Source of the DNA: a virus
IMG/VR virus record: IMGVR_UViG_3300015263_001344
Location: 1-40,711 of that record
Reading direction: 5' to 3' (one strand)
Length of the DNA stretch: 40,711 nucleotides
Shown: piece by piece, positions 1-40,711 of the stretch
Layout: each line of letters starts with the position of its first letter
Position numbering within the stretch: position 1 is the stretch's first letter
The notes under the pieces: generated by a model
What the model was told of the DNA's origin: nothing
Databases searched by the model: none
The model's input: only the letters and a program-made list of their open reading frames with translations
Translations under genes and position numbers: made by a program

Positions 1-63
1 TGATTCTTAATGCCGTTGATGGGCATGCAAGAAAGGTAGGCAGATCCGACGAGATCTCCACCG

Positions 64-93
64 GAGGGGCGCAAAAGTCGCCCCTCTTTTTTT
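64..93 (+). terminator. Rho-independent terminator
   Basis: An 8-bp perfect GC-rich stem (64-71 pairing with 79-86) with a 7-base loop is followed by seven T residues (87-93). It ends whatever unit enters from the left. Bases 1-63 hold no gene I can support; all + frames are broken by stops and no tRNA fold is convincing. Confidence 0.85.
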
Positions 94-127
94 AGCCTGT
101 TGACATTCACACGGGGTATGAGCGAGT

Positions 128-427
128 ATGAGCGGCGTGAAGATTGACAACGAAACTGGAGCCGATCTCTCCAAGGAGGAGAGGAAGGTCATCTCAGATC
201 AGTGGAAAGAAATTGAGGCATGCGGTGTAGATATCAGCAGTGCCGAGGTTCGCGGTGGAGGAGCGCCTCCAAGATTCCACATCACCTTTCGCAAGGGGGA
301 GCCGTCTGCCAGGGCCAGAGCTCACCTAGAGGAAAAGCGCTATGACGTTGGGCAGAACCTGGGCGAGAAGAACCTTTCGTTCTATGTCACAAGGCGCGTG
401 GAGCAGGGCAAGGGATGGTCAGTATGA
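128..427 (+). CDS. hypothetical protein, first gene of the + strand block
   Basis: A 99-residue acidic/basic mixed protein with no recognised domain. It has a helical N-terminal half (about residues 14-32, KEERKVISDQWKEIEACGVD) and a likely beta-rich C-terminal half. It lies just after a terminator, so a promoter is expected; TTGACA is present at 100-105 but no -10 box at normal spacing was found. No clear Shine-Dalgarno precedes the ATG, and TATGAGCG occurs twice around the start (117-124, 127-134). Its stop overlaps the endolysin start as ATGA, so the two are probably translationally coupled. Function unknown. Confidence 0.7.
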   Translation: MSGVKIDNETGADLSKEERKVISDQWKEIEACGVDISSAEVRGGGAPPRFHITFRKGEPSARARAHLEEKRYDVGQNLGEKNLSFYVTRRVEQGKGWSV

Positions 428-1245
428 ACAGGTCTAAGCTCGAGAAGGCCATCGCCTACAACCAAAAGCAGTTTGACTTGGGTGAGCTGACGATGGAGCA
501 AATCACGAAAATGACGCTTCACTGGCAGGATACTCACGAGCTCGAGGCAGACGGGATGGCTGGCAAGATCACCCTCTCAAGCATCGATGCTGTCTTAGCT
601 CCCGAAGCGCCTCCGATGGTTTTGGGGCCGGACGGCAACCTGGCCGTTGCTGGCAAGCTCAGCCATTGGGATGGCCCAGAGGAGCGGCAGCCGAGCAATC
701 GACGGGAGCTCTACGCAATGCTTGGCTCGCCTGGCCAGGCCGGCCACCCAGACAAGGAGTGGGAGCGGCAGAACATCATCAGCTGTCACCAGACACTCGG
801 CAACAGGCTTCCTGGAGTTCCAGCCAAGTGGTGGGTTCAGGTCCACAAGAGGGTCGAGCCATATCTCCGAGAGGCACTTCGCCGAGTCCAGGTCGTGGCA
901 CCCGACTTCGAGATCGAGCGGATAGGCAGCCACAACTTCCGACACATCCGCCACGATCCGAATCGTCCGCTGTCCGTCCACTCGTGGGGGGCAGCGATTG
1001 ACCTCAATCCGCATGAGAACCGTGGAGTGAGCTTCAAGAGCGGAGAGGCCCCGAAGGCCTGGAGCCCGGAGTACATGAAGATTTGGCCGAACGGGGTAAC
1101 CCCGGAGGTCGTTGAAGCCTTCAGCAGCTGCGGCTTTGCCTGGGGCTCAGACTGGGACGAGGACGGCGAGACCCACGATCACACCTTCCTCGACCCCATG
1201 CACTTCGAGTGGATTGCTCGAGATGGAAATGCGATTGAGGTATGA
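424..1245 (+). CDS. endolysin, M15-family (VanY/D-Ala-D-Ala carboxypeptidase-like) peptidase
   Basis: Predicted peptidoglycan peptidase for host lysis, 273 residues. The C-terminal half carries the zinc-binding signature of the M15 family: SVHSWGAAIDLN (H186, D193) and DPMHFEW (H260). The N-terminal ~55 residues resemble a peptidoglycan-binding helix bundle (WQDTHELEADGMAGKIT), which would target the enzyme to the wall. There is no signal peptide, so export would need a holin. Start 424 is chosen because it overlaps the previous stop as ATGA and has AAGGGA upstream; an in-frame ATG at 415 would add three residues. Cleaved bond is inferred from the family and not seen here. Confidence 0.85.
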   Translation: MNRSKLEKAIAYNQKQFDLGELTMEQITKMTLHWQDTHELEADGMAGKITLSSIDAVLAPEAPPMVLGPDGNLAVAGKLSHWDGPEERQPSNRRELYAMLGSPGQAGHPDKEWERQNIISCHQTLGNRLPGVPAKWWVQVHKRVEPYLREALRRVQVVAPDFEIERIGSHNFRHIRHDPNRPLSVHSWGAAIDLNPHENRGVSFKSGEAPKAWSPEYMKIWPNGVTPEVVEAFSSCGFAWGSDWDEDGETHDHTFLDPMHFEWIARDGNAIEV

Positions 1246-1424
1246 CCAGAAATCGCGCATCCATAGAGGGCGGCTATGTTCGCAAGACGGTTAGCTTGCC
1301 TGCTGATCTCGTAAAACGAAGTGAGCTGTTGCTCGAGCAAGATCCGGAGACGAGCATGTCTGTTCTCGTCACCAGGGCGCTCGAGGCCCACATCTCCAAG
1401 CAGGAAAAGAAGAGGAATCGATAG
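1242..1424 (+). CDS. ribbon-helix-helix DNA-binding protein
   Basis: A 60-residue protein with the pattern of CopG/Arc-type ribbon-helix-helix repressors: a short basic arm, one beta strand (about residues 12-18, YVRKTVSL), helix A (ADLVKRSELLLEQ) and helix B (SMSVLVTRALEAHISKQ). Such proteins bind DNA as dimers through the paired strand. It overlaps the endolysin stop as ATGA and is followed without a gap by the next gene. It may repress a phage promoter; the palindromes at 5326-5353 and 32023-32053 are possible operators, but nothing in the sequence links them. Confidence 0.65.
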   Translation: MTRNRASIEGGYVRKTVSLPADLVKRSELLLEQDPETSMSVLVTRALEAHISKQEKKRNR

Positions 1425-1802
1425 ATGCCCTTGTACGATTTTGAATGCCCGCATGGGCACCGCTTTGAGCGGATGTGCCCGATTTCGGCCAGGCACGATG
1501 ATGTGCCATGCGAAGGCACCGTCCCCCAGCTTCTATCCGATGATGATGTGGCCAAGGCCGACGCCGGAGAGCTCGAGGGGGCTCGCATGGCAAACATCGG
1601 GGCTGAGGGTGAGCAGGAGGTCTGGGTAAAAGATGTCCCCTGCGCGCTCAAGGCAAGGCTATTGGTAGGAACACACAGCAACCCATCGGCCCTCTTGGAC
1701 CATGGACATGCATCAAACAGGGACGCAGCGCGAGAAGGGCGCTACGACCCACTAAATCCCAACCGCCGATTCATGGCGAAAGGAAGAGAGTGGAGAAAAT
1801 GA
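1425..1802 (+). CDS. FmdB-like zinc-ribbon protein
   Basis: A 125-residue protein starting MPLYDFECPHGHRFE, which matches the N-terminal pattern of FmdB-type putative regulatory zinc ribbons. The metal ligands look atypical: C8, H10 or H12, C18 and C29 rather than two clean CxxC pairs. The rest is unassigned; the tail (DPLNPNRRFMAKGREWRK) is basic. The start directly abuts the previous stop (TAGATG), and the end overlaps the next gene. Phage copies of this family have no proven role, so regulation is only a family-based guess. Confidence 0.6.
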   Translation: MPLYDFECPHGHRFERMCPISARHDDVPCEGTVPQLLSDDDVAKADAGELEGARMANIGAEGEQEVWVKDVPCALKARLLVGTHSNPSALLDHGHASNRDAAREGRYDPLNPNRRFMAKGREWRK

Positions 1803-1978
1803 AAAAGCCATTGTTTCAGTTTCCAGAGCCGCGTGCAGCGGTGCGAGAAGGAGAAGCCTTTCTTCAGTTCACTAGCAAAGGGGAGGTGATCGGCGAAATC
1901 AATTTCAGTCGAATCATGAAGCAGTGCTGGGAGAACATCAAAAAGCCAAGGGAAGAGGGTCTGGAGGTGGCTCGATGA
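1799..1978 (+). CDS. small hypothetical protein
   Basis: A 59-residue protein with no recognised domain; a predicted beta hairpin (about residues 21-34) is followed by a basic helix. The ATG at 1799 overlaps the previous stop as ATGA. A GTG at 1790 is in frame, has AAGGA at better distance and would add three residues, so the start is uncertain. It ends in an ATGA overlap with the next gene, as expected for a translated operon member. Confidence 0.6.
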   Translation: MKKPLFQFPEPRAAVREGEAFLQFTSKGEVIGEINFSRIMKQCWENIKKPREEGLEVAR

Positions 1979-2442
1979 AGTGTCCGGTGTGCGATTCGGT
2001 GATGCGCAAAGCAGACCTCCCGAAGAAGTACAACATCCTCTATTGCGAAAGTTGCGGAGAGCTCGGCCAGGTGGTTGACGGAGCAGTGGCTCCACGAGGG
2101 ACCTTGCTTGAGCGCGCCGCCTTGGGCGATGACCGAGTTCATGCAGCAATTTCCAAACCCCACGTCAGTGACGTAGCTTCGTTTATCGAGATCTTCGAGA
2201 ACGCGACTCGGATGTGGCAGATGGATTTGGCTGCAGCGTCAGGGGGGTTGCGTACAATCCTCGCCCAAATTGAGAACCGCGTTGACTTCGCTATCAACAA
2301 ATTCACTGGCCTTGACATGGCCTCAGATGAGGCGGCGGACGCCCTTCGGATGCTGAGGGAGGCTCGGGAATTGGTGTCAACCCTGCCTAGTCGAAGCCGC
2401 GGGGTCCAGGAGGGAACCGATGGAGAAGTACGCAGTCAATGA
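1975..2442 (+). CDS. zinc-ribbon protein of unknown function
   Basis: A 155-residue protein. The N-terminus has a zinc ribbon: CPVC at residues 3-6 and CESC at about 22-25, then a helical region (about 60-140). The start at 1975 overlaps the previous stop as ATGA; an upstream in-frame start at 1924 would add a glycine-rich stretch lying inside the previous gene and is not preferred. It belongs to a run of small Cys-rich proteins in this part of the genome. Its C-terminal 22 bases overlap the next gene. Confidence 0.6.
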   Translation: MKCPVCDSVMRKADLPKKYNILYCESCGELGQVVDGAVAPRGTLLERAALGDDRVHAAISKPHVSDVASFIEIFENATRMWQMDLAAASGGLRTILAQIENRVDFAINKFTGLDMASDEAADALRMLREARELVSTLPSRSRGVQEGTDGEVRSQ

Positions 2443-2593
2443 CGTGAGAGAGCTTCAGGAGAAGGAGCTCAAGCAAGTTCGCTCGAGACTGGAAGAGCTT
2501 CGCGGGAGTCTAGAAAAGACCGCCGCGGAGACCCAAGAGGTTGAGCGCCTGGAGGCCCGAGAGGCCGAGATCGCGCTCGAGCTCCAGGACTGA
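2420..2593 (+). CDS. small coiled-coil protein (57 aa)
   Basis: A short ORF with an ideal ribosome-binding site (AGGAGG at 2408-2413, six bases before the ATG). The product is almost wholly charged and helical, rich in Glu, Arg and Leu in heptad-like order from residue 9 to the end (for example LKQVRSRLEELRGSLEK), so a coiled-coil dimer is likely. It overlaps the previous gene by 23 bases in another frame. Function unknown; it is the last gene before the bet promoter region. Confidence 0.6.
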   Translation: MEKYAVNDVRELQEKELKQVRSRLEELRGSLEKTAAETQEVERLEAREAEIALELQD

Positions 2594-2611
2594 AAGCAGT
2601 CAAATTAGCAG

Positions 2612-2619
2612 GGCATAAG
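2612..2619 (+). promoter_or_regulatory. GGCATAAG element upstream of bet
   Basis: One of four GGYATAAG sites in the window (also 5318, 31282, 32021), each upstream of a + strand gene. CATAAG could serve as a -10 box; a weak CTGAAA lies 18 bases upstream. No shared -35 sequence was seen among the four copies. Confidence 0.35.
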
Positions 2620-2642
2620 TTCTGTAAGGCCAAAGGTACGCA

Positions 2643-2687
2643 ATGGTGCACACCTGGCTGAATACATACATAGGACAAGGGGAGTGA
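2643..2687 (+). CDS. possible leader peptide (14 aa) upstream of bet
   Basis: A 14-codon ORF (MVHTWLNTYIGQGE) begins six bases after AAAGG and ends seven bases before the bet ATG. The bet Shine-Dalgarno (AAGGGGAG, 2677-2684) lies inside its last codons, so its translation could occlude or couple bet translation. It may be chance: an ORF of this size is common. No stalling motif is obvious. Confidence 0.25.
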   Translation: MVHTWLNTYIGQGE

Positions 2688-2693
2688 TTCGCA

Positions 2694-3527
2694 ATGAGCG
2701 ATAAATCACTGACTAAGACATCTCAGAACAGCGAGTCGCTGCAACACCACAACCAGGGAAACTACGGGTTCAGTCCAGAACAAGTCGCGCTCATCAAGAA
2801 GACGATCTGCCCCGGGTCAACGGACGACGAACTCAATCTGTTTGTGACTACGGCCAGGCGCCTCGGTCTCGATCCGTTTGCTCGGCAAATCTTTGCTGTC
2901 AAGCGATGGACCAAGGACGGAGAAGTCATGTCCATCCAGGTTTCCATTGATGGCTACCGCCTGGCCGCCGAGAGGACGGGAAAGTACGAGGGCCAATCTG
3001 GTCCATATTGGTGCGGAGAGGATGGGGAATGGAAGGACGTTTGGCTCAGCAATAAGCCCCCCGTGGCCGCCAAGGTTGGCGTCTACAAGAAGGGAACGCG
3101 AGAACCCACCTTCGCTGTTGCCAGGTTTGATAGCTACGCCCAGCGGAAGAAGGATGGAAGCCTCACAGCAATGTGGAGCAAGATGCCCGACCTCATGATT
3201 GCTAAGTGCGCGGAGGCCCTGGCGCTCCGTAAGAGCTTTCCGGCCGACCTGTCAGGGGTTTACACGCAAGAGGAGATGGCTGGCCAGAACCTCGAGGTTG
3301 CCACCGATGCTCAAATTGTTGAGCCTGGCAGCGTCGAGGAAAAGCTCATGCAGCGTCTTAACGATCCAAAGACGCAAGAGTTGTTTGCTGCCATCGCCGA
3401 GTACGAGCCAGTCACTGACCAGAAGAAGATGAGTACGCTCAAGAAGTACCGCTCAGACGAGAAGCTGTGGGAGGTACTCGCGAAAAAAGTTTCCAAGCTG
3501 AAGGAACAGGAGGCTGCTAGCGAATGA
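2694..3527 (+). CDS. bet: phage recombination protein Bet (Red-beta-like single-strand annealing protein)
   Basis: A 277-residue annealing protein that binds single-stranded DNA and pairs complementary strands during phage recombination. The family core is unmistakable: [20 protein letters not shown] (about residues 26-45), [35 protein letters not shown], then [20 protein letters not shown] and the ending [14 protein letters not shown]. The last ~75 residues are variable and charged, as usual for the partner-binding tail. A Shine-Dalgarno (AAGGGGAG) lies nine bases upstream. Its stop overlaps the nuclease gene as ATGA, the classic annealase-exonuclease pair. Confidence 0.92.
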
Positions 3528-4672
3528 AGAAGCTAGTCGTTCTTGGCAAAACACTAGACGTAAAACTCTCACATTCGTTCATCCAGAACGCGGCCTGCCC
3601 CTTCTACCTGAAGTGCAACTACGTCGACAAGTTGCAGGAGAAGTACATCCGGGTCGCCGCTGAACGGGGAAAGGCAATTCACGAGGCGCTAGCAACACTT
3701 CTTCAGGGATGCGTCGACAAAGGAATTCAGCCAAGCGATTTGCACGACACGCTGATTAGAGAGGTCGTCCAGAACCACACCCCATCTCACATCATGAGTG
3801 AGGTGGGGTTGATTCTTTCCTGGGCAATGATGTGGAGGGATAAGTTCAAACTGCCGGCCCATGTCGAGGGCATCGAGGAGAAGATTGGTCTCGACGACGA
3901 GTATGACGAGTGCGAGTTCGCAACAGCTTCCTATCGAGGAATACTTGACCTCTGGCAGCTGAAGGATGGTCACGCGCTTATTACGGACTGGAAGTCGCAG
4001 AACCACATCATGAGCCAGACCGAGCTTGATCAGCATGAACAGATGACGTTCTATTGCTGGCTTCTCTGGAAGCTCTACCCCGATGACATTGAGAAGTTCA
4101 CCTGTCGTATCTGGTACCTTCGGTACAACTTCTTCATGGATACGGTGAGGACTGAGCAGGATCTCATCGAATTTGAGAACGCTCTCATCATTAAGGAAAG
4201 GAAGATCACCGAGATCACGAGCTGGGACCCAATTCCCGGAAAGCACTGCGGATACTGCGACTACATTCTGCATTGCCCTATCGCGAAAGATCTCAGCCCA
4301 GAGAACCAAGCCATCATCACCCAGGAGCAGGCGATCATCGCAGCTCAGAAGCTTACGGTTATAGAGGCTCTCAAGGGCGAGCTAACCAACAATCTGAAGG
4401 AATACGTGAAGGCAAACGACGAGGTCATGATCGGAGACAACTGGGTCTATGGCTACAGCCACAGTCAGTCGGACAAGTGGAGCGCAGAAAAGTTGGCTCC
4501 AATTCTAAAGAAGCATGGCCATGACGTGTCCGAGCTGGCCAACGCAGACACCAAAAAGGTCAAAAAGCTGCTCAAACAGGCCACCAAGGAGAATCCAGCC
4601 CTGGCCGCCGATATCGAAAAAATTCGAGAAGAGAAGCACACGACCAAATTCCAGGGCTACCAGCGGAAGTAG
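3524..4672 (+). CDS. PD-(D/E)XK exonuclease with likely Fe-S cluster (Cas4/AddB-like), Bet partner
   Basis: A 382-residue nuclease of the RecB/Cas4 type. Catalytic positions visible: H53 (GKAIHE), D142 (GILDLW), D155 and K157 (ITDWK), then a QMTFY segment near 173. Four cysteines placed as in Cas4 and AddB, C25 near the N-terminus and C242-x2-C245-x5-C251, suggest a 4Fe-4S cluster. Coupled by ATGA to bet, it probably resects DNA ends to give the single strands that Bet anneals, replacing the lambda Exo family. The C-terminal ~110 residues are helical and lysine-rich. Substrate polarity is not readable from sequence. Confidence 0.8.
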
Positions 4673-4680
4673 TCTCGATG

Positions 4681-4694
4681 TAGACTCTGCAGCA
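4681..4694 (+). promoter_or_regulatory. leaderless-type -10 box (TAGACT) before the gene at 4694
   Basis: TAGACT at 4681-4686 ends seven bases before the ATG, and no Shine-Dalgarno is present. No clear -35 is seen. The spacing puts the start of transcription on or next to the start codon. Confidence 0.55.
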
Positions 4695-5155
4695 TGACAA
4701 CTCGTCGCCAACTGTTCGGGGCCAACCAAAAGTCATCGGGTGAAGACATCATTCCGGCGACCGTCAAGTTCCGCATTGACAAGAAAAAGGGCCGCATCAA
4801 ACCACTCAGCTCTGAAGAGAAGATGCTTTGCGCATTGCGCAAGGTTCTCGCTTCAATGTCGGATGCCAATGATCATGGATGCCGGTACTACATTGATCGG
4901 CAAAAAGTCCAGCTCACAAAGCGTCCAGCAAGCTCGAGCGATGATGGGTCCAAAAGGTCCTATAGCGCTGCAGGTCGATGTCGGCTCGGGGTTTGTCACC
5001 CAGAGGGTCATAAGAGCTCGATGTTCGTCGAGTTCAAGATCAGCTTCAAGGACATCGTCGACGAGCGTGGCTTGCCCGACGTCGCTTTCTTTGACCCGAC
5101 AACGATTGACGAGCTCCCTCGGAACAGCCCGCTGATTCCGACGGTGCTCCGATAG
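4694..5155 (+). CDS. hypothetical protein, probably translated from a leaderless mRNA
   Basis: A 153-residue basic protein without a recognised domain. It opens with a charged N-terminal third (RIDKKKGRIKPLSSEEKML), followed by a helical patch and a beta-rich second half with FVEFKISFKDIVDERGLPDV. There is no ribosome-binding site; the only upstream signal is a TAGACT box seven bases before the ATG. Its stop codon forms the first half of TAGGTT (5153-5158), a possible promoter for the RNA that follows. It lies between the recombination pair and the clamp-like gene, so a role in DNA metabolism is a guess from position. Confidence 0.65.
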   Translation: MTTRRQLFGANQKSSGEDIIPATVKFRIDKKKGRIKPLSSEEKMLCALRKVLASMSDANDHGCRYYIDRQKVQLTKRPASSSDDGSKRSYSAAGRCRLGVCHPEGHKSSMFVEFKISFKDIVDERGLPDVAFFDPTTIDELPRNSPLIPTVLR

Positions 5156-5157
5156 GT

Positions 5158-5316
5158 TGAGCACATACTGGAGGCACTCTCATAGGCCGACAGGCCTGGA
5201 TCTCCTTTGCCATAAGCATGGGCCGGACACCCATGCAAAGGGGCTTTCAGTACCGGCGACAGGGCCGGGTGCTCATGTGAAACCTCCTCTGCCTGTCTCG
5301 AGGAGGTTTCTTTTTT
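5158..5316 (+). ncRNA. candidate structured RNA with its own terminator
   Basis: No ORF fills 5156-5349. The + strand folds into nested helices: P1 5158-5164 with 5269-5275 (7 bp); P2 5166-5175 with 5243-5252 (10 bp, two G-U); P3 5184-5188 with 5193-5197 closed by a GACA loop; P4 5204-5208 with 5237-5241, a 7-base bulge, then 5216-5222 with 5230-5236 (7 bp, 7-base loop); P5 5253-5257 with 5264-5268. The loops of P3 and P5 both sit in CGACAGG. A Rho-independent terminator follows at 5279-5316. TAGGTT at 5153-5158 ends six bases before A5165, so the RNA may begin there with P2 as closing helix, leaving out P1. Alternatively it is a riboswitch-like leader of the next gene. I do not recognise the class. 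Confidence 0.6.
5279..5316 (+). terminator. Rho-independent terminator after the structured RNA
   Basis: An 11-bp perfect stem (5279-5289 with 5300-5310), 10-base loop and a run of six further T residues (5311-5316). It separates the RNA from the clamp-like gene. Confidence 0.9.
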
Positions 5317-5317
5317 A

Positions 5318-5353
5318 GGCATAAGACATGTACACGCAAGGAGGTGTACATGT
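5318..5353 (+). promoter_or_regulatory. GGCATAAG element and 10-bp perfect inverted repeat over the start of the clamp-like gene
   Basis: GGCATAAG (5318-5325) is followed at once by ACATGTACAC (5326-5335), an 8-base loop, and GTGTACATGT (5344-5353). The Shine-Dalgarno AAGGAGGT (5338-5345) is mostly in the loop and the ATG (5350) in the 3' arm. As DNA it would be a repressor operator next to a -10 box; as RNA it would hide the start codon. If CATAAG is the -10, the 5' arm is only partly transcribed, which favours an operator. Confidence 0.6.
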
Positions 5354-6741
5354 CCAAAAAAATTGCCCTTGTGAAGATGCCTGATAAGGCTCTCCAGAAG
5401 ACAAGGCAAGAGAAATTCGCTCGCAGTGAGAAACCATTCATGATGGTTCGTGGCGAGACCATGTCTGAAGAAGACATGCATTTCGAGAGAGCCCTGGAGA
5501 GAAGAGGGCGGAGTCCGATTGATGTTCTGAAAGAGTCATCTCGGATACAGCCACCGCTTGGTAAGGGAGCGATGGTAAACCTTGAGACAGCGTTGAGCTT
5601 CCTGTCTGCGTTCGATGAAATCGTTCCGTCAGGCTCAATCAACCCAGCCCTGGCTAGCATCAAGGTTTGGTTCAACCCGGAGGAGGACTGCAAGCTTTTC
5701 ATGGAGGGCGGAAGTCACTGTGTGTGGGCGATTGCAGCGATTGATGCTGATCCAAAGACAGAAAAAATCTTCACAACCCTGGTTCCGGTAAGGCGGGCGA
5801 GGAATGTGCTTAGGGCGACAAGTCAGGCACAGAGGAGTGTCATGGTTGCCGTAGACGAGGACGGCGTCTGCCTTGGTTCTCACTCCATTCCGTTCGGTGG
5901 GAAGATTGCAGATTTTCCCGTTCAGCCAGTAATGCTGGAGCCAATCGCCAGGGCGGTGATGCCGTCATTCTATTATCGCGATGTAGCATCTAGAGTTGTT
6001 CCAGCGAGGGGACTGAACAGGCTTGAGGGCCTTGGGTCCGACAAGATCCTCCTGGACTTCGAGTTCTGCGATGTAGACGGAGCCTCGTCCGTGGTCTGTG
6101 TCGCAGTGGCAATGGATGGAGACCGAATCCATATGTTCCAGATGCCCAGGATGGTGATTGACCCAGAGGCAACGAGAATGCCTCCTGCGGTTCACGTAGA
6201 TGCGAGTTTCTTCCGGTATCTGACGATGGTGGCAAGCGGAGACTGGACAGCTGTCGAGCTCGGGGATGAACAGGTCATCGTGAAGGGGAAGGACTTTCTG
6301 GTCATTGCTAAGGCGGTCGCCGAGAAGAAGCACTCCCCTACGAGAATTGGTGAGTGGCGAAAGATAAACGTTTCCCATGAGGGAAGCTGGCTGGTCGAGT
6401 CCGAGGGTCTCAGGGCGATGCTCGGAATGATGCCGGGCAAGTCCATTCGCATGAAATTCGATTGCATGTACGACTCGATATCGGTCTCCGGCGTAGATAA
6501 CGAGGGAACTAGGTGCAAGCGATCGATGTCGGCACAGAGGCGTGGAGGAGCGTCCTATGTAGACGTTGAGGTGAATAAGAAATACATGCTCGAGGCGATA
6601 GATGGGTGCTCTACCAATCTTGTCCGCCTGAGCTTTGACCACGACATGGAAGAACAGCCGTCCGCCCCAATCGTGGTGCGAGGCGAAGACGAACTATTCA
6701 AGGCAATCATCATGCCTATTTCAGGAGATACCGATGCATAG
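5350..6741 (+). CDS. DNA sliding-clamp-like protein (beta-clamp/DnaN fold, tentative)
   Basis: A 463-residue protein that I read as a divergent sliding clamp, the ring that holds polymerase on DNA. The first repeat could be the segment from VNLETALSFLSAFDEIVPSG onward, resembling clamp domain 1. The C-terminus (VDVEVNKKYMLEAIDG, then VRLSFDHD and a final LFKAIIMPISG) resembles the last DnaN domain, which typically ends YVVMPMRL. It is longer than a bacterial clamp (about 370), with a ~75-residue N-terminal extension. A perfect AAGGAGGT lies four bases before the ATG at 5350; GTG 5344 is in frame but overlaps the ribosome site. Structure prediction would settle it. Confidence 0.5.
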   Translation: MSKKIALVKMPDKALQKTRQEKFARSEKPFMMVRGETMSEEDMHFERALERRGRSPIDVLKESSRIQPPLGKGAMVNLETALSFLSAFDEIVPSGSINPALASIKVWFNPEEDCKLFMEGGSHCVWAIAAIDADPKTEKIFTTLVPVRRARNVLRATSQAQRSVMVAVDEDGVCLGSHSIPFGGKIADFPVQPVMLEPIARAVMPSFYYRDVASRVVPARGLNRLEGLGSDKILLDFEFCDVDGASSVVCVAVAMDGDRIHMFQMPRMVIDPEATRMPPAVHVDASFFRYLTMVASGDWTAVELGDEQVIVKGKDFLVIAKAVAEKKHSPTRIGEWRKINVSHEGSWLVESEGLRAMLGMMPGKSIRMKFDCMYDSISVSGVDNEGTRCKRSMSAQRRGGASYVDVEVNKKYMLEAIDGCSTNLVRLSFDHDMEEQPSAPIVVRGEDELFKAIIMPISGDTDA

Positions 6742-7390
6742 ATGCGGACCAAACTGCGGCGTATTAAAACGCCTTCGAAAGATTGCCCTACTCAGGGCGA
6801 ATCCGGTATCGGATGAAATCATTCCTGTTAAGTCATGGTGCCGCGTTTGCGGTGTTCCAGTATTGCTTGAGGTGATGAACAGTTACGACATGGCCGTCCG
6901 ACACTTCTACGCCCTGGACGACACGCCGATGGTTCACAAGGCAATCCACGCTGAAACCTCTGGCTGGGGAGTTCATTGGCGACTGGACGATGTCTTGGCG
7001 ACGGTATTTCCCCACCAGCATCCGATTGATGAGCTCTATTGGCCGATGCCGCCCTGGTGGATTGAGAACTACGGAGAGCCGCAATCCGAGGATCAGGGGA
7101 TACTTATCCTCAGCCAATCGCAGATTGACAACTACGAGGAGGAGCACATGGACCTTGAGCTCCATCTGCTCTCTCGGTACCTCCGCGACAATCCCAGGGA
7201 TGCAGCTCAGCTCGAGGGCGAGTACGGTGAGGTCTGGAGCGCGGAGGACGTTGGTGAGGACTTTGAGATACTGGGCTTCAAGAGCCCATTTGCCATAGCC
7301 AAATGCAGGAAGACGGGGCAGCGAGGGAGCCTGGTCTTTCAGAACAATCCAAGGTTCTACTTTGGCTGGGATCCAGAGAGGGTCATATGA
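6734..7390 (+). CDS. hypothetical Cys-rich protein
   Basis: A 218-residue protein starting MHRCGPNCGVLKRL. A likely zinc site is formed by C4 and C8 with a CRVC pair at about residues 36-39. The rest is acidic and Trp-rich (WPMPPWWIENYG near 110). The start is chosen from GGAGA six bases upstream and an 8-base overlap with the clamp-like gene; a longer in-frame extension lies wholly inside that gene. Coupled to the next gene by ATGA. Function unknown. Confidence 0.65.
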   Translation: MHRCGPNCGVLKRLRKIALLRANPVSDEIIPVKSWCRVCGVPVLLEVMNSYDMAVRHFYALDDTPMVHKAIHAETSGWGVHWRLDDVLATVFPHQHPIDELYWPMPPWWIENYGEPQSEDQGILILSQSQIDNYEEEHMDLELHLLSRYLRDNPRDAAQLEGEYGEVWSAEDVGEDFEILGFKSPFAIAKCRKTGQRGSLVFQNNPRFYFGWDPERVI

Positions 7391-7581
7391 ACTCCTGTGT
7401 GTTTTGCAAGAAGCCAATTGAGCCAGGAACGCCCGCCACGTCCGTTGTTGGTGGCCAATTCCCCAGGGAAGACCCCGATTTCTTCATGGTGGATGAGACG
7501 GTTCTGGCCGAGAGCTACTCGCATCTTCCCTGCCTGATAGGAGCTGTTTCAAGAGGAGGGGAATCCGGGAACAGATCGTGA
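7387..7581 (+). CDS. small zinc-finger-like protein
   Basis: A 64-residue protein with a CVFC pair at residues 4-7 and a later HLPC (about 50-53), a C2HC-type arrangement also seen in small phage proteins with an HNH-like or LIM-like knuckle. The start at 7387 overlaps the previous stop as ATGA; the longer frame upstream is inside the previous gene. The stop TGA forms part of an extended -10 sequence TGATAGAGT (7579-7587). Function unknown. Confidence 0.6.
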   Translation: MNSCVFCKKPIEPGTPATSVVGGQFPREDPDFFMVDETVLAESYSHLPCLIGAVSRGGESGNRS

Positions 7582-7587
7582 TAGAGT
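7579..7587 (+). promoter_or_regulatory. extended -10 promoter candidate (TGATAGAGT)
   Basis: TG-A-TAGAGT fits an extended -10 element; no convincing -35. The predicted start near 7594 would leave a short leader to the GTG at 7615. Confidence 0.35.
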
Positions 7588-7614
7588 CTTTGAACAAAGG
7601 ACATTGCAGTCGCC

Positions 7615-8070
7615 GTGCGGGTCAAGAAGGAACTCAACACACACCACGTCAGTCGCATCAAGGGGGAGACGAGCCGAGAGCTCGCCGACCGATGTCCAGA
7701 TCGACTGGTTGTGTTTCCTTCTTCTCCGTGCACCAACGTCGGTTGCAAATACGCGATCAAAGAACCCGGCTATATGAATTGTACGTTTGTCGCGGCAGAG
7801 GCTGGAGAGCATACGCTCGAGGCCATCGGCGACATGATGGGCATCACCAGAGAAGGTGTCCGCCTTATCGAGAGGCGCGCTCTCATAAAGATCCGGGCTC
7901 AGCTATCGCAGGATAAGCTCGATGAAACGGACCGGACCACCCAGCGTCAACCATGTTTTGCTTCAGGGGGAGATAACGTCTACCCCATCAGTGAAGTCAA
8001 TAAGCTCTCGCACCCAGGTGACATCATTCCAGCTCTCAATGACAGAGAGCTGGGTGAATGCGGAGGGTGA
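7615..8070 (+). CDS. sigma-factor region-4-like HTH protein with Cys motif
   Basis: A 151-residue protein. Residues 67-92 (TLEAIGDMMGITREGVRLIERRAL) have the pattern of sigma region 4.2, the helix-turn-helix that contacts the -35 box. Ahead of it lie C39, C44 and C56, possibly a metal site. No region 2 is present, so it is not a full sigma factor; it could redirect host RNA polymerase or act as a local regulator. The start is GTG with AAAGGA 13 bases upstream, which is poorly spaced. Its last ~50 codons overlap the SSB-like gene out of frame; see findings. Confidence 0.55.
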   Translation: MRVKKELNTHHVSRIKGETSRELADRCPDRLVVFPSSPCTNVGCKYAIKEPGYMNCTFVAAEAGEHTLEAIGDMMGITREGVRLIERRALIKIRAQLSQDKLDETDRTTQRQPCFASGGDNVYPISEVNKLSHPGDIIPALNDRELGECGG

Positions 8071-8332
8071 ATACCGAGAACGCAAAAACCGAGTCATCGT
8101 AGAGGTGGTCGGGAAAGACTCTGCTCGAGTGGCAGAGCAGGCGAAGCTTGGTTCATGGGTTACCCTGGAAGGTTACTTCCGCTCTGAGCTCTTCAAGGGC
8201 CAGGAGTTGACGAAAGTGCGTACTCTCTCTGTTGATATTTGGGAGAGAGATAGTGACAAAGAGAGAGAAGCTTCAGGCTCGGTATCAGAAAGAGCTCGAC
8301 AGAATGGAAAGAGAGCGCTTGCCCGGCGCTAA
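7922..8332 (+). CDS. SSB-like single-stranded DNA-binding OB-fold protein
   Basis: A 136-residue protein with the single-stranded-DNA-binding OB pattern: NHVLLQGEITSTPSVKSISS (residues 10-29), TSFQLSMTESW, then RNRVIVEVVGKDSARVAEQ-type strands (KNRVIVEVVGK) and GSWVTLEGYFRSELF. The C-terminus is basic and lacks the usual acidic DDDIPF tip, so partner contacts may differ. It fits the Bet-nuclease recombination block. The start overlaps the upstream gene by 149 bases in another frame; the first OB strand lies in the overlap, so a later start would break the fold. Confidence 0.7.
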   Translation: MKRTGPPSVNHVLLQGEITSTPSVKSISSRTQVTSFQLSMTESWVNAEGEYRERKNRVIVEVVGKDSARVAEQAKLGSWVTLEGYFRSELFKGQELTKVRTLSVDIWERDSDKEREASGSVSERARQNGKRALARR

Positions 8333-8837
8333 GGAGGAACTCGAGCGAGGCGCGGGAGAAAAAGGAAAATGGATGCGCTCCCAGAAAGAGAAGATCGAGC
8401 GCGCCATAAGGGATGAGGATGAGATCTTGTTTGAGCGAGCTCTCGGGGGCTGGCTGAAGGGCTGGGGGACGGTCAATACTGAGATCGCCGAGAATTATCG
8501 CAAGACCGTAGAGCCCGAGATGTGGGAGCTCCGTTACGTTCGATGGATGAACATCAGGTTCATGAAGCTCGAGTGCGACATGGGAACTTTTTACATCGTC
8601 CCCAGGACTCCGAATCGCAGGCCAAAGACTGACCACTGGTTCACCGTAGACGAGATGCTAGACATTCTCGCTGCTCCCGGTGTAGTGGCGTCATCCAAGG
8701 CGTTCGGTGCACTGCCCAGTCGCCCGGACTCTACATCCAGGCCTGGGTCTGACGAGCGCCACCTTGTGGTCAACTTTGCCGACAGTAACAAGCCTGCCGT
8801 TTACTACGACTATAGGGGGAGGCCTAGCGATGGCTGA
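8253..8837 (+). CDS. hypothetical protein with helical N-terminus
   Basis: A 194-residue protein. The first ~70 residues are a charged helix (KREKLQARYQKELDRMERER), probably coiled coil; the remainder contains WELRYVRWMNIRFMKLECD and a beta-rich, Pro-rich tail. The start is uncertain: GTG 8253 has GGGAGAG five to six bases upstream and overlaps the SSB-like gene by 80 bases; ATG 8304 would shorten the overlap to 29 bases and remove 17 residues. It overlaps the next gene by 8 bases. Function unknown. Confidence 0.5.
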   Translation: MTKREKLQARYQKELDRMERERLPGAKEELERGAGEKGKWMRSQKEKIERAIRDEDEILFERALGGWLKGWGTVNTEIAENYRKTVEPEMWELRYVRWMNIRFMKLECDMGTFYIVPRTPNRRPKTDHWFTVDEMLDILAAPGVVASSKAFGALPSRPDSTSRPGSDERHLVVNFADSNKPAVYYDYRGRPSDG

Positions 8838-9327
8838 AAAGGGTTTTGTCGATGCACTCATCAAGACAGTGAAAGATTTCGAGAATGCTGTAGCGGTTCG
8901 CCCATCCGACAACTACACGATGGGAATACCGGATGTGCTTGGCTGGATTCCGGTGAACTCTCCCAGTCCCGTGGTCTGGGCCGTGGCCATAGAGGCCAAG
9001 GAGGTTAACCCTCTGATGGAAGACCCGTTCCACAAGGGGCGCCGAACGGGTCGGATGCTGAAGCACGAGTTCACAGGCCCCCAGGTATCGATGTTGCGGA
9101 AGATGAAGCAGGCTGGGGTCGACGCCTTCGGTCTTGTCAGAGCCTCCAGTGATACTGCCTTCCGAATCGAGCCGGAAGATATCCCCACCAAGACAGGAAA
9201 TTTCACGCACGAAGAGCTCGTGAAATTCGGCACCGTGGTCCGGCGAGAAAAAGGCATCTGGAAATTCTGGGAGACAGACAATGATCAAGTACCTGGTTCA
9301 AGACATCGAGACGATCCCCGAGAGTGA
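8830..9327 (+). CDS. PD-(D/E)XK nuclease, Holliday-junction-resolvase-like
   Basis: A 165-residue nuclease candidate. Motifs: D35 in GIPDVLGW, E55 and K57 in VAIEAK, and a helix with Q85 (TGPQVSMLRKMKQAG), followed by a strand FGLVRAS, the order of the PD-(D/E)XK core seen in VRR-NUC and Hjc-like enzymes. Likely substrate is branched or nicked DNA made by the recombination genes upstream. The start follows a GGGGGAGG ribosome site (8816-8823) and lies inside the previous stop. The last 47 bases overlap the exonuclease gene in another frame. Confidence 0.65.
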   Translation: MAEKGFVDALIKTVKDFENAVAVRPSDNYTMGIPDVLGWIPVNSPSPVVWAVAIEAKEVNPLMEDPFHKGRRTGRMLKHEFTGPQVSMLRKMKQAGVDAFGLVRASSDTAFRIEPEDIPTKTGNFTHEELVKFGTVVRREKGIWKFWETDNDQVPGSRHRDDPRE

Positions 9328-10075
9328 GATCGTAGACATGTGGACGCCCACCGATGCGGACAAGGAGCGCTACCCCGACAGGGCACCCTTCCCGCCAATC
9401 TGGTGTCACAAGGTCATCTGTATCGGAATGCTCGCCTTGGACAAAGATTTCAAGGCCACGAAGGGTGGTTGTGCCGCCGGCGGACTGAGCGGTGGCAAAT
9501 CCGAGAAGGAGATGATCGAGCGCTGGAGCTACGCGGCATCAGGCAAGATGTGGGAGCAACCGCGAGCTCTTCGCATGGTGGATTACAACGGCCGGGGTTT
9601 CGATGTCCCCGTGCTTCAGACTCGAGCTTTCCGGTATGGAATTCAACTGCCCTGGTACTTCGGAAGGCTGCCGGACAACAAGGGAACTATCTCGACGTGG
9701 TCCAAGGAATACCGAGACCGCTACGGCGGGCATCATCTTGACATCCAGGAGCTCTGGACCAACAAGGGCTCATTCCGTTATCCGCACCTGGCCAACCTGG
9801 CATGCCTTATGGGCCTGCCTGGAAAGGTCGGGATCGACGGCAGCAAGGTTCACGAGGCCTACCTGAAGGGGCAGCGCGAGGAAATCGACATCTACTGCAT
9901 GCAGGACGTCTATCAGACGGCTTTCATCTTCCAGCGGTTCCAGTACATGTCGGGGCGACTGGCTCTCGAGGGTTACCGCGAGGCGGCCACAAGTGTCCTT
10001 GATATCATCGCAAAAGAGGAGGTCCACTCTGATTTCCTTGGGCAAATCGACAAGGCTGCCGTTCTGCTCGAGTAG
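9281..10075 (+). CDS. DEDDy 3'-5' exonuclease, PolB-exonuclease-like
   Basis: A 264-residue exonuclease of the DnaQ fold, related to the PolB proofreading domain (PF10108 type). Exo I is VQDIETIP (D8, E10), Exo II lies in VDYNGRGFDVPVL (D108), a HHLDI segment follows (D154), and Exo III is YCMQDVYQ (Y205, D209). No polymerase domain is attached, so it is a stand-alone nuclease that may trim 3' ends in replication or recombination. It starts inside the previous nuclease gene. It is followed at once by a leaderless promoter. Confidence 0.8.
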   Translation: MIKYLVQDIETIPESEIVDMWTPTDADKERYPDRAPFPPIWCHKVICIGMLALDKDFKATKGGCAAGGLSGGKSEKEMIERWSYAASGKMWEQPRALRMVDYNGRGFDVPVLQTRAFRYGIQLPWYFGRLPDNKGTISTWSKEYRDRYGGHHLDIQELWTNKGSFRYPHLANLACLMGLPGKVGIDGSKVHEAYLKGQREEIDIYCMQDVYQTAFIFQRFQYMSGRLALEGYREAATSVLDIIAKEEVHSDFLGQIDKAAVLLE

Positions 10076-10077
10076 TG

Positions 10078-10090
10078 TAGAATCGGGCCA
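10078..10090 (+). promoter_or_regulatory. leaderless-type promoter, TAGAAT-CGGGCC-ATG
   Basis: TAGAAT (10078-10083) ends exactly six bases before the ATG at 10090, placing transcription start at the A of the ATG. No Shine-Dalgarno and no good -35 were seen. Confidence 0.6.
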
Positions 10091-10443
10091 TGCCCACGCT
10101 GAAGATTGACGGAACGCTGTCCTTCCCCATTGGGTCCGAGTCGAATCTTTCGAGTCGCACGTTTTCCGCACAACTCTTCTACGATGAGCGAAGCTTGGAT
10201 GACGTGTCGATTCCTGGTGCTGTAGTTGACCAGGATCTCATGAGTCTTATCGCGGATGCGAAGGCCTGTTACATCGAGGTCGTGTCGGGCGAGGGAGAGC
10301 TAAAAATCAATGGCTCAGCTCCAACCTTGCCGATCTCGGTGGATGGTGGTTTCTGGGTCTGGTTCAATCCCAACGGAGGATTGACCGCCCTCTCCATCAC
10401 CACGGCCGCAGCCGCAAAGCTGCGCGTCTACATGTTCACTTGA
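10090..10443 (+). CDS. hypothetical beta-rich protein from leaderless mRNA
   Basis: A 117-residue protein with alternating hydrophobic strands throughout and a glycine/proline pattern (PTLPISVDGGFWVWFNPNGG near 80-99), typical of small beta-sandwich virion or adhesion domains, but no family is recognised. It has no ribosome-binding site; the box TAGAAT-CGGGCC-ATG is the only start signal. The following T-run (10453-10459) lacks a good stem. Confidence 0.6.
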   Translation: MPTLKIDGTLSFPIGSESNLSSRTFSAQLFYDERSLDDVSIPGAVVDQDLMSLIADAKACYIEVVSGEGELKINGSAPTLPISVDGGFWVWFNPNGGLTALSITTAAAAKLRVYMFT

Positions 10444-10464
10444 TCAAAACGTCTTTTTTTAGCA

Positions 10465-10500
10465 TTGACGCTTTGATGTCCCTTTCGTAGGTTTGGGCCA
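10465..10500 (+). promoter_or_regulatory. complete leaderless promoter: TTGACG, 17-bp spacer, TAGGTT, 6 bases, ATG
   Basis: TTGACG (10465-10470) and TAGGTT (10488-10493) are 17 bp apart; TGGGCC fills 10494-10499 and the ATG is at 10500. This is the best example of the leaderless box, with both hexamers near consensus. Confidence 0.75.
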
Positions 10501-11012
10501 TGCCATCACGCTTATTTGACGCTCGAGTAAAGCTAATGAGCCAGGAGGAGGCTCGAGCGTCCCGCGAGGAAGCGAAGAAGAGAGCCCAGGAGGCGGATGA
10601 CGCCATCAAGGAGCTTGAGGAGACGGACGCCGCCAGCGTCAAGCTTAGAGAGACCCTGGCCGCGGCACAGGCTGTGGCGCCGATCGTCTACAAGGAGTAC
10701 CGCCGGCCTGGCTCGAAGTGGATGATCGAGCACTCCCAGGTAGGCCAAGACTACATCTTCCAGGTCCACACCCTGAAGCCGCCGAAAATCGAGGTCCAGG
10801 GAGTACTTGGGCTGATGATCAGCGCAATGGACGTGATCTTCCCAAGATCGTTGGATATTCGCTATGTTCCGCCGAGCCCGCGGTACAAGCTTCAATTTTA
10901 CACAATCAGGGTAGAGAAGGTGGTGGGACTGCCTGGATGGTCAACGGCCATCGAGCGGGCACTGGCCTCCCTGTCAGTCATGGACGCCTGGCCTCGCCAG
11001 GAGCGCGGCTAG
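10500..11012 (+). CDS. hypothetical protein with N-terminal coiled coil, leaderless
   Basis: A 170-residue protein. Residues 13-62 form a strongly charged helix rich in Glu, Ala and Lys (EEARASREEAKKRAQEADD), likely coiled coil; the rest is mixed alpha/beta with an Arg/Tyr-rich patch (YKEYRRPGSKWMIEHSQ) and PPSPRYKLQFYTIR. No family recognised. It is the last + strand gene of the left block, and its TAG shares the palindrome CTAG with the stop of the convergent gene. Confidence 0.65.
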   Translation: MPSRLFDARVKLMSQEEARASREEAKKRAQEADDAIKELEETDAASVKLRETLAAAQAVAPIVYKEYRRPGSKWMIEHSQVGQDYIFQVHTLKPPKIEVQGVLGLMISAMDVIFPRSLDIRYVPPSPRYKLQFYTIRVEKVVGLPGWSTAIERALASLSVMDAWPRQERG

Positions 11013-11305
11013 CCCCGTCCACGTCGCGACATGCGACCGATGGTCTTGAGCCCCAGGGCGGCCAGGAGACCGCCGAGAGCGCCCTTCTTGAGAGCTCCCA
11101 CGGCAGTCTCCTGGGGTCCGTCGTATGGGTTGGGGGAGAAGCCGGCCTTGACGCTGTCGATGGCATGGCCCCCGAGTCCTGCCAAAGCGCCGCCGACCCC
11201 GAGTCGTTCATACAGGCGGTCCGGCCCAATCCGGATTTTCGCCTGCTTAGCGAAGCCCCCCGGCCTGAGCCGGAGGAGTTCGTCGGTGAACGACTGTAGG
11301 TTCAT
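11009..11305 (-). CDS. small tagged virion-type protein (98 aa)
   Basis: It begins MNLQSFTDELLRLRPGG, a weak version of the GFxDELxKLA tag found in head-operon proteins. The rest is glycine- and alanine-rich with two hydrophobic stretches (GVGGALAGLGG, GALGGLLAALGL) and a basic C-terminus, so it may sit in or cross a membrane or line the tail. It follows the probable tail tube gene by six bases, making it the last gene of the tail operon. Function unknown. Confidence 0.6.
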   Translation of the reverse strand: MNLQSFTDELLRLRPGGFAKQAKIRIGPDRLYERLGVGGALAGLGGHAIDSVKAGFSPNPYDGPQETAVGALKKGALGGLLAALGLKTIGRMSRRGRG

Positions 11306-11311
11306 TGAGGT

Positions 11312-12082
11312 CTACTGGTTGGCGAACAGCGGCTGGCCAGCGCCGGTGAGCTGCATACGGATCGGGCGAACCTGATCGAACTGAAGACTCACGCCCTCCA
11401 TGAGGAGGACAGAGCCAGAGCTGATGGACAGCTGGTGGCCCTGGATGTAGCACTCCTCGAGATAGACGGCACCGAGAGTCATGTCGAGCTGGTTGCGGAA
11501 GTAGATGCAGATACCAGTGGGCTGATTGAAGATATCCGACGCCAGGTTCATCCAGAGATCGTCATAGCCTGGATTGAACCGAACCCTGTGGAGCTCTTGC
11601 TGAAGCTGAGGAAGATTCAGCAGAGTCTTGTTGGGGTTGGGAATATCGACGCCGCCGACATTGACCGTGTCATCGCTTTCGTTCAGGAAGTTGAACTTGT
11701 CGGAAGCGGTCTGTTTGTAGTGGGCGTACAACACCTTCAGAAGGGATGGACCGTGGTAGAGGACTCGACCCAGGGTGATCGAACCAATGGTTCGGCCGGG
11801 GATGAAGTACGAGCGGCTGGAGCCAATCTCGAAGATTCGCTGAAGCTGCTTCGACTGGCTCAGGCCTACGTTCTCTAGAACTCCGATGGGGAATACCTGG
11901 TCCCCTTCGTCGTCGGTCAGGGCGTCATCGCCATTGCCGATGTCACTAAGCCGAGGAGGCCCGGCGGCGATGAGCGTTGTCTCTGCCGAGACAAATTCAC
12001 CGCCGAGGAGCTCCTCTTGGACGTGGTGGTTGTGGAAGTCCCAGTTGTTGAAGGACGTGGTTGCTGCTGGACGAAGAGGCAT
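11312..12082 (-). CDS. probable tail tube protein
   Basis: A 256-residue protein encoded directly after the tail sheath, the usual place for the tube. It has a segment GSSRSYFIPGRTIGSITLGR (about 86-105) and a C-terminal beta-rich half (LYLEECYIQGHQLSISSG-like strands: VYLEECYIQGHQLSISSG), consistent with the tube fold, but the assignment rests mainly on gene order. A good ribosome site (AAGGAG) precedes the ATG. It would form the inner conduit for DNA inside the sheath. Confidence 0.6.
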   Translation of the reverse strand: MPLRPAATTSFNNWDFHNHHVQEELLGGEFVSAETTLIAAGPPRLSDIGNGDDALTDDEGDQVFPIGVLENVGLSQSKQLQRIFEIGSSRSYFIPGRTIGSITLGRVLYHGPSLLKVLYAHYKQTASDKFNFLNESDDTVNVGGVDIPNPNKTLLNLPQLQQELHRVRFNPGYDDLWMNLASDIFNQPTGICIYFRNQLDMTLGAVYLEECYIQGHQLSISSGSVLLMEGVSLQFDQVRPIRMQLTGAGQPLFANQ

Positions 12083-12101
12083 TGTTTCTCCTTACCTGGG
12101 A

Positions 12102-14936
12102 CTAGACGAGAAGGGTCAGCTTGATGTTGTTGAGTGGAATCGGAATGGAGATGTCGATGTCGATCTCCACCGTATCCGGCGCGATATCGGACTCCTCGAT
12201 CCTGGTCAGAGAGCCGCCGCGGAGCGGAGCTCCGATTCGAGCAACTCGTTGATCTAGCAGGAAAGTGATGCCGCTCTGCCCCCTGGTCTTGAGTAGGTCC
12301 AACAGACCGTCGGTGATGTTGTAAATACCCAGGAACGGGCGATAGAGGCGACGGAAGAATCGCGCGATGAGGTCGACGTTCTTCGTGACCGAGAACTCCT
12401 GGAAGTAGATCGTGGTCAGGTCGGTGGTCAACTGGTGGCGAACAATGAGAGCAGCGTCCGGCACTGGCTGAACGAAGATCATGTTGCCGCCGCCGGCGAT
12501 AGTGTCGAGCTGGACGTCGCTGAAGATGTCATCCGAGTTCTCGCGACCAACGAATCCAGTCAGGGCAAGATTGGTGAAGCCCTGCTGGCTCGGCAGTCCG
12601 GCGGTTAGGCCAGAGAGAACCGGTGCAGCAAAGTACCCTGGGATGAGAGTTGCTTCGCCGTTGACCGACACGGCAAGCCTGTCCGGCCAGGTGTGAACGA
12701 CACGGCGGCTTCCAAAGGAGCTCGCGTATCCGGCCAGGAAGTCCGCTTGCTCATTGAGCGAGAGGTCTTTCGTGATGCGGTACTCTACATCGGTAAGGGT
12801 GCCACCGAATCCAGCGGTCGGATCGGAGTCGAGGGTGATCTGAGACTCAGAGTCAATCGATGCAATCGGATGACGAGTGCCAGTAATGAAGGCATCCTCG
12901 GTCGCATTTGGCGTGACCGACACGACATCGAGAGTCGTTAAGGTCGGAGTGGTGAGACCGTTGAATTCCTCGGTGACCGGGACAGTGCTGTTGTCTGTCC
13001 GAACGACCGTAGAGGAGAGAACAGCCTCGATGATGTGATCGGCGTTGTTGGCGCCGTTGGTAGCACCAGCAACACGCAGCTTCCGACCGATGTCGTCATC
13101 AGTGAAGATCGCGCCGAGGATAGTCCACTGCCGGCTCGGTCCGTCGACGGAGTCGGAGACAGCATCGCGAGCAGGCTCACGATTGATGTCGTACAGGGTC
13201 GCCGCATGGCCGGCAAATGTTTCGTCAGCCCCGGGAACCTCGATGGTGGTGATGGTCGTAGAGCTGAGGACGTTTCCTACGGTGAAGACGCCGTCATTGA
13301 GCCCACCGACAGTTCCGGTGATGTACAGCAGGCGACCGATATCAGCCGGCGTGAACGCGCCATTGGTGAAGGTCCAGGTCTTGGTGGCCTGGACAACATT
13401 GTCGACACCGTCATCGGTGGTGATGGCTCGAGCCAGGTCAACAATCCAGGCACGGGTGCCTGCGGCCATGAGCTCGGCGCCGCCCGGCGGAGTCGGGGTC
13501 ACACCGACCTTCGCAGTGCTCACGATGGAGGCAATTGCGTAGGCGATATCATTGGCCGGGCTGGTCGCACCGCGGACCAGGATGGTTCTCCCGACGTCTG
13601 CGGCAACGAACTCGCCGTTGGTGATCTGGATTTCATCCGGGCCAGCGGTGAAGTAGTCTCGCTCGTCCGGAGTTACCGAACGCTGGACACCTTCAACAGC
13701 GGTGTACGAAATGATTTCCAGCAAGGAGCCAACAGTCACGTCATCGGTGATGAAGCTTCCGTTGTCTGGGTCGCGGAACTGAGTGTTTTCGGTTCCGGCG
13801 ATTCCATTGCCGACGCCGGAGGATGTCTCGGTGCCAATCCCGCTGGGCGGGACAAGAACTTCGACTGTGCGAATCTTTCGGTTGAAGAAGCAGACCCTTT
13901 CCCTGCCGACGGTTGATACAGACATGCCTTCGACATGAGCCTTGGCGAGCTGGTGAACGGCAGTGTTGTGGGTCATTACGGCAATGCCGTAGACGTCCTT
14001 GTTCTCAAGGAACTCCAGGGCGTCCTGCCAAGCCTGCTCTTCATTCGAGAGAAACCCTCCCCCCAGGCCAGTAAAGCTAACCTCGGTGGTGGTGTTCTGC
14101 AGGGCGAGGTTTACGCCGTAAGCGCCGACGTTCGAGGGAACAATGTTGCCAATCCCGAAGACGGCCTCAAGAGAGTCTAGGTCGGTGAATACCGTAAGGT
14201 CTCCGGCTAAGTCAGGTCGGAGAGCTCTCCAGGAGAGCAGAACGGTTCCCTCAACGACAGGAAGAGGGGTCGCATCGTTGCTTTGAAGGCCGGGGAGGAC
14301 GTCGACGCTGGTGGCGGTCTTGGTGATGCCGTTGGCAGCAAAGTCTTCTTCTGAGTACTCTTCTTCCGCTCGGTACTCAAGGACTCGGTACTCGACGTTG
14401 GTTAGGGGAAGAGCACTCTTCCACTCGGCAGCGAGAACAAGGGTGTTGTCATCGGTCTTCCTGATAACAAGCTTACGCCCCTGGTCGGCTGGATCTATGC
14501 CAACTGCATCGATGATGTCGACGTAGAAGACGGGGGCACCCTCTGCGTCAGGATCGAACGATGAAAAGGCGCCAGCCGTGGCATCGGTGAAAAGATTTGG
14601 AGTGTCGAGGACTCCAGTAATCTTGCTGGCCGATGGCAGCGGGGGTTCTTTTACGAGGTAGACGTCCTGGAGCTTGAAGCCAACGCCCTTGTGGGCACTA
14701 GCCTCGGCTTCATCATCGGGAGCATCGCCGAGGTCAACAATTGCACCCACCTCGAGCCCGACATAGGGATACGAGGTGATGGAAAGGTTGTCCTCAGAGT
14801 AGACACCGGCGTTGACGTCGTCTTCGATTTGGTAAGCCGGTCCGGCTACCAATGCGGGAAGAGACGGAAGCGCAAGTGCGGCGGCGGCTTGCTGGAACTC
14901 TTGGATTACTTCAACTGCAGGTCGGCGATATGCCAT
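12102..14936 (-). CDS. contractile tail sheath protein, enlarged (944 aa)
   Basis: The N-terminus AYRRPAVEVIQEF with LPALVAGPAYQI is the sheath-family opening. The C-terminus keeps the conserved block: IVRHQLTTD (832-840), FSVTKNVDLIARFF (848-861), RPFLGIYNITDGLLDLL (866-882), and a final strand region for inter-subunit contacts. It is longer than usual sheaths (roughly 350-700). The extra length includes three related modules at about 438-645, each with F-x3-D-[VI]-G-R and GA/GT-xxxxN. They probably decorate the outer face of the tail. AGGAGG lies eight bases before the ATG. Confidence 0.88.
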   Translation of the reverse strand: MAYRRPAVEVIQEFQQAAAALALPSLPALVAGPAYQIEDDVNAGVYSEDNLSITSYPYVGLEVGAIVDLGDAPDDEAEASAHKGVGFKLQDVYLVKEPPLPSASKITGVLDTPNLFTDATAGAFSSFDPDAEGAPVFYVDIIDAVGIDPADQGRKLVIRKTDDNTLVLAAEWKSALPLTNVEYRVLEYRAEEEYSEEDFAANGITKTATSVDVLPGLQSNDATPLPVVEGTVLLSWRALRPDLAGDLTVFTDLDSLEAVFGIGNIVPSNVGAYGVNLALQNTTTEVSFTGLGGGFLSNEEQAWQDALEFLENKDVYGIAVMTHNTAVHQLAKAHVEGMSVSTVGRERVCFFNRKIRTVEVLVPPSGIGTETSSGVGNGIAGTENTQFRDPDNGSFITDDVTVGSLLEIISYTAVEGVQRSVTPDERDYFTAGPDEIQITNGEFVAADVGRTILVRGATSPANDIAYAIASIVSTAKVGVTPTPPGGAELMAAGTRAWIVDLARAITTDDGVDNVVQATKTWTFTNGAFTPADIGRLLYITGTVGGLNDGVFTVGNVLSSTTITTIEVPGADETFAGHAATLYDINREPARDAVSDSVDGPSRQWTILGAIFTDDDIGRKLRVAGATNGANNADHIIEAVLSSTVVRTDNSTVPVTEEFNGLTTPTLTTLDVVSVTPNATEDAFITGTRHPIASIDSESQITLDSDPTAGFGGTLTDVEYRITKDLSLNEQADFLAGYASSFGSRRVVHTWPDRLAVSVNGEATLIPGYFAAPVLSGLTAGLPSQQGFTNLALTGFVGRENSDDIFSDVQLDTIAGGGNMIFVQPVPDAALIVRHQLTTDLTTIYFQEFSVTKNVDLIARFFRRLYRPFLGIYNITDGLLDLLKTRGQSGITFLLDQRVARIGAPLRGGSLTRIEESDIAPDTVEIDIDISIPIPLNNIKLTLLV

Positions 14937-14958
14937 CTAACGATCCTCCTGATGCACG

Positions 14959-15645
14959 CTAGTGTGTGCCACTCCCGCTTGTCCGTACAACAATGTCTTG
15001 CAGCTTCTTGGAGTTATTCGGCCTCACGCTGTATCTCCGCTGCACCATGGCCTGAATGGCGATGGGAACAACAGACATTTCTGGGCGTGAGTCGCTTTTT
15101 ACGAGGGCTTCTTCCCCCATGTTCGTGGCCTCGACTTTGAAAAAGCCTAGATGATTCGGGACCATGATACCGCGTCTTGCGATTTTCCGCAGGACGTCTC
15201 GTAGCACCTGGAATCCCTCAAAAAGGTAGCCAGCAATGTCCTCGGCCTCGACGCCCTGGCGAGAGAAGCAAGAGAGAACTACAGACCCTCGAATGAGGTC
15301 GGTGTGAGTCCTGGTGTCGGTTCGCATGTCGATGGACTGGAGCTGTCGAAAACCGCTTGTACGCATCCACGCGAGGGGACCCCGATTGGCCACGATGGCC
15401 GGCTTGGAGCCAACCTGGTCGAGGTTGAATGCGTACTTATCCACAATCATTATCTGGGTTTTCTCCTGGTCTGGATCCCAGCAGATTCCCATCGGGTTGT
15501 TCTCGAGGAACATGAGCTGAGCAATTTCAAGGGCGTATGACTTGATGACCTGGTGCGCGCGCACGTACCGCCGCTGATCGTCATGGACGCTGCGGGCGTT
15601 GTCCTGAGAGACCTCAGGGGGAAGTACTGGTTGGTCGTCGCTCAT
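14959..15645 (-). CDS. virion protein, tail terminator candidate
   Basis: A 228-residue protein just upstream of the sheath gene. It has helix-strand alternation with GSVVLSCFSRQGVEAEDIAG (about 119-138), a long helix (LFEGFQVLRDVLRKIARRG) and a strand pair ending VPIAIQAMVQRRYSV, reminiscent of tail terminator or completion proteins. Gene order (joining proteins, this, sheath, tube) supports the role, but no signature is decisive. It starts in an ATGA overlap with the previous gene. Confidence 0.45.
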   Translation of the reverse strand: MSDDQPVLPPEVSQDNARSVHDDQRRYVRAHQVIKSYALEIAQLMFLENNPMGICWDPDQEKTQIMIVDKYAFNLDQVGSKPAIVANRGPLAWMRTSGFRQLQSIDMRTDTRTHTDLIRGSVVLSCFSRQGVEAEDIAGYLFEGFQVLRDVLRKIARRGIMVPNHLGFFKVEATNMGEEALVKSDSRPEMSVVPIAIQAMVQRRYSVRPNNSKKLQDIVVRTSGSGTH

Positions 15646-16163
15646 GTAGTCGGGTTCTCATCTTCGACTTCCTTCAAAGCCTCTTCGAAGGCGTCGCCCA
15701 GTCTATTCCTAACCGTGTTGGTTACGGTGTTTTTCATGGATTCGACGGAAGCCTTTTCTGACTGCTCACGGAAGATGTTCTCGAGCTCGATGCGACGGAA
15801 TACGAGGTCCGATCGGCCATCTGACCGAGACCTGATTTCGGGGACTCCAGTGCTGGCCTCGAACAAAGACTCTACCGATACGGCATCGACCCCCTCAGAC
15901 TTGTCATGTTGAGCCATCTTCGAGGTGGCCCCAAGAATTTCGCTGGCATTGTCGGAGGTAATAACGAAGCGATTCCCTTCCGTCTTAACCTTGACTGCTG
16001 CACCGGGAGCTCTGTTGAGCCCTGGATCTGCCTGAGTGTTCAGATCTCTCTCAATGTTCTTGCCGATCTTGTCGTTCACCCTCTGCAAAACGTCTTCGTA
16101 ATTATCGAAGGCCGTCGACTTTCTCAGGTCGAATCTGAACCAGTTGTTGAAGTTCGTGCTCAT
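15642..16163 (-). CDS. head-tail joining region protein
   Basis: A 173-residue protein with a helical N-terminus (about 20-45, YEDVLQRVNDKIGKNIERDL), a short beta hairpin VKVKTEGNRFVITSD and an acidic helical C-terminus. The order resembles HK97 gp10-like neck proteins, but similarity is weak. It is coupled by ATGA overlaps on both sides, within the run between the capsid and sheath genes. Confidence 0.4.
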   Translation of the reverse strand: MSTNFNNWFRFDLRKSTAFDNYEDVLQRVNDKIGKNIERDLNTQADPGLNRAPGAAVKVKTEGNRFVITSDNASEILGATSKMAQHDKSEGVDAVSVESLFEASTGVPEIRSRSDGRSDLVFRRIELENIFREQSEKASVESMKNTVTNTVRNRLGDAFEEALKEVEDENPTT

Positions 16164-16408
16164 GAGAGGCTGGAAAAGTTCGTCAGGTGATTGGGGGTGG
16201 TCAGCGGAGTTGGTGCCACATTGTATTGAGCGGTGGCGGTTAACTGCGGCTGGCCAGACTTGAGTCCAGTCCTTGCGCCTGATCCCTGTGTTGCATCCAT
16301 CACGGACTGGATCGCAGACGCGAGGTCATATCCGGCCGGTCGCTCATGCTGAGGGTAAGCTGCTATCTTGATGAGCTCGTCGGCAAATCCGCGCATGAAG
16401 TGATTCAT
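16160..16408 (-). CDS. small protein with N-terminal GFxDELxKLA tag (82 aa)
   Basis: It starts MNHFMRGFADELIKIAA, one of the clearest copies of the recurring tag. The remaining ~65 residues are Gln/Thr/Pro-rich and look disordered. It is coupled on both sides (TGATG upstream, ATGA downstream). Being mostly tag plus linker, it may be an internal head or neck peptide, processed during maturation. Function unknown. Confidence 0.6.
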   Translation of the reverse strand: MNHFMRGFADELIKIAAYPQHERPAGYDLASAIQSVMDATQGSGARTGLKSGQPQLTATAQYNVAPTPLTTPNHLTNFSSLS

Positions 16409-17283
16409 CAGAAAAGCCTCTCGTCCTTAATCTTCTCCCATTCTCGCACGATTTCACGCAGCTCTGCGTCGTCAATCTTCTGGACGAGTCTTGTGTACTC
16501 AACCTGGTCGCGACCAATGCCATTGAGGCGGCAAATGTGCTGAATGGTTGTGCCCATGGGCTGAATTGTGCGAACCGATGCGATTCGCCAAAGCGTGGCA
16601 GGCATGACCTCGTAGATGAGGTCCCCGGGTTTGACCTGAGGGTATGCGGAGAACCAGCAGTCTTTTTCTTTAGACTGGAGCTCGCCGAAGTCGGCTATCT
16701 GAACCAGCTTCTCGTCGGGGTTGTAGTCGACGAAGAATGGAATCGGATCGAAGTATGGCCGCTGTCGCCCGGTGTTTAAGCACAGCGTGCAATCTGAGCG
16801 GTCCGATCTTCCAGTTGTCGGGTTGTAGCAGACGCACCTGGCCGACGAGATCGTCCGCTCGACGAAGGCAAACGATGGCTTGCCCTGGAGATACTGGAGG
16901 ACGAAGTCGTGGCGACGGATGATCTCAAGCTCGTGGGGCCTGGGGCTCGTCTCCCATGTACGAATCTCGGACAGGATGTCGCCGTTGGCCGTGGTTGCCC
17001 GAATTCGGTAGTAATACCTGCGCCACCAGTTGATAAGGTTCGCCGTGATGTCGACGTACTCATAGGATAGAACACCGCCCTGTCCAGCGATGCCGGTTTC
17101 GAGAACATCTATTTCATCGTCATCCGAGAAGCTCGGGGACTGAGATCGTTCGACGGCGAACTCAACTGTGTCGAGACCGCTGTGCTGGGTGACGAGATCC
17201 CATGAGACCAATATCCTCGCATTCCCGCTCGGCGGCGACTCGGGCTGAGCGATGATTATGTCGAGCCGTTTGAAAGCGAGCAT
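16408..17283 (-). CDS. virion protein with zinc-binding Cys cluster
   Basis: A 291-residue protein. Residues ~20-115 alternate strands in a fibronectin-type-like pattern (ILVSWDLV, VEFAVERSQS, YYRIRATTANGD). A cluster CVCYNPTTGRSDRSDCTLC (about 149-167) places four cysteines for one zinc. The C-terminus is a charged helix. Position between the capsid and sheath genes suggests a neck or head-completion role. It is coupled to the tagged small gene by TGATG. Confidence 0.5.
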   Translation of the reverse strand: MLAFKRLDIIIAQPESPPSGNARILVSWDLVTQHSGLDTVEFAVERSQSPSFSDDDEIDVLETGIAGQGGVLSYEYVDITANLINWWRRYYYRIRATTANGDILSEIRTWETSPRPHELEIIRRHDFVLQYLQGKPSFAFVERTISSARCVCYNPTTGRSDRSDCTLCLNTGRQRPYFDPIPFFVDYNPDEKLVQIADFGELQSKEKDCWFSAYPQVKPGDLIYEVMPATLWRIASVRTIQPMGTTIQHICRLNGIGRDQVEYTRLVQKIDDAELREIVREWEKIKDERLF

Positions 17284-17287
17284 CGAC

Positions 17288-17764
17288 CTACCAGAAGTAA
17301 TTGAGGATGGAGTATTCGGAGATCACGCCGCTGGCGAGCGAGCTGTTGATGTTCGCCGAGATCTTGAAGTTTTGCTTCTTCCGCTCGTACTCAGCCACGA
17401 ACTGCGCAATCCAGCTCTGGTAAAGCTGGGTCTTGTCGAAGATACGGACGGAAACACCGCCGGAGCTATATGCGAGCTCATTCCTCGATTGCAGAATGCC
17501 CTTGCTTCGGAGCACCTGGATAGTGGCTCCATATATCAGCAGGTACAGAGAGGGAAAGGTAGCAAGACCACTGGCACCCAGGAGGGGCGCCGTGATGTTG
17601 TAGTCGTCGATGGCCAAGTCGATTGCTAGATCGAGGTCCGTGTCCGTCGACTCTTCCCGTCGAATCAGCCGGTTGAGCTCGGGGGTATCATTGAGAAAGA
17701 GGCGAAGGAGCTTCCTTACTCGTTCGCGCTCGTTCTCTTCTGCGGTACCGGTTGTGGTTGCCAC
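17288..17764 (-). CDS. head-completion (connector) protein candidate
   Basis: A 158-residue, largely helical protein starting at GTG, with GGGAGG seven bases upstream. A helical core with acidic DTDLDLAIDLAIDDYN and LYLLIYGATIQVLRSKG recalls the small helical adaptors that sit under the portal in tailed phages; this is inferred from composition and gene order. The intergenic spacer before it (17765-17792) has a GC-rich dyad. Confidence 0.45.
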   Translation of the reverse strand: MATTTGTAEENERERVRKLLRLFLNDTPELNRLIRREESTDTDLDLAIDLAIDDYNITAPLLGASGLATFPSLYLLIYGATIQVLRSKGILQSRNELAYSSGGVSVRIFDKTQLYQSWIAQFVAEYERKKQNFKISANINSSLASGVISEYSILNYFW

Positions 17765-17792
17765 TGACTAGCCTCCCGGCGGGTGCCGGCGA

Positions 17793-18254
17793 CTAGCCTT
17801 CCCCGCGCCTGTTACGACGCTTTTTCTTCGAGCTCGAGTCATCCTCGGAACTCGAATCAGCATCGTCGGCGGAGGAAGACTCATCGCTGTCCGTTTCCTC
17901 CGCGGACGCAGCCTCGGCCTCAGCCAAGGCTTTTGCCTCGGCCTCAGCCTTCGCTTTCGCCAAAATCTCAGCCTTGGCTTTTTCCTTGGCTTCAGCCTCG
18001 GCCTTGGCCTTGGCGGCCCCGTCGTCCGAAGCCTGCTTAGCAGGCTCGGACTCGGGGAAGATCGGAGTAGGAGCGAACGAGCCCTCCTCGAGCTTCAGGA
18101 CACCGGCGTCAACCAGAACCATGGTTCCCTTGTCCAGTCTGTTGACCGGACACTTGTCCCCTGGTTTCAGAAGTTTTCCGGCCTCAGTCAAGAAGACGTT
18201 TCGAGCACCCTTCTTGGATGAGGCGGAAATGTTTGTGACCCTGTACTTGAGCAT
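17793..18254 (-). CDS. virion protein with Ala/Lys/Glu repeat tail and acidic-basic C-terminus
   Basis: A 153-residue protein. Residues 1-60 form a compact beta-rich region (KYRVTNISAS, GTMVLVDAGVLKLEEG). Residues ~78-118 are a repetitive AKAEAEAK-type helix, then a Ser/Asp stretch (about 120-143) and a basic end (KKKRRNRRGEG). Such a tail suggests an extended arm contacting DNA or capsid. It is the first gene after the major capsid gene. A leaderless-type promoter (TTGACG, 18 bp, TAACGT, 5 bases, ATG) precedes it. Confidence 0.6.
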   Translation of the reverse strand: MLKYRVTNISASSKKGARNVFLTEAGKLLKPGDKCPVNRLDKGTMVLVDAGVLKLEEGSFAPTPIFPESEPAKQASDDGAAKAKAEAEAKEKAKAEILAKAKAEAEAKALAEAEAASAEETDSDESSSADDADSSSEDDSSSKKKRRNRRGEG

Positions 18255-18289
18255 GGCTTACGTTACGCTCCGTCCGGTACTTGCGTCAA
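18252..18289 (-). promoter_or_regulatory. leaderless-type promoter downstream of the capsid gene
   Basis: On the - strand TTGACG (18289-18284) and TAACGT (18265-18260) are 18 bp apart, with five bases to the ATG at 18254. The -35 matches that at 10465; the spacer after the -10 is one base shorter than in other copies. Confidence 0.45.
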
Positions 18290-18305
18290 GTGACGTGATG
18301 ATCTC

Positions 18306-19199
18306 TTAGATCAGGGTCATCTTGGCGGCGGCACGGAGGTTTCCGTAGCCCATACCGACGTATTCCCAGGTCTGCCAGGAGACCATGTCAGCACGCTTCT
18401 CGATGTAGAACTTGGTGTCGTTCAGAATGTAGAAGTTGCCGAGGTATTTGGGGTCGGTGAAGATGTACAACGTTCCCGGGGGCACGATCGACGACTTGAT
18501 CGTGACGACCAGCTTGTGGCCGAGGATGGTGTTGTACTTGTAGCCGTTGACCAGGATCTCCGAGGCCAGCGGCGAGCCGATGACGGCCGACTCCTGGGTC
18601 ATGAAGTCGTCCCAGTCCGCCTTGTGCATCAGGATGGTGCCAACGGCGAGCTCGTCGGTGTCGAGGGCCTTGAACAGTTTCACCAGGTTCTCGGAGGTGG
18701 CCGGGCCGGCAACCGCCGGGGCAACGTCCTTGCCGTTCGCGGCGATGACCGCGTCGGTGAACTCGATGAACTTTCCGTCCTCGATCTTCTGGATGTCCTT
18801 AACCGAGTTCTCCTCGATGACCTTGGTCACCGGGAAGTCGTAGGCCAGGAGCTCGGCTTCGTTCTTCTTGAACTTTTCCGATTCGATCTTGAAGAACGGA
18901 ATCTCGTAGCGGTCGCCCTCGATGTACCGCTCGAACGCCTTGCCTCGGAAGTTCACCGCGGCCGCCGAGCTCTGGGGCTCGATGTCGACGATCTTCACGA
19001 GGGTGTCGTGATTGACCGAACGCTGGCAGTCCGCCTTGGTGACGTATTCCGGGGGAAGAATCGAACGGGTGAACGAGACTTCGCGCAGGCGCTCGCGCAC
19101 GAAAGCGCCACCCGCCTGAGCGGCCTTCTCGAGACCGTCGTTGGTGTCCAACCTGGAAATGAACAGGTTGTTAAAGGTTGCGGCATCAATCTGATCCAT
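18306..19199 (-). CDS. major capsid protein (HK97 fold)
   Basis: A 297-residue protein that should build the icosahedral shell. The C-terminal segment (LNDTKFYIEKRADMVSWQTW, then YVGMGYGNLRAAAKMTLI) is typical of the P domain of phage capsid proteins in this size class, with an E-loop-like region near FRGKAFERYIEGDRYEIPF. No long delta domain is present, so scaffolding is probably separate. A strong Shine-Dalgarno (AGGAGAAAG) and a leader hairpin precede it, and the decoration protein is encoded just upstream. Confidence 0.85.
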   Translation of the reverse strand: MDQIDAATFNNLFISRLDTNDGLEKAAQAGGAFVRERLREVSFTRSILPPEYVTKADCQRSVNHDTLVKIVDIEPQSSAAAVNFRGKAFERYIEGDRYEIPFFKIESEKFKKNEAELLAYDFPVTKVIEENSVKDIQKIEDGKFIEFTDAVIAANGKDVAPAVAGPATSENLVKLFKALDTDELAVGTILMHKADWDDFMTQESAVIGSPLASEILVNGYKYNTILGHKLVVTIKSSIVPPGTLYIFTDPKYLGNFYILNDTKFYIEKRADMVSWQTWEYVGMGYGNLRAAAKMTLI

Positions 19200-19201
19200 G
19201 A

Positions 19202-19250
19202 CTTTCTCCTATAGTCCTTGCTGGGTTGCCTTTGACTCAGCCGGGACTAT
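19202..19250 (-). promoter_or_regulatory. hairpin and Shine-Dalgarno in front of the major capsid gene
   Basis: ATAGTCC/GGACTAT (19244-19250 with 19211-19217) and GCTG/CAGC (19238-19241 with 19220-19223) form a two-part stem; the ribosome site AGGAGAAAG (19210-19202) follows at once. The stem includes the stop of the decoration gene. It could stabilise or insulate capsid mRNA. Confidence 0.55.
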
Positions 19251-19753
19251 GCCGGCGACTCGTAGTGAAGGACGCCGTTCGCGACTTCAAGAACCCGGCC
19301 AACGGCCGCTTGAAGCTGCGCAACAGTGACAGCGCCGGGGTCGACGGCATCGAGCATGCCCTTGCCGCCCTGGAAGGTGGCTACGAGCAGGTTGCCGGGG
19401 GCGAGGAAACCGGAGGCCGCATTGTACAGCTTGGTTTTCGCCTGGTAGGTGCCGGACAGAAGGTCGACGGTGCCAGTGGCAAGCGCGTCGGCCTGGCCGT
19501 TGCAGGAATCATCCTGACGGTAGCGGGTCCACGACGCTTTCGCGCCGAGGGCCGGAGCAGCGAGGGTATCGCCAGCGTCCAGCTTGGCAGCCTGGGTTTC
19601 TCCGCCGGCGGAGACAGGCTTCAGCCATTCACCAACATCGATCTCGGCAGCCGGATCGTTGATGGTCATGGGGTGACGAATGAGCTCGTCCATTCCTTTG
19701 ACGAGTTCGAATTCGCGGGTAGTGCGAACATCTTTGGGTACGGGAAATGCCAT
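19247..19753 (-). CDS. capsid decoration/stabilisation protein
   Basis: A 168-residue, Gly/Ala/Thr-rich beta protein encoded directly upstream of the major capsid gene with a perfect ribosome site (AAGGAGGT). The order decoration protein then major capsid protein is standard in phages. Segments such as AQAKTKLYNAASGFLAPGN-like strands (YQAKTKLYNAASGFLAPGNL) fit a beta-tulip-like cement protein, but the family is not certain. Confidence 0.6.
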   Translation of the reverse strand: MAFPVPKDVRTTREFELVKGMDELIRHPMTINDPAAEIDVGEWLKPVSAGGETQAAKLDAGDTLAAPALGAKASWTRYRQDDSCNGQADALATGTVDLLSGTYQAKTKLYNAASGFLAPGNLLVATFQGGKGMLDAVDPGAVTVAQLQAAVGRVLEVANGVLHYESPA

Positions 19754-19774
19754 AGTTGACCTCCTTCAGGATCG

Positions 19775-20095
19775 TTATTCTTCCGCCAGCCTATGGAAGA
19801 AGGCTGCCGTGGCATCTTGGGGAACGCCTCCAGAAGAGGCAACTTTGCCGAAATCGGGCATGTCGACGTCGAGATTCAGAGCTTCTTCGACGACACGAAG
19901 ATCTTTCTCCATAAGAGAAGCGATCTTTTCCTCGAACTCAGCGAAATTTTCAAACGGGGCAACCTTGCCTCGTTCCACCATGCTGAAAGCGAGCTTCACT
20001 GCATCATTGCGTCGCTGGACATGGTCGAGCATGTCGGCCGCCTGCTTCAGCAGAACGTCTTTATCTTCCACTCGCTGTTCGTTGTCGTTTGCCAT
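19775..20095 (-). CDS. possible internal in-frame product, scaffold candidate (106 aa)
   Basis: Starts MANDNEQRVEDKDVLL at 20095, in frame within the larger gene. GGAG lies five bases before the ATG. The product would be acidic, helical and without the basic domain, like nested scaffolds such as lambda Nu3. Supported only by the ribosome site and composition. Confidence 0.35.
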   Translation of the reverse strand: MANDNEQRVEDKDVLLKQAADMLDHVQRRNDAVKLAFSMVERGKVAPFENFAEFEEKIASLMEKDLRVVEEALNLDVDMPDFGKVASSGGVPQDATAAFFHRLAEE

Positions 20096-20557
20096 TTTCT
20101 CTCCGCCTGTCTTGTCTAGTTTCTCCGCAACGTACATTGTTGCCGCCAGCGGCGATACTACCTTGACTGCCTTCGAGATTGGGGCCGTTGCACTGTGAGT
20201 CTCATGTTCGATGAGTGCCCGATGCTTTGCCATTCCCATGGTACGCCGGGTGGGTAATACGTCAACTTGGCGAAACATTTTCTTTGTGCCGAGCTCGCGC
20301 TCGAGCATCCGCCCCAGTTTCTCGTCGATGTTTTTGATGGGACGGTGGTACTTGTCGTACAAAGCACGATTGACGCGCTCCTTACCCTTGAGCTTTCGGG
20401 CACCTGCGAGGAGCGGCCATAGGAAAAGAGAGCCAGACCCCTCGTCCTTCATAGCCTGACGGCGTCCCTCTCGAACGATCTTACTCGTGCTCGGGCTATC
20501 CTTTGTGATGCGTCGAGCCAGGTCGCGCACCGTAGCCATTGCGCGACGGCGAGGCAT
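19775..20557 (-). CDS. head protein with scaffold-like C-terminal half
   Basis: A 260-residue protein. The N-terminal ~150 residues are very basic (PRRRAMATVRDLARRI, REGRRQAMKDEG); the C-terminal ~105 are acidic and helical (NEQRVEDKDVLLKQAADML, FEEKIASLMEKDLRVVEE), the style of scaffold proteins. Codon 155 is an ATG with GGAGAGAAA upstream (start 20095), so the acidic half may also be made alone. It lies two genes before the capsid gene. No family recognised. Confidence 0.55.
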   Translation of the reverse strand: MPRRRAMATVRDLARRITKDSPSTSKIVREGRRQAMKDEGSGSLFLWPLLAGARKLKGKERVNRALYDKYHRPIKNIDEKLGRMLERELGTKKMFRQVDVLPTRRTMGMAKHRALIEHETHSATAPISKAVKVVSPLAATMYVAEKLDKTGGEKMANDNEQRVEDKDVLLKQAADMLDHVQRRNDAVKLAFSMVERGKVAPFENFAEFEEKIASLMEKDLRVVEEALNLDVDMPDFGKVASSGGVPQDATAAFFHRLAEE

Positions 20558-20560
20558 AAC

Positions 20561-21433
20561 CTAGCCGGTGATGATTACGGGACCGCGACCAGACTTCTGC
20601 TTGTCGCCGCCGCCAGAAAGCGCCCTGTGACCCATATATCCCGCGCCAGCGTAGAGAGCAGGTTTCTTCATGGCATTGAGCTGCTTGCTGGTGAGACCAA
20701 CCTCAGACCCACCAATCGTTCCGCTGACGGCGTAGTTCTTGGTGGCTTTCTCGCCAGCCTGAGCTGCCTGCATGGGGACAGACTTTTTCAGGTCATCGAA
20801 CCCTGGAACCTTTTTGAAGCTCGTGTTTGGCATCGAGGTAAGAAGATTCAGTGATGAATCGTCGCCGAGATTCCGCCTCATCCTGGATAGGATAGCCATT
20901 TTCTCTGCTTCACTGGCACCCTCGGCCCTTCTAAGAACATCCTGCCACTCGCGAATGTTCTTGCTGCTGTAGGCCTGAGCCTTCTCAAGCTTTTGGCCGG
21001 CTCGACCGAACCTTTTGGTCGCTACAAATTCTCGGGCCCGACGGCCCACTCGCCCGAAGACAGCCTGTTTCTCGAGAAACTCAGCAACCTCATGCGGGCT
21101 ATGGCCAGCGTCAAGGGCAGCTTTGATGAAAGCTGCTTCCTTGGAGCCAAACTGCGCGGCCACCTTCACCGACCCTGGAGAGGAGTCTTCGATTTCTCGA
21201 AGCTCGGACAGAGTCCGGCCAATGATGGCGACCGCAGCAGTTTTCTCGACCAGTTCCTGCTGGTTCGACGAAACGACCTCTTCGGGGGTCGCCTCTGCAG
21301 CACGACGACACCGCTCGGCCAGTTTCTGAAGATCAGGTCCCTGGCTTTTTGCGGCGGCTTGTTTTTTCAAGCTGCCACCGGAGAGCTCGCTGACTCCGGT
21401 GACATCAAGAAGTTGATCGAGTGTGTAGCCCAT
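20561..21433 (-). CDS. head-operon protein, helical with repeated L-x-K-h-A segments
   Basis: A 290-residue protein. It is Ala/Lys/Glu-rich and helical for the first ~190 residues, with repeated short motifs (SLKKQAAAK, LQKLAERC, LVEKTAAVA, FLEKQAVFG), then a Gly-rich tail (SGTIGGSEVGL, GYMGHRALSGGG). AGGGGAAA precedes the ATG. The LxKhA motifs resemble the end of the recurring GFxDELxKLA tag and may be processing sites. Function unknown; internal head protein or scaffold are possible. Confidence 0.5.
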   Translation of the reverse strand: MGYTLDQLLDVTGVSELSGGSLKKQAAAKSQGPDLQKLAERCRRAAEATPEEVVSSNQQELVEKTAAVAIIGRTLSELREIEDSSPGSVKVAAQFGSKEAAFIKAALDAGHSPHEVAEFLEKQAVFGRVGRRAREFVATKRFGRAGQKLEKAQAYSSKNIREWQDVLRRAEGASEAEKMAILSRMRRNLGDDSSLNLLTSMPNTSFKKVPGFDDLKKSVPMQAAQAGEKATKNYAVSGTIGGSEVGLTSKQLNAMKKPALYAGAGYMGHRALSGGGDKQKSGRGPVIITG

Positions 21434-21475
21434 CTACATTTCCCCTGTGGGATGAGGTTTACCCTCGGTAATCCC

Positions 21476-21928
21476 CTAGCCGGGGTAGTGCTTAGAGATC
21501 AGGTGAGAGACGTAAGAAGGGTCTTCGGCCATGCGCTCGAGGATTGCAGCCTTGATGGAGGCCTTCTTCTCGGACTCTTCGCCGCCCTTGTCTTCCTCGC
21601 CTTCACTCTTGGCTTTAGTTTCCTCGTCCTTTTTCTCGGACTCGGAAGACTTCTCGCCTCGAGCTTTCGCCATGAGGGCGGCGACGGCTTTCTCTTTCTC
21701 GCCTTCGCTCGCCTCAGGCATTTCCTCTTCCATCGCCTCTTTGACCAGATCGGCCATGACGTGATGGGCGAGAACTCGACCAATGTGGTCGTAGTCCTGT
21801 GCTTGCTTGATCAGCTCAGCGTCGACATTCGAGAAGTCGGCTCCGTACTGAGCGGAAGCCTGCGCCTGGGCTTCTTTGACGTGGTCTTGCTCATTGAGCG
21901 CCACGAACACTTCTTTGAGTGAGTTCAT
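21476..21928 (-). CDS. acidic scaffold-like head protein, paralogue of the genes at 21979 and 25285
   Basis: A 150-residue protein. It starts MNSLKEVFVALNEQDHVKEA, matching the starts of two other genes here, and has GRVLAHHVMADLVKEA, a diverged copy of the tag. The rest is a highly charged low-complexity region (Glu, Lys, Ser), typical of scaffold or core proteins. Start 21928 is chosen over 21931 because GGAGAA is then six bases away. Likely a prohead core component; inferred. Confidence 0.55.
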   Translation of the reverse strand: MNSLKEVFVALNEQDHVKEAQAQASAQYGADFSNVDAELIKQAQDYDHIGRVLAHHVMADLVKEAMEEEMPEASEGEKEKAVAALMAKARGEKSSESEKKDEETKAKSEGEEDKGGEESEKKASIKAAILERMAEDPSYVSHLISKHYPG

Positions 21929-21978
21929 CATCTTCTCCGGGGTTCAGTTGGAAATAACGGTCGGGGAAAACCCCAGGC

Positions 21979-22548
21979 TTACGCCTGGAGATCTCGAACC
22001 GTGGCGAACCCGGCCGGCGAACCGCTGCCCAGGCTGGTCGCCATGGACTCGGGGTCATCGCTGGTGCCCTGGCCGGCAGAGATGGTTTTGTTCGGCTTCA
22101 GCGAGTCTTTGTAGACTTGCTTCGGCGCCATGCCGGCGGTTTCGATCTTGCCGTCGTGGGCTTCGTTGCCAGCGAAGTTGGTTTCGACAGTCGGCAGACC
22201 GCGATCACCAAGAGCCGGGGTCGACGCCGCAGACGGCGATTCGGTCATCTGGTTCTCGTTGACATCGGTGTCCATGTTGCCGGCGAGCTTCTGGAACTCA
22301 TCGAAGAAGCCGCGAGCCATGATGCGGCCAGCAGCGTCATACTCCGATGCGATCTTGATGATGTCCGGAGTCTCCTCCTGAACGTACTCATCGGCCTCGG
22401 CGTCGGCCAGAGCCTCAGCCATCTTGGCAAAGTCGACGTCTTCTTCGCCGTAGTACTCTTCGCCGTAAGCTTGCGGGATGGCGGCGGCTTCTTTGACCAC
22501 GCCATCGTGCTGATTGATTGCCATGTAGATGTCTTGCAGTGAGTGCAT
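21979..22548 (-). CDS. probable internal in-frame product (189 aa)
   Basis: ATG 22548 is preceded by GGAGGGGAAC, GGAGG being seven bases away, a stronger site than that of the full-length start. Its first residues align with the true starts of two paralogous genes, which supports use as a real start. The long form would then carry a 49-residue extension. Confidence 0.5.
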   Translation of the reverse strand: MHSLQDIYMAINQHDGVVKEAAAIPQAYGEEYYGEEDVDFAKMAEALADAEADEYVQEETPDIIKIASEYDAAGRIMARGFFDEFQKLAGNMDTDVNENQMTESPSAASTPALGDRGLPTVETNFAGNEAHDGKIETAGMAPKQVYKDSLKPNKTISAGQGTSDDPESMATSLGSGSPAGFATVRDLQA

Positions 22549-22695
22549 TTGTTCCCCTCCAGAGGCGAGCTTGGTTGTGCCGACACCATCGTCGGCAAAG
22601 TTACTATCCGAGACGAATTCGCCTCCGGAATCAAAGGTTTCATCGGCGGCCGCAGCCGAACCGAACTTCTCCATCAACTCATTGAGAGTGGCCAT
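21979..22695 (-). CDS. tagged head/core protein with internal restart
   Basis: A 238-residue acidic protein. Residues 1-49 (MATLNELMEKFGSAAAADE...) precede a second unit starting at M50, MHSLQDIYMAINQHDGVVKE, which parallels the starts of the genes at 21928 and 25710. The tag appears as YDAAGRIMARGFFDEFQKLA (about 131-150). The tail is Ser/Thr/Pro/Gly-rich and probably disordered. AAAGGA precedes the first ATG, which lies in the last codons of the protease gene. Internal site: see next entry. Confidence 0.6.
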   Translation of the reverse strand: MATLNELMEKFGSAAAADETFDSGGEFVSDSNFADDGVGTTKLASGGEQMHSLQDIYMAINQHDGVVKEAAAIPQAYGEEYYGEEDVDFAKMAEALADAEADEYVQEETPDIIKIASEYDAAGRIMARGFFDEFQKLAGNMDTDVNENQMTESPSAASTPALGDRGLPTVETNFAGNEAHDGKIETAGMAPKQVYKDSLKPNKTISAGQGTSDDPESMATSLGSGSPAGFATVRDLQA

Positions 22696-24631
22696 GAGTG
22701 GTTCCTTTCTTTTTCTGCGCGAGCCGCTTGATTGCTTTGAAAATGGCTGCGTCGATGGCTGCGCCAGCCAGTACAGCCGGCATGAGCTTTGAGGATGATC
22801 CCACCGCATACAGCGCCATGTCTCCCATTGCGCTGCTGTGCTTCGTGAGGTTTTTCATCCCTTTCATCACCTGAGGTGCCAAGGCAAACGAGGCGAGTCC
22901 GGCAATATCTGGACGCATCGCTACGAAGCGATCGAATGCGTTCAGTTTTGCTCCCTGTCTCCATCGTTTTTGTTGGACGCCTGAGTAAATGTAAGCGAGG
23001 GGAATGAGGCCAATACGGGCCAATGGGTTCACCCCTGCAGTCTTGGAATGATGGTAGGCGGATGATTTCTTACCGTCAAGCCCGCGTCCTGTGCCGTTAG
23101 GACTTAATGGCATGGGCCTGTCTTGGGCGTCAAAGCCAACTGTAGCCCCGATTCCAGCACCGATTAGAATCGGAAGCAGCCACGGGTGCTTCGCCAGAGC
23201 CTTGATTGGGGCCGGTCCTTTGGTCACAAGCCCCGGGAAAGCCCTGCGGAAAACCAAGAATCCACCGGCCAGAGCCATGCTTGCTGGAAGCATTCCTCTC
23301 GTGCCCGACGAGGCCCGCAACCCCTCTTCGGTCATCGGATACCACTGGTTGCCCCTATCGTATCCGTCGAAGTCAGCTTTCTTCTCCATGTCTTGGAGGC
23401 GCCCGAGAAGAATTTCTGGGTAGCAGGACCGGTCAGCGACATAGGGTCGAAGCATCATCGCCACCTTTTCGCTGACGTCATCTTCCCCAAGCTGCGCAAA
23501 TTCACTTGACCAGGATGGTGGCGTCGAGCTCGGTCTGGTCTCATCGAAAACCAGGCGATTCCGCTCGAGCTGGTCGGCGAGCTTCACATGCCCCTGCTTG
23601 ATTAGGATGATTCGCTGGAATTCCTGCGGTCGAAGATCGATACCAAGAGCGGCGATAGTGCCAAGAATTTTCCGCAGAGGGAATCCGTTGGACAGTCGGT
23701 CGAGAAGTTCGGGCGGCAGCGGTCGCTCCATCCCTTTGACCGTGCCAGCGTCCTCCATAAAGGAGTTCAGCTTGGCCTTGTCCTCGGGGGTGGCCCCTTC
23801 AATGTTCGCCGCCGGCTGCGAAGGAACATCTTTCTCGATCTCGGCCCGCTTGTCCTGGGCGGCCCGCTTATCTTCTGCAGACAGCTTGGAGTAGAAGACT
23901 TCCCCGAGTTCCGCTGACGGACGCACCTCATATGGGCGCTGAGTGTAAGCCACCTTCTTGAGGACATGGCTAGCCTTCTCGGCGCCAATGGTGACGAAGC
24001 TGATGTCGAAAAACTTCGGAAGCCTGTTGTAGGCAAAGACCCTGCGACCATCCTGCAAGATCTTGTTCATTTGGTAGCGCAGATGCGTGCAGTACTCACC
24101 ACGGTTCCGTGCGCGGTTTTTACAGATGGAGCATTCGTCCCACGGGACCTTGCAGCCCATCGAGACATCCCAGTAGTGGTTCTTTGCCAGGTCGCCAAGA
24201 ATATCCTGACACTTCATGTCGTCGACGATGACGATGAGAAGAACCCGGTGCATGTTGGGGTCGTAGGCAGATAGCTTGACCTTCTCCCCGTATGCGCGCG
24301 CTGGGTCTTTGTTGACATGGTGCTTGTACGGGTAGGCGTAATGCATGAACGTCTCGTACCCGTAGTCGGCACCTTTGTGGCGGAGGGCTTCTTCGGGGAA
24401 GTAGTCTCCGTTGACGTTCGATCCGTAGTACTCGCCAGCCCCCATCGCATCGATGAGGAGCTGCGTCTTCCCGGGGATGGGCTTGGCCGACCGGATGTAG
24501 TTTTCCATCTCCGGTGGCAGCGGACGAGCCATCTTGATATGGCCGATGGTCTTGTTGACGTCGGCCTCGATGGGAAAGATGTGGGGTCCGGTAGCGTTGT
24601 CGTACCCCGCAAATGTGACAAGCTTGTACAT
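22679..24631 (-). CDS. prohead maturation protease-like protein with membrane-like C-terminal region
   Basis: A 650-residue protein. Residues ~55-220 resemble phage prohead core proteases (gp21/U9-type): SNVNGDYFPEEAL (71-83), YKHHVNKDPARAYG (102-115, catalytic His candidate 104 or 105), LLIVIVDD, YWDVSMGCKV (S157 as nucleophile candidate), and FDISFVTIGAE. Cysteines 160, 167, 170 and 181 may bind zinc. The C-terminal third has three or four hydrophobic segments (for example WLLPILIGAGIGATVGF), unusual for a protease. HIKMARP near residue 31 resembles tag sequences in neighbours. It starts in a TAATG overlap. Confidence 0.6.
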   Translation of the reverse strand: MYKLVTFAGYDNATGPHIFPIEADVNKTIGHIKMARPLPPEMENYIRSAKPIPGKTQLLIDAMGAGEYYGSNVNGDYFPEEALRHKGADYGYETFMHYAYPYKHHVNKDPARAYGEKVKLSAYDPNMHRVLLIVIVDDMKCQDILGDLAKNHYWDVSMGCKVPWDECSICKNRARNRGEYCTHLRYQMNKILQDGRRVFAYNRLPKFFDISFVTIGAEKASHVLKKVAYTQRPYEVRPSAELGEVFYSKLSAEDKRAAQDKRAEIEKDVPSQPAANIEGATPEDKAKLNSFMEDAGTVKGMERPLPPELLDRLSNGFPLRKILGTIAALGIDLRPQEFQRIILIKQGHVKLADQLERNRLVFDETRPSSTPPSWSSEFAQLGEDDVSEKVAMMLRPYVADRSCYPEILLGRLQDMEKKADFDGYDRGNQWYPMTEEGLRASSGTRGMLPASMALAGGFLVFRRAFPGLVTKGPAPIKALAKHPWLLPILIGAGIGATVGFDAQDRPMPLSPNGTGRGLDGKKSSAYHHSKTAGVNPLARIGLIPLAYIYSGVQQKRWRQGAKLNAFDRFVAMRPDIAGLASFALAPQVMKGMKNLTKHSSAMGDMALYAVGSSSKLMPAVLAGAAIDAAIFKAIKRLAQKKKGTTHGHSQ

Positions 24632-25272
24632 TAGGTTGGCGGCTTAAAGGTCGTATTGCTGAGCGCGTTGCGTATCCTTGGAGCCGGCACAGGAGCACTG
24701 GCTACACTTCTCTGCGCTTGAGGCTGGAAGCTGGGGGTGAAGGACCCTTTTGGAGTGCCAGATGGGTTTAGCGCCCTCATAACGCCTCCGGCGAGCTGCT
24801 TTGCTTTGCCTACCTGCTTGCTGCCCTCAGCCTTCTGGTAGGCGTCCCAGCTCTTCTTCTTCTCAAGCCTGACCGCTCTTTCCTGATTCGTCTCCCAGGC
24901 CGGCCTATCGTACTTGGCCGCCGCGCCGCCCTTGCCCCTGTTACCAGAACCGCGCTGTTTGGACGCAGCCGGTGCTGATTCGGGCGATGAGTCGAACTTG
25001 ATTCCAGGGGCTGGCCGATACTGCGCTGGTTGTTCGGTGGGCCTGTAGGCACCAGGGCTAACCCTCGAAACATTGACCGCCGGCTTCCCAAGAGGGCCAA
25101 CCTCTGCCGGCTTTGGAGCCGGAGGGGATTTGGGCGCACCGCCCCCTGCCGGCTTTGAGGCCGGAGGGGGCTTGGGCTGGCTCGCCCGAAACGTACTTTG
25201 CTGCTCAAGTGGGGCCTGTGCGACCCCAAGCTTGAGCAGTTCAGTAGCGAATCCGTGCAGGAAGTGGTTCAC
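24631..25272 (-). CDS. tagged, Pro-rich head protein
   Basis: A 213-residue protein starting at GTG with MNHFLHGFATELLKLGV, a clear copy of the tag. The rest is Pro/Ala/Gly/Lys-rich and disordered-looking, with KPPPASKPAGGGAPKSPPAP and a basic end. No good ribosome site is visible; it follows the previous gene by 12 bases. Possibly a flexible internal head protein whose tag is removed by the protease encoded next; inferred from position. Confidence 0.55.
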   Translation of the reverse strand: MNHFLHGFATELLKLGVAQAPLEQQSTFRASQPKPPPASKPAGGGAPKSPPAPKPAEVGPLGKPAVNVSRVSPGAYRPTEQPAQYRPAPGIKFDSSPESAPAASKQRGSGNRGKGGAAAKYDRPAWETNQERAVRLEKKKSWDAYQKAEGSKQVGKAKQLAGGVMRALNPSGTPKGSFTPSFQPQAQRSVASAPVPAPRIRNALSNTTFKPPT

Positions 25273-25284
25273 GGTCAGTCAGTC

Positions 25285-25710
25285 TCAGCCCCGCTTCGGC
25301 ACAGTGCCAGTTGCTCGAGAGTGAGTAACCGATTGCGAAGCTCCAAGGTCATTTTGGGGCTTCGGGGTAGAAGCCTTCCTGGATCCAGGCATACTAGAAT
25401 AGCCAGTGTTCGATGACTTGGTGTTCCCACCAGTCATTTTCGACATTGGCCAGTTTGCCTTAGTCTGCGATGGACCTCCAGACAACTTCTGGCCGGCTAC
25501 ACTGTACTCGTTGTTCTTGTTAAGTTGAACGACGCCGCCCGTGAGATTCGGCGCAGCAAGCTTGCTGAGCTCATCGGCGAAACCGCGAGCCATGATGCGA
25601 CCGGCGGCATCTTCTTCTTCGGCTTGCTTCCACATTTCAGCCGCTTGCTTTTCGAGCTCCTCGTCCAAGGGGACGATTTGCTGGTTGTACAGATCTGTAA
25701 GACTATCCAT
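25285..25710 (-). CDS. tagged head protein, paralogue of the core-like genes at 21928 and 22548
   Basis: A 141-residue protein. It begins MDSLTDLYNQQIVPLDEELE, followed by an acidic helix and DAAGRIMARGFADELSKLAA (about 35-54), nearly identical to the tag in the 238-residue protein. The C-terminal ~85 residues are Ser/Gly/Asn-rich. AAGGAG lies eight bases before the ATG. Probably a core or internal head component. Confidence 0.6.
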   Translation of the reverse strand: MDSLTDLYNQQIVPLDEELEKQAAEMWKQAEEEDAAGRIMARGFADELSKLAAPNLTGGVVQLNKNNEYSVAGQKLSGGPSQTKANWPMSKMTGGNTKSSNTGYSSMPGSRKASTPKPQNDLGASQSVTHSRATGTVPKRG

Positions 25711-25736
25711 TTTCCTGCTCCTTGGTTATTGCGGGC

Positions 25737-26822
25737 TTAATCCCCGGCGACCAGTTTCTTAAGCCCGCCGAACGTTCTTCCGGCGAGACTGGGTTGTGGT
25801 TTGCGTCCAACTTTGGCCAAACGGCCAAGACCTTTCATGCCCGCGCGTCCGAGAAGGAAGGCGCCGAGACCCACGGCGAGTTTGCTCTTGGATGCATCCT
25901 CAAGCAACTTTCCACCCCTATCCACAATCTCACGACCACCTTCTTCGCCCGTTCTCACGATGTTGCGTCCGAGCTCCTCGAGGGAGACAGCAGACTTTTC
26001 CATCCCTCGGTTGTACGAGGTCCCAAGGAATCGCTGCGGCGCCGCAGGGGCGGAAGCATGCTTGCCCATCTGATGACCCGAGCCCTTGCCCATACGCATG
26101 CGACCGCCTTCGACCAGGCCGTGACCCGTGCCGGTGTAGGCCGGTCCCTTGGCAGTGGTGCTGTGGAAGCGTTCGCCGCCAGCCTCGAGGGCCTCGGGTT
26201 GCTCGTATGATGGGCGATGGAATCCGGTCGGCAGACCGTCGCTCTCCATCACGTCAATGTCGCTTGGAGTGGCAGCCGCGGACTTCTCTTCACTGTCTTC
26301 ACCCTCTTCACCCTCTTCGGCCTTGCGTTCTTTGCCGCCGGCGGCATTGGCAAGGAGGTCTTGGAGACGATCCGTGTCGTTCTCCTTCTTCTCGGACTCC
26401 TTGCTTTTCACGCCCTCGCCAGAGCCGTACATGCCGCCACCCTTGCTGCCGGGCTGAATCATGACGTTCCGGCCCACCGACTGACCGCTCAGCATGCCAT
26501 CATTGGGAGGCGAGACATTCATTCCTCCGCCGGCCGGAGTACTCGCTGCTTGCGCGCTCTTCTCGTGGAAGTTTGCGTCATCCCGGCCTGGCATGTCACG
26601 AAAGAACCGACCAGCCTGAGGACGAGCCATCTTCTCGAAGAACAAGCCTTCGGATGCTTTCTTTTCTCGCATGGGGGGTAGGTTCTTTCTCTTGGGGTTT
26701 ACCTGAGGGTTCTTCTTCTCGGGAAGATTTTTGAAGCTCTTCGTCTCGTCAGCCCACTCTTTGGCCTTACTGGGATTGGTGGCGAACATCCACCTTTGCT
26801 GGGCTTTGGACTTGAAGGGCAT
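25737..26822 (-). CDS. head-operon protein with N-terminal MPFKSKAQQRWMFA domain
   Basis: A 361-residue protein. The first ~40 residues (PFKSKAQQRWMFATNPSKAK, then EWADET and LPEKK) form a short module common at the start of phage proteins and resembling DUF3008. FFEKMARPQAGRFF (about 61-74) and RGMEKSAVSL echo the tag. The middle is disordered and acidic; the end has a hydrophobic AVGLGAFLLGRAGMKGLG. The ATG directly follows the previous stop (TAAATG). Function unknown. Confidence 0.5.
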   Translation of the reverse strand: MPFKSKAQQRWMFATNPSKAKEWADETKSFKNLPEKKNPQVNPKRKNLPPMREKKASEGLFFEKMARPQAGRFFRDMPGRDDANFHEKSAQAASTPAGGGMNVSPPNDGMLSGQSVGRNVMIQPGSKGGGMYGSGEGVKSKESEKKENDTDRLQDLLANAAGGKERKAEEGEEGEDSEEKSAAATPSDIDVMESDGLPTGFHRPSYEQPEALEAGGERFHSTTAKGPAYTGTGHGLVEGGRMRMGKGSGHQMGKHASAPAAPQRFLGTSYNRGMEKSAVSLEELGRNIVRTGEEGGREIVDRGGKLLEDASKSKLAVGLGAFLLGRAGMKGLGRLAKVGRKPQPSLAGRTFGGLKKLVAGD

Positions 26823-27152
26823 TTACTTCCCCGATGCGGCCTGTCGGCGATGCTGCATGAGAGCTCGATGGTAAGCAAGAACACCTTCGCGGCGACCGAT
26901 CATGCGAGCCTGCTGGGCCACGTCCATGACATCTTTGCTGCCGCTCTCGTAGCCGGACTTTCTGCCTCTGCGCCGACCGACCTCAGCGCCAGCGGCTCCG
27001 GTTGCGCCAGCCACGAGAAGGCCTTTGCCAACACTCATCTTGCCTGGAGTTCGACCTTGGGCAGCTCGACGCCCGACCATTTGAGCAAGGCGGCCCATCG
27101 ATGGGCGAGCCATCTTGACCAGTTCGTCACCGAAGCCACTAATAAAATTCAT
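26823..27152 (-). CDS. probable internal in-frame product (109 aa), tagged
   Basis: ATG 27152 has GGGAGAAAG upstream (GGAG nine bases away), and the product starts with the tag exactly as free-standing tagged proteins do. It is basic and Gly-rich with AAGRTPGKMSVGKGLLVAG-type segments (GKGLLVAGATGAAGAEVG). In-frame nesting within a peptidase gene is known for phage protease/scaffold pairs. Confidence 0.45.
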   Translation of the reverse strand: MNFISGFGDELVKMARPSMGRLAQMVGRRAAQGRTPGKMSVGKGLLVAGATGAAGAEVGRRRGRKSGYESGSKDVMDVAQQARMIGRREGVLAYHRALMQHRRQAASGK

Positions 27153-27656
27153 CGCTACTTTCTCCCTTTGAGCTCGATCGAGAAGATCCTGCATGAACTG
27201 CGCCTTGCGTGGAACCACTTCTTTGGTTTTTTCGTTGTGAATGAAGAACTCAGAGAAGGTGTCGCAGAAATCTTCCTCTGGGCTTGTTTTCGCATAATCG
27301 TCGACAAATCCATCGCCCTTTGTTGACTCAGACCATTCTAAAACAAGGGAAGGGTCGTGTTTGAGGATGGCGTGAGCGAGCTCATGATAGACAGATCGGC
27401 GAAACTGTTCAGGATCAATCTTCCCGTCATGATACACGCCCTTGTCGAATACAACAATTGCGCCGAGCTTCGGCTCGTACTTTGAATGCCCCGGAGCCTC
27501 GGGGGGTGCATTTATGAGGACCGGCCGCCTGATGATGCTTTTGATATGGGGGTTTTGCTCGAGCCATGCCGACGGCAATGGTTTGAGCATCGCCAAGAGA
27601 TGGCGAGCCTCCTGGGGCGACCATTTGCCCTCGAGCTCGACGCCGCGAATTCTCAT
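26823..27656 (-). CDS. HExxH zinc metallopeptidase domain fused to a tagged head protein
   Basis: A 277-residue protein. Residues 1-165 hold a metallopeptidase-like domain: VYHELAHAILKHD (H91, E92, H95) and SPEEDFCDTFSEFFIH, where E128 or a nearby acid may be the third ligand. From M169 the sequence reads MNFISGFGDELVKMARPS, the recurring tag, then a basic Gly/Ala-rich region. An internal ribosome site suggests the second part is also made separately. Coupled by ATGA to the gene upstream. Role may be host entry or head maturation; inferred. Confidence 0.6.
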   Translation of the reverse strand: MRIRGVELEGKWSPQEARHLLAMLKPLPSAWLEQNPHIKSIIRRPVLINAPPEAPGHSKYEPKLGAIVVFDKGVYHDGKIDPEQFRRSVYHELAHAILKHDPSLVLEWSESTKGDGFVDDYAKTSPEEDFCDTFSEFFIHNEKTKEVVPRKAQFMQDLLDRAQREKVAMNFISGFGDELVKMARPSMGRLAQMVGRRAAQGRTPGKMSVGKGLLVAGATGAAGAEVGRRRGRKSGYESGSKDVMDVAQQARMIGRREGVLAYHRALMQHRRQAASGK

Positions 27657-29263
27657 AGGACACGCGCGAGGTCCGAATACATCTTGGCAAGCACGCCGCC
27701 AGAAAGAGCAGCGCCAGCTGCGACCAGTCCAGCAAAGCGAAGAGGATGGCGCTCACGCCACTCGTCGTTGGTGCGGCTGTGAACCAGAGCAAGACCTTCG
27801 TCTGAGCCCGATTGAGTTCTGCGAACGTCCGCTGGGTCCATCCGCTTCCGAACCTCCTTGCCGCTTTCTGTACCGTAAAGATACAGACCGGCGAGGGTCG
27901 CAGGCACGGCAGAGATCATCGCGCCCTGGATAAATGTTGGATCGGTGCCAACTTCTTTGGCGGCCTGAGTGACCCGGTGCAGAACCTCGCGGTTGTTGAT
28001 CATGTCCTTGGACTGCTGGGCGATTTGCTTCCCAAGGAAGGCTGCGTCTCTCCCCGCCGATCTGATGCCTCGAGCGGCTTGCCCGATGAGATCTACTGGA
28101 TTCATAGACCTAGCAAGGTCAGAGATGGCACCGCTGGTTTTCTCCAGGTCTTGCAGCTTCTGGGCAATCAAGTCTTCGGTCTCACCCTTCTCCTCCCTTG
28201 CCTCCCGCATGTACTTGCGAGCAAGCGAGAGCCCAACGATCGTAGGGATGGCACCGAGAACGTAGGTTCCCCACCCTGCACCAAGACGCTTGAGGGATTT
28301 CAGCGCAGCCGCACGCCCTTCTGTCTCCTTGATGTGCTGAAGTGCGAGGACCGACGCCTTAGCCTCCGGGTAGAGAGTCGTTGCAGCAATCGTGGCCCCG
28401 GCAATCTCCGGGGCATGCCTTTGCATGAACTCAATGGCCTTGTCGTCGATGGTTCCCGGGAGAAGCTCTTTGATTCGATCACCGGCAATGAGCGCGGTGG
28501 GCAGAGCAATCTGCGCACTTCTGCGAAGCAATGGCTCCAGGTTTGCGCGAACCTTGCCAATCCGACCCTTGGTATAGTCGGCTGCGTGGCCGAGTTCGTG
28601 TAGCGCGAGCTCCTTGCTGACATCGGGGAGGTAGACGCGCTTTGTTGCGAGCTCGTATCGAGGACCAAGCATCCAGTTGAGTGGTCCCTGCTTTAGGTTT
28701 GTGGTGACACCCTTTTGAGCCAGGTTGTGCTTGTCGATGAATGAGTCGACGGTGTCCGTGATCTTGCTAACGGTACCCAGCACATTTATCCGCTTCTCCC
28801 CCAGAGGATGTTTCCAGGTGTGCTTGTACTCTGGGTTTTCTGCGAAGCGAGCGAAGGCTTCGTCGGTCTCCTTCAATACAGCCTCCGGAATGCCAGGTAT
28901 CCGAGCCTTCACATCAAAGAGACCAAGCAAGCGAGCTTTCGGATCCTTCGCACCGTAGTTGAGATCACCCAGCCGTTTCAGATCGGACGCCTGGGTCTGC
29001 CTGATGATTGTTGCGAACGGAGACTCCTTATCACCCTTCATCATTGCGTTGCGGAGGGCCACGTTGCCAAGGAAGCTGGCGACCCCGCCAACGGTGGAGC
29101 CGCCGACGGCGAGTATTCCTGCCATGGCTCGTTCCCCTGGATCAATACTTTGTGGATCCGGGTCGCGAGTGAAAGGCTTCTGCTCAATATCTTGAGCGGT
29201 ATCTACCGCAGACTCTGTCGCGGTCTTCTCGTTCAAGAAGAATGTAAGGGGATCCCTGCTCAC
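27653..29263 (-). CDS. large virion protein with HELGH metallopeptidase motif and hydrophobic segments
   Basis: A 536-residue protein starting at GTG (AGGGGAA upstream). HELGHAADY at 222-230 is a zinc-peptidase signature; the third ligand is not clear. Hydrophobic segments lie near 46-68 (AMAGILAVGGSTVGGVASFL), 233-260, 330-350 and 505-530, so it may insert in a membrane. Large phage proteins combining a peptidase motif with membrane segments are often ejected with DNA; that is a guess here. It is coupled to the second HExxH gene by ATGA. Confidence 0.5.
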   Translation of the reverse strand: MSRDPLTFFLNEKTATESAVDTAQDIEQKPFTRDPDPQSIDPGERAMAGILAVGGSTVGGVASFLGNVALRNAMMKGDKESPFATIIRQTQASDLKRLGDLNYGAKDPKARLLGLFDVKARIPGIPEAVLKETDEAFARFAENPEYKHTWKHPLGEKRINVLGTVSKITDTVDSFIDKHNLAQKGVTTNLKQGPLNWMLGPRYELATKRVYLPDVSKELALHELGHAADYTKGRIGKVRANLEPLLRRSAQIALPTALIAGDRIKELLPGTIDDKAIEFMQRHAPEIAGATIAATTLYPEAKASVLALQHIKETEGRAAALKSLKRLGAGWGTYVLGAIPTIVGLSLARKYMREAREEKGETEDLIAQKLQDLEKTSGAISDLARSMNPVDLIGQAARGIRSAGRDAAFLGKQIAQQSKDMINNREVLHRVTQAAKEVGTDPTFIQGAMISAVPATLAGLYLYGTESGKEVRKRMDPADVRRTQSGSDEGLALVHSRTNDEWRERHPLRFAGLVAAGAALSGGVLAKMYSDLARVL

Positions 29264-29272
29264 GGGGTTCCC

Positions 29273-29965
29273 CTACATCATGAGAGCTTTGGCCGCAAAT
29301 TCGCCAGCCTTGAGCGGAGCCATTTTCATGGGACCCCGATCTTCCCTCGCTTCATCAATCCTGCTTTGGGTCTCAGCGAGGTTCTTGATGTCGGCCGGCT
29401 GAATTTGGCCAAGCTGGGCGGTGGACGTCACCCAGGTTCCGGCCACGGTTGGATCGGCTGCAAGGGATGGGGCATACCTCGCGAGGACGCCGAAGTGACG
29501 GCGGACGCGACCTGGATCGTCCTCCTCGAGCTCCTTCAGAACCGGATGCTCTTTGAACATCTGTTTGTAGGACATGTCGATCTCAGTCTTGAGCTTTTTG
29601 TCTCGGCTGTGACGCATAAGCCCGCCGATGCCAGCGGTGGCTCCAGCCGTCATGCCAGCCAGCGCCATCATCTTGCCAAGATTGGCTGCGACATCAGACC
29701 AGCCAGCGGTCTCTGGCGGATCGCCCTTGATCGGAGGAGGTGGAGTCCTTCCACCAACCTTGAGCTTTTCAAAGAACCCACCAAGCCCACCGGAGGGCTC
29801 TTTTCTCGGAAGGCCTCGCATCGACTGAAACAGTCGGCTTGCGTATTTCCCCATCTCTTTTTTGATGAGGCGTTCACGTTGCTGGAGGACTTCGGCGGCA
29901 GCCTCCTTGGACATAAGGCCACGGCGTTGACACTCAGCGATCATTTGCAGCGATGACTTGGGCAT
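29273..29965 (-). CDS. virion-associated protein of unknown function
   Basis: A 230-residue protein. N-terminal helix with MSKEAAAEVLQQRERLIKKE, a Pro/Gly linker (GGRTPPPPIKGDPPE), one hydrophobic glycine-rich segment (MMALAGMTAGATAGIGGLM, about 99-117), then a region YKQMFKEHPVLKELEEDDPG and FGVLARYAPSLAADPTVAGT, which reads like a conserved phage block, but I cannot name it. CGGAGA lies six bases before the ATG. Possibly a minor head or ejection protein. Confidence 0.5.
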   Translation of the reverse strand: MPKSSLQMIAECQRRGLMSKEAAAEVLQQRERLIKKEMGKYASRLFQSMRGLPRKEPSGGLGGFFEKLKVGGRTPPPPIKGDPPETAGWSDVAANLGKMMALAGMTAGATAGIGGLMRHSRDKKLKTEIDMSYKQMFKEHPVLKELEEDDPGRVRRHFGVLARYAPSLAADPTVAGTWVTSTAQLGQIQPADIKNLAETQSRIDEAREDRGPMKMAPLKAGEFAAKALMM

Positions 29966-29967
29966 GA

Positions 29968-30303
29968 CTATCTCCGAAAGGCCTCTTCTTTGTATTTACC
30001 ATGGATGCGCTCGAGCTCGCGCTCAGTCGGCTTGTTCTTCATAAGCCGATTGAAATTCGTTGTCGCCGCTGGACTGACGTAGGCCTGCCTGGCTATCGGG
30101 TCGTATCCGGCATGAAGGTAGCTCTCAGCCTGCTCGCCGGATCTTCCACGCTTGTATCCCTGCCTTGCCGCAAGGGCTGTTCCGCCGACGGTCATCCCCA
30201 ACCCGAGGGAATGAAGGGGGTGTTTTACAGCAAGGCCCAGAAGCTTTTTTGCAATAGCTGTCTTGACGAGCTCGTCACCAAACCCTGCAAGAAAATGGTT
30301 CAT
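29968..30303 (-). CDS. small tagged head protein (111 aa)
   Basis: It starts MNHFLAGFGDELVKTAI. A hydrophobic stretch (KHPLHSLGLGMTVGGTALAA) follows, then RQGYKRGRSGEQAESYLHAG and a charged helical C-terminus. It is coupled to the previous gene by ATGA. The tag and hydrophobic segment are like those in the genes at 27152 and 24631. Function unknown; internal head protein suspected. Confidence 0.6.
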   Translation of the reverse strand: MNHFLAGFGDELVKTAIAKKLLGLAVKHPLHSLGLGMTVGGTALAARQGYKRGRSGEQAESYLHAGYDPIARQAYVSPAATTNFNRLMKNKPTERELERIHGKYKEEAFRR

Positions 30304-31250
30304 GACAGCTCGCGGAGCCTCTGGTGGTAAACCTTCACCTCGTCATCGATACGCAGAAGGTTGTGGAGACCGTTCTTGATCTCGCCGGTCTTGCGCTGAA
30401 CGGTATCCAACGAGATGAGGACGGGGTGAGCACCATTGATGACGGTGACGTTCCCCATGTCATCACTGATGTAGTCCTCCGGGGCCTTTGAGATCGCCAT
30501 CTTTTCCAGTCTAAGACGGGCGCTTCCGTGAACCTCCTTGAGGAGGCGTTCCTCGAAACGTGGAAGATATTCTTCGGCGACCTTGTGCAATCCAGACCCC
30601 GACGCAGCTTCGTAAATCTGCCTGAAGGTGGCACCACCGAGAACAGCTTGTTTCACAGTGGCATAGGCACTCTTCTCAAGCGATTCAAGCTCCATGCCTT
30701 TGTAAAGAACCTTGTCCTCGGCGTCCTGGCGTTCGGCGGCCTTTTTCTGGAGGATGATGATGATGCGCTTCTTTTCACCGTCCTCGTGAAGACCATTGTG
30801 CACGGCGGCGGGATCTGCGCCCATCATTGAGATGGTCGACGGGCCGGACAGGGGGATACCCTTCGGCGGACCAGCGTAGTCGGAGTCTGACATCGGAGGA
30901 CAGCTGACCATCGGACTCTCTGGATCGTCGGAGTCAAGCGGCTTCTTTCCGACAACCTGAACAACGGTCTTGGCATCTGCCAGAGGGAATGCAATGGACT
31001 CCTTCTGGGCGGTCTTTGACCAAAGAGCTCGATGAGTGGCAATGTTGGCCATCTCACAGATGCGCTCGATCTGGTTTGCGTTCAGATCGTTTTCTTCGGC
31101 GATCTTCTGAATCGTGGAGTTGAGCGGAACTCGTTCTTCGAGATATCGCTTGGCTGCAGTTTTGGCCAGAAGCTCGAGGCGATCGGCCGCAACCTTGATA
31201 TGTCGACTGCTCGGTTCGGAAAGCAGGTAGTTAAAGTGGCTCATGGACAT
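30300..31250 (-). CDS. first gene of the head operon, helical protein of unknown function
   Basis: A 316-residue, mostly helical protein. The first ~90 residues include LELLAKTAAKRYLEERVPLN and an HTH-like helix pair (TIQKIAEENDLNANQIERIC). A Pro/Ser-rich linker (about 112-145) joins a second helical half with LEKSAYATVKQAVLGG and LEKMAISKA, again LxKhA-like. The start has a second in-frame ATG two codons later; GAGGATCC is upstream. TTGACC-17-TACCTT provides a promoter. It is not a recognisable portal. Confidence 0.55.
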   Translation of the reverse strand: MSMSHFNYLLSEPSSRHIKVAADRLELLAKTAAKRYLEERVPLNSTIQKIAEENDLNANQIERICEMANIATHRALWSKTAQKESIAFPLADAKTVVQVVGKKPLDSDDPESPMVSCPPMSDSDYAGPPKGIPLSGPSTISMMGADPAAVHNGLHEDGEKKRIIIILQKKAAERQDAEDKVLYKGMELESLEKSAYATVKQAVLGGATFRQIYEAASGSGLHKVAEEYLPRFEERLLKEVHGSARLRLEKMAISKAPEDYISDDMGNVTVINGAHPVLISLDTVQRKTGEIKNGLHNLLRIDDEVKVYHQRLRELS

Positions 31251-31279
31251 CCAGGATCCTCGCTTCTTGGTTCTACTCG

Positions 31280-31308
31280 AAGGTATAAGGATAGAGTATC
31301 AGGGTCAA
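31280..31308 (-). promoter_or_regulatory. promoter for the head operon
   Basis: On the - strand TTGACC (31308-31303), 17 bp, TACCTT (31285-31280); start expected about 23 bases before the ATG at 31250. It overlaps the divergent + strand signals TTGGTT, GGTATAAG (31282) and TAGAGT (31292-31297). Confidence 0.5.
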
Positions 31309-31339
31309 GAAAGCGGAAATACAGTCAAAGGAGAAGCAA

Positions 31340-32011
31340 ATGAAATTTTGTCCTCATTGTGGAGGAGACCTCACATCATACATGGCAGCCGAGCAAGGCA
31401 ACTCGGCTGTCCTGAGGCCCCCAAACCGTGAGAAGTACGACCAGGACAAGACCTGGCGTCAGCTCATCATGGATGCCGAGGCCCTCAAGGGGTCACCCCC
31501 CACCCCCATGGAGCTCGTCGGCAAAGCGGTCGACAGGGTTCGAGGGGCATTTTCGGGCACGAAGGAGGGTGACTCCGTTGGCACGATTGTTCATATCGCG
31601 ACAGATCGCAATATCCAGCCCCAGGGCGGAGTCCTGCATCGAGCGACCCTCCTGGAGGGGAGAGTGCAAGACGACATCAGCAAGATGGAGCGGATGGGCT
31701 ATGCCGTTCAGGACGGGAAGGTGGTGGTCGTCAACGATATCCCGGTTGGACGCGGTTACGTCGCAATCAATTACTGGGGAGGGGAAAAGCAGTATCGCCG
31801 CTGGCACATGTCGAAACCGGTCACCATAAACCCATCGAGGAACGGCAACCCCTTCTTCATGGACGAGAACATGATCGCATTCGGAGTATCGTGGAAAGAC
31901 CCAAGCAAGATGGAGGAGGCGCTTCTCGAGCTCTGCGAGATCCTGGCCGAGGGCGTTCATAAAGAGCGGACCATCGGCATACCGCTAGCCATGGAGCTTG
32001 TCTGGCAATAG
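31340..32011 (+). CDS. zinc-ribbon protein of unknown function
   Basis: A 223-residue protein starting MKFCPHCGGDL with one CxxC pair; no second pair is obvious, so metal binding is uncertain. The body is mixed alpha/beta with IVHIATDRNIQPQGGVLHRA, VVVVNDIPVGRGYVAINYW and a C-terminal helix (MEEALLELCEILAEGV). AAAGGAGA lies seven bases before the ATG. It opens a three-gene + strand island between the two - strand operons. No family recognised. Confidence 0.6.
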   Translation: MKFCPHCGGDLTSYMAAEQGNSAVLRPPNREKYDQDKTWRQLIMDAEALKGSPPTPMELVGKAVDRVRGAFSGTKEGDSVGTIVHIATDRNIQPQGGVLHRATLLEGRVQDDISKMERMGYAVQDGKVVVVNDIPVGRGYVAINYWGGEKQYRRWHMSKPVTINPSRNGNPFFMDENMIAFGVSWKDPSKMEEALLELCEILAEGVHKERTIGIPLAMELVWQ

Positions 32012-32020
32012 TCGGTTCCT

Positions 32021-32053
32021 GGCATAAGAAGGATGAAAGGAGAACTTCTTATG
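32021..32053 (+). promoter_or_regulatory. GGCATAAG element and 9-bp inverted repeat over a start codon
   Basis: CATAAGAAG (32023-32031) and CTTCTTATG (32045-32053) pair perfectly; the Shine-Dalgarno AAAGGAGA (32036-32043) is in the loop and the ATG (32051) is the end of the 3' arm. Same design as at 5326-5353. Confidence 0.55.
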
Positions 32054-32500
32054 TCCATAGGAACAATGAGAGAGCAATTCGCTGAAGCGTTTGACCGCCT
32101 AATGCATTGCCGGATCGTTCTCGAGAACCTCAAGAAAACAGCCGAAGATTGCCTGGAGCCAGCTCAGCCAATTCTCAAGCTCATCCATCTTGGTCGCCTG
32201 AAGGCTGACGGAGAGACCATGCGAGACATCGAAATCGGTGTGAAGCGGGTTGAATCCGACAAGCGGAATGCAATCAAGTGCATGGATGATGCCGAGAAGA
32301 AAGCTGATTCCTGCTCCAGCATCATCAGCCGGCTTGAGCTCTACTCGAGAACGCCAACCAGCAATGAAGAAATACGAAGGTGGGAGGACAAGTTTCAGGA
32401 AGAACTCTGGTTTCTGAATGCCTCGATAGAGGAAGTTCAAGCGCTACGTGCGCAAATCGAAGGGAGTGCAGCTTCCCTAGACAAATCGCTGCCCCTGTGA
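32051..32500 (+). CDS. helical hypothetical protein (149 aa)
   Basis: An almost fully helical protein, charged, with long amphipathic segments (FAEAFDRLMHCRIVLENLKK, DIEIGVKRVESDKRNAIKCM) and a C-terminal helix; coiled coil likely. Start 32051 is used because AAAGGAGA is seven bases upstream; a GTG/ATG-type extension to 32033 would begin inside the ribosome site. It is followed directly by a strong terminator. Function unknown. Confidence 0.6.
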   Translation: MSIGTMREQFAEAFDRLMHCRIVLENLKKTAEDCLEPAQPILKLIHLGRLKADGETMRDIEIGVKRVESDKRNAIKCMDDAEKKADSCSSIISRLELYSRTPTSNEEIRRWEDKFQEELWFLNASIEEVQALRAQIEGSAASLDKSLPL

Positions 32501-32501
32501 G

Positions 32502-32543
32502 CCACAGCGGGGGGCCTCACGGTCCCCCGTTGCGGTTTTTTTT
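32502..32543 (+). terminator. Rho-independent terminator
   Basis: A 12-bp stem with one mismatch and one G-U (32502-32513 with 32524-32535), loop of 10, then eight T (32536-32543). The next promoter overlaps its 3' side. Confidence 0.85.
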
Positions 32544-32566
32544 AGCTATCGGGTAGACTGTGGGCA
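32530..32566 (+). promoter_or_regulatory. leaderless promoter, TTGCGG-18-TAGACT-GTGGGC-ATG
   Basis: TAGACT (32554-32559) ends six bases before the ATG at 32566; TTGCGG (32530-32535) lies 18 bp upstream. No Shine-Dalgarno. Confidence 0.6.
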
Positions 32567-33075
32567 TGGATAACGTCCTCGAGGGGTTTGCCGATGAGCT
32601 TGTAAAGCTCGCTGGGAAGCGGAGTTCGTCGGCGGGCGCGGAGGACGAAGACCTTCTCGCTCTCTACCAAAGGGTGAAGAGCAGAAGTGACAAGGGCCTA
32701 AATGATAGCACTCTGAAAAAAATCAGAGGTAAGGGACGTCAAGTCAGTCGCGATTACCTGGCGTCCACCCTGATTGGCTCTGTCGCAACCCCAGTTGCCC
32801 TCCTTGGAAGCAAGCGGATCTCGAGAGCCTTGCACAACCGAGAAGTCCTCAAGGCCATGCAGGGTGTGAAGGGGAGGCGTCGAAAAGCCCTGGCTGGATA
32901 CCTAGAGAGCGGCCCTATGCTTGGGAAGACGAAGGTTCCTGGGATGATGAAGGGCAAGAAGCCCATGATGACCCACGCCGAGCTAGCCGGTCACTCAATT
33001 CGCGGTGGAGCGATGGGTTCCATCATCCAGATGCTGCGAGACCGGTTCTCTGGCTCAGCTGGCATCGGCGAGTAG
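32566..33075 (+). CDS. tagged protein from leaderless mRNA (169 aa)
   Basis: It starts MDNVLEGFADELVKLAG, a near-perfect copy of the tag of head-operon proteins, although it lies on the opposite strand and has its own promoter. The body is basic and helical (RSDKGLNDSTLKKIRGKGRQ) with a hydrophobic patch LIGSVATPVALLG. GTG 32560 is in frame but overlaps the box. It ends exactly where the convergent small gene ends. A virion-bound protein expressed outside the main operon is the best reading. Confidence 0.6.
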   Translation: MDNVLEGFADELVKLAGKRSSSAGAEDEDLLALYQRVKSRSDKGLNDSTLKKIRGKGRQVSRDYLASTLIGSVATPVALLGSKRISRALHNREVLKAMQGVKGRRRKALAGYLESGPMLGKTKVPGMMKGKKPMMTHAELAGHSIRGGAMGSIIQMLRDRFSGSAGIGE

Positions 33076-33183
33076 CTACCACCACTGGCCTACGAATAGG
33101 CCCAGTGTGAAGAACAGCGTAGAGAACACAAGCAGCCTCCAGTTCCTGCCAAGCCTCGTCAGGCCCTCCTGGGGAGTCTTCAT
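33076..33183 (-). CDS. tiny single-pass membrane protein (35 aa)
   Basis: An ORF too short for usual cut-offs, starting in an ATGA overlap with the gene before it. The sequence has a basic N-terminus (TPQEGLTRLGRNWR) and one hydrophobic helix LLVFSTLFFTLGLFVGQWW. The end resembles the second helix of the neighbouring 66-residue protein (FALGVLMGHW). Coupling and composition support translation. Holin-system role is possible but unproven. Confidence 0.5.
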   Translation of the reverse strand: MKTPQEGLTRLGRNWRLLVFSTLFFTLGLFVGQWW

Positions 33184-33380
33184 GCCGGGCTCCAGTGCCC
33201 CATGAGTACACCCAGGGCGAAGGCTGTGACGAAGTACACCCAGCGCCTCTGGGTGAACCAGGAGCGCAACACGGACGAGTAGGTGTTGTTCGCAACCCTG
33301 TCGACGGCTAGATAGATGTCGATTGCGATCAGTATGAAGATGACGCAGAGGACGAATATCTTTGTTGCTGTCGGGCTCAT
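33180..33380 (-). CDS. small two-helix membrane protein, holin candidate
   Basis: A 66-residue protein with two hydrophobic helices, about residues 6-26 (KIFVLCVIFILIAIDIYLAV) and 47-62 (WVYFVTAFALGVLMGHW), joined by a basic loop. Size and topology fit class II holins, which let the endolysin reach the wall, but the endolysin is far away on the other strand and minor tail or superinfection membrane proteins look the same. ATGA overlap with the upstream gene. Confidence 0.55.
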   Translation of the reverse strand: MSPTATKIFVLCVIFILIAIDIYLAVDRVANNTYSSVLRSWFTQRRWVYFVTAFALGVLMGHWSPA

Positions 33381-34492
33381 TCGTCTTCACTCAGGCAGTA
33401 GAAGGCCGCGGTGACGTACGAGCCGCCAAAAGCCGTTCCGTGCTCCAGATAGATGCGGACCTCCATGCCGGCCGCGCTGGACAACGGAAGAGCTGCTGCA
33501 TAGTTCCATGGGAACACCGTGACCGGCTGGCTGGCCCCTCTCCAGTTGGATCCGATGGATGGAATCGTTGGGTAGGCTCCGTTGCTTTCGTCGATGAACT
33601 GAGGAAGTGACTTGTAGACAGTCTTCCTGATCGGGATCAGGGTCCCTGACGGGTAGGGGCCAGGTGGGTCGGCGGTGTCCAAGAGCTGTGGGGCAAACAC
33701 ATCAACATAGCCATAGGTTTCAAACATGACCGTGTCATTCAGCTCCACGTCGGCAGAGAACTGGACTTCAGCGGCGTTGATGAGCAGACGCTTCCCTGCG
33801 TCTGGCTTGAGCAAAAAAGTGCTTCCGCTTTCGTACCAGTAGCTCGCGCGAACGCTGGCGCCAGGATCGATGACTGGACTGAAGGTGATCTTTCCAGTGG
33901 CATAGTTCAGAGTGTAATCGCCCACGCCTGTATGCGGATCGTTCTCCGTCTTGGAGGTCCACCCTCCACCCTCATCGATCTCCACCAGTACACTGTGAGT
34001 GGCCTCGAAGCCCTCCTCCTCCCAAAGCTTTCCATGTCTCACATCGATGATGTTTTGATGCGGCATGTCGTAGCTGGTCCCTGCGACATCCGCTGCACAG
34101 GCCTGCTCCGTAGCCTGCACTGAGTCATGAATCCACGTTGTCGGATCATTCCAGCGGTGAGATATCTTGGTCGTGCGAGAACCCTCTGTCGGCCATGGAG
34201 AAACCTTGAGAACCTTATCGGAGGTATACCGGGGACCAAAGTTCTCGCCGAACTGTGACTGGATAACGAACGCCAGGGCATCATCTTCGTCGACCGCCAG
34301 AGCGGCGCCAGGAAAAGATGATAGCCAATCAGCGTGGTCTGCTCCCCACACAACAGCCTTCACAGGAGTCTCTGCCGTTCCCGAGTAGGCGATGATTCGA
34401 TCAGACTTGTTCCCCTGGGTGTACCAAGAAGGCCACATCGCAGAAGTGACAAGCGACTTCCATGTTGCGTATGGGATGTTCAGAACTCTCAT
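33377..34492 (-). CDS. virion structural protein, appendage-like
   Basis: A 371-residue beta-rich protein with many aromatic residues. Middle segments (TLNYATGKITFSPVIDPGAS, VRASYWYESGSTFLL) match the pattern seen in phage receptor-contact or whisker proteins. The C-terminal strand EVRIYLEHGTAFGGSYVTAA then FY resembles the end of the next protein. It begins in a TAATG overlap. Exact location in the virion is unknown. Confidence 0.5.
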   Translation of the reverse strand: MRVLNIPYATWKSLVTSAMWPSWYTQGNKSDRIIAYSGTAETPVKAVVWGADHADWLSSFPGAALAVDEDDALAFVIQSQFGENFGPRYTSDKVLKVSPWPTEGSRTTKISHRWNDPTTWIHDSVQATEQACAADVAGTSYDMPHQNIIDVRHGKLWEEEGFEATHSVLVEIDEGGGWTSKTENDPHTGVGDYTLNYATGKITFSPVIDPGASVRASYWYESGSTFLLKPDAGKRLLINAAEVQFSADVELNDTVMFETYGYVDVFAPQLLDTADPPGPYPSGTLIPIRKTVYKSLPQFIDESNGAYPTIPSIGSNWRGASQPVTVFPWNYAAALPLSSAAGMEVRIYLEHGTAFGGSYVTAAFYCLSEDE

Positions 34493-35226
34493 TATTCGAA
34501 TGTCCCGTAGAAAGTTGCCGTCAGGTAGGTGACTCCGAGGGCTCCTAGACCAAGGTTATCTCTGATGGTCACCCGAACCTCATCAGAGGTCCCACCTTTG
34601 AGCAACGTTCTTCCGCCGAACTGGAATGCTGCCGCCAAAACTTGGTTTGCAGCGTTCCTGTCAACAAAAGGAGTACCACCGATCAGTCGAAGCCATCCTT
34701 CGTTAAGAAAGATTTCCGCGAGAGTAGTCGTCGACCCATTGTTGATGGTCGCATCAAACAAGATGCCGTTGGTTAGTCCGCTGCCTTTTCCGAAAGAAGA
34801 ACCGTCGAACGATATTGTTCCGAGGACAGAAAATACGAATCTGATCTCGGAAACGAGGATGTCATTTACCGGGTCGGCAGGAAAGCTGAACACGACCGGT
34901 GTGACAGATCCGTTGACGATCATGTCGTGGGAGCCAGCCGGAGTCCCGTCGTCGGTCAAAAATTGTTGAACAATTAGATCTGGATCTGGCGTGGCCGGAA
35001 CGACAGATATGGTTGCACCAGGCTTTATGTCTGCTTCGACCTGGAGTCTCTTGTGAGTGGCGTTGACTGGGTCCTGTATGGTTGTGACCTTGACCTCGGC
35101 TCCAGTCCCAGCCTGCTGCCCGACCAGCGTAGACCTGGTCTCGAGTCGTCGTATCGAGTTGTCGAGAACGACCGCCACAGCGTTGCCGGCTGCGTCATAG
35201 AGAATGGATACGGGTGAGTCGCTCAT
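34492..35226 (-). CDS. virion structural protein with C-terminal module shared with its neighbour
   Basis: A 244-residue beta protein. The N-terminus SILYDAAGNAVAVVLDNSIR is a sequence type often found at the start of phage tail-associated proteins. A central jelly-roll-like run follows (VVFSFPADPVNDILVSEIRF). It ends EVRVTIRDNLGLG then TYLTATFYGTFE, like the 371-residue protein. It overlaps the upstream stop as ATGA. Confidence 0.5.
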   Translation of the reverse strand: MSDSPVSILYDAAGNAVAVVLDNSIRRLETRSTLVGQQAGTGAEVKVTTIQDPVNATHKRLQVEADIKPGATISVVPATPDPDLIVQQFLTDDGTPAGSHDMIVNGSVTPVVFSFPADPVNDILVSEIRFVFSVLGTISFDGSSFGKGSGLTNGILFDATINNGSTTTLAEIFLNEGWLRLIGGTPFVDRNAANQVLAAAFQFGGRTLLKGGTSDEVRVTIRDNLGLGALGVTYLTATFYGTFE

Positions 35227-35696
35227 ACGATGGTTCTTGTTCGATCAGTCTCGAATGGGCCGCTGTAGGAAATGGTATCCGTCACGGTGACTAGAACGGT
35301 TGTGCCATCGGTATCGTACATTTTCCACTGGATCGTAGTTGGAAATGCCGTCGTATAGGTGATGGTCTTCTCGACAATCTTCTGGGCTTTACCGTTGTCG
35401 GTGTACCAGATGATGGATGTTGGGAATGGGTTGGCCGTTGGGAGAACTTCCTTGTAGGCCCCGGTGGCGAACCCTTCGGCAGGTCCGTTGTCGATGAAGT
35501 GAATCAGCGACCGCACGGGGTCGTGAATCTTCTTGTGGAGTAGGGCCTCCACACCGGACGAGAATCTGTAGCGGATGCTGTCGCCGAGTCGGCGCATTGC
35601 CCCTTGGACTATGGGGTCCCCGTCGACCGTGCGGTCCTCGAGCTGGAGCTCCTCTTCGACTGCCGGTCCCGGCGTTCTGTCTGGGGTGAGTCCCAT
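35223..35696 (-). CDS. virion structural protein, leaderless
   Basis: A 157-residue protein. The N-terminal half (RRLGDSIRYRFSSGVEALLH) is helical with a conserved-looking HDPVRSLIHFIDNGPAEGF; the C-terminal half is a beta region with WYTDNGKAQKIVEKTITYT and YDTDGTTVLVTVTDTISYSG, typical of phage assembly or fibre parts. There is no ribosome site. The box TAGACT-GGGGCC-ATG directs its start, and the TAG in the box is also the stop of the upstream gene. Confidence 0.55.
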   Translation of the reverse strand: MGLTPDRTPGPAVEEELQLEDRTVDGDPIVQGAMRRLGDSIRYRFSSGVEALLHKKIHDPVRSLIHFIDNGPAEGFATGAYKEVLPTANPFPTSIIWYTDNGKAQKIVEKTITYTTAFPTTIQWKMYDTDGTTVLVTVTDTISYSGPFETDRTRTIV

Positions 35697-35708
35697 GGCC
35701 CCAGTCTA
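35694..35708 (-). promoter_or_regulatory. leaderless-type box TAGACT-GGGGCC-ATG
   Basis: TAGACT occupies 35708-35703, six bases (GGGGCC) follow and the ATG is 35696-35694. The upstream gene's stop codon is the TAG of the box. No clear -35. Confidence 0.55.
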
Positions 35709-36203
35709 ACCCTTGCCAGGGCTCGCAGAAGATCTCTTTGACTTCTTTCGCAAAGGCTTCTTGTGGCTAACCTTTGGTTTCGCAGCCTTGCTTCGCGCCT
35801 GCTCAGCAAGCCCGTCACGCTTCTTTGCGAACGCGCGATGCGCTTCCGCCTGCTTCATGAAGTCGTCGGCCATGGTCTTTGCATGGTCAGATTGCCCCTC
35901 CACCAGGAGTTGTTGTCTCTGCTGATTTTTTGCATTCCTATCGCATTCAGCAGCAAGTCTCCTGATGAGCTTCTTCATTTCTCTGAGAAGGAGCTCGGCC
36001 TTTTCACCGCGAATCTCTGTACTGGCAGAGATCTCTTCCTCGACCGTTGCCGCATGGTTGAGTATCTGATCGGTCATCAGCCTGAAGGCATCGTAAGCAC
36101 CTTTGTGCTCGATGGATTCGCGGTACTTCTTGAGGGCGATGGCCTTTTGCTTCTCCGCCTGGTCCTCAAGCACTGAAACGAGGGCTTCTGTCTTTTCGCT
36201 CAT
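35706..36203 (-). CDS. coiled-coil protein of unknown function
   Basis: A 165-residue helical protein (EKTEALVSVLEDQAEKQKAI, EKAELLLREMKKLIRRLAAE) ending in a Lys/Arg-rich tail (KPKVSHKKPLRKKSKR). The start at 36203 has CAGGAAC upstream and lies just after a terminator; a further in-frame ATG at 36242 lies inside the terminator stem region and is not preferred. Possible terminase small-subunit-like or assembly factor by composition, with no real evidence. Confidence 0.55.
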   Translation of the reverse strand: MSEKTEALVSVLEDQAEKQKAIALKKYRESIEHKGAYDAFRLMTDQILNHAATVEEEISASTEIRGEKAELLLREMKKLIRRLAAECDRNAKNQQRQQLLVEGQSDHAKTMADDFMKQAEAHRAFAKKRDGLAEQARSKAAKPKVSHKKPLRKKSKRSSASPGKG

Positions 36204-36221
36204 GTTTTTTGTTCCTGGTGT

Positions 36222-36256
36222 AAAAAAAACCGGGGACGCCACTGGACGCCCCCGGT
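36222..36256 (-). terminator. Rho-independent terminator of the appendage gene
   Basis: A 10-bp stem with one G-U (36256-36247 with 36238-36229) and 8-base loop, followed on the - strand by about seven or eight T (36229-36222). Confidence 0.85.
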
Positions 36257-36275
36257 GGTTTATAGGGACAAGCTA

Positions 36276-37895
36276 CTACGGGATCTCAAGCCAGTCCACG
36301 ATGTAGATGACGTCTCCAACCTTGATCTTCTTCTCGAACTTGAGCTGGCCGTTGGCCAGCGAAGTGCCTGGGTAGACGTCCTTGTCGTTTGCGCCAGTCG
36401 TGGAGGTGTCTTGCACCTGAATAGCGCCGTTCAGGTAGATATCAAGCTTTGTGCTGGAAAGGCCGAAGTCGTGGCCCGAAAGGTTGCCCAAATCTGTGTC
36501 GAGGTTGTTGTCGTTGGATGGGCCAGATACGTCGACGTCAGCGTTTGCATCTACCGTGCAGACGGCATACACGATCCGCCTGGTGGTTGAAGCCTTCGCC
36601 TCAATGAGCATCTGAATAAGAGACTTTTCTCCACCATAGATGGTCTCAAGGTTGCTCCACTCAAGTGTGGTCTCCGATAGCTTCAGGCCAAGAGTGGCCC
36701 AGGTGGAGCCTGTTCGGTTTCCGTCGTCGAGGTAGAGCTCGCCGGCGCCAAGCATGGTGAGGTCTGCGCCGCCACCGGAGGCTACGGTCAGCACACCGCC
36801 TGCGTCGATCTGGTTTGGTGTGACACCAACGTTAATCGTGGTCGCAATAGATCCAGTGTCAAACGATGCCCCATTGAGGAAATCGTTTACGGATGCGTTG
36901 TTATCAAAGATATCAACGTCCGCCCCGAATTCGATCTCACTGGTCCCCCCAGCACTTCCCTCGATGATGCGGAACAACGAGGCTTCAAGATTGTCGCGAA
37001 TCGTCCACTCGACACCGGCGGCTTCCAGGTCAAGGAAGGAACTTGTGAGCACATCGACAGGAGTGGTGCCCTGGTTTCCGTAGCCAGCCTGTCGCGTAAC
37101 CAGTGCAGTTCCCGGAACATCGACAATCGCACCGGTCAGGAAGTCATACTCGTTGAGGTCCTGCTGTCTGACTCGCTCCCTGGTGCAGTAGTTGATAGTC
37201 CTGTTTTCGACGTCGGCGAATGGGACTGCTTCGAGGTCATCCCCGGTTGCGTTGACGCGAACAAATGAGATCTGAACCCTGGTCGTTGTCGTATCCGTGA
37301 TGGTGGCGCCATCCGTTAGACCAGACTCTCCTTGCAGCAATCCATAGACCTTGCGGTTATCTGACAGAATGTCATCGCGCGTATTCCCATCCACGATTTG
37401 CATCAGATTGAGCGGGCTGATTGCGTTTGCCCCAGGAATTTCAGACAGGGCGTGAGTCCCGAAGGTTCCGCCATGGGCTGCGACTACAGTGCCGAGCGTG
37501 GTCACGCCTCCAACGGCTGCAGTTGTGTTGGTTGGAAGCTCGCCAGTTCCGAGGATTACAAAGTTGTTTCCTGCGCCAACAGTGACATCCACGAAGCTGC
37601 AGACGTCACGAAGGACGCGCTTCTTCTCAAGAGCATGGAGGGCCGCGTTGAGATCGTTGACGCCCCGCTGGCTACCCGTTTCGAGGGCCGATGGTGTAGC
37701 CAGATCCCCAAACCAGTTGCTTCCCCTGTTGTCCAAGAGCGTGTGGATCTGGGATCGCAGGCTGTTCAGATCGTCCAGCAGGGACACCGGGTTCGTTTCA
37801 AAATTCGCCTCAGACGGAGCAATGCTATCGTTGTAGAGGGAGACGGGAAACGTTCGTCGGATCTGTGTTTCTTGGTCGAGTAGTGAGATTGCCAT
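36276..37895 (-). CDS. large appendage-like virion protein, C-terminal module duplicated in the gene at 37950
   Basis: A 539-residue beta-rich protein. A helical N-terminus (about 36-95, SLLDDLNSLRSQIHTLLDN) is followed by repeated strands and a C-terminal module from about residue 455: RRIVYAVCTV, SGPSNDNNLDTDLG, DVYPGTSLANGQLKFEKKIK, VGDVIYIVDW. The same module ends the 123-residue protein encoded next to it. Likely a fibre or baseplate-attached protein. An extended -10 (TGATAGAAT, 37933-37925) lies upstream, and a terminator follows. Confidence 0.6.
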   Translation of the reverse strand: MAISLLDQETQIRRTFPVSLYNDSIAPSEANFETNPVSLLDDLNSLRSQIHTLLDNRGSNWFGDLATPSALETGSQRGVNDLNAALHALEKKRVLRDVCSFVDVTVGAGNNFVILGTGELPTNTTAAVGGVTTLGTVVAAHGGTFGTHALSEIPGANAISPLNLMQIVDGNTRDDILSDNRKVYGLLQGESGLTDGATITDTTTTRVQISFVRVNATGDDLEAVPFADVENRTINYCTRERVRQQDLNEYDFLTGAIVDVPGTALVTRQAGYGNQGTTPVDVLTSSFLDLEAAGVEWTIRDNLEASLFRIIEGSAGGTSEIEFGADVDIFDNNASVNDFLNGASFDTGSIATTINVGVTPNQIDAGGVLTVASGGGADLTMLGAGELYLDDGNRTGSTWATLGLKLSETTLEWSNLETIYGGEKSLIQMLIEAKASTTRRIVYAVCTVDANADVDVSGPSNDNNLDTDLGNLSGHDFGLSSTKLDIYLNGAIQVQDTSTTGANDKDVYPGTSLANGQLKFEKKIKVGDVIYIVDWLEIP

Positions 37896-37924
37896 GAGTG
37901 CCCTTGCCTATCGCGTTGCGGAAA

Positions 37925-37933
37925 ATTCTATCA
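37925..37933 (-). promoter_or_regulatory. extended -10 promoter TGATAGAAT
   Basis: TG-A-TAGAAT on the - strand, 29 bases before the ATG at 37895; no good -35 seen. Confidence 0.45.
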
Positions 37934-37949
37934 CGCAGACTTTTTCAGA

Positions 37950-38321
37950 TCATTCGTCCCAGTCGATGAGCGTAATGATGTCGCCAACCTTGAGTTTCTT
38001 GCTGAATTTCAACTGGCCATTGATGAGGCTTGTCCCCGGATAGACGTCGCCAGAGCCTGGTCCAAACACTGCGACTTGCCTGGCTCCGTTCAAGAGAATG
38101 TCGTAAGCGGTTACAAAGGATGCTCCTGCAAGACTGCCTAGGTCGGCATCCAGGTTGTTGTCCCCCGAAGGACCCGACACGTTCGTATCGGCAGGAATTT
38201 GAGACGTCACGGTTGCATAGACAATTCTACGATCCAGCGGAGACGGTCCACCACCAGGTGGTGTGCCGCCGCCGCCGGTATCGCACAGCGAGCAAGATGC
38301 TTTGCCGTTACGAAAAGCCAT
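37950..38321 (-). CDS. small virion protein consisting mostly of the shared C-terminal module
   Basis: A 123-residue protein starting MAFRNGKASCSLCDTGGGG, with a CxxC pair and a Gly/Pro linker, then the module RRIVYATVTS, SGPSGDNNLDADLG, DVYPGTSLINGQLKFSKKLK, VGDIITLIDW, closely matching the 539-residue protein. The start is set by a 1-base overlap with the previous stop (TAATG); a longer frame upstream is within that gene. Likely an appendage tip or adaptor. Confidence 0.65.
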   Translation of the reverse strand: MAFRNGKASCSLCDTGGGGTPPGGGPSPLDRRIVYATVTSQIPADTNVSGPSGDNNLDADLGSLAGASFVTAYDILLNGARQVAVFGPGSGDVYPGTSLINGQLKFSKKLKVGDIITLIDWDE

Positions 38322-38716
38322 TAGACAGGTGATTGCAGGTGAACCCTGCAGATAAGCTTTGCTGAAGCGCCTGCAGTCCTGACTACCAGCGACTGCTTGG
38401 CTGTGATAATGAATGAGTCTGCGAGAGTTGTCAGGAAATCTGTCTCGTCCGTCCCGCAGAGAATGAGGAGCTCGTCCCCATCCTTGTCCCGCTTGTGGAC
38501 CGTCCAGGCCGTCTGGCCGCCGAGCTTGAGCTCGATGCTGCGGACCCAAAGGGGCTGGTCGCAGTCATAGGGGTCGAAGTCGAATAGGCCTCCCGCCGGC
38601 CCTGGGGGCCATTCCTCGATGTTGTTGGCCCGGGTAAGACTCCCCGCCGGAATCGTGCCATCGAAGTCATTTCCAGCCGCGACAGTCTGCTGGAATGTGC
38701 GAATTCCGAGACCCAT
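38321..38716 (-). CDS. hypothetical virion-associated protein (131 aa)
   Basis: A beta-rich protein with Pro/Gly turns (EEWPPGPAGGLFDFDPYDCD), then VRSIELKLGGQTAWTVHKRD and SFIITAKQSLVVRTAG. It starts three bases after the terL stop and is coupled to the next gene. No family recognised; virion location is inferred from context. Confidence 0.5.
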   Translation of the reverse strand: MGLGIRTFQQTVAAGNDFDGTIPAGSLTRANNIEEWPPGPAGGLFDFDPYDCDQPLWVRSIELKLGGQTAWTVHKRDKDGDELLILCGTDETDFLTTLADSFIITAKQSLVVRTAGASAKLICRVHLQSPV

Positions 38717-38719
38717 CGA

Positions 38720-40489
38720 CTAGAACTTCCCAATACTGATGTCTGCAGCGAGCTTGCAGTAGGCCAAGCTGTGCAGGGCATCGTCTGGTTGATCGATGGG
38801 GTGGTCGTACATCATCGTCCTGGTGCGCTCATTGTACTCCACGTACTCGGCCAAAATGTCCTTGGCAAATGGCTCGAATGTTTCCCATTCGGGGAACAGG
38901 AAATTCTGCTGCTTGATGCTCTGGAAAAGGTTGGACAGGACCGCGTTCCTGTTGATGATGAACTTGAAGGCGTCGGGATCCCACCGCTTTCTTTCTCCCA
39001 GCGAGGTCGAGTAGGCAAACTGCATGACTCCCTGGCGACCTCGAGCCTTAAACAGGCGGCTGTTCATTCCCCAACCATGCCCCCAGTCGGCGCCAATGAC
39101 TTCGACATTCCAGTGACCGCAGATATGAAGAACGTCAGGGACGATGAATTCAGGGTCGATCTCCTTCCCGACATATCGTTTCATCAGGAAGGGCCAAAAA
39201 AGATCTGAGTTCAGGTAGCAGCCAAGCGTAAGCACGGTCCAGGAGGCAAATTTTTTCTTACCTCCAGCGACCTCACCTTCCTCACGCCCCTCACCCCAGT
39301 CGATGCCGGCGAAGAAACGGAAGTTCATTGTGCTATCTCGGGTATGAATGAACTTGCTGCTATCTCTTCCGGTGATTTTCTTGATTGGATAGCAGCACTG
39401 CTGGACATCCATCTTGGTAACTGGGGCAGATGCTGTGTCGTAGGAAAATCCAAGGATCTCGTTTTGAAACTTCCCGTCCGGCCATTTTTCGTAAGGGAGA
39501 ACAATCTCAGCTCGCCATGCCTCCTCCGACTGCTTCCACGGCACCATGAGCTGAGAGATGTGATAGCCGACGTAGTGCTCTCCCGGCGCAAGTGTTACCC
39601 ATTGGCCGTCCATGGGATTGATTCGCTTGTCACAGTTCGCGCAAACTAAACCGTTCTTCCCAATGTTCTCCGGTCCAAGCAGGTTCCAAAAGCGCGGCTT
39701 CTTGCAGTCACATGGAACAAGCCATTCGTTCTGCGTTGACCACTGCCAGTACTCCTCAAGAGTATTGGCGAAGGTCAGGGGCGTCCCGCAGATGAACTCC
39801 ATACCCTCCACGCCAGCCGAGAGGCGGGATGCCGAGAGAGACTGCGAGATGACCTTGATATTGTCCTTGAGGAGATCCTGGGCCTCGTCGAAGAATACGC
39901 GGCTGGCCGGAATGCCTCGAGCTCGAGCAGCAGTGAGAAAGGCGTAGCGCAGGAACATGTACGACCCATTCAAGATCGTTTTCTCGAAGACCTGGTCCGT
40001 TATCCCCTTTCCGATGAACGCACGCTTGACGAACGGAGAATCGTACAGGGTAGGGCGCAGTTTCTCGTTGGAATACTGTCTGGTCTGGAGTGCTGACGGA
40101 GAAACATAGAGGCTTCTCCAGTGCGGTCGAATCAGGGACTCGGTTACCTGCAGATTGCACACGGTCGTCGACTTAGCGACCTGGCGAGAGCACTTAAGGA
40201 CTAGCCGCGGGTCTTCGTCGTTGTAGACCGGCAACATAAAGGCATGATTGTCTAGTCTGAGGGGTCTCCCAAGGTGATGAAGACAAGCCTGGGCAATGTC
40301 GCTTTTTCGACCCTTGAATCCGGGACGATCCGTGTCCGTGGTGATCTCAATAAGGCGAGGCTTCCAGTCGTAGAGTTCTTCATTCCAGTTGATGTCGGGA
40401 ACAAGGTTTGGAAGTTCACCAGACTTGCCGGTGAAATCAAATGGGTCGCTGTCGAGCTCGTCAGGCTCATGTGCCAGTTCCTCCATCAT
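38720..40489 (-). CDS. terL: terminase large subunit (GpA-like)
   Basis: The DNA-packaging motor ATPase and nuclease, 589 residues. Walker A-like CSRQVAKST (100-108), Walker B RVFFDEAQD (197-205), then a zinc-finger insertion with C260, C262, C283 and C286 followed by GYHISQLMVPW, as in GpA-type terminases. The RNase-H-like nuclease carries acidic residues at FAGIDWGEG (D397), VIGADWGHG (D468) and DQPDDALHSLAYC (D569/D570). Starts ATGATG in an overlap with the upstream gene. It threads DNA into the prohead and cuts concatemers. Confidence 0.92.
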   Translation of the reverse strand: MMEELAHEPDELDSDPFDFTGKSGELPNLVPDINWNEELYDWKPRLIEITTDTDRPGFKGRKSDIAQACLHHLGRPLRLDNHAFMLPVYNDEDPRLVLKCSRQVAKSTTVCNLQVTESLIRPHWRSLYVSPSALQTRQYSNEKLRPTLYDSPFVKRAFIGKGITDQVFEKTILNGSYMFLRYAFLTAARARGIPASRVFFDEAQDLLKDNIKVISQSLSASRLSAGVEGMEFICGTPLTFANTLEEYWQWSTQNEWLVPCDCKKPRFWNLLGPENIGKNGLVCANCDKRINPMDGQWVTLAPGEHYVGYHISQLMVPWKQSEEAWRAEIVLPYEKWPDGKFQNEILGFSYDTASAPVTKMDVQQCCYPIKKITGRDSSKFIHTRDSTMNFRFFAGIDWGEGREEGEVAGGKKKFASWTVLTLGCYLNSDLFWPFLMKRYVGKEIDPEFIVPDVLHICGHWNVEVIGADWGHGWGMNSRLFKARGRQGVMQFAYSTSLGERKRWDPDAFKFIINRNAVLSNLFQSIKQQNFLFPEWETFEPFAKDILAEYVEYNERTRTMMYDHPIDQPDDALHSLAYCKLAADISIGKF

Positions 40490-40711
40490 CCATCCCCCTC
40501 CTCGCGCCTAGGCTTCCTGGGAGTAGCAACCTCTCCCTGGAGCTCAGCGAGTGTTGGGTGCGATGACTTGGAAATTTGGACGGAGAACAATCCAGCAAAT
40601 CCTCCAGACGGGATCTCGTTATCGCTCTCACTGACCTTCGGCCTAATGTCGTGAAGCTGCTTTGCAGCCTTCAGGGCCATGTCAGCCCACATCCTGATGT
40701 CAGCACCTACG
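40486..40711 (-). CDS. partial protein upstream of terL (5' end outside window)
   Basis: The last 74 codons of a frame open to the window edge. The visible part has helix MALKAAKQLHDIRP, then a Ser/Asp stretch and the basic tail RKPRREEGDG. An ATG at 40692 could also be the true start (68 residues). The place just before terL is where a small terminase subunit often lies, but no motif confirms it. Coupled to terL by ATGA. Confidence 0.5.
   Translation of the reverse strand, partial: VGADIRMWADMALKAAKQLHDIRPKVSESDNEIPSGGFAGLFSVQISKSSHPTLAELQGEVATPRKPRREEGDG

Follow-up and report, generated by a model that had tools for sequence, protein, structure and literature searches.

In phage T4 and in giant phages, N-terminal sequences target proteins to the prohead core and are removed by the prohead protease. 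The known motif of the T4 gp21 protease is I/L-x-E, and serine prohead proteases are expected to have a conserved histidine and a conserved serine. In the T4 capsid-targeting sequence (CTS), a targeting half precedes a processing half within a 10-residue peptide (PMC9026906). SPN3US gp245 cuts after A-X-E (PMC10052503), and N-terminal sequencing of the phage G capsid protein showed that it is shortened from 282 to 255 residues, or from 31.2 to 28.2 kDa (PMC5646251). The InPase domain is found mainly in phage proteins that are likely packaged in the virion, the polyvalent proteins (PMC5512222).

We analysed a stretch of viral DNA of 40,711 nucleotides (the window), in which a short tag recurs in proteins that otherwise differ. 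The tag described below, with its K-x-A code, resembles the T4 CTS in layout but has a different sequence and a different site. As with the T4 CTS, which is carried by IPI-III and cut by gp21 (PMC9026906), a short N-terminal peptide is common to unrelated small proteins, internal in T4 and predicted to be cargo here. It ends at a prohead-protease site, recognized in this case by sequence only, and its putative targeting residues stand before the processing residues. The gene order protease, scaffold-like protein, capsid protein is also that of T4 genes 21-22-23. Unlike the T4 CTS, the tag has 16 residues instead of 10, another sequence and an h-x-K-x-A/G/S ending (h, hydrophobic) instead of L/I-x-E; it belongs to a phage G-type capsid lineage, and copies also stand behind acidic blocks inside proteins. 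Compared by eye with T4 MKTYQEFIAE, the tag shares no sequence with it and lacks the L/I-x-E ending. We therefore suggest that it works like a CTS, yet we do not class it as a member of the T4 CTS.

Other systems share further features with the window. Phage G gp27 is a homologous capsid protein with a 27-residue propeptide, cut after alanine with glutamine next (PMC5646251), but it has alanine and not lysine at P3, and no tag has been described for phage G. SPN3US and phiKZ are comparable in having large heads, many internal proteins and propeptides cut at several sites (PMC10052503), whereas the h-x-E site of the SPN3US type is unenriched here in most blocks. The N-terminal signal of P1 DarB suffices for a reporter to enter the head (PMC9024508); DarB is, however, the single cargo studied, and its signal was not described as a repeated tag with a protease-site end. 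Like the polyvalent proteins, a tagged protein of 699 residues in the related contig G002 carries an InPase domain. Packaging of polyvalent proteins was proposed by genome context (PMC5512222), whereas the tag is a candidate signal. A literature search, mainly of open-access journals, turned up no earlier account of this tag or of prohead cleavage at K-x-A.

The tag and its copies in the window

The tag consists of a helix part, MNHFLxGFxDEL, and an ending that is nearly always hydrophobic-x-K-x-small, as in MNHFLAGFADELVKLA-GK, where it is h-x-K-x-A; many tags have G or S, not A, as the last residue. The tag helices are amphipathic. The pattern GFx[DT]E[LF]xK was observed six times in the window genes, compared with 0.001 expected from 1000 within-protein shuffles. 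In all-versus-all BLASTP with the tags masked (the mask left the copies in the 21979 and 21476 genes unmasked), the tagged proteins gave marginal matches only, the best at E 0.02. Across 17 related contigs, which are partly non-independent, we counted 82 N-terminal tags against 3.0 in shuffles. The tag is thus real and beyond chance. The original prediction had proposed a recurring tag on otherwise unrelated proteins, and these counts, together with how little the proteins share once masked, confirm it.

When all reading frames were re-read, every peptide that had been listed was found in its place. N-terminal copies on the minus strand start the 82-residue gene 16160-16408 (MNHFMRGFADELIKIA, 16361..16408), gene 24631-25272 (MNHFLHGFATELLKLG, 25225..25272) and gene 29968-30303 (MNHFLAGFGDELVKTA, 30256..30303); the predicted mature parts of the latter two have a pI of 10.7 and 10.2. 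Contigs G004-G007 contain tagged proteins whose downstream sequence is related to that of the 16160-16408 product. On the plus strand, MDNVLEGFADELVKLA (32566..32613) starts the candidate cargo gene 32566-33075, with a mature part of pI 10.9. Other tags lie in mid-protein. One (GRIMARGFADELSKLA, 25555..25602, minus strand) stands behind the acidic segment of gene 25285-25710, with the h-x-K-x-A sites LEKQA and MWKQA shortly upstream. Another (GRIMARGFFDEFQKLA, 22282..22329, minus strand) is in gene 21979-22695, which encodes an acidic scaffold-like protein and is placed between the protease and capsid genes.

Three further copies needed qualification. The peptide at 27152 (MNFISGFGDELVKMA, 27108..27152, minus strand) is present as predicted, but no ORF starts there: it forms residues 169-183 of the 277-residue ORF 26823-27656, right behind EKVA, and the mature part would have a pI of 12.0. 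The same arrangement is seen in relatives G002, G003, G004, G006 and G007, and in six relatives the tag comes after a purine-rich sequence resembling GGAG/GGAA and an ATG. As relatives, too, have EKVA and the purine-rich sequence ahead of this ATG, it is possible that internal initiation or cleavage releases the tagged part. The two copies that had been called weak are both there. The one in gene 11009-11305 (MNLQSFTDELLRLRPGGFAKQA, 11240..11305, minus strand) is N-terminal and has R for K, followed by GGFAKQA; short proteins resembling its product carry the full tag in G003 (MNRQAFADELMKVA) and G004 (MKLQAFSDELVRTA). The one in gene 21476-21931 (IGRVLAHHVMADLVKEA, 21734..21784, minus strand) is degenerate.

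Neither Pfam nor PHROGs suggested a function for any tagged protein of the window, apart from a weak metallopeptidase hint in ORF 26823-27656. There, an HExxH-type metallopeptidase-like part (YHELAHAILKHD), which weakly matches Pfam Peptidase_Mx1, is fused with the tag plus a basic tail.

Protease, capsid protein and the K-x-A sites of the head genes

The gene at 22679..24631 (minus strand) encodes a 650-residue prohead (head maturation) protease that matches PHROG 18299, head maturation protease, at 2e-7. Its relatives are found in Arash, D69, phage G (gp19; hhalign probability 99.6%) and Rhodococcus E3 (gp77, 'prohead protease', 2e-5). H105 and S157 are invariant in an alignment of 18 sequences (HHxNKDP ... 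VSMGC), and we predict that they are catalytic. A comparison of the protease profile with the single T4 gp21 sequence was not significant (hhalign probability 0.2%), and a PDB sequence search with the profile returned chance matches only. By its sequence, the window protease falls within the head maturation proteases of tailed phages, and the window belongs to the phage G-type lineage of capsids and proteases.

The protease itself appears to carry the site. Its predicted propeptide (residues 1-35, 24527..24631, minus strand) ends at HIKMA|RPLPPE, as judged from the K-x-A motif and an AF2 model. In that model, residues 1-35 almost all have pLDDT <50, so that nearly all of the chain up to HIKMA35 is disordered, and a confident domain begins at about residue 40; the model as a whole is of low confidence (pTM 0.36), and Foldseek against the PDB gave no match, neither to a herpes-protease-like fold nor to any other. 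A K-x-A near the N-terminus, ahead of the catalytic domain, was found in 26 of the 26 proteases with a complete N-terminus.

The major capsid protein (297 residues, 18306..19199, minus strand) matches PHROG 2522, major head protein, at 2.6e-17 and is a homologue of phage G gp27. Since residues 28-282 of the phage G protein have a mass of 28.17 kDa, the sequenced cut lies after A27. Phage G A27|Q28 aligns exactly with K25-A26-A27|Q28 of the window, which places the end of a predicted 27-residue propeptide (19119..19199, minus strand) at GLEKAA|QAGG. All 16 sequences of an alignment have K25 and A27. The capsid N-terminus reads approximately INELFxQKLxxxEGLEKVA|QEGxAFIR, and 32 of 34 capsid proteins have K at P3, the phage G cut having Ala there. 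For the capsid protein, AF2 gave a poor model, which was set aside, and a paper on the phage G tail contains no cleavage data.

The same motif stands out across the head genes. When all gapped residue pairs in the head genes were ranked without bias, K-x-A headed the list for the window, for Salmonella phage Arash and for Vibrio phage D69, and was not enriched in the remainder of these three genomes. For G002, where the block was drawn more widely and took in other genes, it ranked second, with a slight rise elsewhere. Twelve head blocks were scored for the fuller pattern h-x-K-x-A. Its enrichment was 3.5- to 8.5-fold (z 8-16) in 11 of them; in the twelfth, G004, no more than two genes could be scored. 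As the window and G001, and likewise G008 and G009, are near-duplicates, this corresponds to about nine independent blocks. Blocks were left unscored for G003, G005, G007, G010 and G011, where the protease or capsid gene is absent from the contig or the gene calls. The mirror pattern h-x-A-x-K showed no enrichment in head blocks. Outside the head block h-x-K-x-A shows a slight excess of about 1.0- to 1.6-fold, due perhaps to additional substrates or perhaps to background. Applied to T4 genes 67, 68, 21, 22, 23 and 24, the same ranking placed I-x-E first and L-x-E ninth of 1465 pairs, with K-x-A unremarkable; since this recovers the known protease motif, the statistic does detect prohead-protease sites. 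We also considered h-x-E sites of the T4/phiKZ type for the window proteins and rejected them, as E-type sites are unenriched in most head blocks.

Within the window's head operon, six h-x-K-x-A sites against 0.6 expected occur both in the protein encoded at 30300..31250 (minus strand), a conserved candidate core protein with relatives in Arash and D69, and in that encoded at 20561..21433 (minus strand); a third protein (25737..26822, minus strand) has three against 0.6. Among the Arash proteins with many sites, six of seven are annotated as structural, compared with 53 of 251 genes (P 4e-4, annotations as given). Arash and D69 have the K-x-A code with a tag that is at most diverged (MNHNEELLKGLREGLVDGLLKAAG is the Arash equivalent) and almost no full tags.

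Using the internal form of the tag, GxxhARxFxDELxK, as a DNA-pattern search, we retrieved a varied set of viral contigs whose motif gene adjoins both this protease gene and the capsid gene and lies between them, protease first; the remaining matches were copies of one unrelated repeated sequence. A tblastn search of cultured phages with the short consensus motif found nothing.

Some relatives show further peculiarities. Protease ORFs of at least 900 residues occur in L158, L161, L164, L183 and L193, with one intein/homing-endonuclease-like fragment, which suggests inteins in these prohead protease genes. In L161, terL is in three pieces. Contig L234, from an Acidobacteriota metagenome bin, encodes a capsid protein of 91% identity; a host assignment by binning alone is unsafe.

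Tagged genes away from the head operon

Gene 32566-33075 was originally predicted to encode a cargo protein sent to the head from outside the operon. Its orthologues have the tag in six of six cases, and identity among them is 0.60 in the tag, 0.17 directly after it and 0.37 in the remainder. Tags on the opposite strand occur in the window, G002, G004, G006 and G007, and in G002 and G010 the distance between tag and protease gene reaches 82 kb. Among the distal tagged proteins are the 699-residue G002 protein, which combines KTSC and InPase domains, and an ATP-dependent DNA ligase with a LigD-type phosphoesterase domain, which has a short extra N-terminal stretch before its tag. The predicted mature tagged proteins are basic, with a median pI of 10.4 versus 7.8; this comparison used a mechanical gene caller on related contigs, and its P value is optimistic because the contigs are related. 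The conservation among orthologues, the opposite-strand and distal tags, the basic mature proteins and the CTS-like layout together lend indirect support to the 32566 product as putative head cargo.

L052:13792-15027 encodes a tagged protein of 411 residues that matched nothing in Pfam or PHROGs; it adjoins the gene of the KTSC and InPase protein and one more tagged gene. The three form a tagged cluster outside the head operon.

A model for the tag and alternative explanations

We propose that the tag is a T4-CTS-like N-terminal propeptide in which a targeting amphipathic helix is followed by an h-x-K-x-A/G/S site for the phage's own protease, and we regard this as probable. According to this model, the helix MNHFLxGFxDEL would recruit a protein into the prohead core during assembly. 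It leads directly into h-x-K-x-(A/G/S), where the protease encoded at 22679-24631 would remove the tag. The protease would cut at h-x-K-x-A in its own chain, in the major capsid protein and, repeatedly, in the scaffold-like proteins of the operon. The mature products, mostly small and basic, would stay with the DNA and might be ejected along with it. Because relatives carry the same tag on genes far from the head operon, it would serve as a movable address label. Several observations speak against the model: the phage G cut has Ala at P3, many tags end in G or S, Arash and D69 combine the code with a diverged tag at best, some tags lie in mid-protein, and the protease gave neither a PDB match for its low-confidence structure nor a significant match to gp21.

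The original prediction of a capsid-targeting and processing signal fares differently in its two halves. Predicted cleavage of the tag by the head protease is well supported by site position and homology: the tag ending is the motif found at the predicted N-terminal cuts of the phage's own protease and capsid protein, and the capsid site matches the sequenced N-terminus of the phage G homologue. We infer that it is this protease that cuts the tags. The targeting half is supported indirectly; by analogy with T4 (PMC9026906) and P1 DarB (PMC9024508), the helix would target the prohead core and the cargo would be delivered there.

The main alternative is that h-x-K-x-A is a protease site which the helix merely positions, the proteins entering the head via other contacts. 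Scaffold-like and capsid proteins do have h-x-K-x-A without the full GFxDEL helix, and full tags are almost absent from Arash and D69, which do have the sites. However, if a bare site is enough there, the additional conserved helix, also present on distal and opposite-strand genes, needs a reason of its own, and in T4 the targeting and processing residues are separate halves of one 10-residue peptide (PMC9026906). We consider this explanation unlikely. It is less likely still that the tag and the h-x-K-x-A repeats stay uncleaved and serve as a helical motif that docks to the core or to the shell. An amphipathic helix and repeats in scaffold-like head-operon proteins would suit such a motif, but it falls at the boundary of the disordered N-terminus of the protease and at the very position where sequencing placed the mature N-terminus of the phage G capsid protein, and in the T4 control such enrichment tracks protease sites.

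That several tagged genes adjoin in one operon could also mean that the tag is a functionless remnant of gene duplication or N-terminal shuffling. We find this most improbable, as the tag is more conserved among orthologues than the rest of the protein, tags are found on unrelated enzymes, and the 82 tags of the divergent contigs far exceed the 3 expected.

Returning to the model of a targeting and processing propeptide, we give roughly even odds to its broader form, in which a movable N-terminal label and a K-x-A prohead-protease code make up a general protein-loading system of this large and mostly uncultured phage lineage. If so, proteins packed into the head and injected, including the DNA ligase and the InPase/KTSC protein, could be read from sequence alone. 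Many uncultured genomes outside the T4-like phages would then carry a head-targeting signal that is legible in the sequence, and their prohead protease would differ in specificity from the enzymes of T4, phiKZ and SPN3US, which cut at glutamate. Injected cargo would become predictable, and the tag would be a compact means of loading proteins into phage heads.

We also noted distal genes, one per genome, with 8-10 h-x-K-x-A sites against fewer than one expected: L084:10467-11336 (Arash gp242), D69 170872-171723, G001 85189-86334 and G002 79559-80710. Their products are further candidate substrates of the protease.
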